A stretch of DNA of 64,000 nucleotides, taken from contig NZ_CANMSJ010000004.1 in the NCBI RefSeq assembly GCF_947500605.1, positions 273,016-337,015 of the forward strand, read 5' to 3'. The translations under genes were made by a program, and so were the position numbers. Source of the DNA: an uncultured Lacinutrix sp. (GTDB taxonomy: Bacteria; Bacteroidota; Bacteroidia; Flavobacteriales; Flavobacteriaceae). Positions 1 to 64,000 of this stretch are shown here, piece by piece. Each line of letters opens with the position of its first letter. Positions within the stretch are counted from its first letter, which is position 1. The notes beneath the pieces were generated by a model. The model ran no database searches and was not told the origin of the DNA. It saw nothing but the letters and a program-made list of their open reading frames with translations.

Positions 1-2
1 TA

Positions 3-92
3 TTACTTGGAGAAGACCAAGAAGTTGTACCATTAATCTCTTTTTTTGACAAATTTGTAGGAATAAACTTATTTATAGGCATGCGAAAATGA
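3..92 (+). CDS. 3' end of a truncated gene, function unknown
   Basis: An open frame enters from the left edge and ends at a TGA at positions 90-92, giving 29 codons with a plausible protein tail that ends GINLFIGMRK. The alternating hydrophobic/polar end could be the last strand of a membrane barrel, but this is too short to assign. The other two plus frames stop within 50 bases, which supports this one. The start lies outside the window. Confidence 0.45.
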   Translation, partial: LLGEDQEVVPLISFFDKFVGINLFIGMRK

Positions 93-325
93 ATTTCCAC
101 AAATATAGTTTTTAATTCTATTTAAAAATCTCTATTTTGCCGTCATAACATACATTCATTCGGTTTAGTGATGTTTATCGATGAAATTTTACATAAAATC
201 TAAAATTTTGATTGTCTGTTAGATTAATTAATTCTTAGCAAAATAAACTAACATTAGCTTTTAGAGATCCCTTAAATTCTCTCAACTCGAAGCTTTAACA
301 ACCCTACATACAGGGTAAAACTATA

Positions 326-892
326 ATGGATAAAAAACAAAGAATTATTCTTACAATGCTAGAATTAGTAGTTGAACAAGGTGTAAATGCAACACCTATG
401 TCTCAAGTTGCTAAAGAAGCTGGTGTGGCAGTTGGAACTATTTATCACTACTTTAAAAACAAAGAACAAATTATTGAAGAAATTTACTCGATGATTTGTC
501 AGGATTTTGGCGTTGTATTAATGGCTAACGTCCCAGAAGAAGATGTAAAAAAGCAATTTGAAACTATGTGGATTAACCTATACAACTACTTTGTAGGAAA
601 CCCTTTAGCTTTTAAATTTATAGAATTTGTTGGAGTACCTCCAATTATCACATCAGAAATTAGAACAAAAAATATTCCTCATTTTATTCATATTAGAGAC
701 TTCTTCTTAGCCGCAATATTAAGTAAAGATCTTAGAGATGTAAACTTAAGATTGATAATGCAAATGGTTTTTGGAAATGTAATTTCTGCAAGTAGACTTA
801 AATTTAAAGACGAACTAGAAATGACAAACAAACAGATTAAAGATGCTGTAGAAATGTCTTGGGATTCCATAAAAAATCCAGAAAAATATTAA
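326..892 (+). CDS. TetR/AcrR family transcriptional regulator
   Basis: A 188-residue DNA-binding repressor of the TetR type. The N-terminal helix-turn-helix is clear at residues 25-50 (SQVAKEAGVAVGTIYHYF followed by KNKEQII). The remaining ~130 residues form the helical ligand/dimer domain, which does not reveal the ligand. The 233 bases upstream hold no other gene and presumably its promoter and operator, but I see no convincing palindrome. Its 3' end overlaps by 4 bases the convergent DUF1697 gene, so no terminator separates them. The usual TetR target is a divergent or adjacent transporter; the truncated gene to the left is the only candidate visible. Confidence 0.9.
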   Translation: MDKKQRIILTMLELVVEQGVNATPMSQVAKEAGVAVGTIYHYFKNKEQIIEEIYSMICQDFGVVLMANVPEEDVKKQFETMWINLYNYFVGNPLAFKFIEFVGVPPIITSEIRTKNIPHFIHIRDFFLAAILSKDLRDVNLRLIMQMVFGNVISASRLKFKDELEMTNKQIKDAVEMSWDSIKNPEKY

Positions 893-1416
893 GCAAGCTT
901 TAACAATTTGCTAATTGTATTATAATTTCTTGAAGTAGCATTTACTTTAAGCTTTTTCTCAATGCTAGCCATATTAAATTTTGTGCGACCATAACCTACT
1001 GAAGAGTAGAAATAAAGGCAATCATTAACAATTGAGACTGTTTCATTTTCAATTGTAATTGCATGCACTTCTTTAACAAGGCTAGCATCTGGAACTTGAT
1101 CTAATAGAATAAAATAGCTTTTAACTTTTATCTCTTCTGAAAAAACACAAGAATCAAAAATAAATTGGAGCTCTTGTTTTGTTTTTACTAATACAGGTAC
1201 ATTGAAACCAAAATGAGACTTAATAGCCTTGCTAATACTATCTTCTAAAGCTTTAGTGTTGTTTTCTGAAGACTGAAACACCACATTACCACTTTGTATA
1301 TAAGTTGTCACATCTTTAAAACCAATACCACTTAATACATCGCGTAAATCTGCCATTGGTACTTTTTTATGACCACCAACATTTATTCCTCTTATTAACG
1401 CAATGTATGTTTTCAT
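889..1416 (-). CDS. DUF1697 family protein
   Basis: The 175-residue protein has the DUF1697 N-terminal signature (YIALIRGINVGGHKKVPM, then the TYIQSGNVVF motif near residues 38-47). Members are small cytosolic proteins of unknown biochemical role. It is the last gene of a three-gene minus-strand operon: its start overlaps the stop of the upstream flavoprotein by 4 bases (ATGA), implying translational coupling. Length matches the family. No function can be given beyond the family name. Confidence 0.9.
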   Translation of the reverse strand: MKTYIALIRGINVGGHKKVPMADLRDVLSGIGFKDVTTYIQSGNVVFQSSENNTKALEDSISKAIKSHFGFNVPVLVKTKQELQFIFDSCVFSEEIKVKSYFILLDQVPDASLVKEVHAITIENETVSIVNDCLYFYSSVGYGRTKFNMASIEKKLKVNATSRNYNTISKLLKLA

Positions 1417-2627
1417 TTTTTAAAAATATTTTGAGATACAATATAGGCACCTGTCCATGCATTTTGAAAATTAAATCCACCAGTAACTGCATCAATATTT
1501 AAAACCTCTCCAACAAAATATAAGTTCTCATGTAACTTACTTTCAAAAGTCTTGAAATTTACTTCTTTTAAATTTACACCACCGGCAGTAACAAATTCTT
1601 CTTTAAATGTACTTTTACCATCAACATTAAAAATGGCCTCTGTAAGTTGTTTTGCTAAATTTTCTATTTGCACTTTTGTACAATCTGCCCATCGTGTTTC
1701 TATGTCTATTTGAGAAGCTAGTACTAACTGATACCACAAACGTTTTGGCAAATCGAATTGCGTATAGTTTATCACTTTCTTTTTATTAAGCTCTTTCTTA
1801 ATTTCATTTAATTGTGATATTGCAATATTATAATCTGTATTTATAAAATTAACTTCAACAGAAAACTTGTACGCTCTTTTCGCTAACTCTAAAGCTCCAA
1901 ATGCAGACAATTTTAAAATAGAAGGTGCACTCATTCCCCAATGCGTGATAAGTAATGGTCCATCAGATTCTAAATTTGAATCCACAACTTTAACGTTTAC
2001 ATTTTTAGCAACAACACCAGGAATATCGTTTATACGATCGTCTTTTATATTGAAAGTAAAAAGAGATGGTACCGGAGGAGTTACTGTATGTCCTAAATCC
2101 TCTAATACATTCCATATTTTAGGATTACTTCCTGTAGCTACAATCAACTTTTTACAAGTAAAAACATTTGTTTTGGTGCTAACTACCCAACTATCTTCTT
2201 TATGCTCTAAACTTATTACTGGATCACTTTTAAGCACCTCAACATTATGTTTATTAGCTTCAGAAATGAAACAATCTATAATAGTCTGAGAACTATTAGA
2301 AACAGGAAACATACGCCCATCTTCTTCTATTTTAAGCTCTACACCACGCTCTTCGAACCAAGCGATTGTATCACCAGTCATAAACGTATGAAAAGGGCCT
2401 AATAATTCTTTTTCTCCTCTTGGATAATTAGCTACTAACTCTTGAGGAATAAACTCTGCATGTGTAACATTACATCGTCCGCCTCCTGAAACCTTAACTT
2501 TAGTTAACACCTCTTTTCCACGTTCTAAAATGGTTACTTTAGCATCTGGATTTTGTTCTGCTATATTTATTGCAGCAAAAAAACCAGAAGCACCTCCTCC
2601 TACTATTATTACGTCTTTTTCTATCAT
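1413..2627 (-). CDS. HI0933/YhiN/BaiN-like NAD(P)/FAD-dependent oxidoreductase
   Basis: A 404-residue flavoprotein. The dinucleotide-binding GGGASG is at residues 10-15, and the family signature KVSGGGRCNVTH lies near residues 46-57. A second FAD contact (VATGSNPKIW) is in the middle, and the C-terminal FAD loop reads GEVLNIDAVTGGFNFQNAW, typical of the HI0933 family. The substrate is unknown for most members, although BaiN was linked to bile-acid reduction. It overlaps both neighbours by 4 bases (start with the GDPD stop, stop with the DUF1697 start), so the three are one operon, probably without a shared pathway. Confidence 0.93.
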   Translation of the reverse strand: MIEKDVIIVGGGASGFFAAINIAEQNPDAKVTILERGKEVLTKVKVSGGGRCNVTHAEFIPQELVANYPRGEKELLGPFHTFMTGDTIAWFEERGVELKIEEDGRMFPVSNSSQTIIDCFISEANKHNVEVLKSDPVISLEHKEDSWVVSTKTNVFTCKKLIVATGSNPKIWNVLEDLGHTVTPPVPSLFTFNIKDDRINDIPGVVAKNVNVKVVDSNLESDGPLLITHWGMSAPSILKLSAFGALELAKRAYKFSVEVNFINTDYNIAISQLNEIKKELNKKKVINYTQFDLPKRLWYQLVLASQIDIETRWADCTKVQIENLAKQLTEAIFNVDGKSTFKEEFVTAGGVNLKEVNFKTFESKLHENLYFVGEVLNIDAVTGGFNFQNAWTGAYIVSQNIFKK

Positions 2628-3310
2628 AATCTATCTGGAAAATCGCCAATAATAGCATTTACATTATACGATTTCATTCTTTTAATTGCTTGTGGTGTAT
2701 TAACCGTCCAAGTATTTATTTTATAACCTTGCTCTTGTGCTTTTTGCACATTATTTTTACTTAATAACGAGAAATTAGGATGTATTGCAACTGCCTTAAT
2801 TGTTTTAGCAAAATCTATAGCCTCATCAAGGTTTGCTTTGGTAAGTACTCCCAAAGGAATAGCGTTATCACTATTATAAACGTCTATTAATTCTTTATTT
2901 TGAAAACTTGATACTATAAAATTTGAATATTCCCAACCTGAATTTTTAATATAATTATTAATAACTGCAACTGTTTCTAAAGCCGTATTCCTACCTTTTA
3001 ATTCGATATTAACAATACATTTTCTATCGATTAAATCTAAGATTTCTTTTAGTGTTGGTATTTTAAAATGCTCTAAAATATTTAATGCCTTTAGTTCTAA
3101 AAGCGTAAAAGTTGAAACCTCTCCTGTTCCATCCGTTAGCCTATCTACTGTAAAATCATGAAAAACAATTAGCTCTCCAGATTTACATTTATGCACATCT
3201 ATTTCTATTCCATCTACTCCTAGCTCGATTGCTTTTAAAATAGATTCTGTAGTGTTTTCTGCAACATATCCTTTTGCTCCTCTATGTCCAAATTTTAAAA
3301 CTGTCGCCAT
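2624..3310 (-). CDS. glycerophosphodiester phosphodiesterase (GDPD family)
   Basis: A 228-residue TIM-barrel enzyme predicted to hydrolyse glycerophosphodiesters to glycerol-3-phosphate and an alcohol. Catalytic motifs are visible: HRG at residues 9-11, EIDVH in the metal-binding segment, VFHD with the second catalytic histidine, and the C-terminal INTWTVNT motif. There is no signal peptide, so it should be cytosolic like UgpQ. It is the first gene of the operon running to 889. The 32-bp gap to the next gene on the plus strand is a compact divergent promoter region. Confidence 0.93.
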   Translation of the reverse strand: MATVLKFGHRGAKGYVAENTTESILKAIELGVDGIEIDVHKCKSGELIVFHDFTVDRLTDGTGEVSTFTLLELKALNILEHFKIPTLKEILDLIDRKCIVNIELKGRNTALETVAVINNYIKNSGWEYSNFIVSSFQNKELIDVYNSDNAIPLGVLTKANLDEAIDFAKTIKAVAIHPNFSLLSKNNVQKAQEQGYKINTWTVNTPQAIKRMKSYNVNAIIGDFPDRL

Positions 3311-3381
3311 TTTAGTACTAATTTATGATTTAATTTATAATTTTGGCTCGATATATGCGCTACAAATATAAATTACAATTT

Positions 3382-4185
3382 ATGACATTTACATTAAAAC
3401 CGTTATTCATTTTAAGTTTACTTTTCTTTTCTTGCAACACTGGCAACCTAGAGATTTTGGCAGACATTGATGGTTCTTTAGAGGAAGTTTCGGCTATAGC
3501 CATAACAAACAACTCTGGTTTATATTGGGTAATTGAAGACGCAGGAAATAGCAATAATTTATACGCTCTTAATAGTAAAGGTAATATTGAAAGAAACATT
3601 ACTATTACCAACGCTAAAAATAAAGATTGGGAAGATTTAGCAACAGACTCTAGTGGTAATATTTATATTGGAGACTTTGGAAATAACAACCATAAAAGGA
3701 AAGAATTTAAAATTTATAAGGTTTTAAACTCTGAACTTACCAAGGATAAAGCTGAAGCTGAAATAACAACTTTTACACTACCTAAAGATTTAAAATCTCA
3801 AGATTTTGAAAGTTTTTTTATATGGGACAATACTTTCTATATTTTTTCTAAAAATAACAAGCATACAGACGTTCTTAAAGTAGAAAATAAGGAAGGTGAG
3901 CATGAAGCATTCTTTGTAACGAGTTATAAATTTGACGGAAAGGGTAACAAAATCACCTCAGCTGATATTAGTAAAGATGGCAAAAACATAGTGCTTTTAA
4001 ACCATGAAAAAGTGTGGCAATTATCTCATTTTAAAGGTGAAGATTTTTTTGGCGGCGATATAGAAGCGTTACCTTTTAAACATGACACACAAAAAGAAGG
4101 TGTTAGCTTTTTAAATAACAAAACCATCATAATTACTGATGAAACCAATAAGCATGATGGTAATATTTATAAGTTTAATCTTTAA
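3382..4185 (+). CDS. predicted beta-propeller lipoprotein, function unknown
   Basis: I place the start at the ATG at 3382, because the reading MTFTLKPLFILSLLFFSC then gives a lipoprotein signal peptide with a lipobox cysteine; an upstream ATG at 3343 would add 13 residues before it. The mature part (~250 residues) has repeated blade-like segments (AIAITNNSGLYWVIED, DLATDSSGNIYIGDFGNN, ITSADISKDGKNIVLLNHEKVW) suggesting a WD/SdiA-regulated-like propeller. It is a likely periplasmic or surface-tethered protein with no catalytic motif. It is convergent with, and overlaps by 4 bases, the phosphoesterase-barrel gene. Confidence 0.7.
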   Translation: MTFTLKPLFILSLLFFSCNTGNLEILADIDGSLEEVSAIAITNNSGLYWVIEDAGNSNNLYALNSKGNIERNITITNAKNKDWEDLATDSSGNIYIGDFGNNNHKRKEFKIYKVLNSELTKDKAEAEITTFTLPKDLKSQDFESFFIWDNTFYIFSKNNKHTDVLKVENKEGEHEAFFVTSYKFDGKGNKITSADISKDGKNIVLLNHEKVWQLSHFKGEDFFGGDIEALPFKHDTQKEGVSFLNNKTIIITDETNKHDGNIYKFNL

Positions 4186-7100
4186 AATGCAATACCAAAA
4201 CCGAAAGAAAATCTTAAGCCTTCAACACTATTAAAGAAGTTAAATGTTCCTTGAACAGAATCTGCTGCAGATACCCAGAAACCTCCACCATAATCGTTAT
4301 GCCACTTATCTGAGAAATCTCCTTTAAGCCACACTCTACCAACATCTCCACCTGCAAATACTCCAATTTGCAATGGTAAAGTAGATGTTTTAAAAGATTT
4401 AAAACTATATCTAAAATCGGCACTACCTACAAGAGAATTTCTACCTGTAAAACGTTCTGTTCTAAATCCTCTCAAGCCATTTTTACCTCCAATATTTGCG
4501 GCTTGATAAAAAATAAGATCGTCTCCAACCCTTACTTGTCCGCGTAAATCTGTTTTTAAAACTAATCTTCTGTTTTTTGACAACGCATTGTAAAAACCTA
4601 AATTAGAATTAAAATAACCGTAAGTGTTTTTTGTATCGTCTGGTTCTGTTTTAATACCTGAATCTATATTAAATGTCATACCACGAGTTGGTACAATTTT
4701 ATTATCGAAACTGGCATAATTATAATTTGCTTCTAAAGCTGTAAAAAAGCGTCTATTGTAAAAACTGTTATTTAGACTAGAAGGCGCAAAAGTTTCTATA
4801 AATCTATTTGTTGTTTCTCCTATTTCGATTCCTTCGAAAACTAATTTAAAACCATAATCACTACCAAAATCACCTTTTTTAATAATACCAACACTAGCTA
4901 AATAAGTACTTGTTTTTACTCTATTATAATCTAAATCTAGCTCGTCATCATTATTTACAGTTTCATTTCCATATCCAAAAAAGTTATTCGTAAAATTCTC
5001 ACTGGTAACTAATCCTGCTACATGCAAATTCCAATCTTTAAAAAGGTTTGCAAACTCTCCGTCGTAACCAATACTAAATCCATCTGTTGCAAAAAAGTAA
5101 CCACCTTTAAAACGGTGTTGTTGAGAGAAAGGATTACGCTGGAAACCTTTGGTTGTTTTAATCATTGAAACACCTAGAGATATACCATCGTCTGGATTAT
5201 ATGCTAAACTTGGTGTAATTGTACCTGTTTTAACGATGCTCTTATTAAAATCGAAAAGGTTATTATTATATACATCTGTGAAGTTTATTTTCGCTCCATT
5301 ATTTTCCTGGATTGTATTTGGCTTAGATAAATGATCGTAAACTCTAACACGTCTTCCGTTTTTAATAATATAAGTATCGTTGTTTTGACCACCAATAATT
5401 CTTGTAAAGATTAAATTATTAGCTTTACCGGTAACTTCAAAAACATCATCATCATCTAAACCGTAAATCCATAATTCTTTTGTAATATCTTTATTATAGG
5501 TTCTATCTACTAAAACTTCACCTTTTTTACCATCGATAATTCTTGAAATTTTAACATTGGTTTCGTTATCACCAATTCTATTAATTTCGAAATAATCGTC
5601 TTTATCTGTTCCTGTAACAATTACTAATTCGTTTAAATAATTATAGTATCGTTCCGTAATATCTAAAAGATTATCCCTTCTTCCTTTAAGATGCTTTTGA
5701 ATCTCTTTTAAAGATTCGTCTTTAGCTTCCGTAGGTATTTTAGAAAAAGCATTTGCAATTACTTCGTCTGTAATATTTTCCATTAAATATTTAGCTTGCT
5801 TAATCCAAGCATCTTTATCTGAATCTTGAATTAAAACTTTATCTAGTTTAATTCCTGCACTATTCATCCACTTAATGTCTTTTAGTTCAGAATCGTATAC
5901 CTGCAATTGCTTAGTAGAACCAGATAATACTTTTAAAACATCTAATAATGCACCATCGAAATTAGAAAACACTTGATCTCTATCTCTTGGAATCGGTTTA
6001 AATAATTTATCTCCATTTTCTTGATTAAACTGCGCCCAACGCCATTGATCCTGGTGTCTATCCCAATCTCCCAAAAGCATATCGTACAGTCTTGCTCTTA
6101 TGTATGAGTTTTCGTCTATTTTATACTTTTCGTCTTCTCTAATCTTCGCAATAATATCGTGAGTACTCTCTATATCGTCTGCATAACCAAAGTTTTTCTC
6201 ATCACTATAGTTCTCTTCAGGTCGTTCTTCAATCATATACAACTCACCTCCATACTCTGTATTATAATCTCCTAAATATTTATGTTTTGGAATATAATAC
6301 AACTTTGGATTGGTATGATACACACCGGCAGCATGCGATAAATCTGGCACAGCAAAAAAGGCATAAGGATGCGCTGCTGTGTAAAAATCTAAAACAAGAT
6401 CTTCTACTTTTGTTTTTTCAAAATCATTTTCTAAATAAGTTTCTTTAAACAACACTGTTTGCAAGTATTGAGTTGCACTTTTTCTTAATGCTCTCATATT
6501 TAGCTCACGACCATCTTTAGTTTTTAATCTTAAAGAACGCGTTTGGTGTCCACCTCCCGCTCTTACAATTTCTAATCCTCCATAAAGCGTATCTAAAGTT
6601 GCTACTTTAGCAACTATTTCTGTACTATAAAGTTCGCGATATCTATCTCCTAATAACGTTTTATAAACACCCGTTTTTTCTGTTTCTTCTTTTGTATAAA
6701 TTGAAGTTTTAACCGTTTGCGGAAAAGTATCTGGCAATACATCTGTATTAAAAACATCTCTATTTTTTGGCAGCACTTCTTTTGTAAACATTAGTTTAGG
6801 ATTACCATCTTCTGATACATACATACTTACCCAAGTACTACCATCTTTAAAAATTGTTAACTCTGCGAAACCTTGTTGACCTGCAGAAAACAAACCATTT
6901 TTACTTAATGCTGCCGCAGATGTTTTTGCTCCAGAACCCGATACAATTTGTTTAATTCCATTATTTTCTATGTACTGTAAAGAGTGCTCGTGTCCAGAGG
7001 CAAATACAATATTATTGTACTCTAATGCCATAGTTTCTATACGGTTCATTAGTTCGTTATACCTTTCGTTATATCTATCTTGAATAGATACACCTCCTTG

Positions 7101-7892
7101 TGTTCTAACCTGAGTTAAAAGGGACGACAAAATAGGTAAAGGAATCTTTTTTTGAGTAGGATAAAGGTGTTTACTTGCATCGTAAAAACCACCATGTGTA
7201 CCGTTTGTATACATAGGATGGTGCATAGCAAAAACTACACGCTTATTTTGTGCTTTTTTAAGTTCGCCTTCCAACTCCTCGAAAAAACGTTTTCTTGTTT
7301 TTATTTCGCACTTATCGTTAATGGTTGGGTTTTTATTCCAGTTTTCAAGATACCACTGGCTATCCACAATAATTAACTGTACTTTTTCACTAACGTCTAT
7401 ACTCTCTATTGGGCAACCATTTTCTGGCTGAAATGTGTTTTTACCCAATGCTTCTTCAATATATTTTTCTTCTCTTTTTACACCTGTAACTCCGTCTGCA
7501 TACCAATCATGGTTTCCAGGTATCATAACTGTGCTTCCTTTAAATCCTTCTACAGATTTAATTTGCGCATCTAAAGCATTTTCTGCACTTTCACGTCTAG
7601 AACTCTCTTTATCTACCAGGCCATCTGGATAAACATTATCTCCCAAGAAAACAACAAAGTCTTTTTTAGTATCTTGATTTAAAATATGCTTATTAAAAGC
7701 TTGCAACCCTAAAGACATTCCATCTTTTGGAGATTTACCCGCATCACCAATAAGATAAAACTTTCTGTTTATTTCTTTATATGGCAACGGATTAACAGCA
7801 TTAACCTCGTCACTATATTGCGCCTTAAAAGTGGCACAACTTGAAACGATTAATAAAATTAAAACTGTTAGAGTTATGTTATTTTTATTCAT
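4182..7892 (-). CDS. metallophosphoesterase / kinase-like middle / Omp85-type outer-membrane barrel fusion
   Basis: A 1236-residue lipoprotein (lipobox LIVSSC at residue 19). Residues ~45-350 are a calcineurin-type phosphoesterase with every metal motif: GDAG (49), GDN (84), GNHD (126), HH (224-225), GHEH (300-303). Residues ~440-645 match no named domain but resemble a kinase fold: glycine-rich GGGHQT (446-451), lysine 471 in MRALRK, LLGDWDRHQDQW (606-617), then PRDRDQVF (635-642). Residues ~890-1236 have the alternating strands of a BamA/TamA-like surface-antigen barrel and end in an aromatic residue. It probably sits in the outer membrane with its enzymatic part at one face. It is a single gene facing the HD-domain gene at 7952. 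Confidence 0.85.
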   Translation of the reverse strand: MNKNNITLTVLILLIVSSCATFKAQYSDEVNAVNPLPYKEINRKFYLIGDAGKSPKDGMSLGLQAFNKHILNQDTKKDFVVFLGDNVYPDGLVDKESSRRESAENALDAQIKSVEGFKGSTVMIPGNHDWYADGVTGVKREEKYIEEALGKNTFQPENGCPIESIDVSEKVQLIIVDSQWYLENWNKNPTINDKCEIKTRKRFFEELEGELKKAQNKRVVFAMHHPMYTNGTHGGFYDASKHLYPTQKKIPLPILSSLLTQVRTQGGVSIQDRYNERYNELMNRIETMALEYNNIVFASGHEHSLQYIENNGIKQIVSGSGAKTSAAALSKNGLFSAGQQGFAELTIFKDGSTWVSMYVSEDGNPKLMFTKEVLPKNRDVFNTDVLPDTFPQTVKTSIYTKEETEKTGVYKTLLGDRYRELYSTEIVAKVATLDTLYGGLEIVRAGGGHQTRSLRLKTKDGRELNMRALRKSATQYLQTVLFKETYLENDFEKTKVEDLVLDFYTAAHPYAFFAVPDLSHAAGVYHTNPKLYYIPKHKYLGDYNTEYGGELYMIEERPEENYSDEKNFGYADDIESTHDIIAKIREDEKYKIDENSYIRARLYDMLLGDWDRHQDQWRWAQFNQENGDKLFKPIPRDRDQVFSNFDGALLDVLKVLSGSTKQLQVYDSELKDIKWMNSAGIKLDKVLIQDSDKDAWIKQAKYLMENITDEVIANAFSKIPTEAKDESLKEIQKHLKGRRDNLLDITERYYNYLNELVIVTGTDKDDYFEINRIGDNETNVKISRIIDGKKGEVLVDRTYNKDITKELWIYGLDDDDVFEVTGKANNLIFTRIIGGQNNDTYIIKNGRRVRVYDHLSKPNTIQENNGAKINFTDVYNNNLFDFNKSIVKTGTITPSLAYNPDDGISLGVSMIKTTKGFQRNPFSQQHRFKGGYFFATDGFSIGYDGEFANLFKDWNLHVAGLVTSENFTNNFFGYGNETVNNDDELDLDYNRVKTSTYLASVGIIKKGDFGSDYGFKLVFEGIEIGETTNRFIETFAPSSLNNSFYNRRFFTALEANYNYASFDNKIVPTRGMTFNIDSGIKTEPDDTKNTYGYFNSNLGFYNALSKNRRLVLKTDLRGQVRVGDDLIFYQAANIGGKNGLRGFRTERFTGRNSLVGSADFRYSFKSFKTSTLPLQIGVFAGGDVGRVWLKGDFSDKWHNDYGGGFWVSAADSVQGTFNFFNSVEGLRFSFGFGIAF

Positions 7893-7951
7893 AAGGGAAT
7901 TTACCGATTTTTTTTTTAGTAATTTGGTTTTCTTAAAACCTCAAAGATAAT

Positions 7952-9223
7952 ATGTCTATAATTATTGAAAAAGCAGAAAAGTTTGTTTTAGACCTTTTTA
8001 AAGAAAATCTTCCAAACACATTTATTTATCACGATTTTACACACACAAGACGAGTGTTTAAAAGTACAAAAGAAATAATAAAAAATTCTGAAATAAATGT
8101 TAACGAAGAACAAATTCTACTTTTAGCTGCTTTATTTCATGATACAGGATATATTAAAGTTAGAGAGGGACACGAAGAGGAAAGTGTAAAAATTGCAACA
8201 GAGTTTTTAACCTCTGAAAATGTTGACCAAGATACAATTGCTGGTGTTAACAAATGTATTATGGCTACAAAGTTTAAAGATTCTCCAAACTCTAAACTAG
8301 AAGAAATTATTCGTGATGCAGATTCTTCTCATTTTGCTAAAGAGTATTTTAGTGAAGCTAGCGAATTCCTGAGAAAAGAATACGAAGTACAGGATATAAA
8401 AAAATATACTGCAAAAGAATGGAGAGAGGAAAACATAAAAGTATTAACCCAAATCCACCGCTATTACACGCCATATGCTATTAAACACTGGCAACCTATA
8501 AAAGACAAGAACATTGCTAAGCTTATGAAAAAGAAGAAAAAAGGCAAGGCTAAAATGGATAAAGAAAAGCTAAAAGCAAAATACAAAGCACAATATAAAA
8601 ACGAAAGCCCAGAGCGTGCTATTCAATCTTTTTACAGAACTGCTTTACGTAATCATATTAAATTAAGTGATATTGCAGATACTAAAGCCAATATATTGCT
8701 ATCTGTAAATGCTATTATTATCTCTGTGGTTTTAGCTAATTTAATTTCAAAATTAGACACTAATCCTTACCTAACATGGCCAACTGTAATATTCACTTTA
8801 TTTAGTGTAATTTCTATGGTCATGTCTATTATTGCAACAAGACCAAATGTTACAAGTGGACAATTTACAAAGGAAGATGTAGAAAATAAAGAAGTTAATT
8901 TAACCTTTTTTGGAAACTTCCATAAAATGGATCTTAAACAGTTTGAATGGGCAATTAACGAAATGATTAACGACAAAGAGTACATTTACAAATCGTTAAC
9001 TAAAGATTTATACTTTTTAGGAATAGTGCTAGAACGAAAATACAGATTACTTAGAATTACTTATACCGTTTTTATGATTGGTATAATTATTTCTCTAATC
9101 TCTTTTGGTATTGCTGTTAAAAACAATCCTGGAGTTAACCTAAACGATGTATTAGACACTACATCACAAATACAAACAAAATTACCTAACACATTAAAAA
9201 ACGATTATGTGGTTAAGATTTAA
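7952..9223 (+). CDS. HD-domain phosphohydrolase fused to a Pycsar-effector-like (PycTM/DUF5706) membrane domain
   Basis: A 423-residue two-part protein. Residues ~5-190 are an HD hydrolase with metal ligands H31, H63-D64, H74 and D122/D124 in the expected order, so it should cleave phosphate esters, possibly a nucleotide signal. A lysine-rich linker (190-217) leads to a membrane module starting SFYRTALRNHIKLSDIADTKANILLSVNA (residues 226-254), the hallmark of the PycTM/DUF5706 family. Hydrophobic segments are near 248-264, 274-295 and 366-390. In Pycsar antiphage systems PycTM proteins are cyclic-UMP/CMP-activated pore effectors. No cyclase lies nearby, so the role here is open. The 3' end overlaps the convergent GAF gene by 11 bases. 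Confidence 0.85.
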   Translation: MSIIIEKAEKFVLDLFKENLPNTFIYHDFTHTRRVFKSTKEIIKNSEINVNEEQILLLAALFHDTGYIKVREGHEEESVKIATEFLTSENVDQDTIAGVNKCIMATKFKDSPNSKLEEIIRDADSSHFAKEYFSEASEFLRKEYEVQDIKKYTAKEWREENIKVLTQIHRYYTPYAIKHWQPIKDKNIAKLMKKKKKGKAKMDKEKLKAKYKAQYKNESPERAIQSFYRTALRNHIKLSDIADTKANILLSVNAIIISVVLANLISKLDTNPYLTWPTVIFTLFSVISMVMSIIATRPNVTSGQFTKEDVENKEVNLTFFGNFHKMDLKQFEWAINEMINDKEYIYKSLTKDLYFLGIVLERKYRLLRITYTVFMIGIIISLISFGIAVKNNPGVNLNDVLDTTSQIQTKLPNTLKNDYVVKI

Positions 9224-11612
9224 TCTGTTCCATTAAATCGTTATATGTGTAATATTCTTTTTCGCTAGATTGTTTTTCGTTAGACTGTTTTTGGTATAAA
9301 ATATTAACTCTTAAAGCTTTTAAACCTGTAACACCTTGTAAATCTTCTAACTCAAGAATTTCAACTTCATCTCCAAGCTTACGTTTAGACTGTAAGAAAT
9401 TAATGTACTGTAAGTACTCTACCTCATCTTCTTTTTGAGAATACACAATAGTTAATTTTCCTTTAGTTGTAATACGCTCGGTTGTACCTTTTATATTCGC
9501 TTTATCTACTCGTTTTTTAACAACTTCGTATCTTGCATTATATGTACCATCAACATCAAAATGCTTCTCGTCTGTTCTAAACCTAATCGATAACGGTTGG
9601 TTAAACACTAAAATCATTGAAGCAACATCTAAAGCAATTGGATATTTATGTTGTTTGTTATAAAATGCGATCTCCATATCAATCATAACCTGCATTTGCC
9701 ATAAACGTAGGTTATAAAGATAGATCTCGCTAAAAGAATCCTCTTTAGTAATAGCTTCACCAATGTACATATTATGCTCTACTCCATCTGTTTTAAAACG
9801 TTCGAAGAAGTGAGGATACATTGCCTGTGCATCAATTTGTTTTTTATCTAATAGAGACGACATGTTTTTGTTAATTAAACTTATAGTATCGTCATAATTC
9901 TTTCTGTAATAATAAAGCACATCAAGATCTTCATCTATTTTACTATAATAATCTTTTATATCTTCTGTTAAATATGTTTTTGTTTTTAATTGAAATTTAA
10001 AAAACGTCTCTATTTCATTTTTAAAGAATTGAGTAATTTTTTGCTCACTATCTACTTTAAAATCTGTTTTTAAAGCTTTTTTATAGGCTTTTACTTGAAA
10101 TAAAAGTTGTTCAAAAATTGGTAGCTTTTCAGTTTTAAATGCCTCTTTTATAATTCTTTCAACCATTTTAAGTTGAAGTGATAAATCTTTCTGAGTTGCA
10201 TTATTTCTAGCATCAGAAGATCCTTTCACATCAATTTGCCCAAACAAAGGATACACATTACTAAAAGTAATTCTATTAAATGTTGGGTTATCGGTGCCAT
10301 CATATTCCTCTTGCATGAACTTTCTTGCTGCACTTTCAAATTTCCATTTTACACTTGGATGGATTGAGGTACATTCTCTCTGGATAATGGCTTGAATTAA
10401 ATTCTCCTCATCTCTTTTAGAACGTTTTACTGCAGATAATATAAATGGCATAACATCTGCCAGTTTATTAGAATTTATACTATTTAAAGCTTTTGGTGTT
10501 TTAGATACTAATTCTAAAACTGCCAACAACTCACCATTTTCTGCAATTGGTGCAAAAATGGCACTTTTTATACCTTGCTGCTTTAAAATTTTTACTTGAG
10601 GTGCTTGTCCTTTAGATTTTTTAAAACTTCTGTCAACATCGGATATGGCGAAATTTGTTTTTTCTTTTAGTATTTTATCATAACTATAATGACAAAATAA
10701 ATTATCGCATTTAAACTCCTCTTTAGCCTTTAGCAAATAACTACTAATGCTAGAGTCGTGCACTTTCATTAAAGTATCTTCTTCTTTATTATAAATAGAA
10801 AAACCTACTTCTAAATCGGTTATATCTAACAATGATCTAAACACCATTTGAAAATCTTTCATAAAGCCCTCGTCTTTACGTTTGTTATTTCCAATTAAGG
10901 TTGTTTTAATATTAGATATTGCTTGATCGTCTGTGACATCGAAAATATTAGAAATCACAAATCCTTTTGAAATGTAACTATTAGGTGGAAATTTCTCTTT
11001 CCAAATTTCTATATTATCAAAATTGTCTAATAATTCTTCAAAATCCTCTTCTGTTAATTTTGGAGCTTTATCTGTAGCAACAATTTCCATAAAATCTGCA
11101 TTATACAAAATTTTATAAATTCTAATAATACCGTTATCATCTGGTATTTCGTAGTATAATGGACGTTTAAAATTAGTATTAAACTTATAACAAAGACTCA
11201 TTATTATAGTACAACCTAGAATATACCAATCGTTTTCTGGCATATTTTTTATTACCAATTGAAAATCTGGTCCAGCAGTTTTAATTATACTTTCAAAACG
11301 TTTAGACGCATTGAAAATAAAATTATGATAAGGTACACTTGCTGTTTTTATTTCATTTAAGCTTAAAACTTCACTAAAAGAATCTTGCAATAAAATTTCG
11401 ATTTCCTTTTCGTGCTTTTTTAAAACTGAGGTTTCACTAAATCCTTCACTTAATATTGGATATAAATTACGTATTTCTAAGACACGATTAGCCTTAGCTG
11501 CAATAAATGGATCGCTGCTATTAGCTAATTCCTCATAGCGTTCAATTAATTTGTTAAAACTAATCTGTAACGAAAAAGGTAAATTAATATTGTCGTTTAG
11601 GTCTTGAATCAT
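9213..11612 (-). CDS. GAF domain-containing protein, long, function unknown
   Basis: A 799-residue cytosolic protein without signal peptide or membrane span. A GAF-like sensory fold is visible at about residues 255-395 (AISDVDRSFKKSKG, then IKSAIFAPIAENGELLAVLELVSK). A conserved-looking segment TFSNVYPLFGQIDVKGSSDARN follows at about 440-460, then ~330 residues of mostly helical sequence. No kinase, cyclase or phosphodiesterase motif is present, so the output is unknown. It is monocistronic, reading away from the tRNA, and its tail overlaps the HD/PycTM gene by 11 bases in convergent orientation. Confidence 0.75.
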   Translation of the reverse strand: MIQDLNDNINLPFSLQISFNKLIERYEELANSSDPFIAAKANRVLEIRNLYPILSEGFSETSVLKKHEKEIEILLQDSFSEVLSLNEIKTASVPYHNFIFNASKRFESIIKTAGPDFQLVIKNMPENDWYILGCTIIMSLCYKFNTNFKRPLYYEIPDDNGIIRIYKILYNADFMEIVATDKAPKLTEEDFEELLDNFDNIEIWKEKFPPNSYISKGFVISNIFDVTDDQAISNIKTTLIGNNKRKDEGFMKDFQMVFRSLLDITDLEVGFSIYNKEEDTLMKVHDSSISSYLLKAKEEFKCDNLFCHYSYDKILKEKTNFAISDVDRSFKKSKGQAPQVKILKQQGIKSAIFAPIAENGELLAVLELVSKTPKALNSINSNKLADVMPFILSAVKRSKRDEENLIQAIIQRECTSIHPSVKWKFESAARKFMQEEYDGTDNPTFNRITFSNVYPLFGQIDVKGSSDARNNATQKDLSLQLKMVERIIKEAFKTEKLPIFEQLLFQVKAYKKALKTDFKVDSEQKITQFFKNEIETFFKFQLKTKTYLTEDIKDYYSKIDEDLDVLYYYRKNYDDTISLINKNMSSLLDKKQIDAQAMYPHFFERFKTDGVEHNMYIGEAITKEDSFSEIYLYNLRLWQMQVMIDMEIAFYNKQHKYPIALDVASMILVFNQPLSIRFRTDEKHFDVDGTYNARYEVVKKRVDKANIKGTTERITTKGKLTIVYSQKEDEVEYLQYINFLQSKRKLGDEVEILELEDLQGVTGLKALRVNILYQKQSNEKQSSEKEYYTYNDLMEQIKS

Positions 11613-11823
11613 TGTTATAAAATATGTACAAAAATACGCTTTATAATGGTTAGTCGCGTTTTCATTGAATAAATGACGTGCTTTTTAATAATAAAAGCGT
11701 CCAGCAGTATATTTCTTCTTTTAACTGAGTTGGATATTTTTTTATTCTATCAAAAAAAACAAAAATCTATTACTATAAATTAAATAAAACACTCTTAAAG
11801 CCTTCTCTATTGCTGTAAAAACA

Positions 11824-11860
11824 AAAAAAAGCCTCAACATAATGTTGAAGCTTTTTTTAC
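11824..11860 (-). terminator. rho-independent terminator of tRNA-Leu
   Basis: The stem tcaacat/atgttga is flanked by an A-run on the left and a T-run on the right, so it can work in both directions. On the minus strand it comes right after the tRNA 3' end and ends in a U-tract. Confidence 0.75.
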
Positions 11861-11864
11861 TCTG

Positions 11865-11946
11865 TACGGGCGGAGAGACTCGAACTCTCACACCTCGCGG
11901 CACTAGATCCTAAGTCTAGCGTGTCTACCAATTCCACCACGCCCGC
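11865..11946 (-). tRNA. tRNA-Leu (anticodon TAG)
   Basis: An 82-base cloverleaf on the minus strand. The acceptor stem starts GCGGGCG at 11946 and pairs with CGCCCGT (G-T at the first pair). The D-loop contains TTGGTAGA, the anticodon stem CTAGA/TCTAG encloses CTTAGGA (anticodon TAG), there is a short variable arm, and the T-arm is GAGAGTTCGAGTCTCTC. The CCA end is not encoded. It reads away from the M20 dipeptidase gene. Confidence 0.97.
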
Positions 11947-12059
11947 AACTTATCCCGATAATTCGGAGTGCAAATATAAACAATAGTTTGAATATTCATA
12001 ATAACTATAAACAAAATTATCATCCTTTTTGTATTTTTACATAAACTCAATTATTTTCA

Positions 12060-13448
12060 ATGAAAAACATAACAACTTACGTTCAAGAAAACAAGCAACG
12101 TTTTCTTGACGAATTAATAGAATTATTAAAAATACCATCGATAAGCGCGGACTCTGCTTACAAAAAACACACTATACAAACTGCAGACGTTGTTGCAAAA
12201 AGTTTAACAGAAGCAGGATGCGATGTTGTAGAAGTTTGCGAAACAGAAGGTTACCCAATTATCTATGCTCATAAAATAATAGATAAAAATCTTCCAACAG
12301 TATTAGTTTACGGACATTACGATGTACAACCACCAGATCCTTTAGAGTTATGGACATCACCACCATTCGAGCCAGTAATTAAAGAAACAAAATTACATCC
12401 TGAAGGCGCTATTTTTGCGCGTGGAGCTTGCGATGACAAGGGACAAATGTATATGCACGTTAAAGCTATGGAATTCATGACAACACAAAACCAACTACCA
12501 TGTAACGTAAAGTTTATGATAGAAGGAGAAGAAGAAGTTGGAAGTGTAAACCTTGCTAAATTTGTAAAGCAAAATCAAGAAAAACTTTCTAACGATGTTA
12601 TTTTAATTTCCGATACTGGAATGATTGCTAAAGACACACCTTCAATTACAACAGGATTACGTGGATTAAGCTACGTAGAAGTTGAAGTTACAGGTCCAAA
12701 CAGAGATTTACACTCTGGTTTATATGGAGGAGCTGTAGCAAACCCAATAAACGTTTTAACAAAAATGATTGCTTCGTTACACGACGAAAACAACCATATT
12801 ACTATTCCTGGTTTTTATGATAATGTAGAAGAATTATCTTTAGACGAGCGTGCACAAATGGCAAAAGCTCCATTTTCTTTAGAAGGTTATAAAGAAGCAC
12901 TAGATATCGAGTCGGTTTACGGTGAAGAAGGTTACACCACTAACGAACGTAATAGTATTAGACCAACTTTAGACGTTAACGGAATTTGGGGAGGTTACAC
13001 AGGAGAAGGCGCAAAAACAGTAATTGCAAGCCAAGCATTTGCAAAAATATCTATGCGTTTAGTACCAAATCAAGATTGGGAAAATATTACCGAATTATTT
13101 AAAAACCACTTCGAAAGCATCGCTCCTAAAGGCGTTACTGTAAAAGTAACACCTCATCATGGCGGACAAGGCTACGTTACACCAATAGATAGTATTGGCT
13201 ATAAGGCAGCAAGCGCAGCATACGAGGAAACTTTTGGAAAAACACCAATACCACAGCGTAGCGGAGGAAGTATTCCTATTGTTGCTTTATTTGAACAAGA
13301 ACTAAAAAGCAAAACCATTTTAATGGGCTTTGGTTTAGATAGTGATGCAATACACTCACCAAACGAACATTTTGGCGTATGGAATTACCTAAAAGGAATT
13401 GAAACTATTCCTGGCTTTTACAAGCATTTTACAGAGATGTCTAAATAA
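12060..13448 (+). CDS. M20 family dipeptidase (CNDP-like metallopeptidase)
   Basis: A 462-residue di-zinc peptidase predicted to split dipeptides in the cytosol (no signal peptide). The metal site is complete: VYGHYDVQPP (His and the catalytic Asp), GACDDKGQ (bridging Asp), EGEEEVGS (catalytic Glu and metal Glu), ISDT, and the C-terminal SDAIHSPNEHF with the last His. The dimerisation lid with DLHSGLYGG is in the middle. Length and motif order match the carnosinase-like branch. It is monocistronic, followed by a strong terminator shared with the convergent M28 peptidase. Confidence 0.94.
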   Translation: MKNITTYVQENKQRFLDELIELLKIPSISADSAYKKHTIQTADVVAKSLTEAGCDVVEVCETEGYPIIYAHKIIDKNLPTVLVYGHYDVQPPDPLELWTSPPFEPVIKETKLHPEGAIFARGACDDKGQMYMHVKAMEFMTTQNQLPCNVKFMIEGEEEVGSVNLAKFVKQNQEKLSNDVILISDTGMIAKDTPSITTGLRGLSYVEVEVTGPNRDLHSGLYGGAVANPINVLTKMIASLHDENNHITIPGFYDNVEELSLDERAQMAKAPFSLEGYKEALDIESVYGEEGYTTNERNSIRPTLDVNGIWGGYTGEGAKTVIASQAFAKISMRLVPNQDWENITELFKNHFESIAPKGVTVKVTPHHGGQGYVTPIDSIGYKAASAAYEETFGKTPIPQRSGGSIPIVALFEQELKSKTILMGFGLDSDAIHSPNEHFGVWNYLKGIETIPGFYKHFTEMSK

Positions 13449-13452
13449 AAAT

Positions 13453-13505
13453 AAAAGGCCACTATTTTTTACCTTATAATAGAGTGAAAAATAGTGGCCT
13501 TTTTT
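13453..13505. terminator. bidirectional terminator between M20 and M28 peptidase genes
   Basis: The 14-bp perfect stem aggccactattttt (13456-13469) pairs with aaaaatagtggcct (13487-13500), with A- and T-runs outside. It serves the plus-strand dipeptidase and the minus-strand M28 gene. Confidence 0.9.
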
Positions 13506-13518
13506 AATTTAAGTTCTT

Positions 13519-14877
13519 CTATTCTTTAATTATCTTTTGGCTAATCTCATTTCCATCGACTTTTAAAGTAACAAAGTAAATACCATTATTTAAACCAGAA
13601 AGCTTCAATTTAGTCGAAGTCTCTTCAATACTTTGCTCAAGTATTACCTGACCGTTTATATTAATAATACTTAGTTCTGCTTTATTAAAGACTGGCAATT
13701 CAATATTTAAAATGGTTTTTACTGGGTTTGGATATATTTTAAAATCTTCAGCATTAAAATGCTCAACACCTAAAGTGTTTACAAAAACACACTCACTGGT
13801 TTCTAAACAACTACCACTAGTAATCTCTACTTTATAGTTACCATTAGTAATCACAGTAAACGACTGATTTGTTTCTCCAAGAATATCTGTATTAGTATCG
13901 CAATTTATCCATTGGTAAGTTGCTCCTGCTTGATTTGCTGTTAATAGTGTTCCGTTTTCTGTTACAGTATTTTCTATATTAATTAACCCAGCTTTTGTAG
14001 CCGTATAAGCCATTACTAATTTTGTTATTTCATGATAATAAGGCAAATCTAGAGTACTCACTCTATCTCCTGCGCTATGATAATGTTGCGTTTGGTCTCC
14101 AGTTTCCCAAGACTCTCCAACTAAAAGTGCTGAATATCCATTACTCCAAAATTTAGAATGATCACTAGCAGATGTTCCTGGATTTACAACATTAGCTGTT
14201 AAATTAAAATTATAGGTGCTTAATAAAGAAAGCAAATCATCTTTCATGGCAATAGAATTTGCAATAGGTCTTACATCAATATCAAAATCGTTATCATTAG
14301 TATCTATATCGTTATGCGCCATCATATCCATGTTTAAAACACCAAGTATATTATCGTTATTCGCATTTGCTAAATTTGCATAATGTTGTGCACCTAACAA
14401 ACCAGATTCCTCTTCATCCCACAAAGCATAAACAATAGTATTATCTGTACATTGTGTAGATAAAATTCTAGCTATCTCTAAAACAGCTCCAGTTCCACTT
14501 ACGTTATCATCTGCACAATAATTATCTACCGAGTCGTAATGCGCGCAAATAACATAAATGTTATTTGGGTTTGTTTTACCTAACTGAGTCGCTATTATAT
14601 TTCTTCCATTAGTATTAAATGCTTGATCTGTTATTGTAACATTGTTTAGTTTTTGAAACTGTTCCTTTAAATAATCTGCAGCTAAATCGTTATTAGCTTG
14701 CTGTCTGTTAATAATGGTAACTGCATTACCGTTAACGGTTGTTGCCACCTCTCCACTAAACTCGTTTAAGGTAAGTGTAAGATTATCTAGACTTACTTGA
14801 TTTATTAAATCGGCTACTGTTTGAGCAGAACTTTGTAATGAGAAAATAAACACCAAGGCAATAATTACATGTTTCAT
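13519..14877 (-). CDS. secreted M28 family peptidase with T9SS type A sorting domain
   Basis: A 452-residue exported zinc aminopeptidase. The signal peptide (residues 1-18, ending SSAQ) precedes an M28 core with metal motifs CAHYDSV (His, Asp), DDNVSGTGAVLE (bridging Asp), DEEESGLLGAQHY (catalytic Glu-Glu), LNMDMMAH, and SDHSKFW near residue 235 (last His). A short Ig-like stretch follows (TYQWINCDTNTDI, SGSCLETSECVF). The last ~75 residues, from FKIYPNPVKTILNI to GIYFVTLKVDG and a lysine-rich end, are a T9SS type A sorting domain, so the protein is exported across the outer membrane. Its promoter shares the 113-bp gap with the divergent BlaI gene. Confidence 0.93.
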   Translation of the reverse strand: MKHVIIALVFIFSLQSSAQTVADLINQVSLDNLTLTLNEFSGEVATTVNGNAVTIINRQQANNDLAADYLKEQFQKLNNVTITDQAFNTNGRNIIATQLGKTNPNNIYVICAHYDSVDNYCADDNVSGTGAVLEIARILSTQCTDNTIVYALWDEEESGLLGAQHYANLANANNDNILGVLNMDMMAHNDIDTNDNDFDIDVRPIANSIAMKDDLLSLLSTYNFNLTANVVNPGTSASDHSKFWSNGYSALLVGESWETGDQTQHYHSAGDRVSTLDLPYYHEITKLVMAYTATKAGLINIENTVTENGTLLTANQAGATYQWINCDTNTDILGETNQSFTVITNGNYKVEITSGSCLETSECVFVNTLGVEHFNAEDFKIYPNPVKTILNIELPVFNKAELSIININGQVILEQSIEETSTKLKLSGLNNGIYFVTLKVDGNEISQKIIKE

Positions 14878-14927
14878 TTTTTAGCTTTTTTTTGCTAAAG
14901 ATACTATTTATAAAATATTTATATGCT

Positions 14928-14969
14928 CTACGTTTGTAGAATAGAAATATTTACTCTACATTTGTAGAG
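14928..14969 (+). promoter_or_regulatory. BlaI-type double operator overlapping the promoter
   Basis: Two inverted repeats lie just before the BlaI gene: ctacgtttgtag (14928-14939) and the perfect palindrome ctctacatttgtagag (14954-14969), close to the BlaI/MecI box TACA-N2-TGTA. The second box contains a perfect Bacteroidota -7 element TACATTTG (14957-14964). TTTG at 14933-14936 in the first box lies 20 bp upstream, where the -33 element belongs. Both promoter elements are thus inside repressor boxes, and the predicted transcript starts ~20 bases before the ATG at 14991. Confidence 0.8.
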
Positions 14970-14990
14970 AACAATCTAAAAGTGTAGAAC

Positions 14991-15356
14991 ATGCAGCTTA
15001 CAAAAACAGAAGAAGATTTAATGAATTACTTATGGAAACTAGAAAAAGCTTTCATGAAAGATTTACTAGAAGCCTATCCAGAACCTAAACCTGCAAATAC
15101 AACTGTTGCTACTCTTTTAAAACGCATGACAGATAAAGGTTTTATAGCTTATAATTTGTTTGGTAACTCTCGTGAGTATTATCCTTTAGTAAAGAAAAAA
15201 GATTATTTCTCTAAACATGTAAACGGATTGATTAAAAACTTCTTTAATGATAGCAGCTCACAATTTGCTTCATTTTTTACAAAAGAAACCAATCTCTCTA
15301 AGCAAGAATTACAAGAGTTACGAGCAATAATAGATACCGAAATTAAAAATAAGTAA
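14991..15356 (+). CDS. BlaI/MecI/CopY family repressor
   Basis: A 121-residue winged-helix repressor (LTKTEEDLMNYLWKLEKAFMKDLLEAYPEPKPANTT, then LLKRMTDKGFI for the wing). In this family an M56 membrane protease partner triggers loss of repression; that partner gene starts 2 bases after this stop. The C-terminal helix (SKQELQELRAIIDTEIKNK) is the dimerisation part. Two operator palindromes sit on its own promoter, so autoregulation is very likely. A paralogue is encoded at 59707-60072. Confidence 0.93.
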   Translation: MQLTKTEEDLMNYLWKLEKAFMKDLLEAYPEPKPANTTVATLLKRMTDKGFIAYNLFGNSREYYPLVKKKDYFSKHVNGLIKNFFNDSSSQFASFFTKETNLSKQELQELRAIIDTEIKNK

Positions 15357-15358
15357 TA

Positions 15359-17971
15359 ATGGAAATCTTAATTTTAAAATCTGCAGCTTGCCTAGCGATA
15401 TTAATGGTTTTCTACAAACTGTTTTTAGAGAAGCTAGCCATACATAAATTTAAACGCTTTTATTTGTTAGGAGCATTGGTAGTGTCTTTAATAATTCCGT
15501 TTATTACGTTTATAGAGTACATAGAACCACAATTAACTGTTCCTTATTTTAAGGCAGACCATTCTATTCCTTTAGAACTAATACCTACAGAAGAGATTAT
15601 TACAGAAGAACCAACAAACTATTTACCAATATTAATTTGGAGTCTTTACGGTTTAGGCGCTCTATTATTTTTATCTAAATTCTGCTTTAACCTTTATAGT
15701 ATTATTGCGAAAATTAATAAAAACGAAAAACAAAAACATAATAATTTTATTTCGGTTTTATTAAACGATTTAATAATACCACACACATTCTTTAGCTACA
15801 TTTTTTTAAACAAAACTAAATTTGAAGCTAAAGCAATACCACAAGAAGTAATACTACACGAGCAGACACATGCCAACCAAAAGCACAGTTTAGATATTTT
15901 ATTTATCGAACTCTTGCAAGTAATATTTTGGTTTAACCCATTACTTTATTTTATTAAAAAAGACATAAAACTTAATCACGAATTTTTAGCAGACGATGCT
16001 GTTTTAAAGCAAGGTATAGACTCATCAATTTACCAGGAAACATTGCTTCAATTCACTTCGAATGCAAACCAAGTGCCCTTAGCGCATGCCATCAATTATT
16101 CATTAATCAAAAAACGATTTACAATTATGAAAACACAAACCTCAAGAAAAGCCATATGGCTTAGAAGTTTATTATTAGTGCCACTTTTGGGCGGATTGCT
16201 ATTTAGCTTTAGCGGAAGAGAACAGATTGAAAAAGATGTAGTTCCTGCTATGGCTTTTCCTTCTGAAGAAAAAACTAATAACACAAACCCGATACTTGAA
16301 TTAAAACAAGAACCATTACACTTAGTATTAAATGGAGAACAAACAAATTTAGAAACTTTAAAAAATGATTTTATTAAAGCTACAGATGGTAATAAATCAG
16401 ATTTAAAAATAGAAGCTAAAGGCCCTATAGACTATGATCTAATTAAAGAAATAATGTCTGTAATTTCTAAAGACTATCTTTTAAAAATTCAACTATCTGA
16501 AGAAGCTTATATTCAAGACAATACAGATTATGAAAATAAAAAATCACAAAAAGAAGCAACACCAAAACAAGTTGCAGAATACAACAAATTAGCTAAACAT
16601 TATAATACTGAAATAAAGGGTAACGTAATAATTAAATTAAAAGACATTAATCGTATTAAAGAATTATACAATTTAATGAGTGATGCTCAAAAAAAGAACG
16701 CTGAACCATTTCCTAATTTTCCACCTCCTCCGCCTACACCACCAAAAGTAAAGAAAGGAGAAGCTTCACTTATTCCTCCGCCTCCAGCTCCTTTAAGAAA
16801 AGAAGAAATAATTGGTACCGAAGCTGGTTTTATAAAATACATGAAACAAACCGAAGCAAATAAAGACGCTATTTTTTATAACGGCAAAGAAATTACAGCT
16901 AAAGAAGCTACAGCCATTTACAAGAAAGCTGGAAAAATAGATATACTAACACAGCATATTGGACAGGGAAAATACAAAGTAAATCTTTCTGATGCTAAAG
17001 GAGCTTTAACAACAATAAAAGCAAAAAACCTTGTCATGACTAATGCCCGAAAAGTAAAGAAAGGAGAAGCCTCACTTATTCCGCCGCCGCCAGCTCCTTT
17101 AAGAAAAGAAGAAATAATTGGTACCGAAGCTGATTTTATAAAATACATGAAACAAACCGAAGCAAATAAAGACGCTATTTTTTATAACGGCAAAGAAATT
17201 ACAGCTAAAGAAGCTACAGCCATTTACAAGAAAGCTGGAAAAATAGATATACTAACGCAGCAAATTGGACGTGGAGAATACAGAGTACAACTCTCTGATG
17301 CAAAAGGAGCTGCTACTACAATTAAAGCAGAAAACCTTATTAAAAGTAACACTCAAAAGCTATCTCATAGCCAAAATGAAATCCAAACCGCTTTTGTAAA
17401 TATAAATGGTAGCACCCATTATAAAGTTATACATTCTGGCAGCACTAAATATTATAATAGAAAAGGCTACTTAACAGATGCAAACGGTAAAGTATTATCT
17501 AACAACCCTGTAAATGGTGACCAAGTTATTCCTGGTCAGAATATATCTCAAGTATACAAAGACAATAAAGTTGTTGTTGAATTTAAAAAAACTGGAACAG
17601 TTGAAAACACGACCTCTCTTCATTTAAATAGAAAACAAACACTTGAAGCTTTAAAAGAAGATAGGAAAGCACTTTTAGAAAACAGAAAAGAAGAAAGAAA
17701 AGCAATGCTTGAGGAAAGGAAAGAAATGCTAAAAAACAGAAGAAGTCAAATTAGAAGGCCGCTTTACGAGCAATTTAAAGGCATGGAAGCTAACGGAACA
17801 ACCTTTTTCTATGAAGGTGAAAAAATTTCTGAAGCAAAAGCTATTGAGTTAACAAAGGAAAATCCTAAACTAAATGTATCAATGCAAAGTAATAATGGAG
17901 TATCTACAGTTCATTTATCTAAAAAAGGCATTACAACAGTTAATGGTAAATTAGTAAAAAAAGAAGAATAG
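15359..17971 (+). CDS. M56 family (BlaR1/MecR1-like) membrane metallopeptidase with tandem periplasmic repeats
   Basis: An 870-residue sensor protease. Four membrane spans surround the gluzincin site HEQTH at residues 167-171, with the third ligand E208 in NHEFLADD and the span RSLLLVPLLGGLLFSF near 268-284. The ~585-residue remainder is predicted periplasmic and not penicillin-binding. It holds two almost identical 102-residue units starting at residues 464 and 566 (VKKGEASLIPPPPAPLRKEE, then IFYNGKEITAKEATAIYKKAGKI), a charged ERKEMLKNRR-rich helix, and a degenerate third copy at the end (TTFFYEGEKISEAKAIELTK). It forms an operon with the BlaI gene. The ligand is unknown. Confidence 0.88.
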   Translation: MEILILKSAACLAILMVFYKLFLEKLAIHKFKRFYLLGALVVSLIIPFITFIEYIEPQLTVPYFKADHSIPLELIPTEEIITEEPTNYLPILIWSLYGLGALLFLSKFCFNLYSIIAKINKNEKQKHNNFISVLLNDLIIPHTFFSYIFLNKTKFEAKAIPQEVILHEQTHANQKHSLDILFIELLQVIFWFNPLLYFIKKDIKLNHEFLADDAVLKQGIDSSIYQETLLQFTSNANQVPLAHAINYSLIKKRFTIMKTQTSRKAIWLRSLLLVPLLGGLLFSFSGREQIEKDVVPAMAFPSEEKTNNTNPILELKQEPLHLVLNGEQTNLETLKNDFIKATDGNKSDLKIEAKGPIDYDLIKEIMSVISKDYLLKIQLSEEAYIQDNTDYENKKSQKEATPKQVAEYNKLAKHYNTEIKGNVIIKLKDINRIKELYNLMSDAQKKNAEPFPNFPPPPPTPPKVKKGEASLIPPPPAPLRKEEIIGTEAGFIKYMKQTEANKDAIFYNGKEITAKEATAIYKKAGKIDILTQHIGQGKYKVNLSDAKGALTTIKAKNLVMTNARKVKKGEASLIPPPPAPLRKEEIIGTEADFIKYMKQTEANKDAIFYNGKEITAKEATAIYKKAGKIDILTQQIGRGEYRVQLSDAKGAATTIKAENLIKSNTQKLSHSQNEIQTAFVNINGSTHYKVIHSGSTKYYNRKGYLTDANGKVLSNNPVNGDQVIPGQNISQVYKDNKVVVEFKKTGTVENTTSLHLNRKQTLEALKEDRKALLENRKEERKAMLEERKEMLKNRRSQIRRPLYEQFKGMEANGTTFFYEGEKISEAKAIELTKENPKLNVSMQSNNGVSTVHLSKKGITTVNGKLVKKEE
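16748..17352 (+). repeat. tandem 306-bp direct duplication inside the M56 gene
   Basis: The stretch from gtaaagaaaggagaag at about 16748 recurs from 17054, an offset of 306 bases (102 codons). The copies are nearly identical at DNA level; most differences lie toward the 3' end of the unit. The near identity, including silent sites, points to a recent in-frame duplication. Confidence 0.9.
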
Positions 17972-17995
17972 CACATATTTATTTTAAGATTGATT

Positions 17996-18021
17996 AAAGC
18001 CTCTTCACTGAGGCTTTTTTT
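17996..18021 (+). terminator. terminator of the BlaI/M56 operon
   Basis: Perfect 8-bp stem aaagcctc/gaggcttt with a 6-base loop, followed by a T-run. It lies 25 bases after the M56 stop. Confidence 0.9.
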
Positions 18022-18094
18022 ATTTGTTAAATAGTGTAACAAAAAGCATGTTTTAGCGTTCTAATAGTCTAATCATCAATCAAAATCAATCATC

Positions 18095-19195
18095 ATGCTT
18101 AAACACTTTTTTCTTATCTGCTCTGGCGCAGACACAGACATTCTTAAGGATAGTTCTAATGGCGAACAAAACAAATACGCAGGCATTGGTGCTACTGTAT
18201 TTTTTACCTCTGTTATGGCTTTTATAGCTTCTAGTTATGCGCTTTTTACTGTTTTCGATAATCTCTTTACAGCCATTAGCTTTGGACTCGTATGGGCTTT
18301 ACTTATTTTTAATTTAGATCGTTTTATTGTTTCAACCATAAAAAAAAGAGGCAGTATTATAGACCAAATTATTCAAGCATTACCAAGACTAATATTAGCA
18401 TTAATTATTGCTATTGTTATTTCTAAACCTTTAGAATTAAAGATTTTTGAAAAAGAAATTAACCAAGTATTACTAGAGCAAAAAAACGAACTCACGCTTG
18501 CTAATCAAGACCAAATTGCACTTCAGTTTAATCCAAAAACTGAAGCTTTAGAACAGGAGATTTCAACTTTAAAAAATGAAATAGAGACTAAAGAAACCGA
18601 AGTTAATGCGCTTTATGCTGTTTATATTAATGAAGCTGAAGGTACTGCCGGAACAAACCGTTTAGGCAAAGGACCTGTTTACAAAGAAAAGCGCGATAAA
18701 CATGATACTGCTTTAGCCGAATTACAACAACTAAAAGCTACAAATGCCGAAAAAATTGTAGCTACAGAAACTGCAATTACTAAATTAAAAACCGATTACG
18801 ATACACAAGTAGCCACAACACAACCAATAATTGATGGTTTCGATGGTTTAATGGCAAGAGTTAATGCTTTAAACACTTTGCCTTGGATACCTTCTTTCTT
18901 TATATTCTTGTTGTTTTTAGCTATTGAAACCTCTCCTATTTTCGCCAAACTATTATCACCAAAAGGTGAATACGATTTTAAATTAGAAGATCAAGAAACA
19001 GCTATTAAAACTTTAGTAGACCAAAAAGTAGCAGAACGTAAACTAGCATTAAAAACAGAATTTACAATTAACGATCGTGTTTACAAAGACATTGCTGAGG
19101 AAGATGAATTATATGAATACAAACGTAAAAAAGCTAGAGAATTAATGCAATTACAAGCTGATGCTTTTTATAATGGACAAAAGAAGTTACTGTAA
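18095..19195 (+). CDS. DUF4407 family membrane protein
   Basis: A 366-residue inner-membrane protein of the DUF4407 family. The N-terminal signature FFLICSGADTDILKD is followed by membrane spans near residues 29-50, 56-75 and 90-110 (the NLDRFIVSTIKKRGS loop lies between the last two). A long coiled coil covers ~125-250, probably outside the cytosol, then a last span (PWIPSFFIFLLFLAIETSP) and a cytosolic tail. Function is unknown. It is monocistronic after a terminator. Confidence 0.9.
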   Translation: MLKHFFLICSGADTDILKDSSNGEQNKYAGIGATVFFTSVMAFIASSYALFTVFDNLFTAISFGLVWALLIFNLDRFIVSTIKKRGSIIDQIIQALPRLILALIIAIVISKPLELKIFEKEINQVLLEQKNELTLANQDQIALQFNPKTEALEQEISTLKNEIETKETEVNALYAVYINEAEGTAGTNRLGKGPVYKEKRDKHDTALAELQQLKATNAEKIVATETAITKLKTDYDTQVATTQPIIDGFDGLMARVNALNTLPWIPSFFIFLLFLAIETSPIFAKLLSPKGEYDFKLEDQETAIKTLVDQKVAERKLALKTEFTINDRVYKDIAEEDELYEYKRKKARELMQLQADAFYNGQKKLL

Positions 19196-19206
19196 ATTTA
19201 AAATCA

Positions 19207-19249
19207 TAAAAACAAAAAGCGAAGCATCTATAGGATACTTCACTTTGTT
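19207..19249 (-). terminator. terminator of the PhnA/DUF1272 operon
   Basis: Read on the minus strand, gtgaagtat pairs with atgcttcgc using two G-U pairs and is followed by a TTTTTGTTTTT tract. The plus-strand version has C-A mismatches, so it fits the minus-strand operon better. Confidence 0.6.
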
Positions 19250-19275
19250 TTCTATTACTATTATAATCTAAAAAA

Positions 19276-19539
19276 TTATAGATTATATTTCTTTAAGTGT
19301 GCACCTACATCTTTTGGATTATAGATAACCGTTTTAGACACTGGATATTTATCTAATAAATGTTCTGGACGTTTTGGCCTTTGTGTAAAATCACCTCCAC
19401 AATTTGGACAAACATTTTTAAATAAACCTGCAGCACAACTTGCACAATAAGTACACTCGAAGGTGCAAATTACTGCTTCCTTAGAATCGAAAGGCAATGC
19501 TTTATTACAATGCTCGCAAGTTGGTCTAATCTCTAACAC
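19276..19539 (-). CDS. DUF1272 domain protein, zinc-ribbon type
   Basis: An 87-residue cytosolic protein with DUF1272 cysteine pairs: CEHC (8-11), CTFEC, CASC and CPNC, enough for two zinc sites. The start is GTG at 19539, overlapping the upstream PhnA stop by one base (TAGTG), a sign of translational coupling; no in-frame ATG comes before the cysteines. Function is unknown. The partner is also cysteine-rich. Confidence 0.88.
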   Translation of the reverse strand: MLEIRPTCEHCNKALPFDSKEAVICTFECTYCASCAAGLFKNVCPNCGGDFTQRPKRPEHLLDKYPVSKTVIYNPKDVGAHLKKYNL

Positions 19540-20117
19540 TATAGTTTTTTAACGTACTCTGTAATAATTACAATTTGCGTTGGCCCTACTTTACCTTCAA
19601 TAAAGGTAGCGTTCTCTCTATCTAAACGAATGTTTCTAACAGCGGTTCCTTGCTTTGCAACCATACTAGAACCTTTTACTTTTAAATCTTTGATTAACAC
19701 AACAGAATCTCCATTATCTAAAATTACACCATTAACATCTCTATGGATAATTTTATCTGCTTCATCTTTATGCTCGTCTGTTAATCTTGCAATTGCCAAA
19801 GCATCATCATCAAGATACATCATATCTAATAAGTCTTTAGGCCAACCTTCACCTCTAAGTCTTTGTAACATTCTCCAAGCCATAATTTGTACAGCAACGT
19901 GCTCGCTCCACATACTATCGTTTAAACATCTCCAATGGTTAACATCCATTTCTGTGTTTTTTTCTATTTGATCTTCGCAATTTGCACAAAGCAAAACGCA
20001 AGTATCTACAGTTTCTGTTAATGATGGTGGAATATTATATTGTCTTGTATCTTTATTAGAAGTACATAACTCGCAAGTTGTATTGCTTCTATCTTGTAAC
20101 ATTTGAAGTACGCTCAT
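19539..20117 (-). CDS. PhnA domain-containing protein
   Basis: A 192-residue protein with an N-terminal zinc-binding half (CELC at 15-18, CVLLCANC near 40-47) and a C-terminal PhnA/YjdM domain (DSVVLIKDLKVKGSSMVAKQGTAVRNIRL). Despite the name, PhnA proteins are not established phosphonate enzymes. A -7-like element TATATTTG on the minus strand (20140-20147) lies ~25 bases before the ATG. It is first gene of a two-gene operon with DUF1272 and is separated by ~60 bases from the ManA gene on the same strand. Confidence 0.9.
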   Translation of the reverse strand: MSVLQMLQDRSNTTCELCTSNKDTRQYNIPPSLTETVDTCVLLCANCEDQIEKNTEMDVNHWRCLNDSMWSEHVAVQIMAWRMLQRLRGEGWPKDLLDMMYLDDDALAIARLTDEHKDEADKIIHRDVNGVILDNGDSVVLIKDLKVKGSSMVAKQGTAVRNIRLDRENATFIEGKVGPTQIVIITEYVKKL

Positions 20118-20180
20118 TGTATATTTTTTTTGATATTTACAAATATAACAATTGCTTTGTGTTATGCCATAAAAAGAGGA

Positions 20181-21182
20181 CTAAGATGCGTGTTGTATGC
20201 TTTCTACTAAACCATTATTTACATAAACTTCTAATAACTTAGCATTATCTGAATTAAATGTTACTTCTTGTGTACTTGCCGGAATCAATATAGTTTCTCC
20301 CATTTTTAAAGTCTCCTTATGTAAACCTGCAGTTACTTCTGCTTCTCCTTCTACGCACATAAAAACTACAAATGAGTCTAGATTAGAATACTCTTTTACT
20401 TGACGCTTTGTAATGTCTAATATATTAGTTGTAAAATACTCGCAATTAACTAAGTTTGTTTTTGTGTTTGGTTGCAAAGTGTAATCTGCTTTTCCGTTTG
20501 AGTCGAATTGCTTTGTCGCTTTTTCTGCTAATTGTGTATGCAACTCTCTTTTATGTCCAGAATCGTCTGTTCTATCCCAATCATATACACGATATGTAAT
20601 ATCTGATGCTTGTTGTATTTCTGCAGCTAAAACACCAGCTCCAATAGCGTGTATTTTCCCTGCTGGAATAAAAAAGCTATCACCTTTTTTAACTTGCTCT
20701 CTATTAAAAACAGCATCTACATTATTGGCATTTATATGGTTTAGAACTTCTGGATTAACCGTTTTATCCTTTAAACCTAAAACAATATCAGCATTAGTAT
20801 CACTATCCATTATATACCACATCTCTGTTTTTCCGAAACTATTATGATGCTTTTTAGCCATTTTATTATCTGGATGTACTTGTACAGATAAATCTGTTTT
20901 TGCATCTAAAAATTTTATCAATAAAGGAAAATTGTATCCAAAATTAGCGAAATTATCTGCTCCTAAAAGCTCCGCTTCATAATCTGCTATTAACGTTTTT
21001 AAACTAGCACCTTTATAAACACCATTACTTACTTCCGAAATGTTTCCGTTTACGTCAGATATTTCCCAACTTTCACCAACATTATCTTTATCTGTATCTT
21101 TCCCTAAAAGGTTTCCTAACTTATTACCTCCCCAAATTTTCTCTTTTAATATTGGGTTGAATTTTATTGGATATACTTTCAT
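20181..21182 (-). CDS. manA: mannose-6-phosphate isomerase, class I
   Basis: A 333-residue zinc enzyme interconverting fructose-6-phosphate and mannose-6-phosphate, the entry to GDP-mannose and derived sugars. The family start FNPILKEKIWGG, the zinc motif QVHPDN, the Glu ligand in GKTEMWYIM and the downstream GKIHAIGAGVLAAEIQQ are all present; length matches short bacterial type I enzymes. It lies 10 bases behind the glycosyltransferase-like gene and in one operon with the REC-GT2 fusion, so a role in supplying sugar for exopolysaccharide is likely (inference). Expression should follow the LytTR-type promoter at 22932-23016. Confidence 0.94.
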   Translation of the reverse strand: MKVYPIKFNPILKEKIWGGNKLGNLLGKDTDKDNVGESWEISDVNGNISEVSNGVYKGASLKTLIADYEAELLGADNFANFGYNFPLLIKFLDAKTDLSVQVHPDNKMAKKHHNSFGKTEMWYIMDSDTNADIVLGLKDKTVNPEVLNHINANNVDAVFNREQVKKGDSFFIPAGKIHAIGAGVLAAEIQQASDITYRVYDWDRTDDSGHKRELHTQLAEKATKQFDSNGKADYTLQPNTKTNLVNCEYFTTNILDITKRQVKEYSNLDSFVVFMCVEGEAEVTAGLHKETLKMGETILIPASTQEVTFNSDNAKLLEVYVNNGLVESIQHAS

Positions 21183-21192
21183 AATAATTGAT

Positions 21193-21690
21193 TTAGAATT
21201 GAGTTAAACATTGACGGTCGATAAATTGATTATTTACCTTTATTTTTTTCAAATATTCTATTACCGAAAACAGACTTTGAAACAGAGTTAGCTTTATATC
21301 ACGCCTTTTTAGAGTTTCAGCATTATAATCGACAATAACCTCATGGTTTTCGCTTATTGCTTTTATTAAACTATTTAATCCTTTATAATTAATATTCAAT
21401 AAATTGATTGAAACATAACCTAAATGCTTTAAGTTAAACTGACTAAACATAAACCTTGCACCTGCTCTTACTGCCGAAACGTCCGACTTAAATTTTCTTA
21501 TATCCACTACAGATACATTTTGCAACCTTGCCTCTTTAATTTCTTGCAATGCTAAAATTGTATTGTCCTTACTTGCATTATTCACTAAACAAAATTGAAT
21601 GTCTTTAGCCTGACTAAGTTGTTTTATAAAAATGGTTGTGTCTATGTGTTTTTCGTTATTATGAAAAATTATTATAATACCTGTTTTCAT
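21193..21690 (-). CDS. small GT2-like protein, probably degenerate or non-catalytic
   Basis: A 165-residue protein with the opening of a family 2 glycosyltransferase: IIIIFHNNEKHI at the N-terminus and LVNNASKDNT at residues 36-45. At the place where the DxD motif belongs it reads GYVSINLLNI, so no metal-binding aspartates are visible, and the acceptor half is missing. It could be a pseudo-enzyme partner of the REC-GT2 fusion encoded 26 bases upstream, or a decaying gene. The frame is intact. Confidence 0.65.
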   Translation of the reverse strand: MKTGIIIIFHNNEKHIDTTIFIKQLSQAKDIQFCLVNNASKDNTILALQEIKEARLQNVSVVDIRKFKSDVSAVRAGARFMFSQFNLKHLGYVSINLLNINYKGLNSLIKAISENHEVIVDYNAETLKRRDIKLTLFQSLFSVIEYLKKIKVNNQFIDRQCLTQF

Positions 21691-21716
21691 GATTTGGGGT
21701 TTTAGAAAGTTGGCAA

Positions 21717-22901
21717 TTAGGCTACTTTTAATTCAGTTGAAACAGCTGTCTTTACATTTTGCTTTTTGTTTCTGTACACCCAAGCAATTTGTCCTAGTTG
21801 TCCAACAATTTTTATTGAATCTTTCATTGATAACTTAGAACCATCTGCATGAATCCATCTTTTTAATGGCTGCTCACAAAGCATTGTTTTTGCTTCTTTT
21901 AATCCAAAATGGATACTCATTCTTTTAAAAATTTCTACATCAAAAATCCACTGTGTTACAAACTTTTTACCAAAAGCGATATCAATAACATCTTTATGGA
22001 AAATTTTAGCGCCACATTGCGTGTCTTTAAAGTCCATTTTTAAAATCTTTCTGATAATAAAGTTAATGGTTAAACTGATTATTTTTCTTGCAGATTCCTT
22101 TGTAATATTTGCTCCCATTCTAGAGATACGTGATCCGCTTACAATTTTAAATTCTGTAGTTTCGATAGTTTTAACTAAATCATCAAAATCTGCTAAGTCT
22201 GTAGATAAATCTGCATCTAAAAACCCGATGTAATCTAAATCTTCTTTTTCAGCCATGTGTAACATTCCTAAACGAACAGCTTCTGCTTTTCCTCCGTTTT
22301 TCTCACAATCATAAACTGTAATAAAATCTTCTCTTCCTTTTTGCAATTCTTTTAAAACTTCTAATGTTTTATCCTTACTTCCATCATTTACAAAACACAA
22401 ATGGTAACCAGAGTTTTTATCTATATAAGTAATAAATTCTTCACTTAATAAACGCTCTTCTTCATTATAACAAGGGATGACAACACCTACACAACGCTCT
22501 TGTATTATTACATTACTTTTAGTCACTGTGTTTTGCACTTCTGGAGCACCAATTAATCGTTTTACACGTGCGCTAATTTCGTTTAAGCTTAATGGCTTTT
22601 TCATATAATCGTTAATACCTAATTCAAAACCTTCTGTTATTGTTTCGTCTTTGGTATCTCCCGATAAAACCATGATTGGCGTTTGAGAGTTTTTTGTAAT
22701 TCTAATATATTTTACAACTTCCAATCCAGATACGCCTGGCATGTTTATGTCCACAATTACTAGATCCGGACTAAAAGACTCAAATATCTCTAAACCTTTG
22801 TTGGCGTCTGTTTCTATTTTTACTTCGTATCCTAACTCTACTAATCTTTTTTGTAAAGGCAGTAATACTAATTGTTGGTCGTCTATTGCTAAAACTTTCA
22901 T
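21717..22901 (-). CDS. response-regulator receiver domain fused to a GT2 glycosyltransferase
   Basis: I choose the ATG at 22901 (MKVLAIDDQQ), giving 394 residues; an in-frame ATG at 22934 would add 11 residues and would lie at the predicted -7 element. Residues 1-120 are a receiver domain with acidic DD, phospho-acceptor D in DLVIVDINMPG, and KP near residue 104. After a short linker, residues ~140-394 are a GT2 enzyme: VGVVIPCYNEEERL, FVNDGSKDKT, DxD-type FLDADLSTD, QCGAKIF, and QWIFDVEIF. No membrane span is seen. Phosphorylation could therefore directly control sugar transfer. It is first gene of the operon with the GT-like gene and manA, under a LytTR-type promoter. Confidence 0.92.
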   Translation of the reverse strand: MKVLAIDDQQLVLLPLQKRLVELGYEVKIETDANKGLEIFESFSPDLVIVDINMPGVSGLEVVKYIRITKNSQTPIMVLSGDTKDETITEGFELGINDYMKKPLSLNEISARVKRLIGAPEVQNTVTKSNVIIQERCVGVVIPCYNEEERLLSEEFITYIDKNSGYHLCFVNDGSKDKTLEVLKELQKGREDFITVYDCEKNGGKAEAVRLGMLHMAEKEDLDYIGFLDADLSTDLADFDDLVKTIETTEFKIVSGSRISRMGANITKESARKIISLTINFIIRKILKMDFKDTQCGAKIFHKDVIDIAFGKKFVTQWIFDVEIFKRMSIHFGLKEAKTMLCEQPLKRWIHADGSKLSMKDSIKIVGQLGQIAWVYRNKKQNVKTAVSTELKVA

Positions 22902-22931
22902 AATAAGTGTGTTTAAGTGTTGTTGATGGTA

Positions 22932-23016
22932 CAAATGTACAGGAGAAAACAGCCTTGAAATTGTTATTTAGTTTAACCTATAGTTAAGTGTCGACGAATG
23001 GTAGATTGCTGTAGAT
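22932..23016 (-). promoter_or_regulatory. LytTR-type regulon promoter P1 (REC-GT2 operon)
   Basis: On the plus strand tgtcgac (22989) and tgtagat (23010) are 21 bp apart, and a weaker tttagtt lies at 22967. The first box extends to tgtcgacgaatgg. On the minus strand a perfect -7 TACATTTG occupies 22932-22939, 49 bp from the central box. No TTTG -33 element is evident, consistent with activator dependence. The divergent gene at 23082 shares the region. Confidence 0.8.
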
Positions 23017-23081
23017 AATTAAAAATCAAACCACTATTATATTTATTTATCTTTACCATATTATTACAGCTTAGGCTTTAT

Positions 23082-26000
23082 ATGAAGGAAACCTCAAACA
23101 AATTTTTAATCACCGCCATTCTTTTAGCATTGGCGTTTCATGGTAGTGCCATATTTTTTACTTTGGAAACTACTTATGACGCGTTAATACACCTATTTTT
23201 TGCAGATCATTATGCAAACAGTTGGTTTGAACCTTGGAACTACGAGTGGTACACTGGTTTTACGGTACAAAGTTATCCGCCTTTAGTGCATCAAACCATT
23301 GGACTACTGTCCATGATTGGTGGCTTAAAGTTTGGAATGTTTAGTGTGGCCTTAATTGCAATTGTACTATTTGTTACTGGTACGTATCGTTTCTCTCTAA
23401 TGATGACGGCTAATAAAACCGTTGCAGGTTATGCGTGTGTGTTGGCTGTGTTTAGCTCGTCGTTTGTAGAAACGCTTCATATTTTCGGACAGTTACCTAG
23501 TATTGTTGGGGTTTCGGTTTTAATGCATTCCCTTCCTGAGATATATTTATGGTTAAAAACCGGTAAAAAATGGTATTTAGCAACCTCTTTATCACTAATA
23601 GCAGTCACGGTAACTTCACACCATGTGACGCCCATTTTTGGAATGATCTTTTTTATCTTTCCTTTAATAGGAATGGTAATTATGGATGTTTCGCGCGAGC
23701 AAGTCGACACCATGAAAGAAGTGACTTTCAAGCTATTTCTAAACAGTTTTTTTAAACTGTTTAAGCGTATTGTAAGTTTCGGGATGCTTTCATTAGTCTT
23801 AATTGTAGGTTGTATTTTTCCATATTGGCTAAACTCCAAAGCCAATCCAATTACTCAAGTACCCATTCCGCATGGCTCTCGCGATAATTTCTTAGAAATC
23901 ACATCCTCCGGCTTAGTCTTCTTTTTAATTCCTTGGGGAATTTTACTAATATTATTACCCTATATTTTTTATAGATATTACAGCAAACGTTACTTGTTTT
24001 TTGGACTATCAATAACCATTTGCACCATATTAGGTACCGGAGGAACCACTCCTGTACCTTTAAAAATGTTAGGCGAAACTGCTTTTAATATTTTAACCTT
24101 AGATAGGTTTACACTTTGGGCGTCCATATTATCTATTCCTTTAATGGGCGAATTTGTGTATCGTTTTGTTGAAGGTGATTTAAAAGAACTTATTCAGTCT
24201 AAATTTGGCGCTATTTACCATCGTATTATTGGCGGAATATTAGCCGGACTTATGGTATTTATGATTGTATTTACCATGAGTTTAAATTATTTTAGACCGT
24301 CACAACCACAGAAAATAAAGATGTTACCTATCGTTAATTTCTTAAATCAAGACGATCATGATAAATGGCGTTTTTTAACACTAGGTTTTGGCGACCAAAT
24401 GGCGTGGTTAAGTGCGCAAACTAATGCTATGACTGTAGATGGAAACTACCATTCTGCAAGACGATTACCAGAATTAACCACACGACCAATAGAGCGTTTA
24501 GAAAACTCTAAATTTAAAGGTGTTGCCGGAATTGGATCACTACAGCAATTTTTAACAACGCCAGAGAAATACAATCTTAAGTACATATTTTCTAACGATA
24601 AGTTTTACGATCCCATCCTTTACTTTTGTGGTTGGCAACGTTTACGACAATTAGAAAATGGAATTATGGTTTGGGAACGCCTTAACATTCCGCCAGTATC
24701 CTCTATTTTACCTAAAGAAGATGTTGCAAAATGGGTAAAATTAATGTGGGGAATCATTCCGTTTTTAACTGTTTTAATCGCCTTTATTTTAAACATACAA
24801 ATGCTTTGGGTTAATGCTTTAAAAACACGTATTAAACCAGTTCCAGATTTTTTAAAGTTTCCGACTACCTATAATAAGTTTAATAGAAATGTTTTAAGAA
24901 TCACCCACGTTTGGTCATTAATTCTTGCCATAGCAGTGTTTTATGGCATCTACTTATTCTATCTAAAAAACGATTCGCAACGCAGTCCAGAAAATGCCAT
25001 TATCGCATATTACGATGCTTTAGATTTTAAAGAATTTGAAAAAGCGCACAGCTTAATAGATCCTGAAAACAACTTACCAATAGCACAATATATGCTAGAG
25101 ATATCGGTAACGGATGGTTTACTAAGTAGCTATGCAAAAATGGATGCTATTGAAACCGAAATTACAAAACGTAACGACAGTACTGTCTCTGCAAAAGTGA
25201 CTAGTCAATGGATTACGCCTTTAGAGAAAATTGAAAAAATTGACTATAAATCATTATCAAGGCGTAAAGGGAAATGGTATTTACAACCAGACGATTTAAA
25301 TAACGATTTACCACCAGATCAACTATACTCTGATAATGCAACCAAGTATTTTAATCAAGGTAGACGCCGCATTACAACCGAAGCAACACACCATGAAGAC
25401 ATTTTAAAACAACCTGTTTTAGAAGTTGTTTCAGCTAAATTAGTGCAGTATGATGGTAGTTACGCTATAATTGGAGAAGTCCAAAACGTAGATAATGTCC
25501 CTGCAGATGTTATTTTAAAAGGCACACTTTATAACGATAACAACAAGCAACTAGCAACGTATAATGCAAAGTACCACGTTAAGCATAAACTAATGCCTAA
25601 AGAGTCTAGTAGTTTCCGTATTAACTTTGAAGGTATTGCTTGGTCCAGAACACAAGATTCTATTCCAGACACGTTTAATCCAGACGAATTCACACCTATC
25701 GAATTTGAAGAACAACCAACAAAATTTAACTTACAAGTTGCAGGAAATGTTTCGGGATCTGACTTATACAAAAACGTGGTGTTAAGTGCCATTAGCATTA
25801 AAGACAGTATTATAAACGGAAACTTATTTAATAGCGGTATCCAAGAGATTACAATCCCTCAACTTTTAGTAACTTACTATGACGAAAATAAAGACATGGT
25901 TTGGGTAGATCACCTATTTGTAAAAGAAGGTGTAAGACAACAACGTAAGCAAGATTTTGAATACCACATATTACAAGATGGTCAGGTGAAAATAGTTAAT

Positions 26001-26171
26001 ACAGACATGAAAAACATTTTTGTAAATGGTTTACCAAACGATGCCATTGCTGGAAAAATTGTTCCTAACAGAATTGAAAACCATAGCGATGCCCAATTAC
26101 AAAAAATTGACCATCCTGATTTTAGTTATATTAAAATAGAAATTAACACATACATAGGAAGCCCAAATTAA
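23082..26171 (+). CDS. large multi-spanning membrane protein, putative GT-C-like polysaccharide factor
   Basis: A 1029-residue protein. The first ~380 residues hold about nine hydrophobic spans with an early acidic loop (TTYDALIHLFFADHYANSWFEPWNYEW) like GT-C glycosyltransferases and 6-pyruvoyl-synthase-related membrane proteins. Two more spans lie near 550-575 and 610-630. The exported tail has an NTF2/DUF4878-like segment (ENAIIAYYDALDFKEFEKAHSLID) and two FxLYD-like beta domains (VVSAKLVQYDGSYAIIGEVQNVDN). No firm catalytic assignment is possible. It starts an operon with the next two genes (1- and 7-base overlaps) and is divergent from the REC-GT2 operon. Confidence 0.75.
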   Translation: MKETSNKFLITAILLALAFHGSAIFFTLETTYDALIHLFFADHYANSWFEPWNYEWYTGFTVQSYPPLVHQTIGLLSMIGGLKFGMFSVALIAIVLFVTGTYRFSLMMTANKTVAGYACVLAVFSSSFVETLHIFGQLPSIVGVSVLMHSLPEIYLWLKTGKKWYLATSLSLIAVTVTSHHVTPIFGMIFFIFPLIGMVIMDVSREQVDTMKEVTFKLFLNSFFKLFKRIVSFGMLSLVLIVGCIFPYWLNSKANPITQVPIPHGSRDNFLEITSSGLVFFLIPWGILLILLPYIFYRYYSKRYLFFGLSITICTILGTGGTTPVPLKMLGETAFNILTLDRFTLWASILSIPLMGEFVYRFVEGDLKELIQSKFGAIYHRIIGGILAGLMVFMIVFTMSLNYFRPSQPQKIKMLPIVNFLNQDDHDKWRFLTLGFGDQMAWLSAQTNAMTVDGNYHSARRLPELTTRPIERLENSKFKGVAGIGSLQQFLTTPEKYNLKYIFSNDKFYDPILYFCGWQRLRQLENGIMVWERLNIPPVSSILPKEDVAKWVKLMWGIIPFLTVLIAFILNIQMLWVNALKTRIKPVPDFLKFPTTYNKFNRNVLRITHVWSLILAIAVFYGIYLFYLKNDSQRSPENAIIAYYDALDFKEFEKAHSLIDPENNLPIAQYMLEISVTDGLLSSYAKMDAIETEITKRNDSTVSAKVTSQWITPLEKIEKIDYKSLSRRKGKWYLQPDDLNNDLPPDQLYSDNATKYFNQGRRRITTEATHHEDILKQPVLEVVSAKLVQYDGSYAIIGEVQNVDNVPADVILKGTLYNDNNKQLATYNAKYHVKHKLMPKESSSFRINFEGIAWSRTQDSIPDTFNPDEFTPIEFEEQPTKFNLQVAGNVSGSDLYKNVVLSAISIKDSIINGNLFNSGIQEITIPQLLVTYYDENKDMVWVDHLFVKEGVRQQRKQDFEYHILQDGQVKIVNTDMKNIFVNGLPNDAIAGKIVPNRIENHSDAQLQKIDHPDFSYIKIEINTYIGSPN

Positions 26172-27388
26172 TGCTACTTAAACGCACATACATATTTGTT
26201 TTAGGTTTGATTTTATTATCATCGTTTGCTATTGTGCAACACAATGACGCTACTAACCCTATTCAATTAGTAACGACGCAAACAGATTATAATGTTGGTA
26301 AGCCAATTGTTTTAAAATTTACTGCTTCAGAAGGCGAAAAACCATTATTGTATTGTTCTAATAGTTATGGATCAACTTTAGTTTCGGCTATAGCCGAAGG
26401 AGGTATGCTTCAATATATAATTCCGGAAAACATAATCAAAAAAATTGGCGTTGTAAACTGGATAGTATTAGACAAAAATAAATCTGCTGCCGGTCAATTT
26501 AATATTATTCCAAAAGCAGAAGTCGCAACCATGGAAACCTATATTGGACCTCCAAGTATTGAAGCCGGAGGAACAGACTACACCATGTTGGTAGTTATAC
26601 CTACAGATTCTTTAGACAATCCTGTACCAACAAACACAAAGGTTAATGCGAGGTTTCAGTTTTTAGCTTCCGAAGAAAATGACGACATCTTTACTAATAA
26701 TTTAATTTCCTGGAGAAACATTAATTCTAAGCGAGAAAGCGGACGGATGCTTGTCTCTTCAGAAAGTTTAGGAATTAATTCTAAAGAATTTACCATTAAT
26801 GTATGGGCTGCAATTCCTACAGATTTTAAAATTTCGGCAAAACGACCACATAACTACGCCGACGGAAATCAGGTAACCACTTTTAATACCTCTGTAATTA
26901 AAGACAAGCAAGACAATGTGGTTAGCGATGGTACATTTGTTACCTTTTTTATAACCAACAACCACGGAAATATTTTAAAAACCACAGGAACGACTATTAA
27001 TGGAGTTGCACACTCTAAAATTATTCATCCTGATTTTAAAGACAACTGGAGCATTAAAGCCTATGTTGATGGTATGGCAGAAAGCGATACAATTACACTA
27101 AGTTACCAAAGTGTTATTGAAGATTTTGATGTTGCTTTTGCTAATAAAAATCGTGAAATTTTAGTTGGTCCTTTACAAAGTTTTATGGAGCAAATGATTC
27201 CGGATGGTTTACACGTCAAACTTTTAATTTACAAAGACAATGTGCTTATTGCCACCATTATAAAAACATCTTTTAATGGGTATGTTACTTTTAATTTAAA
27301 GCCTGCTGTTTATCAAAACGACACGTATAGTTTTAGTGTTGAAACTGCTGGAATAAACAAAACATTTAATAACAAAAAACTATGGTAG
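26171..27388 (+). CDS. secreted Ig-like domain protein, function unknown
   Basis: A 405-residue protein with a signal peptide or N-terminal anchor (KRTYIFVLGLILLSSFAIV). The rest is beta-rich: a first domain with TDYNVGKPIVLKFTASEG, a second with AGGTDYTMLVVIPTDSLDNPVP, and an invasin-like third with FNTSVIKDKQDNVVSDGTFVTFFITNNHG. Such Ig folds usually act as spacers or binding modules. Its ATG overlaps the stop of the upstream membrane protein (TAATG) and its end overlaps the GH5 gene by 7 bases, so it probably works with them in polysaccharide assembly at the periplasmic face. Confidence 0.7.
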   Translation: MLLKRTYIFVLGLILLSSFAIVQHNDATNPIQLVTTQTDYNVGKPIVLKFTASEGEKPLLYCSNSYGSTLVSAIAEGGMLQYIIPENIIKKIGVVNWIVLDKNKSAAGQFNIIPKAEVATMETYIGPPSIEAGGTDYTMLVVIPTDSLDNPVPTNTKVNARFQFLASEENDDIFTNNLISWRNINSKRESGRMLVSSESLGINSKEFTINVWAAIPTDFKISAKRPHNYADGNQVTTFNTSVIKDKQDNVVSDGTFVTFFITNNHGNILKTTGTTINGVAHSKIIHPDFKDNWSIKAYVDGMAESDTITLSYQSVIEDFDVAFANKNREILVGPLQSFMEQMIPDGLHVKLLIYKDNVLIATIIKTSFNGYVTFNLKPAVYQNDTYSFSVETAGINKTFNNKKLW

Positions 27389-28896
27389 GTCTTAATAAAA
27401 ACATACTCCGTACCATATTAATAATCTCATATATTATGATTGTAGCCTTGATTATATCTGGTATAAGTGCGCTTTTTAGTTACTTAAATACGGGAGCAGA
27501 CAGAAGTACGATGCTACATACCGAAATACAAAAAATTGAACAATACGCTCCAAAATTAATTTGGGAACCTTTAAACAATGAAGGTCGCCCAATGGATAAC
27601 GAAAATCTAAATGCCTTACAAAACGATTATTTAGATGCTTGGTATGTCAAACAAGTGGCATACAAAAGCAATAAAACTGCTGGTATAAAAGATTATTATA
27701 CCGATAGCGCTAGAAAAAACCTATATGCATTTATAGAATTAAACAAAGCTGAAAACACAACCATTGAAGCCACAACATTAAACCATAAACCTACTTTAAA
27801 GTTTTTTAGTGAAGACGGTCAACTTGCTGTCATTACAGATAGAAATGTTGTAGAATATAAACGGGTGTTTAAAGCTGAAAAATTAGTACTAGAAACAACA
27901 GAAACCTCAACTTACAAAATGGTGTTTTTGCTAGAAGATGGATTTTGGCGTATTAGACATTTAGTTAAAGAAAACACTAAACCTTACGCACCACAAATAG
28001 CAAAAATTGAAACTGATAGTTTAATTATTAAAGGGATTAATTACTATCCAAAAGCAACACCTTGGAATATGTTTGGTGACGCTTTCGCGAAAGACACAAT
28101 TGCCAACGACTTTAAAGTTATTAAAGACGCTGGCTTAAATTCGGTTAGAATTTTTGTGCAATATGATGACTTTGGAAAAGCTGATGTAGATCCTAAAAAG
28201 CTAGAAAAATTAAAACAAACTTTAGATGCTGCGGAAGAACAAAACCTAAAAGTAGTAGTAACGTTATTTGATTTTTATGGTGATTATTCTGTAATGAATT
28301 GGACCTTAAATCAACGTCACGCAGAAACTATAGTCTCTACTTTTAAAGACCACAACGCTATTATTGCTTGGGATATTAAAAACGAACCAAACCTTGATTT
28401 TGAGTCTAGAGGAAAAGATATGGTTATTGCTTGGTTAGACAACATGATAGATTTAGTAAAATCTATAGATAAGGTACATCCTGTAACTATTGGTTGGTCT
28501 AATACCCAAAGTGCACCAATTTTAAAAGATAAGGTAGACATTGTTTCGTTTCATTATTATGAAGGCTTAAGCGAATTGGATGCTGCCATAAAAACGATGC
28601 AAAACCAAATACCAAACAAACCATTAGTATTGCAAGAATTTGGAATGTCATCTTATAGCGGATTTTGGAAACCATTTGGAAGCTCTGAAGAAGACCAAGC
28701 TAATTATCACAAAAAAATCCAAGAGATTATTGCTTCTAATAAGTTGCAATTTATGTCTTGGACTTTATATGATTTTGTTGATGTACCAAAAGCAGTTGTA
28801 GGTAGCAGACCTTGGCGTCGTAATACCCAAAAACGTTTTGGATTTATCGATAAAAATGGTGTAAAAAAGGCGTCATTTAAATATATTACTAATTAA
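27382..28896 (+). CDS. membrane-anchored GH5/cellulase-like glycoside hydrolase
   Basis: A 504-residue protein with one N-terminal span (ILRTILIISYIMIVALIISGI), a ~150-residue NTF2-like domain, and a TIM-barrel from ~215. The glycosidase residues are in place: acid/base Glu in AWDIKNEPN (~residue 337) and nucleophile Glu in VLQEFGMSS (~417), with FHYYEG and SWTLYDF. The GH5/clan A type is clear, the substrate is not. Many exopolysaccharide machines carry such a periplasmic hydrolase, and the operon position argues for that here (inference). An inverted-repeat element follows the stop. Confidence 0.85.
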   Translation: MVGLNKNILRTILIISYIMIVALIISGISALFSYLNTGADRSTMLHTEIQKIEQYAPKLIWEPLNNEGRPMDNENLNALQNDYLDAWYVKQVAYKSNKTAGIKDYYTDSARKNLYAFIELNKAENTTIEATTLNHKPTLKFFSEDGQLAVITDRNVVEYKRVFKAEKLVLETTETSTYKMVFLLEDGFWRIRHLVKENTKPYAPQIAKIETDSLIIKGINYYPKATPWNMFGDAFAKDTIANDFKVIKDAGLNSVRIFVQYDDFGKADVDPKKLEKLKQTLDAAEEQNLKVVVTLFDFYGDYSVMNWTLNQRHAETIVSTFKDHNAIIAWDIKNEPNLDFESRGKDMVIAWLDNMIDLVKSIDKVHPVTIGWSNTQSAPILKDKVDIVSFHYYEGLSELDAAIKTMQNQIPNKPLVLQEFGMSSYSGFWKPFGSSEEDQANYHKKIQEIIASNKLQFMSWTLYDFVDVPKAVVGSRPWRRNTQKRFGFIDKNGVKKASFKYITN

Positions 28897-28930
28897 TACT
28901 TTTAATCAAATACATTATTCGTAGTTCGTT

Positions 28931-29018
28931 TGTCATTCAGAGCGAAGCGAAGAATCTCAATAACAAAACAGTATTGATTTATAAAGATTCTTCAGTCGTA
29001 CCTCCTTCTGAATGACAA
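28931..29018. repeat. MITE-like inverted repeat with TGTCATTC / GAATGACA ends
   Basis: The left arm tgtcattcagagcgaag (from 28931) and the right arm ending ccttctgaatgaca (29018) are inverted copies, with internal agaatct/agattctt also inverted, giving a long imperfect hairpin. A related copy lies at 30690-30734 and a shorter relative at 51863-51884. It is the main content of the 303-base gap 28897-29199 and may end transcription of the GH5 operon. Confidence 0.7.
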
Positions 29019-29199
29019 CATTTTAAAACTCACTTTAATCTTGAAATTTATCATATTTTCAATACTGTTTTTGTAATTCTTGTAAAAACAAAGACTATCA
29101 AATTAAGTAGGTTAACTTGAGAGTCTTTGATAATAATGTCAATAAACTGACACTTGATATATTATTTGTTTGGGACAAAAAAGGTATCGTATATTACTG

Positions 29200-30447
29200 T
29201 TATTCTAGTGTTGTTGGTTCTAAAACCACTGCTTTTTCTTTTGTTTTTCTTGCTGTTTTACTTGGCGACTTTTTAGCAATAATAGCATCAAACTTATTTA
29301 AATACATGTCTGCAATTTTCTCCATTGGATACGCTGTTGCTGCTTGATAATTAGATTTTCCTAAAGCAATTCTGTGAGCGTCGTTTGTTACAATAGCCTC
29401 AATTGCTGTTGCTAAACTATCTACAGATGTAGGCTCAAAAAATTCACCTTTATAACCTTCGTCTTTTACTAATAAAGCAAGATCTCCTAAATCCGGCATC
29501 ACTACTGCTTTACCATAACTTCCTGCTTGATGTAAAACACCTGAGCTTCCTGTTGTTGATGTATAAGGAAATACAACTACCGCACTTTCTTTAAATAAGG
29601 TTGGCACTTCATATTCTTCAACATACCCCGTAAAACGTACTTGCGGCACATGCTTATAATCTTCTTGGACTTTTGCTAAATAACCTGGCACATTTGGGTT
29701 GTCTGTTCCTGCAATTACAACTTCAAGATCTAATCCTGTAGACGCTCTTACTTTCTCAACCGCTTCAATCATACCCTCTACTTTTTTGTAGGTTCCAAAT
29801 TTACCAAAAGTCATAACTTGTAAAGGACCTTGTGGTAAATCGTATTCTGGCTTTTCTTCAGAAATCTCAAAAGTTCCGTGCGGAATTAATGTCACATTTT
29901 TAGCTTTATATTTTTTCTCTAAAATGTCAACATACTTTTGCATTGTTACTGCAACCGTATCTGCTTGTAAGATTAACCTTGTCAAGCTTGTTCCAATAAA
30001 ACCATATACTTTTTGCATGATTTTGCTACTTGTAAATCCTGCTGATCCTAAATCTACTTCTTCTAATATATTATGCAATAACACGATATTAGGAATCTTT
30101 TTTAGTTTACAAACCAATGGTAACATTAATCCTAAAGCTGCTGCTATTTTTTTGTCTCCAAACTTCATGAATTGTAAGTTGAATAAAACTGCATCTGGCT
30201 TAGTTTTACTTATAGCTTTAGTTACATTTAAAATATTTGTGTAACTATTAAAAGCCCAGCACTCTTTAACTGTAATCTTACAACCATCTTCTGTAAAAGC
30301 AATATCTTTTGCTCCTTCTGTTTTATCTGTTAATAAAACAATTTCAGTAACATTTTCTTTTTGTCTAAAGTGCTTTACTAAATGGTAAGCATACTCATTT
30401 AAAGTTACCTTACTTGGTGGATATGCTGTTACGATTGCTAGTTTCAT
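29200..30447 (-). CDS. GT4 family glycosyltransferase
   Basis: A 415-residue GT-B fold enzyme. The N-terminal half opens LAIVTAYPPSKVTLNEYAYHLVKHF, and the C-terminal nucleotide-sugar half has TFGKFGTYKKVEGMIEAV, the VRFTGYVEEYEVPTLF motif and VVVFPYTSTTGSSGVLHQAGSYGKAVV, typical of GT4. It is cytosolic with no membrane span. The tail (SPSKTARKTKEKAVVLEPTTLE) is a flexible extension. It stands alone under its own LytTR-type promoter and is flanked by two copies of the GAATGACA repeat. With the flippase and TPR-barrel genes it resembles the PelF/PelG/PelB component set (analogy only). Confidence 0.9.
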   Translation of the reverse strand: MKLAIVTAYPPSKVTLNEYAYHLVKHFRQKENVTEIVLLTDKTEGAKDIAFTEDGCKITVKECWAFNSYTNILNVTKAISKTKPDAVLFNLQFMKFGDKKIAAALGLMLPLVCKLKKIPNIVLLHNILEEVDLGSAGFTSSKIMQKVYGFIGTSLTRLILQADTVAVTMQKYVDILEKKYKAKNVTLIPHGTFEISEEKPEYDLPQGPLQVMTFGKFGTYKKVEGMIEAVEKVRASTGLDLEVVIAGTDNPNVPGYLAKVQEDYKHVPQVRFTGYVEEYEVPTLFKESAVVVFPYTSTTGSSGVLHQAGSYGKAVVMPDLGDLALLVKDEGYKGEFFEPTSVDSLATAIEAIVTNDAHRIALGKSNYQAATAYPMEKIADMYLNKFDAIIAKKSPSKTARKTKEKAVVLEPTTLE

Positions 30448-30486
30448 TATTATATGTTTTTAATATATTGTTTCTTAATTACACTA

Positions 30487-30571
30487 CAAATTTGCGTTAT
30501 TAAAGAGACATATTCAGTTGAGTTTAGATAGGTTGCAAGTTGCTGTCGACGAATGGAAAGTAAGTGTCGTT
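30487..30571 (-). promoter_or_regulatory. LytTR-type regulon promoter P2 (GT4 gene)
   Basis: Plus-strand boxes tgtcgac (30544, extended tgtcgacgaatgg) and tgtcgtt (30565) are 21 bp apart; tttagat at 30523 is a further 21 bp towards the gene. A -7-like CAAATTTG (30487-30494, one mismatch to TANNTTTG) lies 49 bp from the central box. Confidence 0.75.
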
Positions 30572-30689
30572 TCACTTTTTTATCGATGGTTGTATTTTAA
30601 TGTTTTTATGAAGAAATGATGAAAATAATCTTTTCATTTAGAAGGAGATGCCACTTAAAAATCTATACTTCCTACAACACTCTTATATG

Positions 30690-30734
30690 AGATTCTTCGC
30701 TTCGCTCTGAATGACAGTCTTGCTCTGAATGACA
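30690..30734. repeat. second copy of the GAATGACA-ended repeat
   Basis: It contains agattcttcgcttcgctctgaatgaca and then a second short ctctgaatgaca. This is the reverse complement of the left arm of the element at 28931. It sits directly after the flippase stop. Confidence 0.7.
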
Positions 30735-30746
30735 TACTCTAATATT

Positions 30747-31991
30747 TTACTTCTCATTCTTCACATTAAAAATAAAGAAAGACAATTGCATGACTAACAA
30801 TAACACCATTGCTATAATCTGCATGTGTACTACCTGCTCTAAACTGTCATGAAAAAAGATAACTAATACCATTTGAAGCATTCCGAAGATTCCTGAAATT
30901 ACTACAGGAATAAATTTATCTAACGATAAGTAGTAATAAGCAAAGATGTTTGATATGGCAAACAAACCTGTTGCTAATGCGTACTTCCATAATAATGGAG
31001 CCATCTCCAAATAGCTATCTCCAAATAACATGGTAATTGCTGTTTCTGGAAACAATGCGCAACCAATAACTATTGCTGTTGCAATTGCTGCGATGTAACC
31101 AACGTATTCAAATAAAATAGGCGCTGTTGCTTTTCCTTCTTTTTTAAGCTGAACCACTGTTGGCAATAATAACATGACAAACATCCAAGCTACGAAGTAT
31201 ACTATACGACCTATTAAAGCTAAAGAAGCGTACAAACCTGCATCGTAAGCATCAAAGTAATGTTTCACTAATAAGATGTCACTATTGTTAATTATAATCT
31301 GTGTAAGCTCGTAAAACGCTGTAATTATAAAAAAGCTTTTAACTTGTTTAGATTGGCTAGCTTCAATAGCAATTGATTTTTTAAAGTTTAAGTTTTTAAA
31401 TTTGAAAGGCACTAAACCAAATCCAAAAGAGATTAAAATTCCGATAGCAATCACAACCGAAGATTGTATATCAAACAAAAAGATTAACGCTAACGTAATT
31501 ACTAATCGACTTAGCATTTCAGCTTGATAGGTAATTGATAAAGACTTGAATTCTTTTTTACCTTGAAAGACACCTCTGTTTACACTCATTAAAAAGTATA
31601 AAGGCACCCCAATTCCAAAAATAGTAAACATGCTAGAAGACGACGTATTAAAAACCGCTTGTAATTGATTTGCAAAAACAATAATTAACGCTCCCAACCC
31701 TAAACCAACAATTGTTGCATTTTTATAAAATTTTGAAATAAAATTTGTAAAAGTTTCGTTTTCAAAAACCACAGAAAACTTTGCAGTTACCAATTGAAAC
31801 GTCATAGCTACAAAAGATAGCACTAATAAAAAGGTAATTAATACAGCAGCATCTGCAAATTGTGCTGGACCTAACACACGACCTAAAATAAGATTGTACA
31901 AATAATTTCCTCCATTTACTGCCAATACGCTTAGCATAAACAATTGTTCTTGAGATATTTTTTTTGGTATTGAAAGAGATAGAGCTTGCAT
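30747..31991 (-). CDS. polysaccharide flippase (Wzx/MATE-like)
   Basis: A 414-residue integral membrane protein with about 12 hydrophobic spans and the oligosaccharide-flippase opening LFMLSVLAVNGGNYLYNLILGRVLGPAQFADAAVL. The middle has NRGVFQGKKEFKSLS and a basic loop FKFKNLNFKKSI. It should move lipid-linked or nascent glycan across the inner membrane. It lies 27 bases behind the STAS gene and shares its promoter. Length and topology also fit PelG-type proteins, but sequence alone does not decide between Wzx and PelG. Confidence 0.88.
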   Translation of the reverse strand: MQALSLSIPKKISQEQLFMLSVLAVNGGNYLYNLILGRVLGPAQFADAAVLITFLLVLSFVAMTFQLVTAKFSVVFENETFTNFISKFYKNATIVGLGLGALIIVFANQLQAVFNTSSSSMFTIFGIGVPLYFLMSVNRGVFQGKKEFKSLSITYQAEMLSRLVITLALIFLFDIQSSVVIAIGILISFGFGLVPFKFKNLNFKKSIAIEASQSKQVKSFFIITAFYELTQIIINNSDILLVKHYFDAYDAGLYASLALIGRIVYFVAWMFVMLLLPTVVQLKKEGKATAPILFEYVGYIAAIATAIVIGCALFPETAITMLFGDSYLEMAPLLWKYALATGLFAISNIFAYYYLSLDKFIPVVISGIFGMLQMVLVIFFHDSLEQVVHMQIIAMVLLLVMQLSFFIFNVKNEK

Positions 31992-32018
31992 CTTATTAAG
32001 TGTTTTTGGTATTATTAA

Positions 32019-32297
32019 TTAGGCTATGTTAGAAAACTGATAATCTTCGTAGATTTCTTCACTTCTAAAGCCTGTAACAAAAAATGGATTACTTTTTAAT
32101 GCTTCATTTTTATACATTTCTTTTAATGTATAAAGTGCAGATTCATCAATTTCAGTAACCTTATCAAAGTCAATGGTTAAGTTTCTAAAAGGATTTTGAA
32201 TTAATCCAAAATGCATTTTAAAGTTTCTTACCGTTGTTGCGTTTAATTTACCTTCTAATGTAATTGTATTGTCTTGTTGTGAAATTGTTAATGCCAT
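32019..32297 (-). CDS. STAS domain protein (anti-sigma-factor-antagonist-like)
   Basis: I take the ATG at 32297 (MALTISQQDNTITLEGKL), giving 92 residues; an upstream ATG at 32339 overlaps the predicted -7 region. The fold is STAS: alternating strands, NLTIDFDKVTEIDESALYTLKEMYK with a serine at the usual phosphorylation-loop position, and FFVTGFRSEEIYED. Such proteins are switch partners. Here it is coupled to a flippase gene and a LytTR-type promoter, so control of polysaccharide export is the natural guess. No cognate serine kinase is seen in the window. Confidence 0.8.
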   Translation of the reverse strand: MALTISQQDNTITLEGKLNATTVRNFKMHFGLIQNPFRNLTIDFDKVTEIDESALYTLKEMYKNEALKSNPFFVTGFRSEEIYEDYQFSNIA

Positions 32298-32336
32298 AAT
32301 TGTTATTTTTAAATTGTTTGTGTTTGATTTCTGATA

Positions 32337-32400
32337 CAAAGATGCGACGCAAACCTCTCAAAGACTTTTGAATTTCGATGAGTGGACCATTGGTGTAGAC
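32337..32400 (-). promoter_or_regulatory. LytTR-type regulon promoter P3 (STAS/flippase operon)
   Basis: The plus-strand central box tgtagacgaatg (32394) and tttcgatgagtgg (32373; 10 of 13 identical to the full box) are 21 bp apart. The distal box at 32415 is poor. A -7-like CATCTTTG (minus strand, 32337-32344) lies 49 bp from the central box. Confidence 0.7.
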
Positions 32401-32449
32401 GAATGATTGAATATGAATGCTTAACTTGCAAATGATTTAAAACTAGAAC

Positions 32450-34510
32450 ATGAAACTCAAATCTATACTCCTACTTACCTTATTACTAACTGCTATTTTT
32501 GGCTATTCGCAAGACATGCAAGAAGGCTTTACCTATCTAGAAACTGGTAAGTACGCTAAAGCGGAAACGTTTTTTAAAACCATATTAAAGGAACATCCAG
32601 ACAATAAAACTGCTAGACTATGTTATGGTCGTGCCATTGGATTAAACGGAAAACCAGAAGAAGCAAACACTCTTTTTACAATCTTATTAGCAGATTATCC
32701 AACAGATTTTGAGGTAAAACTAAATTATGGCGAATCTTTATTATGGAATAGTAATTTTCCAAAAGCAAAAACTTATTTTAAAAGTTTAATAGACGAAGAC
32801 CCTAAAAGCTTTCCGGCATTATTAAGTTATGCTAACACCTTATCCAATTTAAAAGAATATGAAGATGCTTTAAAATATGTTGATAAAGCATTGGACGTAT
32901 TACCAGGAAACCCAAATGCTTTAACCTCTAAAAAGTATATGTATTTAGGATACGCTTATCAAAAACAACAAGCACAACAATACGATGAAGCAGAAGCCTT
33001 ATTAAAACAAAATCTTACATTGTTTAATAATGACAAAGACACATTATTAAACTTAGCAAACCTATATTTAATAGCAAATAGACTAGACGATGCTAAAGCA
33101 ACGTATGATATTTTAGCCGAAAACCCTGAAAATAAAATTACTGCATTAAATGGTTTAGCATTAGTAAATCATTTAAAAGGAAAAGAAAAAGATGCTCTAC
33201 AATTAAGCCAGCAAGCTTATGATAGTTTAGAGGATACAGCAGACACAACACTTACACAACAAACAACAGAGCGTTATGCACAGGCTTTAATTTGGAATAA
33301 AAAATATAAAACTGCGGATACACTTATAGCTAAATTAATAGAAACCCAACCCAACGATAATTGGGTATTAGCCTTACGCGCTACTCTTAATATTTATAAA
33401 AGTGATTTTAAAAAGAGTGTAAAAGATTATAATCAAATTTTGGTTAATGATAGTACATCTTTTGATGGCAATCTTGGAAACGCAAATGCCTTAAAAGCAT
33501 TAGGTAAATATGATGATGCTTATACTTCTGCCGAAAACACTCTAAAGTTTTACAAGAACCAAAAAGACGCTACTAACTTTATAAAAAATCTTAACACTAC
33601 ATTTACACCTTCTTACGAAGGAAAAACATCGTATACTTTTGATAATGGAGATAACGAAGCATTTGCTTTTAACAATAGTGTCGAGTTTCCTTTTTCTACA
33701 AAATTTAAAATTTTAGGAAGCTATAATTACAGAAGTACTACTAATGCTGTTACTAATAACGATGCTACCTCTAACGACTTTAGTGCAGGTATATCTTATC
33801 AATTATTACCAAACTTAACCTTTAAAGGTACTGCAGGATTAACATCGGCAAAAGCAACCACTAATGATTACACACAACTATTAACAGATGTGTCTTTTAA
33901 TATAAAACCTTTTAAGCTACAGGATTTAACGGTTGGTTACAAACGTGAATTACAAAGCTTTAATGCAGAGTTATTAGATCGTGAAATTGTACAAAATAAC
34001 TTTTATGCTAATTACAGTTTAAACACTAATTTTAATTTAGGATGGTTTACACAATACTTTTATACTAGCCAAAGTGATAGTAATGCTAGAAATTTATTGT
34101 TTACGTCTTTATACTACAATATATTACCAAAACCTTCGCTTAAAGCTGGTTTAAACTACCAATACATTACGTTTAAAAACCAAGTACCAACAATCTATTT
34201 TTCTCCAGAAACATTTAATGCTGTAGAAGTTTTTGTTAATATTATTAAAGACGAAAATATTGCAAAACCTAAAGAATGGTTTTACGAACTTACTGCAGCA
34301 ACAGGATTACAATACATAGAAGACGACAGTAGCCAAAGCACTTACAGAATACAAGGAAAATTGGGTTATAAATTCTCGGAGCGTTGTATGGCTAATTTAT
34401 TTGGCACACGAAGTAACATTGCCTCTGCAACTGCAGCAGGATTTACCTTTAACGAAATTGGATTACGTTTTAAATGGTTATTATTTGAAAAACCGCTTTT
34501 TAGGGAATAA
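32450..34510 (+). CDS. TPR protein with C-terminal outer-membrane beta-barrel (YaiO-like exporter)
   Basis: A 686-residue protein with signal peptide (residues 1-20, ending FGYSQ). Residues ~25-380 are tandem TPR units (EGFTYLETGKYAKAETFFKTILKEHPDN, GESLLWNSNFPKAKTYFKSLIDEDP, and others). From ~390 to the end alternating aromatic/polar strands form a YaiO-type barrel ending FKWLLFEKPLFRE. TPR plus porin is the architecture of exporters such as PelB, PgaA and BcsC, so secretion of the exopolysaccharide is the likely role. The promoter region is shared with the divergent STAS operon. A terminator follows. Confidence 0.85.
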   Translation: MKLKSILLLTLLLTAIFGYSQDMQEGFTYLETGKYAKAETFFKTILKEHPDNKTARLCYGRAIGLNGKPEEANTLFTILLADYPTDFEVKLNYGESLLWNSNFPKAKTYFKSLIDEDPKSFPALLSYANTLSNLKEYEDALKYVDKALDVLPGNPNALTSKKYMYLGYAYQKQQAQQYDEAEALLKQNLTLFNNDKDTLLNLANLYLIANRLDDAKATYDILAENPENKITALNGLALVNHLKGKEKDALQLSQQAYDSLEDTADTTLTQQTTERYAQALIWNKKYKTADTLIAKLIETQPNDNWVLALRATLNIYKSDFKKSVKDYNQILVNDSTSFDGNLGNANALKALGKYDDAYTSAENTLKFYKNQKDATNFIKNLNTTFTPSYEGKTSYTFDNGDNEAFAFNNSVEFPFSTKFKILGSYNYRSTTNAVTNNDATSNDFSAGISYQLLPNLTFKGTAGLTSAKATTNDYTQLLTDVSFNIKPFKLQDLTVGYKRELQSFNAELLDREIVQNNFYANYSLNTNFNLGWFTQYFYTSQSDSNARNLLFTSLYYNILPKPSLKAGLNYQYITFKNQVPTIYFSPETFNAVEVFVNIIKDENIAKPKEWFYELTAATGLQYIEDDSSQSTYRIQGKLGYKFSERCMANLFGTRSNIASATAAGFTFNEIGLRFKWLLFEKPLFRE

Positions 34511-34527
34511 AACATAGCAATTAAGCA

Positions 34528-34558
34528 AAAAAACACAAGCCTTACGCTTGTGTTTTTT
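34528..34558. terminator. bidirectional terminator
   Basis: Perfect stem aaaaaacacaagc/gcttgtgtttttt with a 5-base loop, between the convergent TPR-barrel gene and the redoxin gene. Confidence 0.92.
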
Positions 34559-34583
34559 AAAATAAAATATAATCTGCTATTAA

Positions 34584-35354
34584 TTATCCTCTACTAGCTT
34601 TTACAGGGCAACCTATTGCTTTGGTTAAAGTAACCTCTGGCTTTTTACCTGCTTGTAAAGCTTTTATTGCATCTTCAACATACTTAACTTTTACATCTTC
34701 TGGAGATTTAGAATTATCATCTATTGCACCTATATATTGAACTTTACGATCTTTATCTAATAAAAACACATGTGGCGTTCTTACCGCTCCATATTGTGGA
34801 TAAATTTTCTGACCTTCGTCTACTAAATAAGAAAACGTAAATCCTTTTTCTTTAGCTCTTGCTTGCATTGCTGCATAACCTTCTTTTTCGTTTTCTGGAC
34901 TGTTTGGGTTTATAGCAATTACCGAATAACCTTGTGGTGCATACGTATTATGTAACTCGATTAAACGGTCTTCATATAACTTTGAAAAAGGACATTCGTT
35001 ACAAGTAAATGTTACAATATAACCTTTAGCATTATCGATACTAGCTAGAGAAACCATTGAACCATCTACATTTTTAAGATTAAAATCTGTAGCGACATCT
35101 CCAATATTATAGCCTCCAATTTCCTCTATAGTTTTTGTTTGTTCTGGGCTACCTCCTTTAGGCGGTCCTTTTCTATCTCCTCCATGTGGTGGTGGTCCTT
35201 TTCGGTCTCCATGTTCATGGTCACCTTCTGGTCCATGACCTCTACCATCATGCTCTAAAGCTATTTCGTTTTTATTACTCTCCTTATCTTTACAAGACAT
35301 TAATACTCCTACAGATAAAGCAAGCATTACAAATACTACACGCATTCTATTCAT
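34584..35354 (-). CDS. redoxin-family lipoprotein with His/Gly/Pro-rich linker
   Basis: A 256-residue exported protein with lipobox GVLMSC (Cys 21). Residues ~33-72 are a low-complexity linker rich in H, G, P, D and K (HDGRGHGPEGDHEHGDRKGPPPHGG) that could bind metal. The rest is a peroxiredoxin/AhpC-TSA-like fold starting GDVATDFNLKNVDG, with the thiol motif FTCNECPFSKLYEDRL (CxxC) and AVRTPHVFLLD for the cis-Pro region. It probably reduces thiols or handles metals in the periplasm. It lies 11 bases after the TlpA-like gene, forming one operon. Confidence 0.85.
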   Translation of the reverse strand: MNRMRVVFVMLALSVGVLMSCKDKESNKNEIALEHDGRGHGPEGDHEHGDRKGPPPHGGDRKGPPKGGSPEQTKTIEEIGGYNIGDVATDFNLKNVDGSMVSLASIDNAKGYIVTFTCNECPFSKLYEDRLIELHNTYAPQGYSVIAINPNSPENEKEGYAAMQARAKEKGFTFSYLVDEGQKIYPQYGAVRTPHVFLLDKDRKVQYIGAIDDNSKSPEDVKVKYVEDAIKALQAGKKPEVTLTKAIGCPVKASRG

Positions 35355-35365
35355 TTTTAAATTAT

Positions 35366-35923
35366 TTAATTATTAATTGTTTTATTTATTTCTGTTTCTA
35401 AGTCTTCTACACTTTCAAACGAACGCTCGAAAAAAGCACGTTTTTTATTGTTAAAAACAATGGTAAATGGTATTGCTCCAGACCAGTTTGAATCTATTTT
35501 ATCTATCCAAGTGTTAGAATCTGGATCATCTAAAATAACCACTTTATTAGTTATATTTTTTGTCTTTAAAAACGGTTTAAGCTTAGTATCAATATCTTTT
35601 GGAAAATCCATACTCACCAATAACACCTCAACATCAGGATATTTATCTGCATAGGCTTCGATATATGGTAATTCTTTAACGCAAGGCGCGCACCACATTG
35701 CCCAGAAATTAACAATGTAGGTTTTATTAGTATTTGTATATAATAAAGGTTCAATTTCTTCAAAATTATAAACAGAAATACTATCGTTAATTGTTTTATT
35801 ACTAACAGTTGACGCTGCAGTATTATCAGATTTAATACCATTACAGCTTGCGCAAAAACAGAATACTAACAACAGCACTATTATTGCTTGTAATTTTTGT
35901 TTTACAAAGAGTGTTTTTACCAA
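35366..35923 (-). CDS. TlpA-like thioredoxin-fold lipoprotein
   Basis: A 185-residue protein with an N-terminal lipoprotein signal (VLLLVFCFCASC) and a thioredoxin fold holding the active site NFWAMWCAPCVKELPYIEAYA (WCxxC). The cis-Pro loop is AIPFTIVFNNK. It is a predicted periplasmic thiol-disulfide reductase, and first gene of the pair with the redoxin lipoprotein, suggesting an electron relay between them. Confidence 0.9.
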   Translation of the reverse strand: MVKTLFVKQKLQAIIVLLLVFCFCASCNGIKSDNTAASTVSNKTINDSISVYNFEEIEPLLYTNTNKTYIVNFWAMWCAPCVKELPYIEAYADKYPDVEVLLVSMDFPKDIDTKLKPFLKTKNITNKVVILDDPDSNTWIDKIDSNWSGAIPFTIVFNNKKRAFFERSFESVEDLETEINKTINN

Positions 35924-36284
35924 AATAGGAAGGTTTAAAATAGTAAGACTTTTTAAATTGTAAAAGGTTTAATTAGGAGTTTGTTATTTTTATTAAGCAA
36001 TCAAATTAAAATAACTGTAAAATTAACTCCTTCTGAACCAAAACTTATTCCCTAAATAAAAAATAGTATTCGGTTTCTAATACTTATTAACATTACTCAG
36101 GCAACTATTAAATACACAGTAAAACACTCGTTTATTTTTTAATTACTCAAAAAACAACAGTAATCATCGTCGTTTTTTAACGGATAAACTCACCTTTAAA
36201 CCTTAAAAAATTACTATATTTACTCTTAATTCGCTATTAACCATTAATAAGCCTCAAATCTTATTAAAAATTAACCATCTAGTT
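35924..36284. other. 361-base gap, promoter region only
   Basis: An AT-rich divergent region between the TlpA-like gene and the PAS kinase. It holds presumably both promoters. I see no LytTR-type box, RNA gene or credible small reading frame in it. Confidence 0.5.
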
Positions 36285-37805
36285 ATGAAAGAACTCTATA
36301 AACAGTTATTTCAGAAACACAATTTAACTACGAATGAAAATGAAATGGGTACTTACATGGACTCATTGCAAGAGTCTATGGCTATTGGTTCTTGGGAAGT
36401 AAACTTACTAACCAACACTGCAACATGGAGTACAATGACCAAGACAATTCATGAAGTAGAACCTGATTATAAGCCTAATATATTAGAAGGTATTAATTTT
36501 TTTTTAGAAGGTTACAATAGAGATTTAGTAACTAAATTATTTAACAGAGCTGTAAATCATCAAGAAAAATACGATACAGATTTTCAATTAAAAACTGCTA
36601 AAAACAATTTAAAATGGGTGCGTATTGTTGGTTATCCTGTAATTAAAGATGGAGTTACTGTTAAAATTATTGGAGCTTTACAAGATATTACTGATAAAAA
36701 TAATTTAATTAAAAGCCTTGAACTTAAAGAAAAGCTAATAAGCACAACCTTTGAGCATGCTCCCAATGGAATGGCTTTAATAAATTTAAAGGGTGAAATT
36801 ATTTCTTTAAATAAAAGTTTTTGCGGTTTTTTAGGCTACACTAAAGAAGAACTTATTGGTTTTAAAGTAAATACTCTTTCTCATCCCGAAGATATAAATA
36901 TTATACCCAACAATATTGAAGCCTTAATTAATGGAACATTAGACAAATTTAAGTGTGAGAAACGTTATTTTAGAAAAGACGGATCTATAATATACTGTAT
37001 TCTGTCTGTTTCTGTACTGCGAGACGAAATAAACAATCCTATTCACTTTATATCTCAAATTATAGATATAACCGAAAGAAAATTTGCTTACAAAAAAGTA
37101 GAATCGTTATTACAGACTACCAAAAACCAAAATGAAAAACTTCTAAATTTCGCGCATATTGTATCTCACAATTTAAGATCGCATTCTGGCAACTTAGAAA
37201 TGTTACTTGACCTAATGGCTGCTGAAATTCCAGAGCAAACTAAAAATGATTTTTTTCCATTAATTAAAGAAGCTGTAATCAAGCTAAGTGAAACTATTCA
37301 AAACCTGAATGAAGTTTCAAATATAAATTCTAGTAAAAAGGAAAAAATTAAAAACATCAATTTACTACAATTTGTTAATAATGCTTTAGGAAGTTTTAGG
37401 GCAGAGATATTAGAAACAAAGGCTAGTATAAATATAGATATAAATGATAAAACAGAGGTTTCTATTATACCTGCCTATCTAGATAGTATTTTATTAAATT
37501 TCATTTCTAATGCAATTAAGTATAGGAGAGAAAACATTAAGCCTGTAATAAACATTAGTGCAAAAAAAACTAAAAACTATATAAAAATAAACATAAAAGA
37601 TAATGGCTTAGGCATAGATTTAGACCTGCATAAAGATAAAATTTTTGGTTTATACAAAACTTTTCATAGGCACGAAAAAGCAAGAGGTTTAGGTCTTTAT
37701 ATTACAAAAAGCCAAATTGAAGCTATGGGAGGTAAGGTTAAAGTAGTTAGCCAAGTAAATAAAGGTACAAAGTTTACAATATATTTAAAACATGACACAA
37801 ATTGA
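36285..37805 (+). CDS. soluble PAS-domain sensor histidine kinase
   Basis: A 506-residue kinase with no membrane span. Two PAS domains (residues ~25-140, with a PAC motif WVRIVGYPVIKDG; and ~150-275 with FEHAPNGMALINLKGEIISLNKSF) precede the dimerisation helix AHIVSHNLRSHSGNLEML (phospho-His in SHNLR, where most relatives have SHDLK). The ATPase domain has NAIKYRR, DNGLGID and GLGLYITKSQIEAMGG. It overlaps by 14 bases the receiver gene downstream, its likely partner. The signal is unknown. Confidence 0.92.
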   Translation: MKELYKQLFQKHNLTTNENEMGTYMDSLQESMAIGSWEVNLLTNTATWSTMTKTIHEVEPDYKPNILEGINFFLEGYNRDLVTKLFNRAVNHQEKYDTDFQLKTAKNNLKWVRIVGYPVIKDGVTVKIIGALQDITDKNNLIKSLELKEKLISTTFEHAPNGMALINLKGEIISLNKSFCGFLGYTKEELIGFKVNTLSHPEDINIIPNNIEALINGTLDKFKCEKRYFRKDGSIIYCILSVSVLRDEINNPIHFISQIIDITERKFAYKKVESLLQTTKNQNEKLLNFAHIVSHNLRSHSGNLEMLLDLMAAEIPEQTKNDFFPLIKEAVIKLSETIQNLNEVSNINSSKKEKIKNINLLQFVNNALGSFRAEILETKASINIDINDKTEVSIIPAYLDSILLNFISNAIKYRRENIKPVINISAKKTKNYIKINIKDNGLGIDLDLHKDKIFGLYKTFHRHEKARGLGLYITKSQIEAMGGKVKVVSQVNKGTKFTIYLKHDTN

Positions 37806-38187
37806 TTCAACCTGCTTAATAGACGACGATCCTATTTTTGTTTTTGCTGTTAAAAGAATTTTAAAGTCATCACATTTAAGTGAAAATTTTTCAGTTTACA
37901 ATAATGGGAAAGAAGCTATTATTGGTTTAAAACAAATTATAGATTCTGGAAAAACCATTCCTAATCTTATTCTATTAGATCTAAACATGCCTATAATGGA
38001 TGGTTGGCAGTTTCTTGACGAATTTATTAAATTAAAAATATCGCAAAAAACAACTATATATATTGTAAGTTCTTCTATTGATCCAGCCGATTTTAATAAA
38101 GCAAAAACCTACGAACAAGTAAGCGATTTTATAGTAAAACCCATAACAAGAGAATCGTTATTAGAAATAATGCAAATAAAGGCATAG
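37792..38187 (+). CDS. single-domain response regulator (CheY-like)
   Basis: A 131-residue receiver only. Acidic pocket DDD at residues 8-10, phospho-acceptor in LILLDLNMPIMDGWQF, Thr/Ser switch in YIVSSSID, and lysine in FIVKPIT. There is no output domain, so it acts by protein contact or in a phosphorelay. The 14-base overlap with the PAS kinase defines a cognate pair. Confidence 0.92.
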   Translation: MTQIDSTCLIDDDPIFVFAVKRILKSSHLSENFSVYNNGKEAIIGLKQIIDSGKTIPNLILLDLNMPIMDGWQFLDEFIKLKISQKTTIYIVSSSIDPADFNKAKTYEQVSDFIVKPITRESLLEIMQIKA

Positions 38188-38274
38188 TTAATATATAATA
38201 GTAAGTTAGCTTTCTTTTGGGCTATAAACCTTTTCACAAAAATGAAAAGCTAGTATTAAATTACACCATAAAAA

Positions 38275-38301
38275 AAGGGCAAAAGATTTTCTTTTGCCCT
38301 T
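38275..38301. terminator. bidirectional terminator
   Basis: Stem aagggcaaaaga/tcttttgccctt with a 3-base loop, preceded by an A-run, between the convergent receiver gene and the T9SS surface protein gene. Confidence 0.88.
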
Positions 38302-38377
38302 AATAGAAACTATTTAATATGCTATTACAAATTTTAAGTTTCTACGCTATTAATAATAAAAAACTAAATGTTAGTTG

Positions 38378-40984
38378 TTACTTAACTAGCAACTTCAAGG
38401 GATTATAAAGTGTTTGTGTTCCAGATAATTTACATATGTATAATCCTGAACTTAAATTTTGTTTCTGTAGTGCTATTTTATTTTTACCAACTTGAGTTTT
38501 TACTATTTTATTAAAAACTATTTTCCCTAATTGATTATATATTACCAACTCTACTGTCTCTGTTTTATTAGACGTAAACTGAATGCTTGATGTATTAACC
38601 ATTGGATTTGGATATGCAGCAAGTGTATTTGTTGTAATATTAGTTTCAAAATCATTTACAGATAAGGTATTACCTCTAGAGAAACGTACATCTTGTAAAT
38701 TCATCTCTTTTGTTGTAATTGTACCATCTTCACTTACCATTGTAAATACAATTGTTACAATATCGCTAGCATCGAACGCAGCTAAAGGAGATGTAAAATC
38801 TGAGAATAAAAGTGCATAACTCTGTAACTCGTTTGTTAATGCAATAGTTGTTTTGTACTGCTCATCCCAATTAGTAATACTTTGCTTTACTAAAGTAATT
38901 TCTAAATTACCTGTTCCTTTTGCTCTTAATTTTAGACTACTAAAATCTGTTAAATCTACAGCCTTAAAACGTGGCGTAATAGCTCTATAAGCTGCAAAAT
39001 AAGTACTTGTTGTTGCTGTAAGATTTAAATTTCTTTCTATTGGAAAATCTTGAGTATCAAAATCGCTAGTATTTGGTGAGATAACATAATCACTTACCGT
39101 TGTGCTAGCTTGAGAATCATCAATTCCCCATGGTCCATCAGACATGAATAAATCGTCTGGTGTATTTACGCCATCTCCAATTCTAAAACCTACATCAAAT
39201 AAATGTCCTGTTGGCACTTGAATATCTGTAATGTAATTTTCGTTTAAGTTTATGTTAGACGATGTGTAATTAAAATCGCTAGTTTCTGTAACTCTATAAC
39301 CAGAATCGAAAGCTACATCTTCAGTTGCATTTGTATTTATAATTTGAAGATCTAAAGCACCATTGTTGTACTTTCCTTTTCTAACAAAAACCGTTGGAGG
39401 TGTAGATAATTGGTAACCTGAAATTGTTTTTTCTGTATTTAAAAGATTCAATACTTCTTCCGCTAAAAGATATAAATCGTCTATTGAGTCTGACCAGATT
39501 TGAAAGTTGTAAAACGTTACATTCTCTTCATACAAATCTAAATTCCAATGACTTTCTATTGCAAAATTAGCATCGTTATTTTCTACTTTGGCAGATAAGC
39601 TTAAAACGTATTCAAAACTACCATCTGCATTTTTAATAATAGACTTTATAAAAGCTTGATCGTTAACATCAATTGTTGAAACCGAAATTAGTTCTGCTCC
39701 TAATAATCTATCACATATATATTTTGTGTGTTCGTATACTCCATTCTCAGTTTTTAAAGCTAATATTGAAGCTATAGAAGCATCGTTTTGCATGTAATCT
39801 ACAGAATACACTTCGGTAGCATTAGTAATATTTAATAAATCTTGTGGCGTAGAATCTATAGCATAATCTTCATTAATTGTTGTTAATGGTACAAAATCTT
39901 GTAATTGAAAACCAGTAAATGATGTTTTATTAGCATTTTTACTAGAATCTCTCGTTACACGTTTTGCTGTCTTCTGGTTGAACTTATAACTGTTTTTAGC
40001 ACGATTATAATTACGTTTATTAATGGCATCAGATAATCTTCCGTTACTTTCTAAACCACCATCATTAGCTGTTGTTGGAGGAGCAATAACTTCGCAATTA
40101 CCAAAACCAGAACAAGAAGGATCTTCACAATCAATTAAACCATCTCCATCATCATCAATTCCATTATCGCAAATCTCTTGTGCAACAGGAGCTGTAGGAC
40201 AACGCGCACCATCGTTACTAGAACTTGAAGGTCCGAATGCAAATAAGTTAGATTCTATAACATTTATTCCATCTAAATCTTGAACACTTTGCATTACATA
40301 TACAGTTCCTGTTTCGTTTGCCGATACATAAAAACGACCATCTGCATCAAAATAAACAGCACCATAAGTATAGCTTAATCCAGATAAAATTGGAATAATA
40401 CCTAAAGGCGTTACAACACTAGTAGTTGGGTTAATTCTATATAAAATATTAGTATTCTTTTCGACTGCATATAAATTATCATCTACAGCATTAAATGCCC
40501 AATCATGAATGCTAATGTTTTGTGATAAATTCTCCGTAGACAAGTATTGCGTATATGTAGGAGAACTTGGATTTAGATCTATTTTAAAATAACTTGTTCC
40601 TCCAGCTTTAAAGTAATAAATCCCACCTGAACTAATATCACCAACATATTTATTACCATTTGTTAATTCTGGTATTGTAAAAGATGTAGTTTGAAAATCT
40701 TTACCAATTCTAACAATTGTTTTAGAAGGCGAACTTAAATATCCCCAAATAAAACCATCTGCAGGATTATATGCCGTTGCATTAATATTACCAGGTGTAA
40801 TATCTGTTGCTGCAAGGTAAGAGTTACCAGAAGCTAGGTCTATAGCATACACATCATTACGTTGAAATAAATAAGCACTATAATCGCAATTAAAAGGTAT
40901 GTTTTGAGCTTCTGTAGTTAAGCTTAGCAATATTACTAAAAGTAGTACTGTTTGATTTTTTAATGTGTGTAGTTTTGTTATCAT
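38378..40984 (-). CDS. large T9SS-exported surface protein
   Basis: An 868-residue protein with signal peptide (residues 1-26, ending TTEAQ). Residues ~30-260 are propeller-like, of the DUF6923 kind (SAYLFQRNDVYAIDLASGNSY, AFNAVDDNLYAVEKNTNILY). A cysteine/aspartate motif CDNGIDDDGDGLIDCEDPSC near 271-290 probably binds calcium. Later parts are beta-rich, including a carbohydrate-binding-like segment (~680-780). The final ~75 residues (LAAYPNPMVNTSSIQF to LSSGLYICKLSG) are a T9SS type A sorting domain. Its promoter has the clearest LytTR-type boxes, linking this protein to the polysaccharide regulon, perhaps as a matrix or adhesin component. Confidence 0.85.
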   Translation of the reverse strand: MITKLHTLKNQTVLLLVILLSLTTEAQNIPFNCDYSAYLFQRNDVYAIDLASGNSYLAATDITPGNINATAYNPADGFIWGYLSSPSKTIVRIGKDFQTTSFTIPELTNGNKYVGDISSGGIYYFKAGGTSYFKIDLNPSSPTYTQYLSTENLSQNISIHDWAFNAVDDNLYAVEKNTNILYRINPTTSVVTPLGIIPILSGLSYTYGAVYFDADGRFYVSANETGTVYVMQSVQDLDGINVIESNLFAFGPSSSSNDGARCPTAPVAQEICDNGIDDDGDGLIDCEDPSCSGFGNCEVIAPPTTANDGGLESNGRLSDAINKRNYNRAKNSYKFNQKTAKRVTRDSSKNANKTSFTGFQLQDFVPLTTINEDYAIDSTPQDLLNITNATEVYSVDYMQNDASIASILALKTENGVYEHTKYICDRLLGAELISVSTIDVNDQAFIKSIIKNADGSFEYVLSLSAKVENNDANFAIESHWNLDLYEENVTFYNFQIWSDSIDDLYLLAEEVLNLLNTEKTISGYQLSTPPTVFVRKGKYNNGALDLQIINTNATEDVAFDSGYRVTETSDFNYTSSNINLNENYITDIQVPTGHLFDVGFRIGDGVNTPDDLFMSDGPWGIDDSQASTTVSDYVISPNTSDFDTQDFPIERNLNLTATTSTYFAAYRAITPRFKAVDLTDFSSLKLRAKGTGNLEITLVKQSITNWDEQYKTTIALTNELQSYALLFSDFTSPLAAFDASDIVTIVFTMVSEDGTITTKEMNLQDVRFSRGNTLSVNDFETNITTNTLAAYPNPMVNTSSIQFTSNKTETVELVIYNQLGKIVFNKIVKTQVGKNKIALQKQNLSSGLYICKLSGTQTLYNPLKLLVK

Positions 40985-41010
40985 GGCGTATTTATTGCTT
41001 TATTATAGTA

Positions 41011-41094
41011 CAAATTTACTTTTATAGCTTGCCTTAAAAAGTGTTTTTCGTTTAGCGTAATTTAAGTGTAGACGAATGGTAATTCTCTGTAGAC
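41011..41094 (-). promoter_or_regulatory. LytTR-type regulon promoter P4 (T9SS surface protein)
   Basis: Two identical plus-strand boxes tgtagac (41067 and 41088) are 21 bp apart, the first extended as tgtagacgaatgg. A third, tttcgtt, lies at 41046, again 21 bp away. A perfect -7 TAAATTTG (minus strand, 41011-41018) lies 48 bp from the central box. Confidence 0.85.
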
Positions 41095-41103
41095 AAACAC
41101 TTT

Positions 41104-41598
41104 TTATAGCTTTACAAAGATGTTAGTAAAGTAGTTTTTACCTTCTTCGTCTTGTTGTGTTGAAATACCAAAGTCTGTAAAATCTGGATTTTCTATATTT
41201 TGCCTGTGCCCTTCACTATTTAACCAAGCATTAACTAACGATTGTGCATTAGTAAAGCCAAAGCCTACATTTTCTGAAACGTTTTCGGCATTTACAGCAT
41301 CTATTATATTTTGAGATCTTAAATAAAAATAATCGTGACTTAATGCGCCTTGATTAACCATATACTGACTATGTGTAATAGCTTCTCTAGACACTTCGTT
41401 TAGTATATTTAAAGCATTAAGACCTTGAGAAATTCTATAACTATTAATAAGCTCTGCAATTTCATAATCTAACTGCGTGTATGTTACATTTGTGTTTTGC
41501 GAACTATATTCATTAGGTATGTTTGCCTCTTCTTCAACTGAGCAAGACATTAAAAACGTACTAAACAAAACGGCTATTAAAATTATATTTTTCATCAT
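41104..41598 (-). CDS. CAP (SCP/PR-1) domain lipoprotein
   Basis: A 164-residue lipoprotein (lipobox TFLMSC, Cys 19) with a CAP domain: LDYEIAELINSYRISQGLNAL, SREAITHSQYMVNQGALSHD, ENVGFGFTNAQSLVNAWLNSEGHRQNIENP, and DFGISTQ. These match the bacterial YkwD type. The role is unknown; CAP proteins are often extracellular. It stands alone under a LytTR-type promoter. Confidence 0.93.
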   Translation of the reverse strand: MMKNIILIAVLFSTFLMSCSVEEEANIPNEYSSQNTNVTYTQLDYEIAELINSYRISQGLNALNILNEVSREAITHSQYMVNQGALSHDYFYLRSQNIIDAVNAENVSENVGFGFTNAQSLVNAWLNSEGHRQNIENPDFTDFGISTQQDEEGKNYFTNIFVKL

Positions 41599-41617
41599 GG
41601 TTGGTTTAATTTGATGA

Positions 41618-41702
41618 CAAAATTAATTTGAAAGACAGCTGTGTTTTATATTTTTCGATTATTACAATTCTAAGTATAGACGAATGGTAGAATACTAAAG
41701 TT
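41618..41702 (-). promoter_or_regulatory. LytTR-type regulon promoter P5 (CAP lipoprotein)
   Basis: The plus-strand central box tatagacgaatgg (41675) is followed 21 bp further by a weak taaagtt (41696), and tttcgat lies at 41653 (22 bp). A perfect -7 TAATTTTG (minus strand, 41618-41625) lies 49 bp from the central box. The rest of the 364-base gap 41599-41962 holds a terminator and no gene. Confidence 0.72.
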
Positions 41703-41798
41703 AAACCTACAAAAGTACTATTAACCGATTATTCCCACACTTAAAAAAAAACACAACACTTCTCTATTTGAAGCAATTAGGAGAATTTAACGCATAAA

Positions 41799-41830
41799 AA
41801 AAAGACAGAAATTAAAATTTCTGTCTTTTT
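41799..41830 (-). terminator. terminator of the H-NOX/NosP-like phosphorelay operon
   Basis: Perfect 15-bp stem aaaaagacagaaatt/aatttctgtcttttt with a 2-base loop, about 130 bases after the LytTR gene stop. It is symmetric, so it would work in either direction. Confidence 0.85.
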
Positions 41831-41962
41831 AAGTTGATAATCAATCAATCCCTTAAATGATAACACTGTAAAAGTAATACGTTAAGAAGTGATTGTTATT
41901 TTTTAAATTTATTTGAAAAGACACTTAAGACAAAGCACTACAATAATCGACGAAATACACGA

Positions 41963-42676
41963 TTATAGTAAGTTTAAGCGTTTCATTAGTTCTGGTCGGT
42001 TAGATCTACTAACCGGAATAACATCTTTTTTAATTAAAACACTGTTATCTTCAATGTCAATAATTTTTTTGATGTTAATAATGTAAGACCTGTGTACTTT
42101 TAAAAACAAACTGTCTGGTAGTTTTTCTTCAATTTTTTTAAGTGTAGAATGCACTGTATAATTTTTATCTTCAGTTTTAACCTGTATATAATCGCCTTTG
42201 GCCTCAACCAAATAAATACTTGGTATATCTATTTTAATTAAACGCCTGTCTATATTTACATATAAATCATTACCAGAAGTAGTTTCTACATTTTGAGATT
42301 TAGACTCTGGTTTTATTGCCGTTTCTTGCTTCGCTTCAGCTTTATCTATTGCTTTTAAAAAGCGCTCTTGTGTAATTGGCTTTACTAAATAATCTACAAT
42401 ACAATCGTACTCGAAAGCTTGAATTGCAAAGTTAGGGTCTGATGTTGTAAGTACTATTTTTGGTGGATTTTTTAGTGTTTCAATAAAATCGAAACCTGTA
42501 AAATCTGGCATGTGTATATCTAAGAAAATTAAATCTACTTCGTTTTGATTTAAATACTTTATGGCCTGCATTGCATTAGGAAACTCTTCTAAAACATTAA
42601 GACTTGGTGCACGCGAGCATAATTGAGTAATAATCATTCTTGCAGTAGCTTCATCATCAATAATAATACAATTCAT
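41963..42676 (-). CDS. LytTR-type DNA-binding response regulator
   Basis: A 237-residue regulator. The receiver domain (1-125) has DD at 7-8, phospho-acceptor D53 in LIFLDIHMP, and K99 in YLVKP. The LytTR domain (~137-237) shows DIPSIYLVEAKGDYIQVKTEDKNYTVHSTL, then LFLKVHRSYIINIKKI and the terminal IPVSRSNRPEL. LytTR proteins bind direct repeats about 21 bp apart, exactly the pattern found at seven promoters here. It is the last gene of the sensor operon, 9 bases after the Hpt gene, and is the best candidate regulator of those promoters (inference). Confidence 0.95.
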   Translation of the reverse strand: MNCIIIDDEATARMIITQLCSRAPSLNVLEEFPNAMQAIKYLNQNEVDLIFLDIHMPDFTGFDFIETLKNPPKIVLTTSDPNFAIQAFEYDCIVDYLVKPITQERFLKAIDKAEAKQETAIKPESKSQNVETTSGNDLYVNIDRRLIKIDIPSIYLVEAKGDYIQVKTEDKNYTVHSTLKKIEEKLPDSLFLKVHRSYIINIKKIIDIEDNSVLIKKDVIPVSRSNRPELMKRLNLL

Positions 42677-42685
42677 AAATAATAT

Positions 42686-43003
42686 TTAGAGGGTCTTTAA
42701 GTAGTTAGTAATGCTGTCTAATATTGCTTCAAATTCTTCTTTTTGGTCTATACTACCATCTAGCAAATTATTCTCGTAAGCAACTGCAACTTCATAACCT
42801 TTTTCAAGCCCTAAAATACTAATTTTATGCTTAAGTTTATGCACATTATCTGCCGCTAACTTATAATTTTTAGCATTATAGTTATTTACGTAGACTTCTT
42901 TTTCTTCTGGATACTCGCTTTTAATAACATCTATAAGTTTTTGCTTAAAAGCTTCGTCTCCTCCAGACAAACTATTAATGTAAGATTGATTAGGTTGTTC
43001 CAT
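42686..43003 (-). CDS. histidine phosphotransfer (Hpt) protein
   Basis: A 105-residue helical protein. The Hpt motif is AADNVHKLKHKISILGL (residues 51-67), with the phospho-accepting His in VHKLKH. It has no other domain. It overlaps the upstream kinase gene by 14 bases and lies 9 bases before the LytTR regulator, so it probably relays phosphate among the two kinases and the regulators. In Pseudomonas the NosP-linked kinase NahK also uses an Hpt protein (HptB). Confidence 0.9.
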   Translation of the reverse strand: MEQPNQSYINSLSGGDEAFKQKLIDVIKSEYPEEKEVYVNNYNAKNYKLAADNVHKLKHKISILGLEKGYEVAVAYENNLLDGSIDQKEEFEAILDSITNYLKTL

Positions 43004-44054
43004 TTGGGATTTTTTTTAAGGTGAAATAAAAAGTAGTTCCAACATTAACTTGAGATTCTAGCCATATTTTACCACCATATAACTCTACTATTTTCTTAAC
43101 TATAGACAAACCTATTCCAGAGGATTCTGGATTGTTTTCTAGTTTTTCGAAAGTTTTAAATATTTTTTCGAAGTAAGTGTCTTCGATACCTTTTCCGTTA
43201 TCTTTTATATAAAACTGCCAATAGTTGTCTTGATCTTCAAAGCCAATATCTATAATTCCTTCTGCTTTATCATTATACTTTACAGCATTCCCAATTAAAT
43301 TTTGAAACAACTGCTGCAGCCTATATTTATCTCCTTTGGTTATTGGTAAATTAGACTTTGTTATATTAATATGACTTGGAATTTGAATACTATTTAAAAT
43401 ATCTTCAATAAGATTATTTACATCTACATCGTAAACTTCTATTTGATTTTTACCAATTGTTGAATACTCTAGAATACCACTAATTAAGGTATCCATTTTT
43501 TCAACATTTGTTCTTATCAGTTTTAGTGTGTTTTTTCCATTTTCATCGAAGGTTTCTTCATAATCTTGAGCCAACCAAGTTGTTAATGTATCTATACTAC
43601 GTAATGGTGATTTTAAATCGTGAGATACCATGTGTGCATAATCACTAAGCTCCTGATTTTGATGCGCAAGCTCGTTTAACATCGATTGTTTTTGCTTGTT
43701 AACCTGAACGATTTCTTTGGTTTGACTATCGATAAAATCTACCAAATTAGAACCTGTTAACTCTACATCGTCTGCTTTTTCGTCTTCTTTTAAATTATAA
43801 AACTTTAATGTATCGATAACACTTTTAAGCTTATCGATAACTTCTTTTTGCTCGTCTGCTTCCTTTTGTAATTTTCTATTAGCAAGATATAATTCGTCTG
43901 AACTAATAGCCATTGCTCTTTGAATCATTACAGACTGCTCATCAAAATTATTGTAAGACAGGTCTACAGCATTAATAAACTCTGCTATGTCTTCATTGTT
44001 TTTTAATTCGTTACTTAAAAATTTACGAATTTGCCTTTTTAATAATGAATTCAT
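42990..44054 (-). CDS. soluble histidine kinase paired with the FIST protein (NahK-like position)
   Basis: I take the ATG at 44054, which overlaps the FIST stop by one base (TAATG) and gives 354 residues; an in-frame ATG at 44102 lies inside the FIST gene. The N-terminal part is helical and coiled-coil. The kinase core has AHMVSHDLKSPLRSIDTL (phospho-His), GNAVKYND, KDNGKGIED and SSGIGLSIVKKIVELYGG. There is no membrane span or PAS domain, so its input must come from another protein, most likely the FIST sensor. Its core is very similar to that of the kinase at 45190-47145. Confidence 0.93.
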   Translation of the reverse strand: MNSLLKRQIRKFLSNELKNNEDIAEFINAVDLSYNNFDEQSVMIQRAMAISSDELYLANRKLQKEADEQKEVIDKLKSVIDTLKFYNLKEDEKADDVELTGSNLVDFIDSQTKEIVQVNKQKQSMLNELAHQNQELSDYAHMVSHDLKSPLRSIDTLTTWLAQDYEETFDENGKNTLKLIRTNVEKMDTLISGILEYSTIGKNQIEVYDVDVNNLIEDILNSIQIPSHINITKSNLPITKGDKYRLQQLFQNLIGNAVKYNDKAEGIIDIGFEDQDNYWQFYIKDNGKGIEDTYFEKIFKTFEKLENNPESSGIGLSIVKKIVELYGGKIWLESQVNVGTTFYFTLKKIPNGTT

Positions 44055-45187
44055 TATTCGCTTATTAGCGTTATGGTCATGGTTTGATTGTGTAATTGAC
44101 AACTAGTTTCTCCATGAAAAGGAGCTATTTCTCCATAAGAATAAAAGCCACTTGTTACAGCATCCTTACCAATAACTTCTATAACCTCTTCTATTTCTTC
44201 TTCAACACGCTGATCTAGCACTAGCTTTCTACCTATACAGCTTACTAATATTGCTAATTCAGGTTTGTTTTTTCTGTACTCTAATGCTTGTTTTGCTGCA
44301 CGTTCTGATGCGTTTGCAATGTTATCTACATTAGTCATCATTAGCTGTACTTTGGAATCTTCTTTAATATCTCCTGCTAATATTACAGCATTTTCCTCTT
44401 CATTTATATTTAAAATAGACCTAACAATAGATTGTTTTTCGTCTGTAGAAGTTACATTTAAAGGATACAACAAAGCCGCTCCTGGTAAATCTTTAGCTTT
44501 ATCTCCTAAATATTTTTTATACAAGTCTAAAGCAGGTTGCCCATCTAATTCATATAAAATATTGCCTTTAGACTTTGTTACAATACGCTCTGGTCCAAAA
44601 GGCGTCCATCCGCCATGTATTGAAAAAGAAATTTCTAAGCTATCTCCATAAAAACCAATAGCGACTAATTCTCCTTCTTTTGGGTTTTCGTTGTAAGATG
44701 CTAATGTTTTTTCAAAGCGTGCATCGTCACCACACAAACCTCCAGTTATTACTAAATTATCGTTTGTTGAAGCACTCATACCTTTGGTAAGTTGACTACC
44801 ATTAATAAAACTGCCTTCAGAAACCACAAACACGTATTTTAAACCTTCTTGAGGCAATTGCTCAATAAGTTCTTTTCCTGTTTTATAACTATCTAAATCT
44901 GCATTTAAAACATTACTAGTTTTAATTACAAACTTGCTTTTTTCAAACTCGATAGCTGTTATAGTAATACTATCTTGATTTACTGTATCTGATGATATTT
45001 CGGCACATGAAGATGCAAAAACAATATGTCCATCTGGAAATAACTGTTTAATATCTGTATAAACAGCATCGTCTTCTAACATATATCTGTTACCAAAAAC
45101 CAATACTAAAGGTTCTTTTAGATCTTGTTTTTCTATAACATATTCCCAATCTTTATTTTTATGCTTGACTAACTGTACTGTTTTCAT
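44054..45187 (-). CDS. FIST domain (NosP-like) sensor protein
   Basis: A 377-residue cytosolic protein of FIST_N plus FIST_C type. FIST_N covers ~25-220 (PLVLVFGNRYMLED, HIVFASSCAEISSD, VITGGLCGDDARFEKT). FIST_C follows (~225-365) with FGPERIVTKSKGNILYELDGQPALDLYKKYLG, LPGAALLYPLN and FYSYGEIAPFHGET. NosP proteins are heme-binding FIST proteins that sense nitric oxide and inhibit an adjacent kinase. This gene is followed at once by a soluble kinase and an Hpt gene, the NosP-NahK-Hpt order. I cannot confirm heme binding from the sequence; other FIST proteins may bind different small ligands. Confidence 0.92.
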   Translation of the reverse strand: MKTVQLVKHKNKDWEYVIEKQDLKEPLVLVFGNRYMLEDDAVYTDIKQLFPDGHIVFASSCAEISSDTVNQDSITITAIEFEKSKFVIKTSNVLNADLDSYKTGKELIEQLPQEGLKYVFVVSEGSFINGSQLTKGMSASTNDNLVITGGLCGDDARFEKTLASYNENPKEGELVAIGFYGDSLEISFSIHGGWTPFGPERIVTKSKGNILYELDGQPALDLYKKYLGDKAKDLPGAALLYPLNVTSTDEKQSIVRSILNINEEENAVILAGDIKEDSKVQLMMTNVDNIANASERAAKQALEYRKNKPELAILVSCIGRKLVLDQRVEEEIEEVIEVIGKDAVTSGFYSYGEIAPFHGETSCQLHNQTMTITLISE

Positions 45188-45189
45188 TT

Positions 45190-47145
45190 TTATTTTTTTA
45201 ATGTGAAATAAAAGGTGGTACCAACATTTGGCTCACTATCTAACCATATTTCACCTTCATGTAAATTGATAATTTTTTTGACGATAGACAATCCTATTCC
45301 CGAAGAATCTTTACTTTTCTTTAAAGAATGAAATATCTTAAATATTTTGTCGTGATATTTCTTTTCAATCCCAATTCCATTATCTTTTATTGAAAATTTG
45401 TAGTGACTTTTAAAATCTTCTACATCTATTGTAATACTGCCACATTCTTTATCTATAAACTTAACAGAATTGCTAATTAAGTTTTGAAACACTTGCTGTA
45501 GCTTAGTTTTATCTCCTTTTATATTTGGTAATACATTAAGACTTTTAAATTCTATGTGGTCGGGTATATATAACATACTAACCAACTCATTAACCATACT
45601 ATTTAAATCGACATCTACTTTTACAGAATTATCTGCACCAACGCTAGAGTAGTTTAAAACATCTGTTATTAGCTGTTCCATTTTCTCTAAAGTAGACTCG
45701 ATAAGTGCAAAATTTTGAAGACTTGTAGCATCTAAACTCCCTTGATTATCTTCTTTTAACCAGCTAACCAAAGCATTAATACTACGTAAAGGTGATTTTA
45801 AATCGTGCGATACAATGTGTGCATATTCTTGAAGTTCGTCGTTACTTTTTTCTAGCTTTTCTAAAAGTTTTTCTTTTTGAAGCTCTAAACTTTTAGTATC
45901 AGTAACATCTAAATGTATTCCTATAGACCCAATAACTTCTCCATCTATATTGTAATTTGGTGCGCCACTAACTAACCAATGTCTTGTTTTTCCTTTTTTA
46001 CAAATGGCTTTAAACTCATAAGAGTTTGATATACCTTCTTTTCGTTTTTCGCGTTCTTTTTTTAATATATCTGCGTCTTCAGCAGCAAAAAGCGTCCTTG
46101 CATTTTTGCCTATAACTTCTGCTTCTGTATAACCAGACATTTTCTCAAAGCTTTGATTTACCATTAGGATTTCGTCGTTATTATTCAACTCCACCATCCC
46201 TAGGTTCATATTCGCAATAATATTGTAATATTTTTGCTTTTGTGCTTCTAAACTTTTTCTGTAAGTGCGTTTTAAGGTAACATCGGTAAAGGTCCATAAA
46301 TATCCTTTAGACTTTTCTCCAATTACTATTGGTGTATAGTTACGTTCTAAAATTTTACCATCCACCATCTCTAACTCATCACCAAGTACTACTTTTTTAT
46401 TAGCATCAATAGCTCGCATTCTTTCTATAAAAGCGTCTGGGTTTTTAAATAAAATTTTATTTTGTTCTGATGCTACTTTACAATCTAAGCCTACTAAATC
46501 TTTAGGACTAGCATTTATTCCAAAAAGCTCACAAAACTTGTTATTAGTAAGTACTATATTTCTGTTTTCATCTTCTAAAACAATACCACTATCTAGATTT
46601 ACAACAAGTGATGCTAATCTATTTTCTGATTCAATTAATTTTTCCTCGGAAGCTTTTTGGTGAGATATATCTCTAACAATACCTTGTGCTGCAACAGGTT
46701 TTTTGTTTTTATCGAAAATTACACTTGCATTTATGTGTACCCATTTAACCTCTTTAGATTTAGTATACACTCTAGCTTCGTAATTTTTAAAATAGCCTTT
46801 GGTTTGTAACTCTAGAAAAGAAGACATTGCATATTGGTAGTCTTCTTTATAAATAAGATCCACAACATTTACCTCATCTCTATTAATATCGTAGCCAAAT
46901 AACTTGGTTGCTGCCTCATTAAATTTTATGAATCTTCCTTGTATATCCATAACAACATATGCATCTACAATGTTTTCGAATACACCCTGAAGTTGTGAGG
47001 ATTTTTGATCTAGAAGTTCTTCTAGTTTTTGGGAAGTTGAGTAAAGATCTCTTGATTTTTCTTCAAGAATTTTTTCGGCAGCTTTTCTTGCCGCTTTTTC
47101 TCTTTTTAAAGCACGTTGTAATATTTCAACTTGTTCTTGACCCAT
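45190..47145 (-). CDS. soluble multi-PAS histidine kinase paired with H-NOX (HnoK-like)
   Basis: A 651-residue kinase without membrane spans. An N-terminal coiled coil (~5-50) precedes three PAS domains: ~52-165 (GVFENIVDAYVVMDIQGRFIKFNEAA), ~175-290 (LDSGIVLEDENRNIVLTNNKF) and ~305-420 (ANMNLGMVELNNNDEILMVNQSF). The core has AHIVSHDLKSPLRSINAL (phospho-His), SNSVKFID, KDNGIGIEKK and SSGIGLSIVKKIINLHEG. Its ATG overlaps the H-NOX stop by one base (TAATG), so the two are translated together. H-NOX-linked kinases are usually inhibited by the NO-bound sensor. Confidence 0.94.
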   Translation of the reverse strand: MGQEQVEILQRALKREKAARKAAEKILEEKSRDLYSTSQKLEELLDQKSSQLQGVFENIVDAYVVMDIQGRFIKFNEAATKLFGYDINRDEVNVVDLIYKEDYQYAMSSFLELQTKGYFKNYEARVYTKSKEVKWVHINASVIFDKNKKPVAAQGIVRDISHQKASEEKLIESENRLASLVVNLDSGIVLEDENRNIVLTNNKFCELFGINASPKDLVGLDCKVASEQNKILFKNPDAFIERMRAIDANKKVVLGDELEMVDGKILERNYTPIVIGEKSKGYLWTFTDVTLKRTYRKSLEAQKQKYYNIIANMNLGMVELNNNDEILMVNQSFEKMSGYTEAEVIGKNARTLFAAEDADILKKEREKRKEGISNSYEFKAICKKGKTRHWLVSGAPNYNIDGEVIGSIGIHLDVTDTKSLELQKEKLLEKLEKSNDELQEYAHIVSHDLKSPLRSINALVSWLKEDNQGSLDATSLQNFALIESTLEKMEQLITDVLNYSSVGADNSVKVDVDLNSMVNELVSMLYIPDHIEFKSLNVLPNIKGDKTKLQQVFQNLISNSVKFIDKECGSITIDVEDFKSHYKFSIKDNGIGIEKKYHDKIFKIFHSLKKSKDSSGIGLSIVKKIINLHEGEIWLDSEPNVGTTFYFTLKK

Positions 47146-47684
47146 TAGTTTTTGTGAATAATAAATCTAACTTCAGTTCCGTCTTCTTTAATTTTTTCTA
47201 ATTCAATTTTTGCAGTTGAATTAAAATGCTCAAAAGTTTTATTCATTAATCCTAGACCAAAATGATGCATTGCTCTACTTGATGTATATATCATTACTAA
47301 TGAATTTTCTGTTTTTTCGACGACTTCAAAAGTTGGCAACTCGGCGTCTGGATATATTTTTCTTACCTCAACATGAATATGGTTTTCTATAGAAGAAATC
47401 ATTTCTATTGGATCTTTATATGTTGCCAAAAGACCTGGATAACTTTTTTCTATAACACTAAAAAAGTGTTCTGCATAAACCAATAATAAATTATCTATTG
47501 ATATTCCAGTATTCTCACTTAAATGCTGTAATAATTGTAGCATTTCTGAAAAACTATAAGTCCCTACTGCTGTATAAACACCTTCAGATTCTAATTTAGA
47601 ATTTGTTATAATATTGTCTACCATTTCTAGACCAAACTTATCCTCTACTAACTCTAAAAACTCCGTAAAAACTATTCCTTTCAT
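47145..47684 (-). CDS. H-NOX (heme nitric oxide/oxygen-binding) sensor
   Basis: A 179-residue protein with H-NOX hallmarks: the N-terminal MKGIVFTEFLELVEDKFG, YAEHFF in the middle, proximal heme ligand His104 in HVEVRKIYPDAELPTFEV, and the heme-propionate motif YxSxR as Y133-T-S135-S-R137 followed by MHHFGLGLMNKTFEHF. Stand-alone bacterial H-NOX proteins bind NO and signal to an adjacent kinase. Whether it binds O2 (distal tyrosine) cannot be decided by eye. It sits second in the operon, 3 bases after the receiver gene and overlapping the PAS kinase. Confidence 0.94.
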   Translation of the reverse strand: MKGIVFTEFLELVEDKFGLEMVDNIITNSKLESEGVYTAVGTYSFSEMLQLLQHLSENTGISIDNLLLVYAEHFFSVIEKSYPGLLATYKDPIEMISSIENHIHVEVRKIYPDAELPTFEVVEKTENSLVMIYTSSRAMHHFGLGLMNKTFEHFNSTAKIELEKIKEDGTEVRFIIHKN

Positions 47685-47687
47685 TTA

Positions 47688-48101
47688 TTACACTACTATT
47701 AATTCATTTATACTCCAATATGCTAATAATTTTTCAATTTTACTAACATAATCCTCATACTTTAAGGGTTTTAAAACATAACCAGCAACTCCTGTTTTGT
47801 AACATTCCAACAAATCTTTTTGATTATTTGAAGTTGTTAAAATTATTGTTGGTATGTATTTTAATACGTCGTCCTTTTTTAAAATATTTAAAAACTCAAT
47901 ACCATTTATTTTTGGCATGTTTAAATCTAATAAAATAATATCAGGTAAATTATCTTTTTGTTCTAAAATACCTAAAGCATCTTCACCATTATTAGCTTCT
48001 ATAATTTTGTGGTCTAATTTTAAGGTAGAAATTGTTCTATTCAATTTCATTATTTCAATCATATCATCTTCAATTAGAAGAATTTTAAGGTTTTTAGTCA
48101 T
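47688..48101 (-). CDS. single-domain response regulator, first gene of the NO-sensing operon
   Basis: I use the ATG at 48101 (MTKNLKILLIEDD), 137 residues; a longer reading would need a TTG at 48131 inside the -7 element. The receiver has EDD, phospho-acceptor in IILLDLNMPKINGIEFL, TTSN switch and YVLKPLKYEDYV. There is no output domain. It is placed before H-NOX, so it could be a phosphate sink or second branch of the relay. The promoter at 48129-48212 has LytTR-type boxes. Confidence 0.92.
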   Translation of the reverse strand: MTKNLKILLIEDDMIEIMKLNRTISTLKLDHKIIEANNGEDALGILEQKDNLPDIILLDLNMPKINGIEFLNILKKDDVLKYIPTIILTTSNNQKDLLECYKTGVAGYVLKPLKYEDYVSKIEKLLAYWSINELIVV

Positions 48102-48128
48102 TGTGAGGGTGTTTATTTTGAATATCTC

Positions 48129-48212
48129 CAAAACTACATCTATTAAAAAGGTTGAAATTTAAATTTCGATTAGAGCTATTTAAGTGTAGACCAATAACGT
48201 TTAAGTGTCGAC
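48129..48212 (-). promoter_or_regulatory. LytTR-type regulon promoter P6 (sensor/phosphorelay operon)
   Basis: The plus-strand boxes tgtagac (48185) and tgtcgac (48206, extended tgtcgacgaatgg) are 21 bp apart, and tttcgat (48164) is another 21 bp away. A perfect -7 TAGTTTTG (minus strand, 48129-48136) lies 48 bp from the central box. Because the operon ends with the LytTR regulator, this suggests autoregulation. Confidence 0.85.
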
Positions 48213-48231
48213 GAATGGAAATGAGTTATTT

Positions 48232-48519
48232 TTAGCTTTTGCAATAATCTATAGACTGTAGAGTATTTAACTTTGCATAATGCTTGACTTTACTAAGTTC
48301 TAAAAGAAAGTTTAGAGAATAATTATCCTCCTTTTTTTTATCTAACGTCATTTCTAAACAAGATATAAACTCTAGCTGCTTTAAACAAGCATGTAAATGT
48401 TTACAATCTTTTGCTTTTAGTCTTTGCTTTTCTTGCTGTTTATTACCAGTCTTTTTTACTAAGGAATTGGTATTAATTCTAAATATTTTGGAAAGAATAC
48501 TACTATTAAGAAGGTTCAT
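48232..48519 (-). CDS. small protein of unknown function, 95 residues
   Basis: I do not recognise this protein. It has a basic stretch KKTGNKQQEKQRLKAKDCKH and four cysteines (two as CKHLHAC, one in ISCLEM, one near the end), with a helical C-terminal half and no signal peptide or membrane span. It lies directly upstream of the sensor operon on the same strand and has a promoter of the same architecture at 48550-48634, so it probably belongs to the regulon. It could be a small adaptor or DNA/RNA-binding protein, but the sequence does not decide. Confidence 0.65.
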   Translation of the reverse strand: MNLLNSSILSKIFRINTNSLVKKTGNKQQEKQRLKAKDCKHLHACLKQLEFISCLEMTLDKKKEDNYSLNFLLELSKVKHYAKLNTLQSIDYCKS

Positions 48520-48549
48520 GTTTGAGGAGGTTATTAATTAATTATGGTT

Positions 48550-48634
48550 CAAAATTAATAGTATAAACTCCTTAACTTCTTTTTATTCTTTAGACTATAG
48601 GTTTTATGTCGATAAATAACACGAAAGCTTAGAT
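48550..48634 (-). promoter_or_regulatory. LytTR-type regulon promoter P7 (95-residue unknown gene), weaker
   Basis: The plus-strand box tgtcgat (48607) and weak cttagat (48628) are 21 bp apart. A perfect -7 TAATTTTG (minus strand, 48550-48557) lies 49 bp from the central box, the same spacing as in the other six. The proximal third box is not clear. Confidence 0.55.
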
Positions 48635-49006
48635 AAGTTGTTTTAACCCAAGCAGTACACGCATTTTTTTAGTCATACCTTTTACTACCATATTATAAGA
48701 ATGATCTATTAATGCCATAATAAATTTGGGTTGTAATTCACCTTTATATATGTAAATAGAATTCCAGTGTTTTTTGCTCATGTGCCAACCTGGCTCAATA
48801 CTTTCGTATTCTGCCCTTAGCTCTAGAGAATAATCTGGATCGGCTTTTAGGTTTAAAGAAGCCAAACCTTGCTCCCATTTATCTAAAGGAGCTAATGCAA
48901 ACATTTTTCCAGCTACTTTAAACACCAGCGTGTTTTGGTCGAATGGAAAAGTTTCTTCTGTATGCGGTTTATCAAGACAATACTCTCGGACTTGTTCAAT
49001 ATTCAT
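48629..49006 (-). CDS. MmcQ/YjbR family protein
   Basis: A 125-residue protein with the family opening IEQVREYCLDKPHTEETFPFDQNTLVFKVAGKMFALAPL and the central PGWHMSKKHWNSIYI motif. MmcQ/YjbR proteins have a CyaY-like fold with proposed DNA-binding. Length is normal. It is monocistronic and the stop is about 110 bases before the next minus-strand gene. Confidence 0.93.
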   Translation of the reverse strand: MNIEQVREYCLDKPHTEETFPFDQNTLVFKVAGKMFALAPLDKWEQGLASLNLKADPDYSLELRAEYESIEPGWHMSKKHWNSIYIYKGELQPKFIMALIDHSYNMVVKGMTKKMRVLLGLKQLI

Positions 49007-49030
49007 GTAATAAATTTACAAGAAAAAAAC

Positions 49031-49159
49031 TTATTTCTCTTCTAGATAATTATCTTTTGAATATCTTTTTGTAGATGATTTAATGTTCTTAACATTTGTA
49101 GTTGTAAGAATATCTAAACTTTCTAAAACCTCGTTAATGTAAAGTAAAAATTTGTTCAT
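49031..49159 (-). CDS. possible 42-residue small protein
   Basis: An ATG at 49159 opens a 42-codon frame (MNKFLLYINEVLESLDIL, then lysine/serine-rich, ending DNYLEEK and TAA) that fills most of the gap between the MmcQ and DUF4230 genes. Composition is protein-like, but there is no homology or motif, so it may be noise in AT-rich DNA. A -7-like TAACTTTA lies about 30 bases upstream on the minus strand. Confidence 0.3.
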   Translation of the reverse strand: MNKFLLYINEVLESLDILTTTNVKNIKSSTKRYSKDNYLEEK

Positions 49160-49295
49160 TTGATATAGGGCTTATAATTAGTAGTAAAGTTATATTAATA
49201 ACAACTAACTATAAGATTATCATACCCTTACATAAAAATAATCGATAAAGAGCTAATATTATCGATTACCAGCACAGTAATTCCCTGTATTCATA

Positions 49296-49907
49296 CTAAT
49301 TTTTCAATTCTGGAATAACTTCGCTCTTAATTTCTAATGCAGAATAATCCAATTTCCATCCAATAGTTTGCACTAAACCTTCAATAATAAATATAGAATC
49401 TAAAGCTTCGTTTTGTGCTATTTGAAACAAACCACTTTGTGGTACCTTATCTCTAATGTGAAGCTTAGCTTCGTTATGCAAATCTGTTAAATCGCTTGCC
49501 TGAAACTTATTAAACATACCATCTTGCTTATCGTAATACTTTAAATTTGTTTCTATAGAGAGTATTTCCGCTTGCGGAAAATGTTTTAAAGTCACCATTT
49601 TTGCTTCTGGATTAGCATCCATAACTATTTTAGATAAATCGAAACCTACATGTGCTTTAGCATCTATAATTACCAATGCTTTCTTTCTACTTGACACTAG
49701 CTTTAAGAATCGTTCTTTTACATCTTCGTAATGATAGATTTCTGCAAAATCGCCTTCTACGCTAATAATTTTACACACTTTTTTAATCTTATCTAAAAGA
49801 ACAACAGATTGTGTTTGTGCTAGTTTTTTTCCTTGAATATGCTTTACATAAGTTGAAACACCTAAAGCTGACAATACGCCAAATATGATTGCAAAAATTA
49901 TTTCCAT
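49296..49907 (-). CDS. DUF4230 domain protein
   Basis: A 203-residue protein with one N-terminal membrane anchor (IIFAIIFGVLSALGVSTYV) and a DUF4230 body (KICKIISVEGDFAEIYHYED-like start, RKKALVIIDAKAHVGFDLSKI, FPQAEILSIE). Members are of unknown function; the body should be outside the cytosol. The ATG overlaps the stop of the cyclase gene by one base, so it is the end of a three-gene operon with hemW and the cyclase. Confidence 0.9.
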   Translation of the reverse strand: MEIIFAIIFGVLSALGVSTYVKHIQGKKLAQTQSVVLLDKIKKVCKIISVEGDFAEIYHYEDVKERFLKLVSSRKKALVIIDAKAHVGFDLSKIVMDANPEAKMVTLKHFPQAEILSIETNLKYYDKQDGMFNKFQASDLTDLHNEAKLHIRDKVPQSGLFQIAQNEALDSIFIIEGLVQTIGWKLDYSALEIKSEVIPELKN

Positions 49908-50653
49908 TACTCTATCTTGTATAAAACAGGTTTACTAGGTGTAGCATCGTTCTCGAAAGGTGCTATTTGAAGATTTAGCATATAACTTCCATCTTCTACT
50001 TTATTAGGCACGTAAATAAACTCTGTAATTGTAGCTTCTTTTCTTATTTTTCCATTAAAATCCCAAAAGGCTTTGTGCGCCAATAATTGACCTTCGTCTT
50101 TTTCCTTATCTACACTTGGCAAATCTATTAACAAATGTAAAATGCCTTTTTGTCTAATATAATGTGCGGCTTCTTCTGTAAGATATGGCCAATTTGTATG
50201 CGAGTATTGCCTAGATTTTTTATCTTTTGTATTTGGCATTGTACGTATTACAAGTGCTTCGGGCAGTTTTCTTTTTAATAAATATTGTATTTGAGCTTTA
50301 GATATTACTTTATCCTCGCCAATTACTTCTGGAGCTACAGTAATAACCTCAGCCATAAACATAAAACGTTTTAAGCATTTATTAATGCTGTGCAATTTCT
50401 CGGTTATGTGCCCAACACTTTCGGTATGTGTACCATGTGCATGCGGATTAAATGAGATGTTATTAAAATTAATATCTGCGCCTTCTTTTACACTTGCAAC
50501 CCACTCCTTAATCTTTACAGGCTCTATTTTAGGCTCATCGATATACCATGCATTAGCATTTTTAATTGAAGCTCGTAATGGCATAGAAATATCTAGCGGT
50601 TTTGATAAGTCTATTTTTATTTTTTTCGATTTTATTTGTATTGTTGTTATCAA
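49907..50653 (-). CDS. cyclase family protein (kynurenine formamidase-like fold)
   Basis: A 248-residue hydrolase. The family metal motif is seen as FNPHAHGTHTESVGHI (HxGTHxE/D type), with the LDISMPLR opening near residue 20 and a later GILHLLIDLPSVDKEKD. Substrates in this family include N-formylkynurenine and other cyclic amides or esters; none can be assigned. It overlaps hemW upstream by 4 bases. Confidence 0.9.
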   Translation of the reverse strand: MITTIQIKSKKIKIDLSKPLDISMPLRASIKNANAWYIDEPKIEPVKIKEWVASVKEGADINFNNISFNPHAHGTHTESVGHITEKLHSINKCLKRFMFMAEVITVAPEVIGEDKVISKAQIQYLLKRKLPEALVIRTMPNTKDKKSRQYSHTNWPYLTEEAAHYIRQKGILHLLIDLPSVDKEKDEGQLLAHKAFWDFNGKIRKEATITEFIYVPNKVEDGSYMLNLQIAPFENDATPSKPVLYKIE

Positions 50654-51783
50654 TCTAAATTTATTTTAAATAAGTCACTAGCAATTCCATCGCTTAAAAA
50701 TTTTCCTTTTTTAGTCACTTTTAGTTTATTACCCTCAATATACAACAAATCTTCAGTAATATGTTTCTGTGCTTGTTGCATCATATAGGTTTCAAAAGTA
50801 ATGCCAAAATCTGTTTTAACTTTTTTAATTGATACACCCCAAACAGTTCTTAAGCCCGTCATAACATACTCGTTATATTGATCGGTTTTTGTAAGTGTTT
50901 CAGTTTCAATTGGCACCTCGCTATTTTGAATCGCTTTTATATATTTTGTATTATTTCTTACATTCCAACCACGTTCTTTTCCATTAAAAGAATGTGCCGA
51001 AGGCCCAATACCTATATACTTTTTACCTTGCCAGTATGCCGAATTATTTCTACTAAAAAAACCAGGTTTTCCAAAGTTAGACAATTCGTAATGTACAAAA
51101 TTTTGAGATTCTAATTTATCTACTAAAATATGAAATTGTTCTTGCGCCAAAGCATCGTCTACATTATCGATAATACCTTTTTCTATAAAAGAAGCCAAAG
51201 CTGTTTTTGGCTCTACAGTAAGTGCATAACTAGAAATATGATTTACACCAAAACCTAAAGCAATGTCTATATTTTCTTCCCACTCTTTATTTGTAGTATT
51301 AGGAATACCATAAATTAAATCTAGTGAAATATTATTAAAATACTTAGTCGCCTCTTCTAAACACTGTATTGCTTCTTGCATATTATGCGCACGATTCATG
51401 AGTTTTAAATCTTTTTCATGAAAAGATTGAATACCTATTGATAATCTATTAACAGGACTCTTAAACAATTCTATTATTCGTTTGTTACTTAAATCGTCTG
51501 GATTCGCTTCTAACGTTATTTCTGGATCTTCTGAAACGCTGTAGTTGTTGTAAACCGAATCTATTATTCTTTTTATTTCTTCTGAAGTTAAAAGCGATGG
51601 CGTTCCTCCTCCAAAATAAATGGTTTCTACAGTAGTACTTTCAAACTCATTTTTTCTAATTTCTATTTCTGAAATTAAAGCGTCAATAAGTTCATCTTTC
51701 TTTTTCAATGAGGTAGAAAAATGAAAGTCGCAATAATGGCAAGCTTGCTTGCAGAACGGTATGTGTATATATATTCCGGACAT
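50650..51783 (-). CDS. hemW: HemW-like radical SAM heme chaperone
   Basis: A 377-residue radical SAM protein. The cluster motif CKQACHYCDFHF (residues 11-22, CxxxCxxC) lies at the start, followed by FGGGTPSLL, ITLEANPDDL and RLSIGIQSFHEKDLKLMNRAH, and a HemW C-terminal domain. It resembles coproporphyrinogen oxidase HemN but has the shorter N-terminus of HemW, a heme-binding chaperone. Heme delivery is of interest because two predicted heme sensors are encoded nearby, but no direct link is shown. Confidence 0.94.
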   Translation of the reverse strand: MSGIYIHIPFCKQACHYCDFHFSTSLKKKDELIDALISEIEIRKNEFESTTVETIYFGGGTPSLLTSEEIKRIIDSVYNNYSVSEDPEITLEANPDDLSNKRIIELFKSPVNRLSIGIQSFHEKDLKLMNRAHNMQEAIQCLEEATKYFNNISLDLIYGIPNTTNKEWEENIDIALGFGVNHISSYALTVEPKTALASFIEKGIIDNVDDALAQEQFHILVDKLESQNFVHYELSNFGKPGFFSRNNSAYWQGKKYIGIGPSAHSFNGKERGWNVRNNTKYIKAIQNSEVPIETETLTKTDQYNEYVMTGLRTVWGVSIKKVKTDFGITFETYMMQQAQKHITEDLLYIEGNKLKVTKKGKFLSDGIASDLFKINLD

Positions 51784-51862
51784 TTAATTTTTAGATTCTG
51801 TAATAGTTGCTGAAACAAATAATGCAAATAATATGTATTCTATATCAATACTATAAAGTGGA

Positions 51863-51884
51863 TCCTGCCTTCGCAGGAATGACA
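51863..51884. repeat. short hairpin repeat (CTGCcttcGCAG with AATGACA tail)
   Basis: Hairpin tcctgc-cttc-gcagga followed by atgaca, similar to the ends of the 28.9 and 30.7 kb repeats. It lies in the ~100-base gap between hemW (divergent start) and the end of ruvC, and may help terminate ruvC. Confidence 0.5.
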
Positions 51885-51887
51885 AAA

Positions 51888-52442
51888 TTACTTCTTAACT
51901 CGCTTCTCATTTTGTTTAACAAAACTTGCCCAACCAGAATAACTTTTACCAATCTCAACACGACCTTGATTATAAAAATGGCAAACTGCTGCTGCTAAAC
52001 CATCCATAGAATCTAAGTTTTTAGGTATGGTTTTAAGTCCAAGTATACTTTGCAGCATTTTAGCTACTTGTTCTTTACTTGCATTACCATTTCCTGTAAT
52101 TGCCATTTTAATTTTCTTTGGCGCATATTCTGTAATTGAAACCTCTCGCGACAAACCTGCTGCCATAGCAACACCTTGAGCACGACCTAGTTTTAACATA
52201 CTCTGTACGTTTTTACCAAAAAAAGGTGCTTCAATAGCTATTTCGTCTGGATGATGTGTATCTATTAGCTCGATGGTACGTTCGAAAATGAGCTTAAGCT
52301 TAAGATAATGGTCGTCGTACTTTTTTAAATCGAGTTCATTAAGTTGCAGAAAATGCATTTTTTTATTCACCACTTTTATGAGTCCGAAACCCATAATTGT
52401 AGTTCCTGGATCGATACCTAAAATTATTTTTTCTTCAGCCAT
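51888..52442 (-). CDS. ruvC: Holliday junction resolvase RuvC
   Basis: A 184-residue endonuclease that resolves Holliday junctions with RuvAB. Catalytic acids are in place: Asp in ILGIDPGTTIMGFG (residue 11), Glu in DEIAIEAPFFGKNVQS (~71), and the Asp pair in NLDSMDGLAAAVCHF near the C-terminus. Length is normal for Bacteroidota. Its start abuts the stop of the upstream barrel gene with no gap, so they form an operon. Confidence 0.96.
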   Translation of the reverse strand: MAEEKIILGIDPGTTIMGFGLIKVVNKKMHFLQLNELDLKKYDDHYLKLKLIFERTIELIDTHHPDEIAIEAPFFGKNVQSMLKLGRAQGVAMAAGLSREVSITEYAPKKIKMAITGNGNASKEQVAKMLQSILGLKTIPKNLDSMDGLAAAVCHFYNQGRVEIGKSYSGWASFVKQNEKRVKK

Positions 52443-53069
52443 TTAATTACAAGTTCTACAACCACTTAAAGAAATTGAAGCGCCAACGGTTACTGTTAAC
52501 ATATTACCATTAAAACTTCCTGCGCCTTCTATTACTGGATCAAAATCTTTTGCAAAGCCCATAATATAAGAGCCATCTATAAATAAAGAAACTGCTCTAG
52601 AAATACCATAATGCAATTCTACACCTGCCATTGCATTTAAATAAGAGTTTGTGTTTTCTCTATAAATATCTAATGGTTTTATCATGGTGTAACCTGGACC
52701 TGCATGAAATACCAAACTCATTTCTTCGGGTAAAAAAAAGAAAACCTTAGAAGTATCGTAAACAAACTGAGCATTTATTCTAGTGTAATTAATTTTAAAA
52801 TCTGGTGAATTATCTGTATTAGAAAAACGATTATAACCAAAATCGACCTTAACTCCCATTTGTGGCTTAAACATGTGCTGGACACCTAAATTAATAGTTG
52901 GAAAATTGACACCTTTTGCTTCAAATGGTTCTAACAAACCCGATTGCGATGGGCTATTTACACCAAAGGCAATTAAAGCTTTCCACTTGCTTTCTTCTTG
53001 CTGAGAAAAGCCGAAAGCACTCACTAAAAATAAGGCTAAAAGACAATAGTAATTAAATTTGGACTCCAT
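52443..53069 (-). CDS. outer-membrane beta-barrel protein, function unknown
   Basis: A 208-residue protein with signal peptide (MESKFNYYCLLALFLVSAFGFSQQ). The rest has alternating strands (MGVKVDFGYNRFSN, INYTRINAQFVYDT, MSLVFHAGPGYTMI, VELHYGISRAVSLFIDGSYIMGF, MLTVTVGASISL), fitting an eight-strand OmpA/OmpW-like barrel, and ends in GCRTCN. It has no OmpA peptidoglycan domain. It is first in an operon with ruvC. Confidence 0.8.
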   Translation of the reverse strand: MESKFNYYCLLALFLVSAFGFSQQEESKWKALIAFGVNSPSQSGLLEPFEAKGVNFPTINLGVQHMFKPQMGVKVDFGYNRFSNTDNSPDFKINYTRINAQFVYDTSKVFFFLPEEMSLVFHAGPGYTMIKPLDIYRENTNSYLNAMAGVELHYGISRAVSLFIDGSYIMGFAKDFDPVIEGAGSFNGNMLTVTVGASISLSGCRTCN

Positions 53070-53089
53070 TCTGTAATATTTGGTTTAAT

Positions 53090-54088
53090 TTGCATGCACT
53101 ATTCCATAACGCTTTGCACATCGCTTTATCATACAAAACTAAACAATTCTTTTTTGTACTTATTAAATTAAGCATTGTTGTAGGTGCTTTTTATTTTATT
53201 TACAACAAATTAGCAAATAATAGTGCCTTACATTTTTCTGAATTTATTATTACTTTGAAAGAAAATAACGTTTTTTCGTTAAAAAACATCACTTTTCTAT
53301 TATTCTTAAGCACTTTTAATTGGTTTTTAGAAATACTAAAATGGCAAAAACTAACGTCTTTTATTAAAAATATTACTTTTTATCATGCTTTAAAACAAAG
53401 TTTAAGTTCGCTTACGGCATCTCTTTTAACACCTAATCGTATTGGTGAATATGGAGCAAAAGCCATCTATTTTACCAAGCAATACAGAAAACGCATTTTA
53501 CTTTTAAACTTAATTGGTAATGTAATGCAAATGGCTGTTACTGTTATTTTTGGAGCGATTGGTTTATTTTTATTTACGCGGTATTATCCTATTGAAATTA
53601 ACACATATAGAGTAACTAAACTCTTGGTTATTATTTTAACTGTTTTGGGTTTATTGTTATTTGTTATAAAACAAAAAAGGCACACAATAAAAGGTTTTTC
53701 TGTTGAAAAATTAAAACAATTTATAAAAGCATTACCATTAAACATTAGTGTGTTTACTTTTATGATTTCAGTATTACGCTACTTCGTTTTTTCCTTTCAG
53801 TTTTACTTTTTATTACAACTTTTTGCAGTAGAATTAAACTACATAGATGCAATGGCAATTATAACATCTATGTATTTATTAGCTTCGGTTATACCATCTA
53901 TTTTTATATTAGATGTTGTGGTAAAAGGTAGTGTTGCTGTATATTTATTTTCTTTTACTGAAGTAAACGAAGTTATTATTTTATGTATTATTACTATAAT
54001 GTGGTTATTTAATTTTGTGCTACCAAGTCTTTTAGGAAGCTATTATGTGCTCAATTTTAACTTTGAAAAACAAAATAAGTCATTATGA
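53090..54088 (+). CDS. flippase-like (lysylphosphatidylglycerol synthase transmembrane/UPF0104) membrane protein
   Basis: A 332-residue protein with about eight spans. Recognisable are the FNWFLEILKWQKLTSFI and LLTPNRIGEYGAKAIYFTKQYRKRILLLNLIGN segments of the LPG-synthase transmembrane family. There is no catalytic synthase domain, so it resembles lipid or glycolipid flippase-like proteins. It overlaps the GT2 gene by 4 bases (ATGA), suggesting the two act on the same glycolipid. Confidence 0.85.
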   Translation: MHALFHNALHIALSYKTKQFFFVLIKLSIVVGAFYFIYNKLANNSALHFSEFIITLKENNVFSLKNITFLLFLSTFNWFLEILKWQKLTSFIKNITFYHALKQSLSSLTASLLTPNRIGEYGAKAIYFTKQYRKRILLLNLIGNVMQMAVTVIFGAIGLFLFTRYYPIEINTYRVTKLLVIILTVLGLLLFVIKQKRHTIKGFSVEKLKQFIKALPLNISVFTFMISVLRYFVFSFQFYFLLQLFAVELNYIDAMAIITSMYLLASVIPSIFILDVVVKGSVAVYLFSFTEVNEVIILCIITIMWLFNFVLPSLLGSYYVLNFNFEKQNKSL

Positions 54089-55230
54089 TTTTTCTATTAA
54101 TAATTATAACGGTTTTATACTTATTGCTAATTCTAGCACTTGCTTTTGGCTTTGATAAAGTTGAAGATTTTAAAGTTGAAGACATTAAAGCAAAAACAAA
54201 ATTTTCGATAATTATTCCGTTTAGAAATGAAGCTGAAAATTTACCAGAACTACTGGCTTCAATTAGTGAGCTAAAATATCTTAAATCACATTACGAATTT
54301 ATTTTTGTAGATGATGACTCTAGTGATGATTCAGTTGAGATTATTTCAAAGGTTCTCGATAAAAAATTTTTAAATGAGAATTTCACTCGAACTGACATTA
54401 AAATAATTAATAACGTAAGAGTTTCAAAGTCACCAAAGAAAGATGCAATTACTTCGGCTATAAAAATAGCTAAACACGATTGGATTGTTACTACAGATGC
54501 AGATTGTGTATTACCAAAATTCTGGTTAGATACTTTAGATTGTTTCATTCAGAAAAAACAACCAAAAATGATTGTTGCTCCTGTTACTTACCACAAAATA
54601 AATTCATTTTTAAAACGATTTCAACTACTCGATTTTTTAAGTCTAATTGGCGCAACCATTGGTGGTTTTGGTATAGGCAAACCGTTTTTATGTAATGGTG
54701 CAAATTTAGCCTATAAAAAAGAGTTGTTTTTAGACCTTAATGGTTTTGATGGTAATGATGAAATTGCAAGTGGAGACGATATTTTTCTGCTTCAAAAAGC
54801 AATTAAAAGTAACAAAAGTGTTGTTCAATTTTTAAAATCTAAATCTGCTATTGTAAAAACCAAAGCGCAACCCAATATTCATGCTTTAATTTCACAACGT
54901 AAACGTTGGGCTGCAAAAACATCTAGTTACAATTCTGTTTTTGGTAAAGTAGTTGGTTTAATTGTTCTATTAATGAATGCGGCTTTAGTTAGTAGTTTTA
55001 CTTTTGTATTATTTGGACTACTTCAACTTAAACCATTACTTTATATTTTTATAATAAAAAGTCTAGTTGATTTTTTACTTCTTTTTAAAACTGCTAGTTT
55101 TTTTAAACAAGAAGGCCAATTATCAAGTTTTATATTTTCTAGCATCTTATATCCTTTCTTTAGTGTTTATATTGCCTTTATATCTTTATTTACTAAGTAT
55201 AAATGGAAAGATAGAAGTTTCAGTAAGTAA
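54085..55230 (+). CDS. membrane GT2 family glycosyltransferase
   Basis: A 381-residue enzyme with one N-terminal span, a cytosolic GT2 domain and two to three C-terminal spans. Motifs: FSIIIPFRNEAENLPELL, FIFVDDDSSDDS, WIVTTDADC (DxD) and QRKRWAAKTSSY, the Q..RW motif of processive-type GT2s. It pairs with the flippase-like gene, and the two probably build and move a glycolipid. No LytTR-type box is upstream. Confidence 0.9.
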   Translation: MIFLLIIITVLYLLLILALAFGFDKVEDFKVEDIKAKTKFSIIIPFRNEAENLPELLASISELKYLKSHYEFIFVDDDSSDDSVEIISKVLDKKFLNENFTRTDIKIINNVRVSKSPKKDAITSAIKIAKHDWIVTTDADCVLPKFWLDTLDCFIQKKQPKMIVAPVTYHKINSFLKRFQLLDFLSLIGATIGGFGIGKPFLCNGANLAYKKELFLDLNGFDGNDEIASGDDIFLLQKAIKSNKSVVQFLKSKSAIVKTKAQPNIHALISQRKRWAAKTSSYNSVFGKVVGLIVLLMNAALVSSFTFVLFGLLQLKPLLYIFIIKSLVDFLLLFKTASFFKQEGQLSSFIFSSILYPFFSVYIAFISLFTKYKWKDRSFSK

Positions 55231-55285
55231 TATATAAGTCCGTTAAAATTAATACATTTACCCTAAGAACCAAATCTATTATATT

Positions 55286-56161
55286 ATGAAAAAATTCATC
55301 TTGTTATTCACCTTTCTAGCATCTAGCACCTGGACCTTTGCACAACAAACCTATACTGTTGGAAATGAAACCTTAGAACTTAAGACCGAAACGGAAGGGA
55401 CTTTAGATTTACTTTGGAATACAGTAAACGAGAGATATCGCTATTTTATAAAAACTGAAGATGACAGTATTACAGAACTTAAAAACACTAAAAATACAGA
55501 TAACAAATATCAAGAAGAATATAAAAAGGTATTAGCAGACTTAACCTCTATGGAGGTTTCTAGAGTAAACCTAACAACTTATAGTCTTAAATCTTTTATT
55601 GATAAATACAATAGTTCTACAGATTCTAACTACGTTTCAAGCAACCCTAAATCTAAAGTAAAATTACGATTAGGTGTTTTTGGAGGAATTACTAACAGTC
55701 CGTTTAATAAAAATCCAAACAACAAAAACACAGCGCTTTTTGGGACAGAACTGGAAGCAGTTTCGGACAATACAGACTCTAGACATGCAGCATTTTTAAA
55801 TGTGAGACACACTACAGAGAGTGATGATTTTCAATATTCGGCTACGCAAATTGCTTTAGGATATCGTTATCGTTTTATTAGTAAAGCGAAATTTAATATC
55901 TATGCGCAAACTAAGTTTGCAACATATACAAGCTCTAAAGTAACATCTACAATTGTAGATCCTAGTGATGCGACTGCTTTTATAACATTAGAAGATAGCT
56001 CTACAGCATTCGATGCGCCATTTATATTTGGTTTAGGTGCTGATATTAAATTAGGAAAAGGATACTTGACTGTTATTTACGACTCTATTGTCGCTGCTTT
56101 TTTAGATACCCAAGACAACTTCCCAGTTGATTTTGCCATTGGATATAAATTTAATTTATAG
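55286..56161 (+). CDS. exported protein, probable small barrel, function unknown
   Basis: A 291-residue protein with a clear signal peptide (MKKFILLFTFLASSTWTFAQQ). An N-terminal helical section (~45-105) is followed from ~125 by beta strands (KLRLGVFGGITNSPFN, QIALGYRYRFISKAKFNIYAQTKFATY, PFIFGLGADIKLGKGYLTVIYD) ending in FAIGYKFNL with terminal Leu, typical of an outer-membrane barrel. It stands alone. No family recognised. Confidence 0.75.
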   Translation: MKKFILLFTFLASSTWTFAQQTYTVGNETLELKTETEGTLDLLWNTVNERYRYFIKTEDDSITELKNTKNTDNKYQEEYKKVLADLTSMEVSRVNLTTYSLKSFIDKYNSSTDSNYVSSNPKSKVKLRLGVFGGITNSPFNKNPNNKNTALFGTELEAVSDNTDSRHAAFLNVRHTTESDDFQYSATQIALGYRYRFISKAKFNIYAQTKFATYTSSKVTSTIVDPSDATAFITLEDSSTAFDAPFIFGLGADIKLGKGYLTVIYDSIVAAFLDTQDNFPVDFAIGYKFNL

Positions 56162-56341
56162 CGTTTTATTAAAAAAAACTTATCTTAATTTTAAGCTGTT
56201 TTTAGTAAAACAATTTAGGTTTACAGAAAAAAACTAAGGCTATTAACGTAGTTATAAAAGTAAAATTTAAAATCTAAATTAACCCTATGTGGTTAGTCGT
56301 AAACTAAGATTTAGAAGCTAATAAAATTTAGTTACTCCAAC

Positions 56342-56818
56342 TTAATTTACTGCAATAACAATAGGTAATTTAAACTCTGTTTTTACTGGCTGATTGCGTT
56401 TTATTGCTGGAAAAACCTGAGGCAAAGTATTTAGACTACTTGCTATCATGTTTTCAATTTCAGGTATTTCTAACGCTGTAACGGCGTTTAAATTAATATG
56501 CTTGATTGTAATTTCTCCTCGTTCGGAAATTTGAAACTCCAATACAACAGTATCATCAATATCCTGAGAAACTATAATTATTTCATTTTGTAAGCTTGAA
56601 GTAATGTGTTCTGATAATGTATTTTCGAAACACGTTTTCTTTTCGTTCTTTGTTTCAAAAGTATCGCAAACAGAAAAGGTAGGATAGGTATCTACAGCAT
56701 TCCAATTAACCATTTTTAATTCTTCATTATAAATAGTTTCAGATGTTATTTTTTTTGCATTAAAATACTCGCAAGAGGTTGCGCATATAATTAATAAAAA
56801 AACAAATAGTTTTTGCAT
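56342..56818 (-). CDS. TonB-C-like lipoprotein, paralogue of the M56 output domain
   Basis: I place the start at the ATG at 56818 (MQKLFVFLLIICATSC), which gives a lipoprotein signal; an upstream ATG at 56866 adds 16 residues. The mature part has CDTFETKNEKKTCFENTLSEHI and a TonB C-terminal-like end (EFQISERGEITIKHINLNAV, then VFPAIKRNQPVKTEFKLPIVIAVN). The same C-DTF-N-KDQRKCF pattern and ending occur in the M56 protein encoded at 58137-59702. It is monocistronic, lying after that operon's terminator. Function is unknown; TonB energy transfer is unlikely without an ExbD-linked anchor. Confidence 0.75.
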   Translation of the reverse strand: MQKLFVFLLIICATSCEYFNAKKITSETIYNEELKMVNWNAVDTYPTFSVCDTFETKNEKKTCFENTLSEHITSSLQNEIIIVSQDIDDTVVLEFQISERGEITIKHINLNAVTALEIPEIENMIASSLNTLPQVFPAIKRNQPVKTEFKLPIVIAVN

Positions 56819-56883
56819 GGCTTTAATTAACACCAATTTAGATTGATATAAAACCGAAAAGTACAATATATTATCTTAAAAAT

Positions 56884-56913
56884 AAAAAAACCGAAAACTT
56901 ATGCCTTCGGTTT
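56884..56913 (-). terminator. terminator of the BlaI/M56/TPR operon
   Basis: Stem aaaccgaa/ttcggttt (56888-56895 with 56906-56913) with a T-run on the minus strand, about 80 bases after the TPR gene stop. Confidence 0.8.
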
Positions 56914-56994
56914 ATATATACTTAGGTTAATCAACATTTATCTACTACAAAAAATACCTAAAATACAGCGTCTCAATTAGCAAGAATACTTAAG

Positions 56995-58140
56995 CTAATT
57001 TTTAGGTTCTTCAACATCTAAAAACGCTTCTTGTTTTAGTTTTAATCTTTCTCTTTTTGCATATTCCACAAATATACTTTCCGGGTTGTTTTTAATATAA
57101 ACATCGAACAACTCAATCTTACTTTGCATGTCTTTATAGTAACTTGCTTTTGTTGTTACAAGGTAAAATTTAGCAAACTCATCATCTGGATTTTCTTTAA
57201 GTGCCTTTTTAAAATATTTAACTGCTACCTGTGGTTTTTCTAAACGATTATAAACTGTTGCCAGTTTCCTATATTCGGCATCCAAAGACACATCAAGAAT
57301 TTCGAGTGAACGTTTTATATACTTTTCGGCATTTTTATAATCTTTAACCAACTGGTACAAACATCCTAATCGGTATAGATTCTCAGCATTTTTAGGATTG
57401 AAAAGTAACGCTTGTTCCATGTTTTCTATCGCCTTTTTGTACTCTAAATCTTTACGATAAGCGAAGCTTAATTTCTCAAAAATGAACTGGCTTCTTTCAC
57501 CTAACTCTAATAGTTTTTCGAACCAAACAATTGCCTTTGTATAATCTTGCAACAAGTACAAGCTTTGTGCTTTTAAATTTGTTAAAGCTGCATTTTTTGG
57601 ATAACTATTTAAACCCACTGTAATTAAAGTATCAAGCCTTTCGAAAGCTTTACTTTTAAGACTGTGCTTTGCTAATTTATATATTGCTTTTTGATGCGTT
57701 TTATCTAACTTATAAGTAGCTTCAAAATTACCTTGAGCTTCTTTTGTTTTTTTTAAACGCTCTAAAACAACACCTAATTCGTAATAATAATTTGGGTTTG
57801 TGCTATCTGTTACTTTTAGATTATTAAATATAATAACAGCCTCTACATTGTTTTTTACTTTGCTTAATAGTTTTCCATACTCGTATTGTAACAACGTGTT
57901 TTCTGGACTGTTTTCTATTGCATTTTTAAAGTTTAAAATAGCTTTATCGTAGTTACCAATAGCGTTATATGCTTTTGCTAATTTATATGATGTGTTTTCT
58001 ATATTACTATTTTCAAGTAATACTATAGCTTTAGAAAAATTACCATTAGCCATTAAACTGTCCGAAACGTTTAAAACCGAAGATTGAGCTTCGGTTTTAA
58101 ACGTTATTAGTATTAATGCTATTATAAAGATTCTAATCAT
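56995..58140 (-). CDS. TPR protein in the BlaI/M56 operon
   Basis: A 381-residue exported protein with a signal peptide (IRIFIIALILITFKTEAQS) followed by nine to ten TPR units from ~20 to ~360 (YDKAILNFKNAIENSPENTLLQYEYGKLL, PNYYYELGVVLERLKKTKEAQGNF, NAENLYRLGCLYQLVKDYKNAEKYIKRSLEI). It acts as a scaffold, partner unknown. Its ATG overlaps the M56 stop by 4 bases, so it is coupled to that sensor protease and may take part in its signal in the periplasm. Confidence 0.88.
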   Translation of the reverse strand: MIRIFIIALILITFKTEAQSSVLNVSDSLMANGNFSKAIVLLENSNIENTSYKLAKAYNAIGNYDKAILNFKNAIENSPENTLLQYEYGKLLSKVKNNVEAVIIFNNLKVTDSTNPNYYYELGVVLERLKKTKEAQGNFEATYKLDKTHQKAIYKLAKHSLKSKAFERLDTLITVGLNSYPKNAALTNLKAQSLYLLQDYTKAIVWFEKLLELGERSQFIFEKLSFAYRKDLEYKKAIENMEQALLFNPKNAENLYRLGCLYQLVKDYKNAEKYIKRSLEILDVSLDAEYRKLATVYNRLEKPQVAVKYFKKALKENPDDEFAKFYLVTTKASYYKDMQSKIELFDVYIKNNPESIFVEYAKRERLKLKQEAFLDVEEPKN

Positions 58141-59702
58141 TCTTGAATATTAAATGTAATCGGCAAATCGAAAGCAACCTTTACAAGATCTCCTTCATGT
58201 TGTCCTGCTTTAACTTGAGGTATTAACTTCACTATCCTTCTAGCCTCTTTTTCTAATTCTGGATGTGGAGCTCTTGTTTTAATCGTTTCAATATTACCTT
58301 CTTTATCAATAATAAACCTAGCGTAAATTCTCACCTTACCTGTTAAGCCAAGTTTTTTACCTAGATCTAAATTAAAGTTCTGTCTTACTAATTTATTTAC
58401 ATTTTCACTAAAACATTTTCTTTGATCTTTGTTAGATAAAAAAGTATCACAGCCAGGATAAACCGGTACTTGATTGATAGTTGCAAAACTGAGTGATTCA
58501 TCATCTATAAGTGCTGTTTCAATATATTCTTCTTTTTCCGTTTTTAAACCATCAAAATTAAAATATGATATATAACTAGCACCGTCTGTAGAATTTACTC
58601 TTATTTCATGCATACCTATTGGTCTTTTTTCAGCCTTAGCATGAACACTATAAGAAATTACTCCTGCTTCTTTATCTATTACCGACCAGCTTACATAGTC
58701 TTTATTTTCTTTCAAAAAAGACTCATACTTTTGATGTGTAATTTTTACATCATCAGACATCTCTTCATCTAGTTTTAATGAATAAGAGTATTGTTCTAAA
58801 TTACTAATTTCACTCTCAGATTCTGTTTTCTCTGAACAAGAGGTATAAAACAACATCCCAATTACCATTGGAAACAATAGTAAATACTTTGTTAAATGAA
58901 TTTGATTTGATTTTGATTTGCTTAACATAATGATTCGTTTTTTGATTAATGATTGTTTAAAAAATGGATTGATGAATGACACCTTTTGAGTATCGAAAAC
59001 TTGCGATAACAAATTTTGATAATAGCTAGCTTTACAACTCGATTTTACAGCTTTAGAATCTGCTATAAACTCATGTAAATTGGCTATCCTTTTTTGATAC
59101 ATGTAAATTAGAGGATTAAACCAGAACAAGATTTTTAAGATTTCGAAAAACAATAAATCGATGCTGTGCTTCTCTTTAACGTGTTGCAACTCATGATTTA
59201 AAATAGTTTGCTTGTCTTCTACATTTATATCTTTTCCTAGAAATATATAATTGAAAAACGAAAATGCGTGTTTACTATTAACCAATTCAATTAAAATAGC
59301 CTTCTCAAACTTAACTTTTGGATTTTTACAAGCAATTGCTATTAACCTATAAAGCTTGATAGCGAATAATACTAATGCGATTACACAACCAAAATATATA
59401 ATATAAGACCAACTAAAATAAAAACTATTAACAGTACTTACATCGCTTAACAACTCTTGACCAGCGATTGCAGTTGTAGTACTTTTTCCTAAAATAACTT
59501 CTGGTAAAGTATAAATGAATCTTTCTGGTATTACAGTTTTAAAACTATCTACTTTTACAAAAGGTAATACAATTGATAAAAAAGCGGAAACCAGTAAGTA
59601 AAACCTGTTCCAATTAAAGAAGGTTTCTTTCCTTAAAAACACATCGTAAACCATTAAAAATAGTAACTGAAACACGATAGTTTGTAAAATATAATGTAGC
59701 AT
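58137..59702 (-). CDS. M56 family membrane metallopeptidase with C-terminal TonB-like domain
   Basis: A 521-residue BlaR1/MecR1-like protease. Spans lie near residues 5-22, 33-50, 95-120 and 275-292. The gluzincin motif HELQH is at 170-174, with the third ligand in NLHEFIADSKAV. The periplasmic tail has a cysteine pair (PGCDTFLSNKDQRKCF, ~402-417) and a TonB C-terminal domain (~415-520: LTGKVRIYARFIIDKEGNIETIKTR, VKVAFDLPITFNI). Bacteroidota often fuse M56 to TonB-like domains, of unclear role. It is the middle gene of the operon after BlaI, with a 4-base gap. Confidence 0.92.
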   Translation of the reverse strand: MLHYILQTIVFQLLFLMVYDVFLRKETFFNWNRFYLLVSAFLSIVLPFVKVDSFKTVIPERFIYTLPEVILGKSTTTAIAGQELLSDVSTVNSFYFSWSYIIYFGCVIALVLFAIKLYRLIAIACKNPKVKFEKAILIELVNSKHAFSFFNYIFLGKDINVEDKQTILNHELQHVKEKHSIDLLFFEILKILFWFNPLIYMYQKRIANLHEFIADSKAVKSSCKASYYQNLLSQVFDTQKVSFINPFFKQSLIKKRIIMLSKSKSNQIHLTKYLLLFPMVIGMLFYTSCSEKTESESEISNLEQYSYSLKLDEEMSDDVKITHQKYESFLKENKDYVSWSVIDKEAGVISYSVHAKAEKRPIGMHEIRVNSTDGASYISYFNFDGLKTEKEEYIETALIDDESLSFATINQVPVYPGCDTFLSNKDQRKCFSENVNKLVRQNFNLDLGKKLGLTGKVRIYARFIIDKEGNIETIKTRAPHPELEKEARRIVKLIPQVKAGQHEGDLVKVAFDLPITFNIQE

Positions 59703-59706
59703 AGTT

Positions 59707-60072
59707 TTATTTTTTAGTATCCTTATCTATTTCCTTTAAAACCGATTCTAGGTCGTTTAAATTGATGTCGTTTTTTTTCATAAAAAACGAAACCATACTT
59801 TTAAAAGAACCCTGAAAATAATTATCTACCAGTTTATTAATAGACTGGTTACTGTAGTCTTGCTTCTCTAGTAAAGGAAAATAAATATGCCCTTTTCCTT
59901 TCTTTTCATAATCTACAAAACCTTTGCTTTCTAAAATTCTAACAATAGTAGATACCGTATTGTAAGCTGGCTTTGGTTCTGGCAACTTTTCTATTATTTG
60001 TTTTACATTGGCTTTTTTTAATTGCCATAGTACTTGCATGATATCTTCTTCTGCTTTTGTAAGTTGTTTCAT
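59707..60072 (-). CDS. BlaI/MecI/CopY family repressor (second copy)
   Basis: A 121-residue winged-helix repressor (QLTKAEEDIMQVLWQLKKANVKQIIEKLPEPKPAYNTVSTIVRILESKGFVDYE). It is the same length as the copy at 14991 with similar layout. As the first gene of the operon with the M56 protease and TPR genes, it should be inactivated by that protease. Palindromes of a different sequence (TTAGT/ACTAA) flank its promoter, so the two BlaI proteins are likely to have separate targets. Confidence 0.94.
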   Translation of the reverse strand: MKQLTKAEEDIMQVLWQLKKANVKQIIEKLPEPKPAYNTVSTIVRILESKGFVDYEKKGKGHIYFPLLEKQDYSNQSINKLVDNYFQGSFKSMVSFFMKKNDINLNDLESVLKEIDKDTKK

Positions 60073-60113
60073 CTTTATTTGATGTATTTTAAATTAGAAT
60101 TCAACACTTTTAA

Positions 60114-60159
60114 ACTAAATCCTTAGTTCAAATATAACTATTTTTTTAGTTTAAACTAA
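60114..60159 (-). promoter_or_regulatory. promoter with BlaI-like operators of the second system
   Basis: The -7 element TATATTTG (minus strand, 60129-60136) is flanked by actaa-N4-ttagt (60114-60127) and the perfect 14-bp palindrome ttagtttaaactaa (60146-60159). The boxes differ from TACA-N2-TGTA of the first system. Confidence 0.65.
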
Positions 60160-60218
60160 TTTTTTAGTTATAAATGTAACTTTTATTCATTTTTATCGTC
60201 TTATAATAAAACATTACT

Positions 60219-60716
60219 ATGGATATATTTTTAACCATTCTTGGTTTACTTTTCATGATTATTGGGCTTATTGGTAGTTTTCTACCAATATTACCTGGAC
60301 CACCCCTAAGTTGGGTTGGTTTACTACTACTCTATCTTACAGATGCAATACCAAATAATTGGACCTTTTTAAGTATAACACTTGTTATAGCTCTTCTAGT
60401 TTTTGCTTTAGATTATATTATACCAGCAATAGGTGCAAAAAGATTTGGAGGAACTAAAGCAGGAATGATAGGTACAACTATTGGACTTATTGTTGGTATT
60501 CTAGCTCCTATTCCTGGAGGTATAATTATTGGGCCTTTTGTAGGTGCTCTTATAGGTGAGTTATCTAATAAAGCTGATTCTAAAACAGCTTTAAAGGCTG
60601 CTTTTGGCTCTTTTTTAGGTTTTATAACAGGAACTTTTATAAAGTTTATTGTTGCTATAATATACTTTGGCTTATTTATTAAACTCTTTTGGGATTATAA
60701 AAGCATTATTTTTTAA
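60219..60716 (+). CDS. DUF456 family membrane protein
   Basis: A 165-residue membrane protein with four to five spans and the DUF456 features: LLFMIIGLIGSFLPILPGPPLSWVGLLLL, then AKRFGGTKAGMIGTTIGLIVGILAPIPGGIIIGPFVGALIGEL with glycine repeats. Function is unknown. It is monocistronic and divergent from the second BlaI operon. Confidence 0.93.
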   Translation: MDIFLTILGLLFMIIGLIGSFLPILPGPPLSWVGLLLLYLTDAIPNNWTFLSITLVIALLVFALDYIIPAIGAKRFGGTKAGMIGTTIGLIVGILAPIPGGIIIGPFVGALIGELSNKADSKTALKAAFGSFLGFITGTFIKFIVAIIYFGLFIKLFWDYKSIIF

Positions 60717-60723
60717 TAAGAAG

Positions 60724-60762
60724 AAACCTTGCTATTTCATAAAGAAAAAGCAAGGTTTTGTG
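60724..60762 (+). terminator. terminator after DUF456
   Basis: Stem aaaccttgct/agcaaggttt with a 15-base loop and a short T-run, 8 bases after the stop. Confidence 0.65.
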
Positions 60763-60856
60763 TAAATGTGCTATTACCAACTAAATCCTAATTGAATTAC
60801 GAATTCAGTCATGTATGATTGTTGATAGAATAAATTTAAGTAAAATAAAATTATAT

Positions 60857-60878
60857 GATTACGGTTTTTACCGTAATC
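60857..60878. repeat. perfect 9-bp inverted repeat
   Basis: gattacggt and accgtaatc separated by tttt, in the 268-base gap between the DUF456 and LuxR genes. There is no T-run on either side, so a regulatory or protein-binding site is as likely as a terminator. Confidence 0.6.
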
Positions 60879-60984
60879 AATAAATTAAAATCTCTCAAAA
60901 CAGTAATAAAAACGGTCTTTTGAAAGATTTTAAAATAATCTTGATTTTTAAAAAAATTAACAATATCGTAAGAAAAAACTGTAT

Positions 60985-61665
60985 TTAGTCTATAAAACCA
61001 TAACCTCTAGCTTTCTCAATAAGTGATTTTTCGTCTCCTTCTTCAATACTAAAAATTTCTTTTAATTGTTTCTTTTTCTTCTCTATACTGCTTAAAGAAA
61101 GATTCATTTCCTTGGCAATATCTTTATTTTTAATTCCTCTAGAGATTAGATACAAAATACGATGATTTGCCTCTCCAACTTCTAAATTACTAAATCTTGT
61201 TTTTTTAATTATTTGGTTTACTGTACCACTATAAAAAGGAGGATTATTTAGTACTGCTTGAAAAGCACTAGCAAGTTCTCTTGATGTTAAATCACTTTTA
61301 ATTAAAAATCCTTCTGGGTTAATGTTGTTTATAATACTATGTATACGGTAAGACTCATTAAACATAGTTAGCATAACTATTTTAGATTTAGGAGACTTTT
61401 CTCTAACATACATTGCTAAATCCTCACCAGATTTAAATCTACCATCCTTAGAAGGAGGTATACTAATATCAAAAAAATAAACAGTATAAAGCTCTCCAAG
61501 AGCAATCGATTTATTTATTAAATCTATGGATTCTTCGCAATTTGTAGCAAAATCAATAGTTAAATTTTGAGACTCTTTTTTTGTTGCTAACAAAGTATTA
61601 CGGTAACCTTCAATAATCATAGGATGATCATCAGTCATTAATATCTTAATAGTTTTTTCCGACAT
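60985..61665 (-). CDS. NarL/LuxR-type response regulator
   Basis: A 226-residue regulator. The receiver (1-135) has TDDHPMIIEGY, phospho-acceptor in VYFFDISIPPSKDG (with an insertion DGRFKSGED) and LIKSDLTSRE. The C-terminal HTH (~165-226) reads EANHRILYLISRGIKNKDIAKEMNLSLSSIEKKKKQLKEIF. It lies 17 bases after the TPR kinase gene and is its cognate regulator. Confidence 0.93.
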   Translation of the reverse strand: MSEKTIKILMTDDHPMIIEGYRNTLLATKKESQNLTIDFATNCEESIDLINKSIALGELYTVYFFDISIPPSKDGRFKSGEDLAMYVREKSPKSKIVMLTMFNESYRIHSIINNINPEGFLIKSDLTSRELASAFQAVLNNPPFYSGTVNQIIKKTRFSNLEVGEANHRILYLISRGIKNKDIAKEMNLSLSSIEKKKKQLKEIFSIEEGDEKSLIEKARGYGFID

Positions 61666-61682
61666 TTTAAATGTGTTCTATC

Positions 61683-63698
61683 TTAAATTGGGATTTCTAT
61701 ATTTATTGTTGTGCCTTTATTAATTTGAGTATTTATTTTCTGTTTTCCTCCAATGGCACTCACTCTAGATTTGATATTTTTTAAGCCTATACCTTCTTTT
61801 TGTTTAGAGCTATCGTAACCAACACCATCATCTATTATGGATAAAGATATTAAATTATCTTCTTGTTGCACTATTATGTTTACAAGTTTTGCTTTTGCAT
61901 GTTTGTAAATATTTTGAAGCGATTCTTGTATAATTCTATAAATATGTATTTTAGTTTTATTAGTTAAGTTCTCCCATTTTATATCATGGTTCATTTTAGT
62001 TTTGTAATCTAAACCATAGGCTGTGCATTGTGTTTCAACTAGTGTATTAATCATATCTGAGAAACTAGCATGCGAAATAAAATCGGTATTTAAATCATGA
62101 GAAACTTTACGAATATCCTTCTCTATTTCCATTAAATCTTTAATGTAATTTTCTCTACTAATAATAGCCTCTTTTGTATTAACCATGTTAAGACTATCTA
62201 AACTAAGCCTGGTACCAAACAATCTACCTAAAATTCCATCGTGTATTTCTTGAGATATCCTCTTTTTTTCTACAGCTCTAGCCTCATCCATTTTATCTTG
62301 TTGAGATAACATAAGATTATATATCTCTTCATTAGCCTCTTGTTGCTGCTGCGCAAGCTCAAGCTCTTTATTTTTTTCTCGTTGTGTTTTAATAATATAT
62401 AAAAGCAATATAGAAAGCAAGAGTACTATTGAAGTAATTACTAACCAAAGATTCTGTTTTGAAATGGCTTCTTTCTCTTGTATTATTACATCTGTCTCGT
62501 AATCTATTCTTGCAAATTTGTTTCTCATAGAACGCTCTGCTGTTATTAAACTATCGTTTAATTTTATGTACTTGTTTAAGAAAATATCAGATGAGTCTTT
62601 TTCAAGTTCAGATTTTGTTATTAATGTTTTAAAAACAAAACTATTTGTTTTAGTATTTTTTGCAATTTTATAAGCCAGATTAACATATTTTTTAGCTGAA
62701 TCTACTTGATCTATTTCTTTTAAGAATTCAGCATAATAAGTACTAGTTCCCATAATGCCTATTTCGTCTTCCATGACGCTGGATATTTTAAACGCTTCAC
62801 TAAACATCTCTCCTATTTCTTCTGAAACAAAATCATTATTTAAGAATTTAGAATAAGCTAAGTTTGCTTTTATATTAGCATAAGATTCAGGATCGTTAGC
62901 GTATAAGCTATCATCCTCAAGGAGAGTATTAAAAATTTTAATAGCACTTGGGTAATCTCCTTTTCTTCTATAAATTGATCCAATATTATTTTTAGAATAT
63001 AAAATATAATAATAAGCATTAGGTTCGTCTTCCAAAACACTTATAGAGAGATTATAGTACTCTAGTGCTTTATCAAAGTTTTTAAGCTCGCCAGAAATTA
63101 TACCCAGTAAATTATACTTATCCCATTTAGCAAAATTGTTTTCTTCATTATTAGGTAGCTTCTCTAACGTTTTTAATGCTCTTACTGTATTAATTTCGGC
63201 ACCAATATAATCTCTCTCAGACTGCTGAATATAGCTCATATTAGACAATACATTAATATAATCTTTAGTATCCCCTAAAGCTTCGTATTGCTTTACCGCT
63301 TTCGAATAATAAAAATAGGCGCTATCTTGCTTAGATTCTTCATCATAAGCGTAACCTAAAATAAAATTTGCATTTGCTAGAGCAGCAGAATCTTTAATTT
63401 TGCTAGCTATTTTTATAATTTCAAAATTTACCGACTTAAGTTTTTCGGTATTTAATTGATTCAAATAAATTGAAGATAAAGCCTTTTGGCTTTTAATTAT
63501 AGTTGAATCTTCTCCATAGTTTTTAGAGCGTTCTATGGCTTTTTTAGCATATACAATACGCTTGTTAAAAGATGAATTTGTGTTTTTAGAATATTCCCTA
63601 TAAGCATATATAGAGTCTAATTCAATATTCGATTTCTCCTTTTGAGCAAAAGAAAAATAGAATGAAAAAATACAAATTAAAATAAAGAGTTGTTTCAA
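61683..63698 (-). CDS. TPR-containing sensor histidine kinase (HisKA_3 type)
   Basis: A 671-residue membrane kinase. Signal peptide (FILICIFSFYFSFAQ), then a periplasmic TPR array (~60-390, for example SAALANANFILGYAYDEESKQDSAYFYYSKAVKQYE), one span (LWLVITSIVLLLSILLLYIIKT, ~423-445), a coiled coil, HisKA_3 with phospho-His in KKRISQEIHDGILGRLFGTRL, and an ATPase domain (THIYRIIQESLQNIYKHAKA, DDGVGYD, GIGLKNIKSRVSAIGG). It is paired with the LuxR-type regulator. A small secreted peptide is encoded upstream on the same strand. Confidence 0.94.
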   Translation of the reverse strand: MKQLFILICIFSFYFSFAQKEKSNIELDSIYAYREYSKNTNSSFNKRIVYAKKAIERSKNYGEDSTIIKSQKALSSIYLNQLNTEKLKSVNFEIIKIASKIKDSAALANANFILGYAYDEESKQDSAYFYYSKAVKQYEALGDTKDYINVLSNMSYIQQSERDYIGAEINTVRALKTLEKLPNNEENNFAKWDKYNLLGIISGELKNFDKALEYYNLSISVLEDEPNAYYYILYSKNNIGSIYRRKGDYPSAIKIFNTLLEDDSLYANDPESYANIKANLAYSKFLNNDFVSEEIGEMFSEAFKISSVMEDEIGIMGTSTYYAEFLKEIDQVDSAKKYVNLAYKIAKNTKTNSFVFKTLITKSELEKDSSDIFLNKYIKLNDSLITAERSMRNKFARIDYETDVIIQEKEAISKQNLWLVITSIVLLLSILLLYIIKTQREKNKELELAQQQQEANEEIYNLMLSQQDKMDEARAVEKKRISQEIHDGILGRLFGTRLSLDSLNMVNTKEAIISRENYIKDLMEIEKDIRKVSHDLNTDFISHASFSDMINTLVETQCTAYGLDYKTKMNHDIKWENLTNKTKIHIYRIIQESLQNIYKHAKAKLVNIIVQQEDNLISLSIIDDGVGYDSSKQKEGIGLKNIKSRVSAIGGKQKINTQINKGTTINIEIPI

Positions 63699-63789
63699 GG
63701 TTTATGCTTTGATTTTATCAAATTTAAACTAAAAAAAATAAAAATTTGTTTTAAATACGTATCCATATTGAAACCTAAAAGTGTAAAGT

Positions 63790-63972
63790 TTAACCTTGAG
63801 ATGGCACTTTTCTTTTTCCTCTTATCTCAATAAATGCTGTTAAGTCAACACTTGGCTTAGATAATTCGTGATTTACTGTTTCTGTAACTGTATCTGTATC
63901 GTTAGATGGTAATACTGCAGTTAGTAATCCTATTGAAAAAAGTGCGATTAATGTTAGTTTAAGGGTTTTCAT
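63790..63972 (-). CDS. 60-residue secreted peptide precursor, function unknown
   Basis: A short protein with an N-terminal signal (MKTLKLTLIALFSIGLLTAV), an acidic middle (SNDTDTVTETVNHELSKPSVD) and a basic end (IEIRGKRKVPSQG). No family is recognised. The ATG at 63972 fits the signal peptide. It ends 91 bases before the TPR kinase gene on the same strand, so the peptide may be a signal or partner of that kinase (inference). Its promoter lies at or beyond the window edge. Confidence 0.65.
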   Translation of the reverse strand: MKTLKLTLIALFSIGLLTAVLPSNDTDTVTETVNHELSKPSVDLTAFIEIRGKRKVPSQG

Positions 63973-64000
63973 GTTAGTTTGTTTTATGTTGCTATTAATG

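What the first reader, a model, noticed from the sequence alone, without database searches (positions are those of the whole stretch)
22932..48634. Seven promoters share 21-bp-phased direct repeats at a fixed distance from the -7 element: a LytTR regulon
Plus-strand boxes with core TGTMGACGAATGG occur upstream of seven minus-strand transcription units (boxes at 22989/23010, 30544/30565, 32373/32394, 41067/41088, 41675/41696, 48185/48206, 48607/48628), with a period of 21 bp in each pair. In six cases a third box (TTTMGAT-like) lies 21-22 bp nearer the gene. The central box to the TANNTTTG-like -7 element is 48-49 bp in all seven (seen directly). Direct repeats of this period are known for LytTR regulators such as AgrA and ComE. 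A LytTR regulator gene lies inside the set (41963-42676). The common spacing at promoters of different genes is hard to explain by chance.
Basis: partly seen in the sequence, partly recalled or inferred. Interest (0 to 1): 0.95.

Follow-up and report, generated by a model that had tools for sequence, protein, structure and literature searches.

The report
Nitric-oxide relay controlling slime-gene promoters
Seven promoters in this flavobacterium carry the same repeated DNA boxes 48-49 bases from the promoter's -7 element, likely making them one set of predicted slime and surface-protein genes that would be switched by a DNA-binding protein at the end of a likely nitric-oxide-sensing relay encoded among them.

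Summary
In detail: seven minus-strand promoters carry three boxes at 21 (21-22) bp, the central box 48-49 bp from a TANNTTTG-like -7 element. By leave-one-out matrix, six of seven have no equal in the window or a 400-kb genome sample; the seventh (before a 95-aa ORF) is weak alone but recurs in relatives. In 80 named flavobacterial loci the same arrays occur (248 scored, reversed-sequence control 5); where the -7 element scores well (138 of 248) it is at 48/49 bp in 133. In 299 family genomes, exact 48/49-bp sites occur in 33 of 113 with an orthologue-grade LytTR match and 0 of 186 without. The LytTR gene ends the operon REC - H-NOX - PAS kinase - FIST - kinase - Hpt-like - LytTR; this H-NOX is 85% identical to the solved Kordia algicida H-NOX, encoded in the same kind of operon. 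Best reading: an H-NOX (plus NosP-like FIST) phosphorelay ending in a LytTR regulator that likely activates its own operon and exopolysaccharide/surface-protein genes. Sites, spacing and co-occurrence are shown by sequence; DNA binding, NO sensing, phosphotransfer and the sign of the response are inferred. New variant of a known kind.

The parts
41963..42676 (-). LytTR response regulator (REC + LytTR DNA-binding domain), the predicted binder
   Evidence: Pfam PF04397 77.2 bits, PF00072 69.5 bits; orthologue 84-98% in 7 of 12 other genomes of the genus; receiver and C-terminal LytTR domain strongly conserved in 80 relatives
42686..43003 (-). Hpt-like phosphotransfer protein
   Evidence: PF01627 20.1 bits, below its cut-off of 24.6; conserved VHKlKHKI motif in 79 relatives
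42990..44102 (-). histidine kinase next to the FIST gene
   Evidence: PF02518, PF00512; found in 50 of 80 relative loci
44054..45187 (-). FIST protein (NosP-like candidate NO sensor)
   Evidence: PF08495 150.5 bits, PF10442 123.1 bits; found in 49 of 80 relative loci; no solved relative at E<=0.001
45190..47145 (-). multi-PAS histidine kinase
   Evidence: Pfam; in 78 of 80 loci
47145..47684 (-). H-NOX haem NO-binding family protein
   Evidence: PF07700 135.8 bits; 85% identical to PDB 6bdd chain; H102 and YTSSR present
47688..48131 (-). single-domain receiver, first gene of the operon (listed TTG start lies in the -7 element; true start likely downstream)
   Evidence: PF00072 78 bits; 78 of 80 loci
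48162..48218 (-). box array before the H-NOX/LytTR operon: distal 48203-48218, central 48182-48197, proximal 48162-48173
   Evidence: scored array before REC in 74 of 78 relative loci holding that gene, though with a well-scored -7 at 48/49 bp in only 16 of 75
48129..48136 (-). -7 element TAGTTTTG of the operon, gap 48
48584..48640 (-). weakest box array, before the 95-aa ORF 48232-48519
   Evidence: leave-one-out score equalled 1 + 7 times; array in 9 of 14 relative loci holding the ORF
48550..48557 (-). -7 element TAATTTTG, gap 49
41652..41708 (-). box array before CAP-domain gene 41104-41598
   Evidence: 14 of 15 relative loci holding CAP
41618..41625 (-). -7 element TAATTTTG, gap 49
41044..41100 (-). 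box array before DUF6923/Por_Secre_tail gene 38378-40984
   Evidence: 38 of 63 relative loci holding it
41011..41018 (-). -7 element TAAATTTG, gap 48
32371..32427 (-). box array before STAS gene 32019-32339 and flippase-like gene 30747-31991: central 32391-32406, proximal 32371-32382, distal weak
   Evidence: 30 of 40 relative loci holding STAS
32337..32344 (-). -7 element CATCTTTG, gap 49
30521..30577 (-). box array before glycosyltransferase 29200-30447
   Evidence: 24 of 29 relative loci holding this glycosyltransferase
30487..30494 (-). -7 element CAAATTTG, gap 49
22966..23022 (-). box array before receiver-glycosyltransferase fusion 21717-22934
   Evidence: found at the same gene in 7 of 7 genus relatives whose cluster was fetched
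22932..22939 (-). -7 element TACATTTG, gap 49

Best explanation
The seven box arrays are likely binding sites of the LytTR response regulator encoded at 41963-42676, which is predicted to activate its own operon and a set of predicted exopolysaccharide and secreted surface-protein genes as the last step of a likely nitric-oxide-sensing phosphorelay. Shown by sequence: the arrays, their 48-49 bp distance to the -7 element, the operon REC / H-NOX / PAS kinase / FIST / kinase / Hpt-like / LytTR, the genes that follow the arrays, and the co-occurrence of arrays and regulator across genomes. Inferred: H-NOX, and in roughly half of the loci seen a NosP-like FIST protein, controls a partner kinase; phosphate passes kinase to REC to Hpt to the LytTR receiver; phosphorylated LytTR binds the direct repeats cooperatively, with the proximal box at about -44, and recruits polymerase to promoters that lack a -33 TTG. 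By analogy with systems in which NO-bound H-NOX or NosP inhibits its kinase, NO would lower LytTR phosphorylation and turn the slime and adhesin genes down; this sign is the least certain step.
For: (1) Leave-one-out: 6 of 7 sites unmatched elsewhere. (2) 80 named loci (best 80 of 562 kept): 322 central-box hits over 15 bits on the LytTR strand, 2 on the other, 9 in reversed sequence; -7 gap peaks at 48 (40) and 49 (73) of 120 with the gap free from 40 to 58; combined scan 248 arrays in 79 of 80 loci, reversed control 5. (3) 299 family genomes: 48/49-bp sites in 33 of 113 with an orthologue-grade match, 0 of 186 without (Fisher 4e-16, not corrected for relatedness); the 5 exact-pattern hits in genomes without it have other gaps. 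(4) An array stands before the operon in 74 of 78 loci. (5) LytTR is the only DNA-binding family that Pfam reports among the operon's seven products. (6) In other relatives arrays precede different exopolysaccharide-type genes: UDP-sugar dehydrogenase, OEP-family protein, a Wzy_C protein, and a protein with a sub-threshold GNVR match. (7) In G216 arrays lie about 1.4 and 2 Mb from the operon, which argues for a diffusible regulator. (8) TTG at the -33 position is rare in 145 sites (1.4% against 7.5% in shuffles). (9) In the genus, H-NOX occurs in exactly the 8 of 13 genomes with the LytTR orthologue. (10) The K. algicida H-NOX of PDB 6bdd is 179/179 identical to the H-NOX of locus L153, which has the same operon and arrays.
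Against: No binding, expression or NO data exist here. The exact pattern finds 48/49-bp sites in only 33 of 113 genomes with the regulator, so other lineages have different or degenerate sites. In relatives 110 of 248 scored arrays have no good -7 score at 46-51 bp; at the operon promoter only 16 of 75 have the best -7 at 48/49, 7 at 69/70 (as if the strongest box were the distal one) and 43 none. L144 has the whole operon but no scored array; L116 has operon and arrays but no H-NOX. G012 keeps an array without the regulator (a likely deletion remnant). The genome has 24 matches to this protein (some may match only its receiver), so a paralogue could share the sites. The Hpt match is below Pfam's cut-off. 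The reversed pattern hits 50 of 299 genomes (25 with, 25 without the regulator), more than the true pattern's 44, so only spacing plus co-occurrence discriminates. The H-NOX neighbour kinase has PAS domains of its own, unlike HqsK.
Confidence: 0.84

Rival explanations
1. The arrays are LytTR sites, but NO is not the signal: H-NOX and FIST answer another ligand or redox state, or the relay is driven mainly by the PAS domains of the kinase.
For: The kinase has several PAS domains; the FIST gene was not found in 31 of 80 loci, a few of them cut contigs; L116 lacks H-NOX yet keeps arrays and LytTR.
Against: H-NOX is in 76 of 80 loci, three of the other four being cut contigs; H102 is conserved in at least 97% of them and the YxSxR Tyr and Ser too, its Arg less so; bacterial H-NOX and NosP proteins studied elsewhere sense NO (passages of PMC6769237 and PMC12570481).
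Confidence: 0.2
2. Another LytTR paralogue of the same genome binds the arrays, and the linked LytTR only shares or lacks this specificity.
For: 24 matches to the protein in the genome, not all necessarily LytTR.
Against: Sites at 48/49 bp track this orthologue (33 of 113 against 0 of 186). Five genus genomes have 8-25 matches but no orthologue: four have no exact site and the fifth, G012, has a likely relict one; two of the four are 78% and 89% complete.
Confidence: 0.08
3. LytTR represses rather than activates at these arrays.
For: Nothing specific; the sign cannot be read from sequence alone.
Against: Boxes end upstream of the core promoter (proximal box about -44) rather than over the -7 or the start, and the -33 TTG is rare; published LytTR repeats 4-11 bp upstream of -35 mediate positive autoregulation (PMC6193735, passages).
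Confidence: 0.1
4. The arrays are chance or duplicated promoter segments without a common regulator.
For: The orf95 array alone is not rare (equalled 8 times); identity around the -7 is somewhat above random (0.35-0.38 against 0.28-0.29).
Against: Six arrays unmatched in the sample, upstream flanks not alike, arrays conserved before unrelated genes in relatives, reversed control 5 against 248.
Confidence: 0.02

Closest known systems
LytTR direct-repeat regulons (AgrA, ComE as recalled; HdrR/BrsR in PMC6193735)
   Same: 9-bp half-sites with 12-bp spacers (period 21) just upstream of the core promoter, and a site at the regulator's own operon; published repeats such as ACCACTTAC-12 bp-ACCACTTAC (PMC6193735, passages).
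   Different: Three boxes instead of two, an extra conserved CCATTCG before the central box, Bacteroidota-type -7 promoters with little trace of a -33 TTG, and an H-NOX/Hpt-like operon as input.
H-NOX - histidine kinase - phosphotransfer pathways (Vibrio harveyi HqsK-LuxU, Shewanella)
   Same: H-NOX encoded or working with a kinase, a phosphotransfer step, control of biofilm-type functions (PMC6769237, passages).
   Different: HqsK has no sensory domain, the kinase here has PAS domains. Outputs in the passages seen are LuxU/LuxO, c-di-GMP metabolism and a flagellin effect (HnoC seen only as a title in a reference list); here the output is a LytTR regulator predicted to act directly on exopolysaccharide promoters.
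NosP (FIST) - NosK systems
   Same: FIST gene next to a histidine kinase gene; FIST-domain NosP proteins bind haem and sense NO (PMC12570481, abstract and passages).
   Different: FIST and H-NOX sit in one operon with one Hpt-like gene and one LytTR gene; haem binding by this FIST protein was not tested.
LytTR regulatory systems (LRS, PMC6193735)
   Same: LytTR regulator with direct repeats before its own operon (passages).
   Different: No membrane-protein partner; a receiver domain and relay parts instead.

Membership tests
LytTR response regulator | REC plus LytTR domain over curated cut-offs | tested here: met
   PF04397 77.2 (cut-off 22.6), PF00072 69.5 (cut-off 30.2) bits
LytTR direct-repeat regulon | direct repeats of period about 21 bp resembling ACCACTTAA upstream of promoters | tested here: met
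   published repeats; distal boxes are the least complete
LytTR direct-repeat regulon | fixed phase to the core promoter, in the species and in relatives | tested here: met
   48/49 bp in 7 of 7; peak at 48/49 in 80 loci, 133 of the 138 arrays with a well-scored -7, out of 248
LytTR direct-repeat regulon | site at the regulator's own operon | tested here: met
   window 48162-48218; 74 of 78 loci; -7 spacing there clear in a minority of relatives
LytTR direct-repeat regulon | regulator binds the repeats | not testable with these tools
   needs gel-shift, footprint or ChIP
H-NOX | PF07700 over cut-off, haem ligand His102 and YxSxR motif | tested here: met
   H102 and YTSSR; H102 at >=97% in 76 relatives. 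The motif's meaning is recalled
H-NOX | binds haem and NO | not testable with these tools
   85% identical to the K. algicida H-NOX of PDB 6bdd
NosP (FIST) | FIST N and C domains beside a histidine kinase gene | tested here: met
NosP (FIST) | haem binding and NO response | not testable with these tools
   needs a bench test; no solved relative found
Hpt phosphotransfer protein | Pfam Hpt over cut-off with phospho-His motif | tested here: inconclusive
   20.1 bits against cut-off 24.6; conserved VHKlKHKI motif

The most novel reading that the evidence does not exclude
Flavobacteriaceae run a previously undescribed nitric-oxide switch: one or two haem sensors (H-NOX, often with a NosP-type FIST protein) feed a REC-Hpt relay whose output is a LytTR activator, and that activator directly owns whatever exopolysaccharide and surface-adhesin genes the species carries, because sites with three boxes phased at 48/49 bp stand in front of different polysaccharide gene sets in different lineages.
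Probability: 0.65. Interest if true: 0.82.

Novelty: new variant of a known kind. Interest (0 to 1): 0.72.

Why it matters
H-NOX and NosP pathways are known to me mainly from Proteobacteria, and in the reviews seen they mostly end in c-di-GMP enzymes or quorum-sensing relays. Here the sequence gives a complete candidate path in Bacteroidota, from NO-sensor family to exact promoter sites to target genes. An orthologue-grade LytTR match is in 113 of 299 sampled genomes of the family; whether each has the whole operon was not tested. It places the solved Kordia algicida H-NOX, called the least studied of the crystallized ones (PMC7356049, passage), in a pathway with defined promoters, offers seven promoters as reporters for NO-controlled slime formation, and supplies a candidate LytTR binding code for a phylum where I know of few regulator motifs.

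Tried and rejected
Tried: Rfam scan of the window gave only a tRNA, so no known RNA family explains the arrays. Sequence search of the LytTR domain against solved structures gave one weak LytTR-type relative (3d6w, E 2e-4) and one chance hit, so no residue-level comparison with AgrA was made. FIST had no solved relative.

Rejected: chance; promoter duplication. A wider own-genome regulon at high stringency: the fixed 49-bp pattern with up to 3 mismatches has 12 hits, reversed control 11; the four hits with 0-1 mismatch all lie in the cluster, as do two of the eight with 3 mismatches. Weaker distant targets in the own genome are not excluded. The G000 exact-pattern hit on contig C2 lies inside an ORF and is taken as chance. 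Direct S-nitrosylation of the DNA-binding domain (proposed for AgrA) is unlikely for this protein: its three Cys residues (3, 20, 92) are outside the LytTR domain, residues 145-234.

The apparent counter-example G012 (array, no close LytTR, no H-NOX) looks like a remnant: its contig runs orf95 - shortened REC (126 aa) - a 456-aa remainder of the 1029-aa gene - receiver-glycosyltransferase, so what lies between in the window is missing there; I cannot exclude an assembly error.

Dropped or limited: one search kept the best 80 of 562 relatives. The gap range was limited to 46-51 bp; the unbiased gap test is. Of 248 arrays, 26 have no ORF called within 400 bp downstream, 17 of these within 2 kb of the locus end. 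The receiver-glycosyltransferase has an array directly before it in only 1 of 16 of the 80 loci holding a relative; in 8 of these 16 the relative lies on the other strand. Flippase: 6 of 38; it usually follows STAS. Downstream genes in L104, L120, L132, L163 and G216 were judged by sequence start or blastp to the window, not by Pfam. Papers: search listings; passages seen in PMC6769237, PMC12570481, PMC6193735, PMC7356049, PMC8738867, PMC9723704; none read whole.


Full report
Observation. The window (31% G+C) lies in a 3.5-Mb genome, G000 contig C4; the best named match of its LytTR protein is Lacinutrix algicola, 98%. All seven arrays exist. On the transcribed strand they read: distal box, 21 bp, central box (best form CCATTCGTCKACACTT), 21-22 bp, proximal TAAWCGAAA-like box, 32-33 bp, TANNTTTG-like -7 element; from the end of the 13-base central box to -7 is 48 bp in two and 49 bp in five. 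The -7 box of flavobacteria covers -12 to -5 (PMC9723704, passage), so the proximal box lies near -44, the central near -65 and the distal near -86.

Chance. Each site was scored with a matrix from the other six, at 48/49 bp. Six of seven have no equal in the rest of the window (about 128,000 positions) or in 400 kb of the same genome (800,000 positions); the orf95 site is equalled 1 + 7 times. Mean pairwise identity is 0.51 in the boxes, 0.31 upstream, 0.35 between proximal box and -7 and 0.38 after -7, against 0.28-0.29 for random pairs, so the promoters are not recent copies. In the own genome the fixed 49-bp pattern gives 12 hits at up to 3 mismatches (reversed control 11); the four with at most one mismatch are all in this cluster.

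Independent test in relatives. A scan with the LytTR protein gave 80 named loci (the best of 562), 77-98% identical, with titles of Flavobacteriaceae or unresolved Flavobacteriales/Bacteroidia. With the window-derived matrix, central-box hits above 15 bits number 322 on the LytTR strand, 2 on the other and 9 in reversed sequence; of 120 with a scored -7 element within 40-58 bp, 73 are at 49 and 40 at 48, and of three in reversed sequence none is. The combined scan (gap 46-51) lists 248 arrays in 79 of 80 loci, 245 on the LytTR strand, 10 inside called ORFs; reversed sequence gives 5. Only 138 of the 248 have a well-scored -7 in that range, 133 of them at 48/49. Loci with an array before the gene out of loci holding it: REC (operon) 74 of 78, CAP 14 of 15, STAS 30 of 40, glycosyltransferase 24 of 29, Por/DUF6923 38 of 63, orf95 9 of 14, flippase 6 of 38, receiver-glycosyltransferase 1 of 16. 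At the operon promoter the best -7 lies at 48/49 in 16 of 75, at 69/70 in 7 and scores too low in 43, and 30 of 75 have a second box 20-22 bp nearer the gene, so this promoter is less regular than the others. The consensus of 145 selected sites (gap 48/49, good scores) shows all three boxes, the distal one least complete.

Swapped targets. In L102, L104, L118, L120, L132, L152 and L163 arrays precede other genes. Pfam on representatives gives UDP-glucose/GDP-mannose dehydrogenase and an OEP-family protein (L102), Wzy_C (L118, 32.0 bits, cut-off 31.7) and a GNVR match below its cut-off (L152); the rest were judged by sequence start. In G216 the operon is near 40 kb and exact sites stand at 2.03-2.04 Mb, around genes whose starts resemble those (one 31% like the receiver-glycosyltransferase), and at 1.42 Mb beside a run of secreted repeat proteins.

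Phyletic test. In 299 family genomes the exact pattern TTCGTCKACA-N46-52-TANNTTTG hits 44 genomes, 39 of which hold an orthologue-grade match (E <= 1e-70; 113 of 299 do). Gaps of 48/49 occur in 44 hits from 33 genomes, all with that match; the 5 hits in genomes without it have gaps of 46, 47, 47, 47 and 50. Of the 44 hits, 31 lie within 50 kb of the regulator. The reversed-pattern control hits 50 genomes, 25 with and 25 without the regulator, so the raw number of genomes hit is not informative; spacing and co-occurrence are. Genomes are related, so the Fisher value (4e-16) overstates independence. In the genus, the orthologue and H-NOX occur in the same 8 of 13 genomes. The exact pattern hits these 8 plus G012, which lacks both and looks like a deletion remnant; the other 4 genomes have no hit.

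The pathway. The operon is REC, H-NOX, PAS kinase, FIST, kinase, Hpt-like, LytTR. In the 80 loci LytTR, Hpt, REC, PAS kinase and H-NOX are found in 80, 79, 78, 78 and 76, FIST in 49; three of the four loci without H-NOX are cut contigs, while L116 lacks it. The H-NOX has His102 and YTSSR and is 85% identical to chain 6bdd, the Kordia algicida H-NOX according to PMC7356049 (passages); the H-NOX of Kordia algicida OT-1 locus L153 is 179/179 identical to it and sits in the same operon with arrays before the REC and Por genes. Kinase H-boxes, receiver Asp regions and the Hpt motif are conserved. H-NOX and FIST-domain NosP proteins sense NO and control partner kinases elsewhere (PMC6769237, PMC12570481; passages).

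Mechanism. Separate REC, Hpt-like and LytTR-receiver proteins after kinases without receivers is the layout of a four-step phosphorelay; this is inference. The KACACTTAA half-site with 12-bp spacer fits published LytTR repeats. Position upstream of the core promoter and scarcity of TTG at -33 (1.4% of 145 sites against 7.5% in shuffles) fit an activator. NO-bound H-NOX or NosP inhibits its kinase in several described systems, so NO would turn the target genes down; but in V. harveyi NO raises biofilm, so the physiological sign is uncertain.

Known or new. Searches for H-NOX with LytTR, with Bacteroidetes and histidine kinase, with Flavobacteri and biofilm, LytTR with Bacteroidetes, direct repeat and promoter, with Flavobacteri and exopolysaccharide, and LytTR with nitric oxide and Hpt listed no paper that by title and abstract start describes an H-NOX or NosP pathway ending in LytTR; only an open-licence library was searched and most of the listed papers were not opened. 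I therefore call it a new variant of known kinds: a LytTR direct-repeat regulon joined to an H-NOX/NosP-type relay.

Noticed in passing
21717-22934: A receiver domain fused to a family 2 glycosyltransferase in one protein, itself behind an array: possible direct phosphorylation control of a sugar transferase.
   Followed up: no
L174 (G012:C9:64000-83999), about 8736-12210: Loss of the stretch from within REC to within the 1029-aa gene, taking H-NOX through the glycosyltransferase, leaving both edges and a relict array; could be an assembly error.
   Followed up: partly
L209 (G142), 9971-12242: Two successive Hpt-LytTR gene pairs with arrays after each.
   Followed up: no
L116: Operon with REC, PAS kinase, Hpt and LytTR but no H-NOX, arrays kept.
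   Followed up: partly
L205 (G216:C1:1408000-1422000), 4950-8466: Run of related proteins, several with 'VGINTT(N/D)PQR'-like starts; an array sits before the last ORF of the run, which has no Pfam match.
   Followed up: no
36285-38187: Plus-strand PAS kinase and single-domain receiver pair between the targets; no scored array before it.
   Followed up: no
22934, 32339, 48131: Longest-ORF TTG starts of three target genes fall inside the -7 elements, so starts taken from the longest frame are probably wrong there.
   Followed up: partly
48232-48519: 95-aa ORF without a Pfam match, with relatives in 14 of 80 loci.
   Followed up: no
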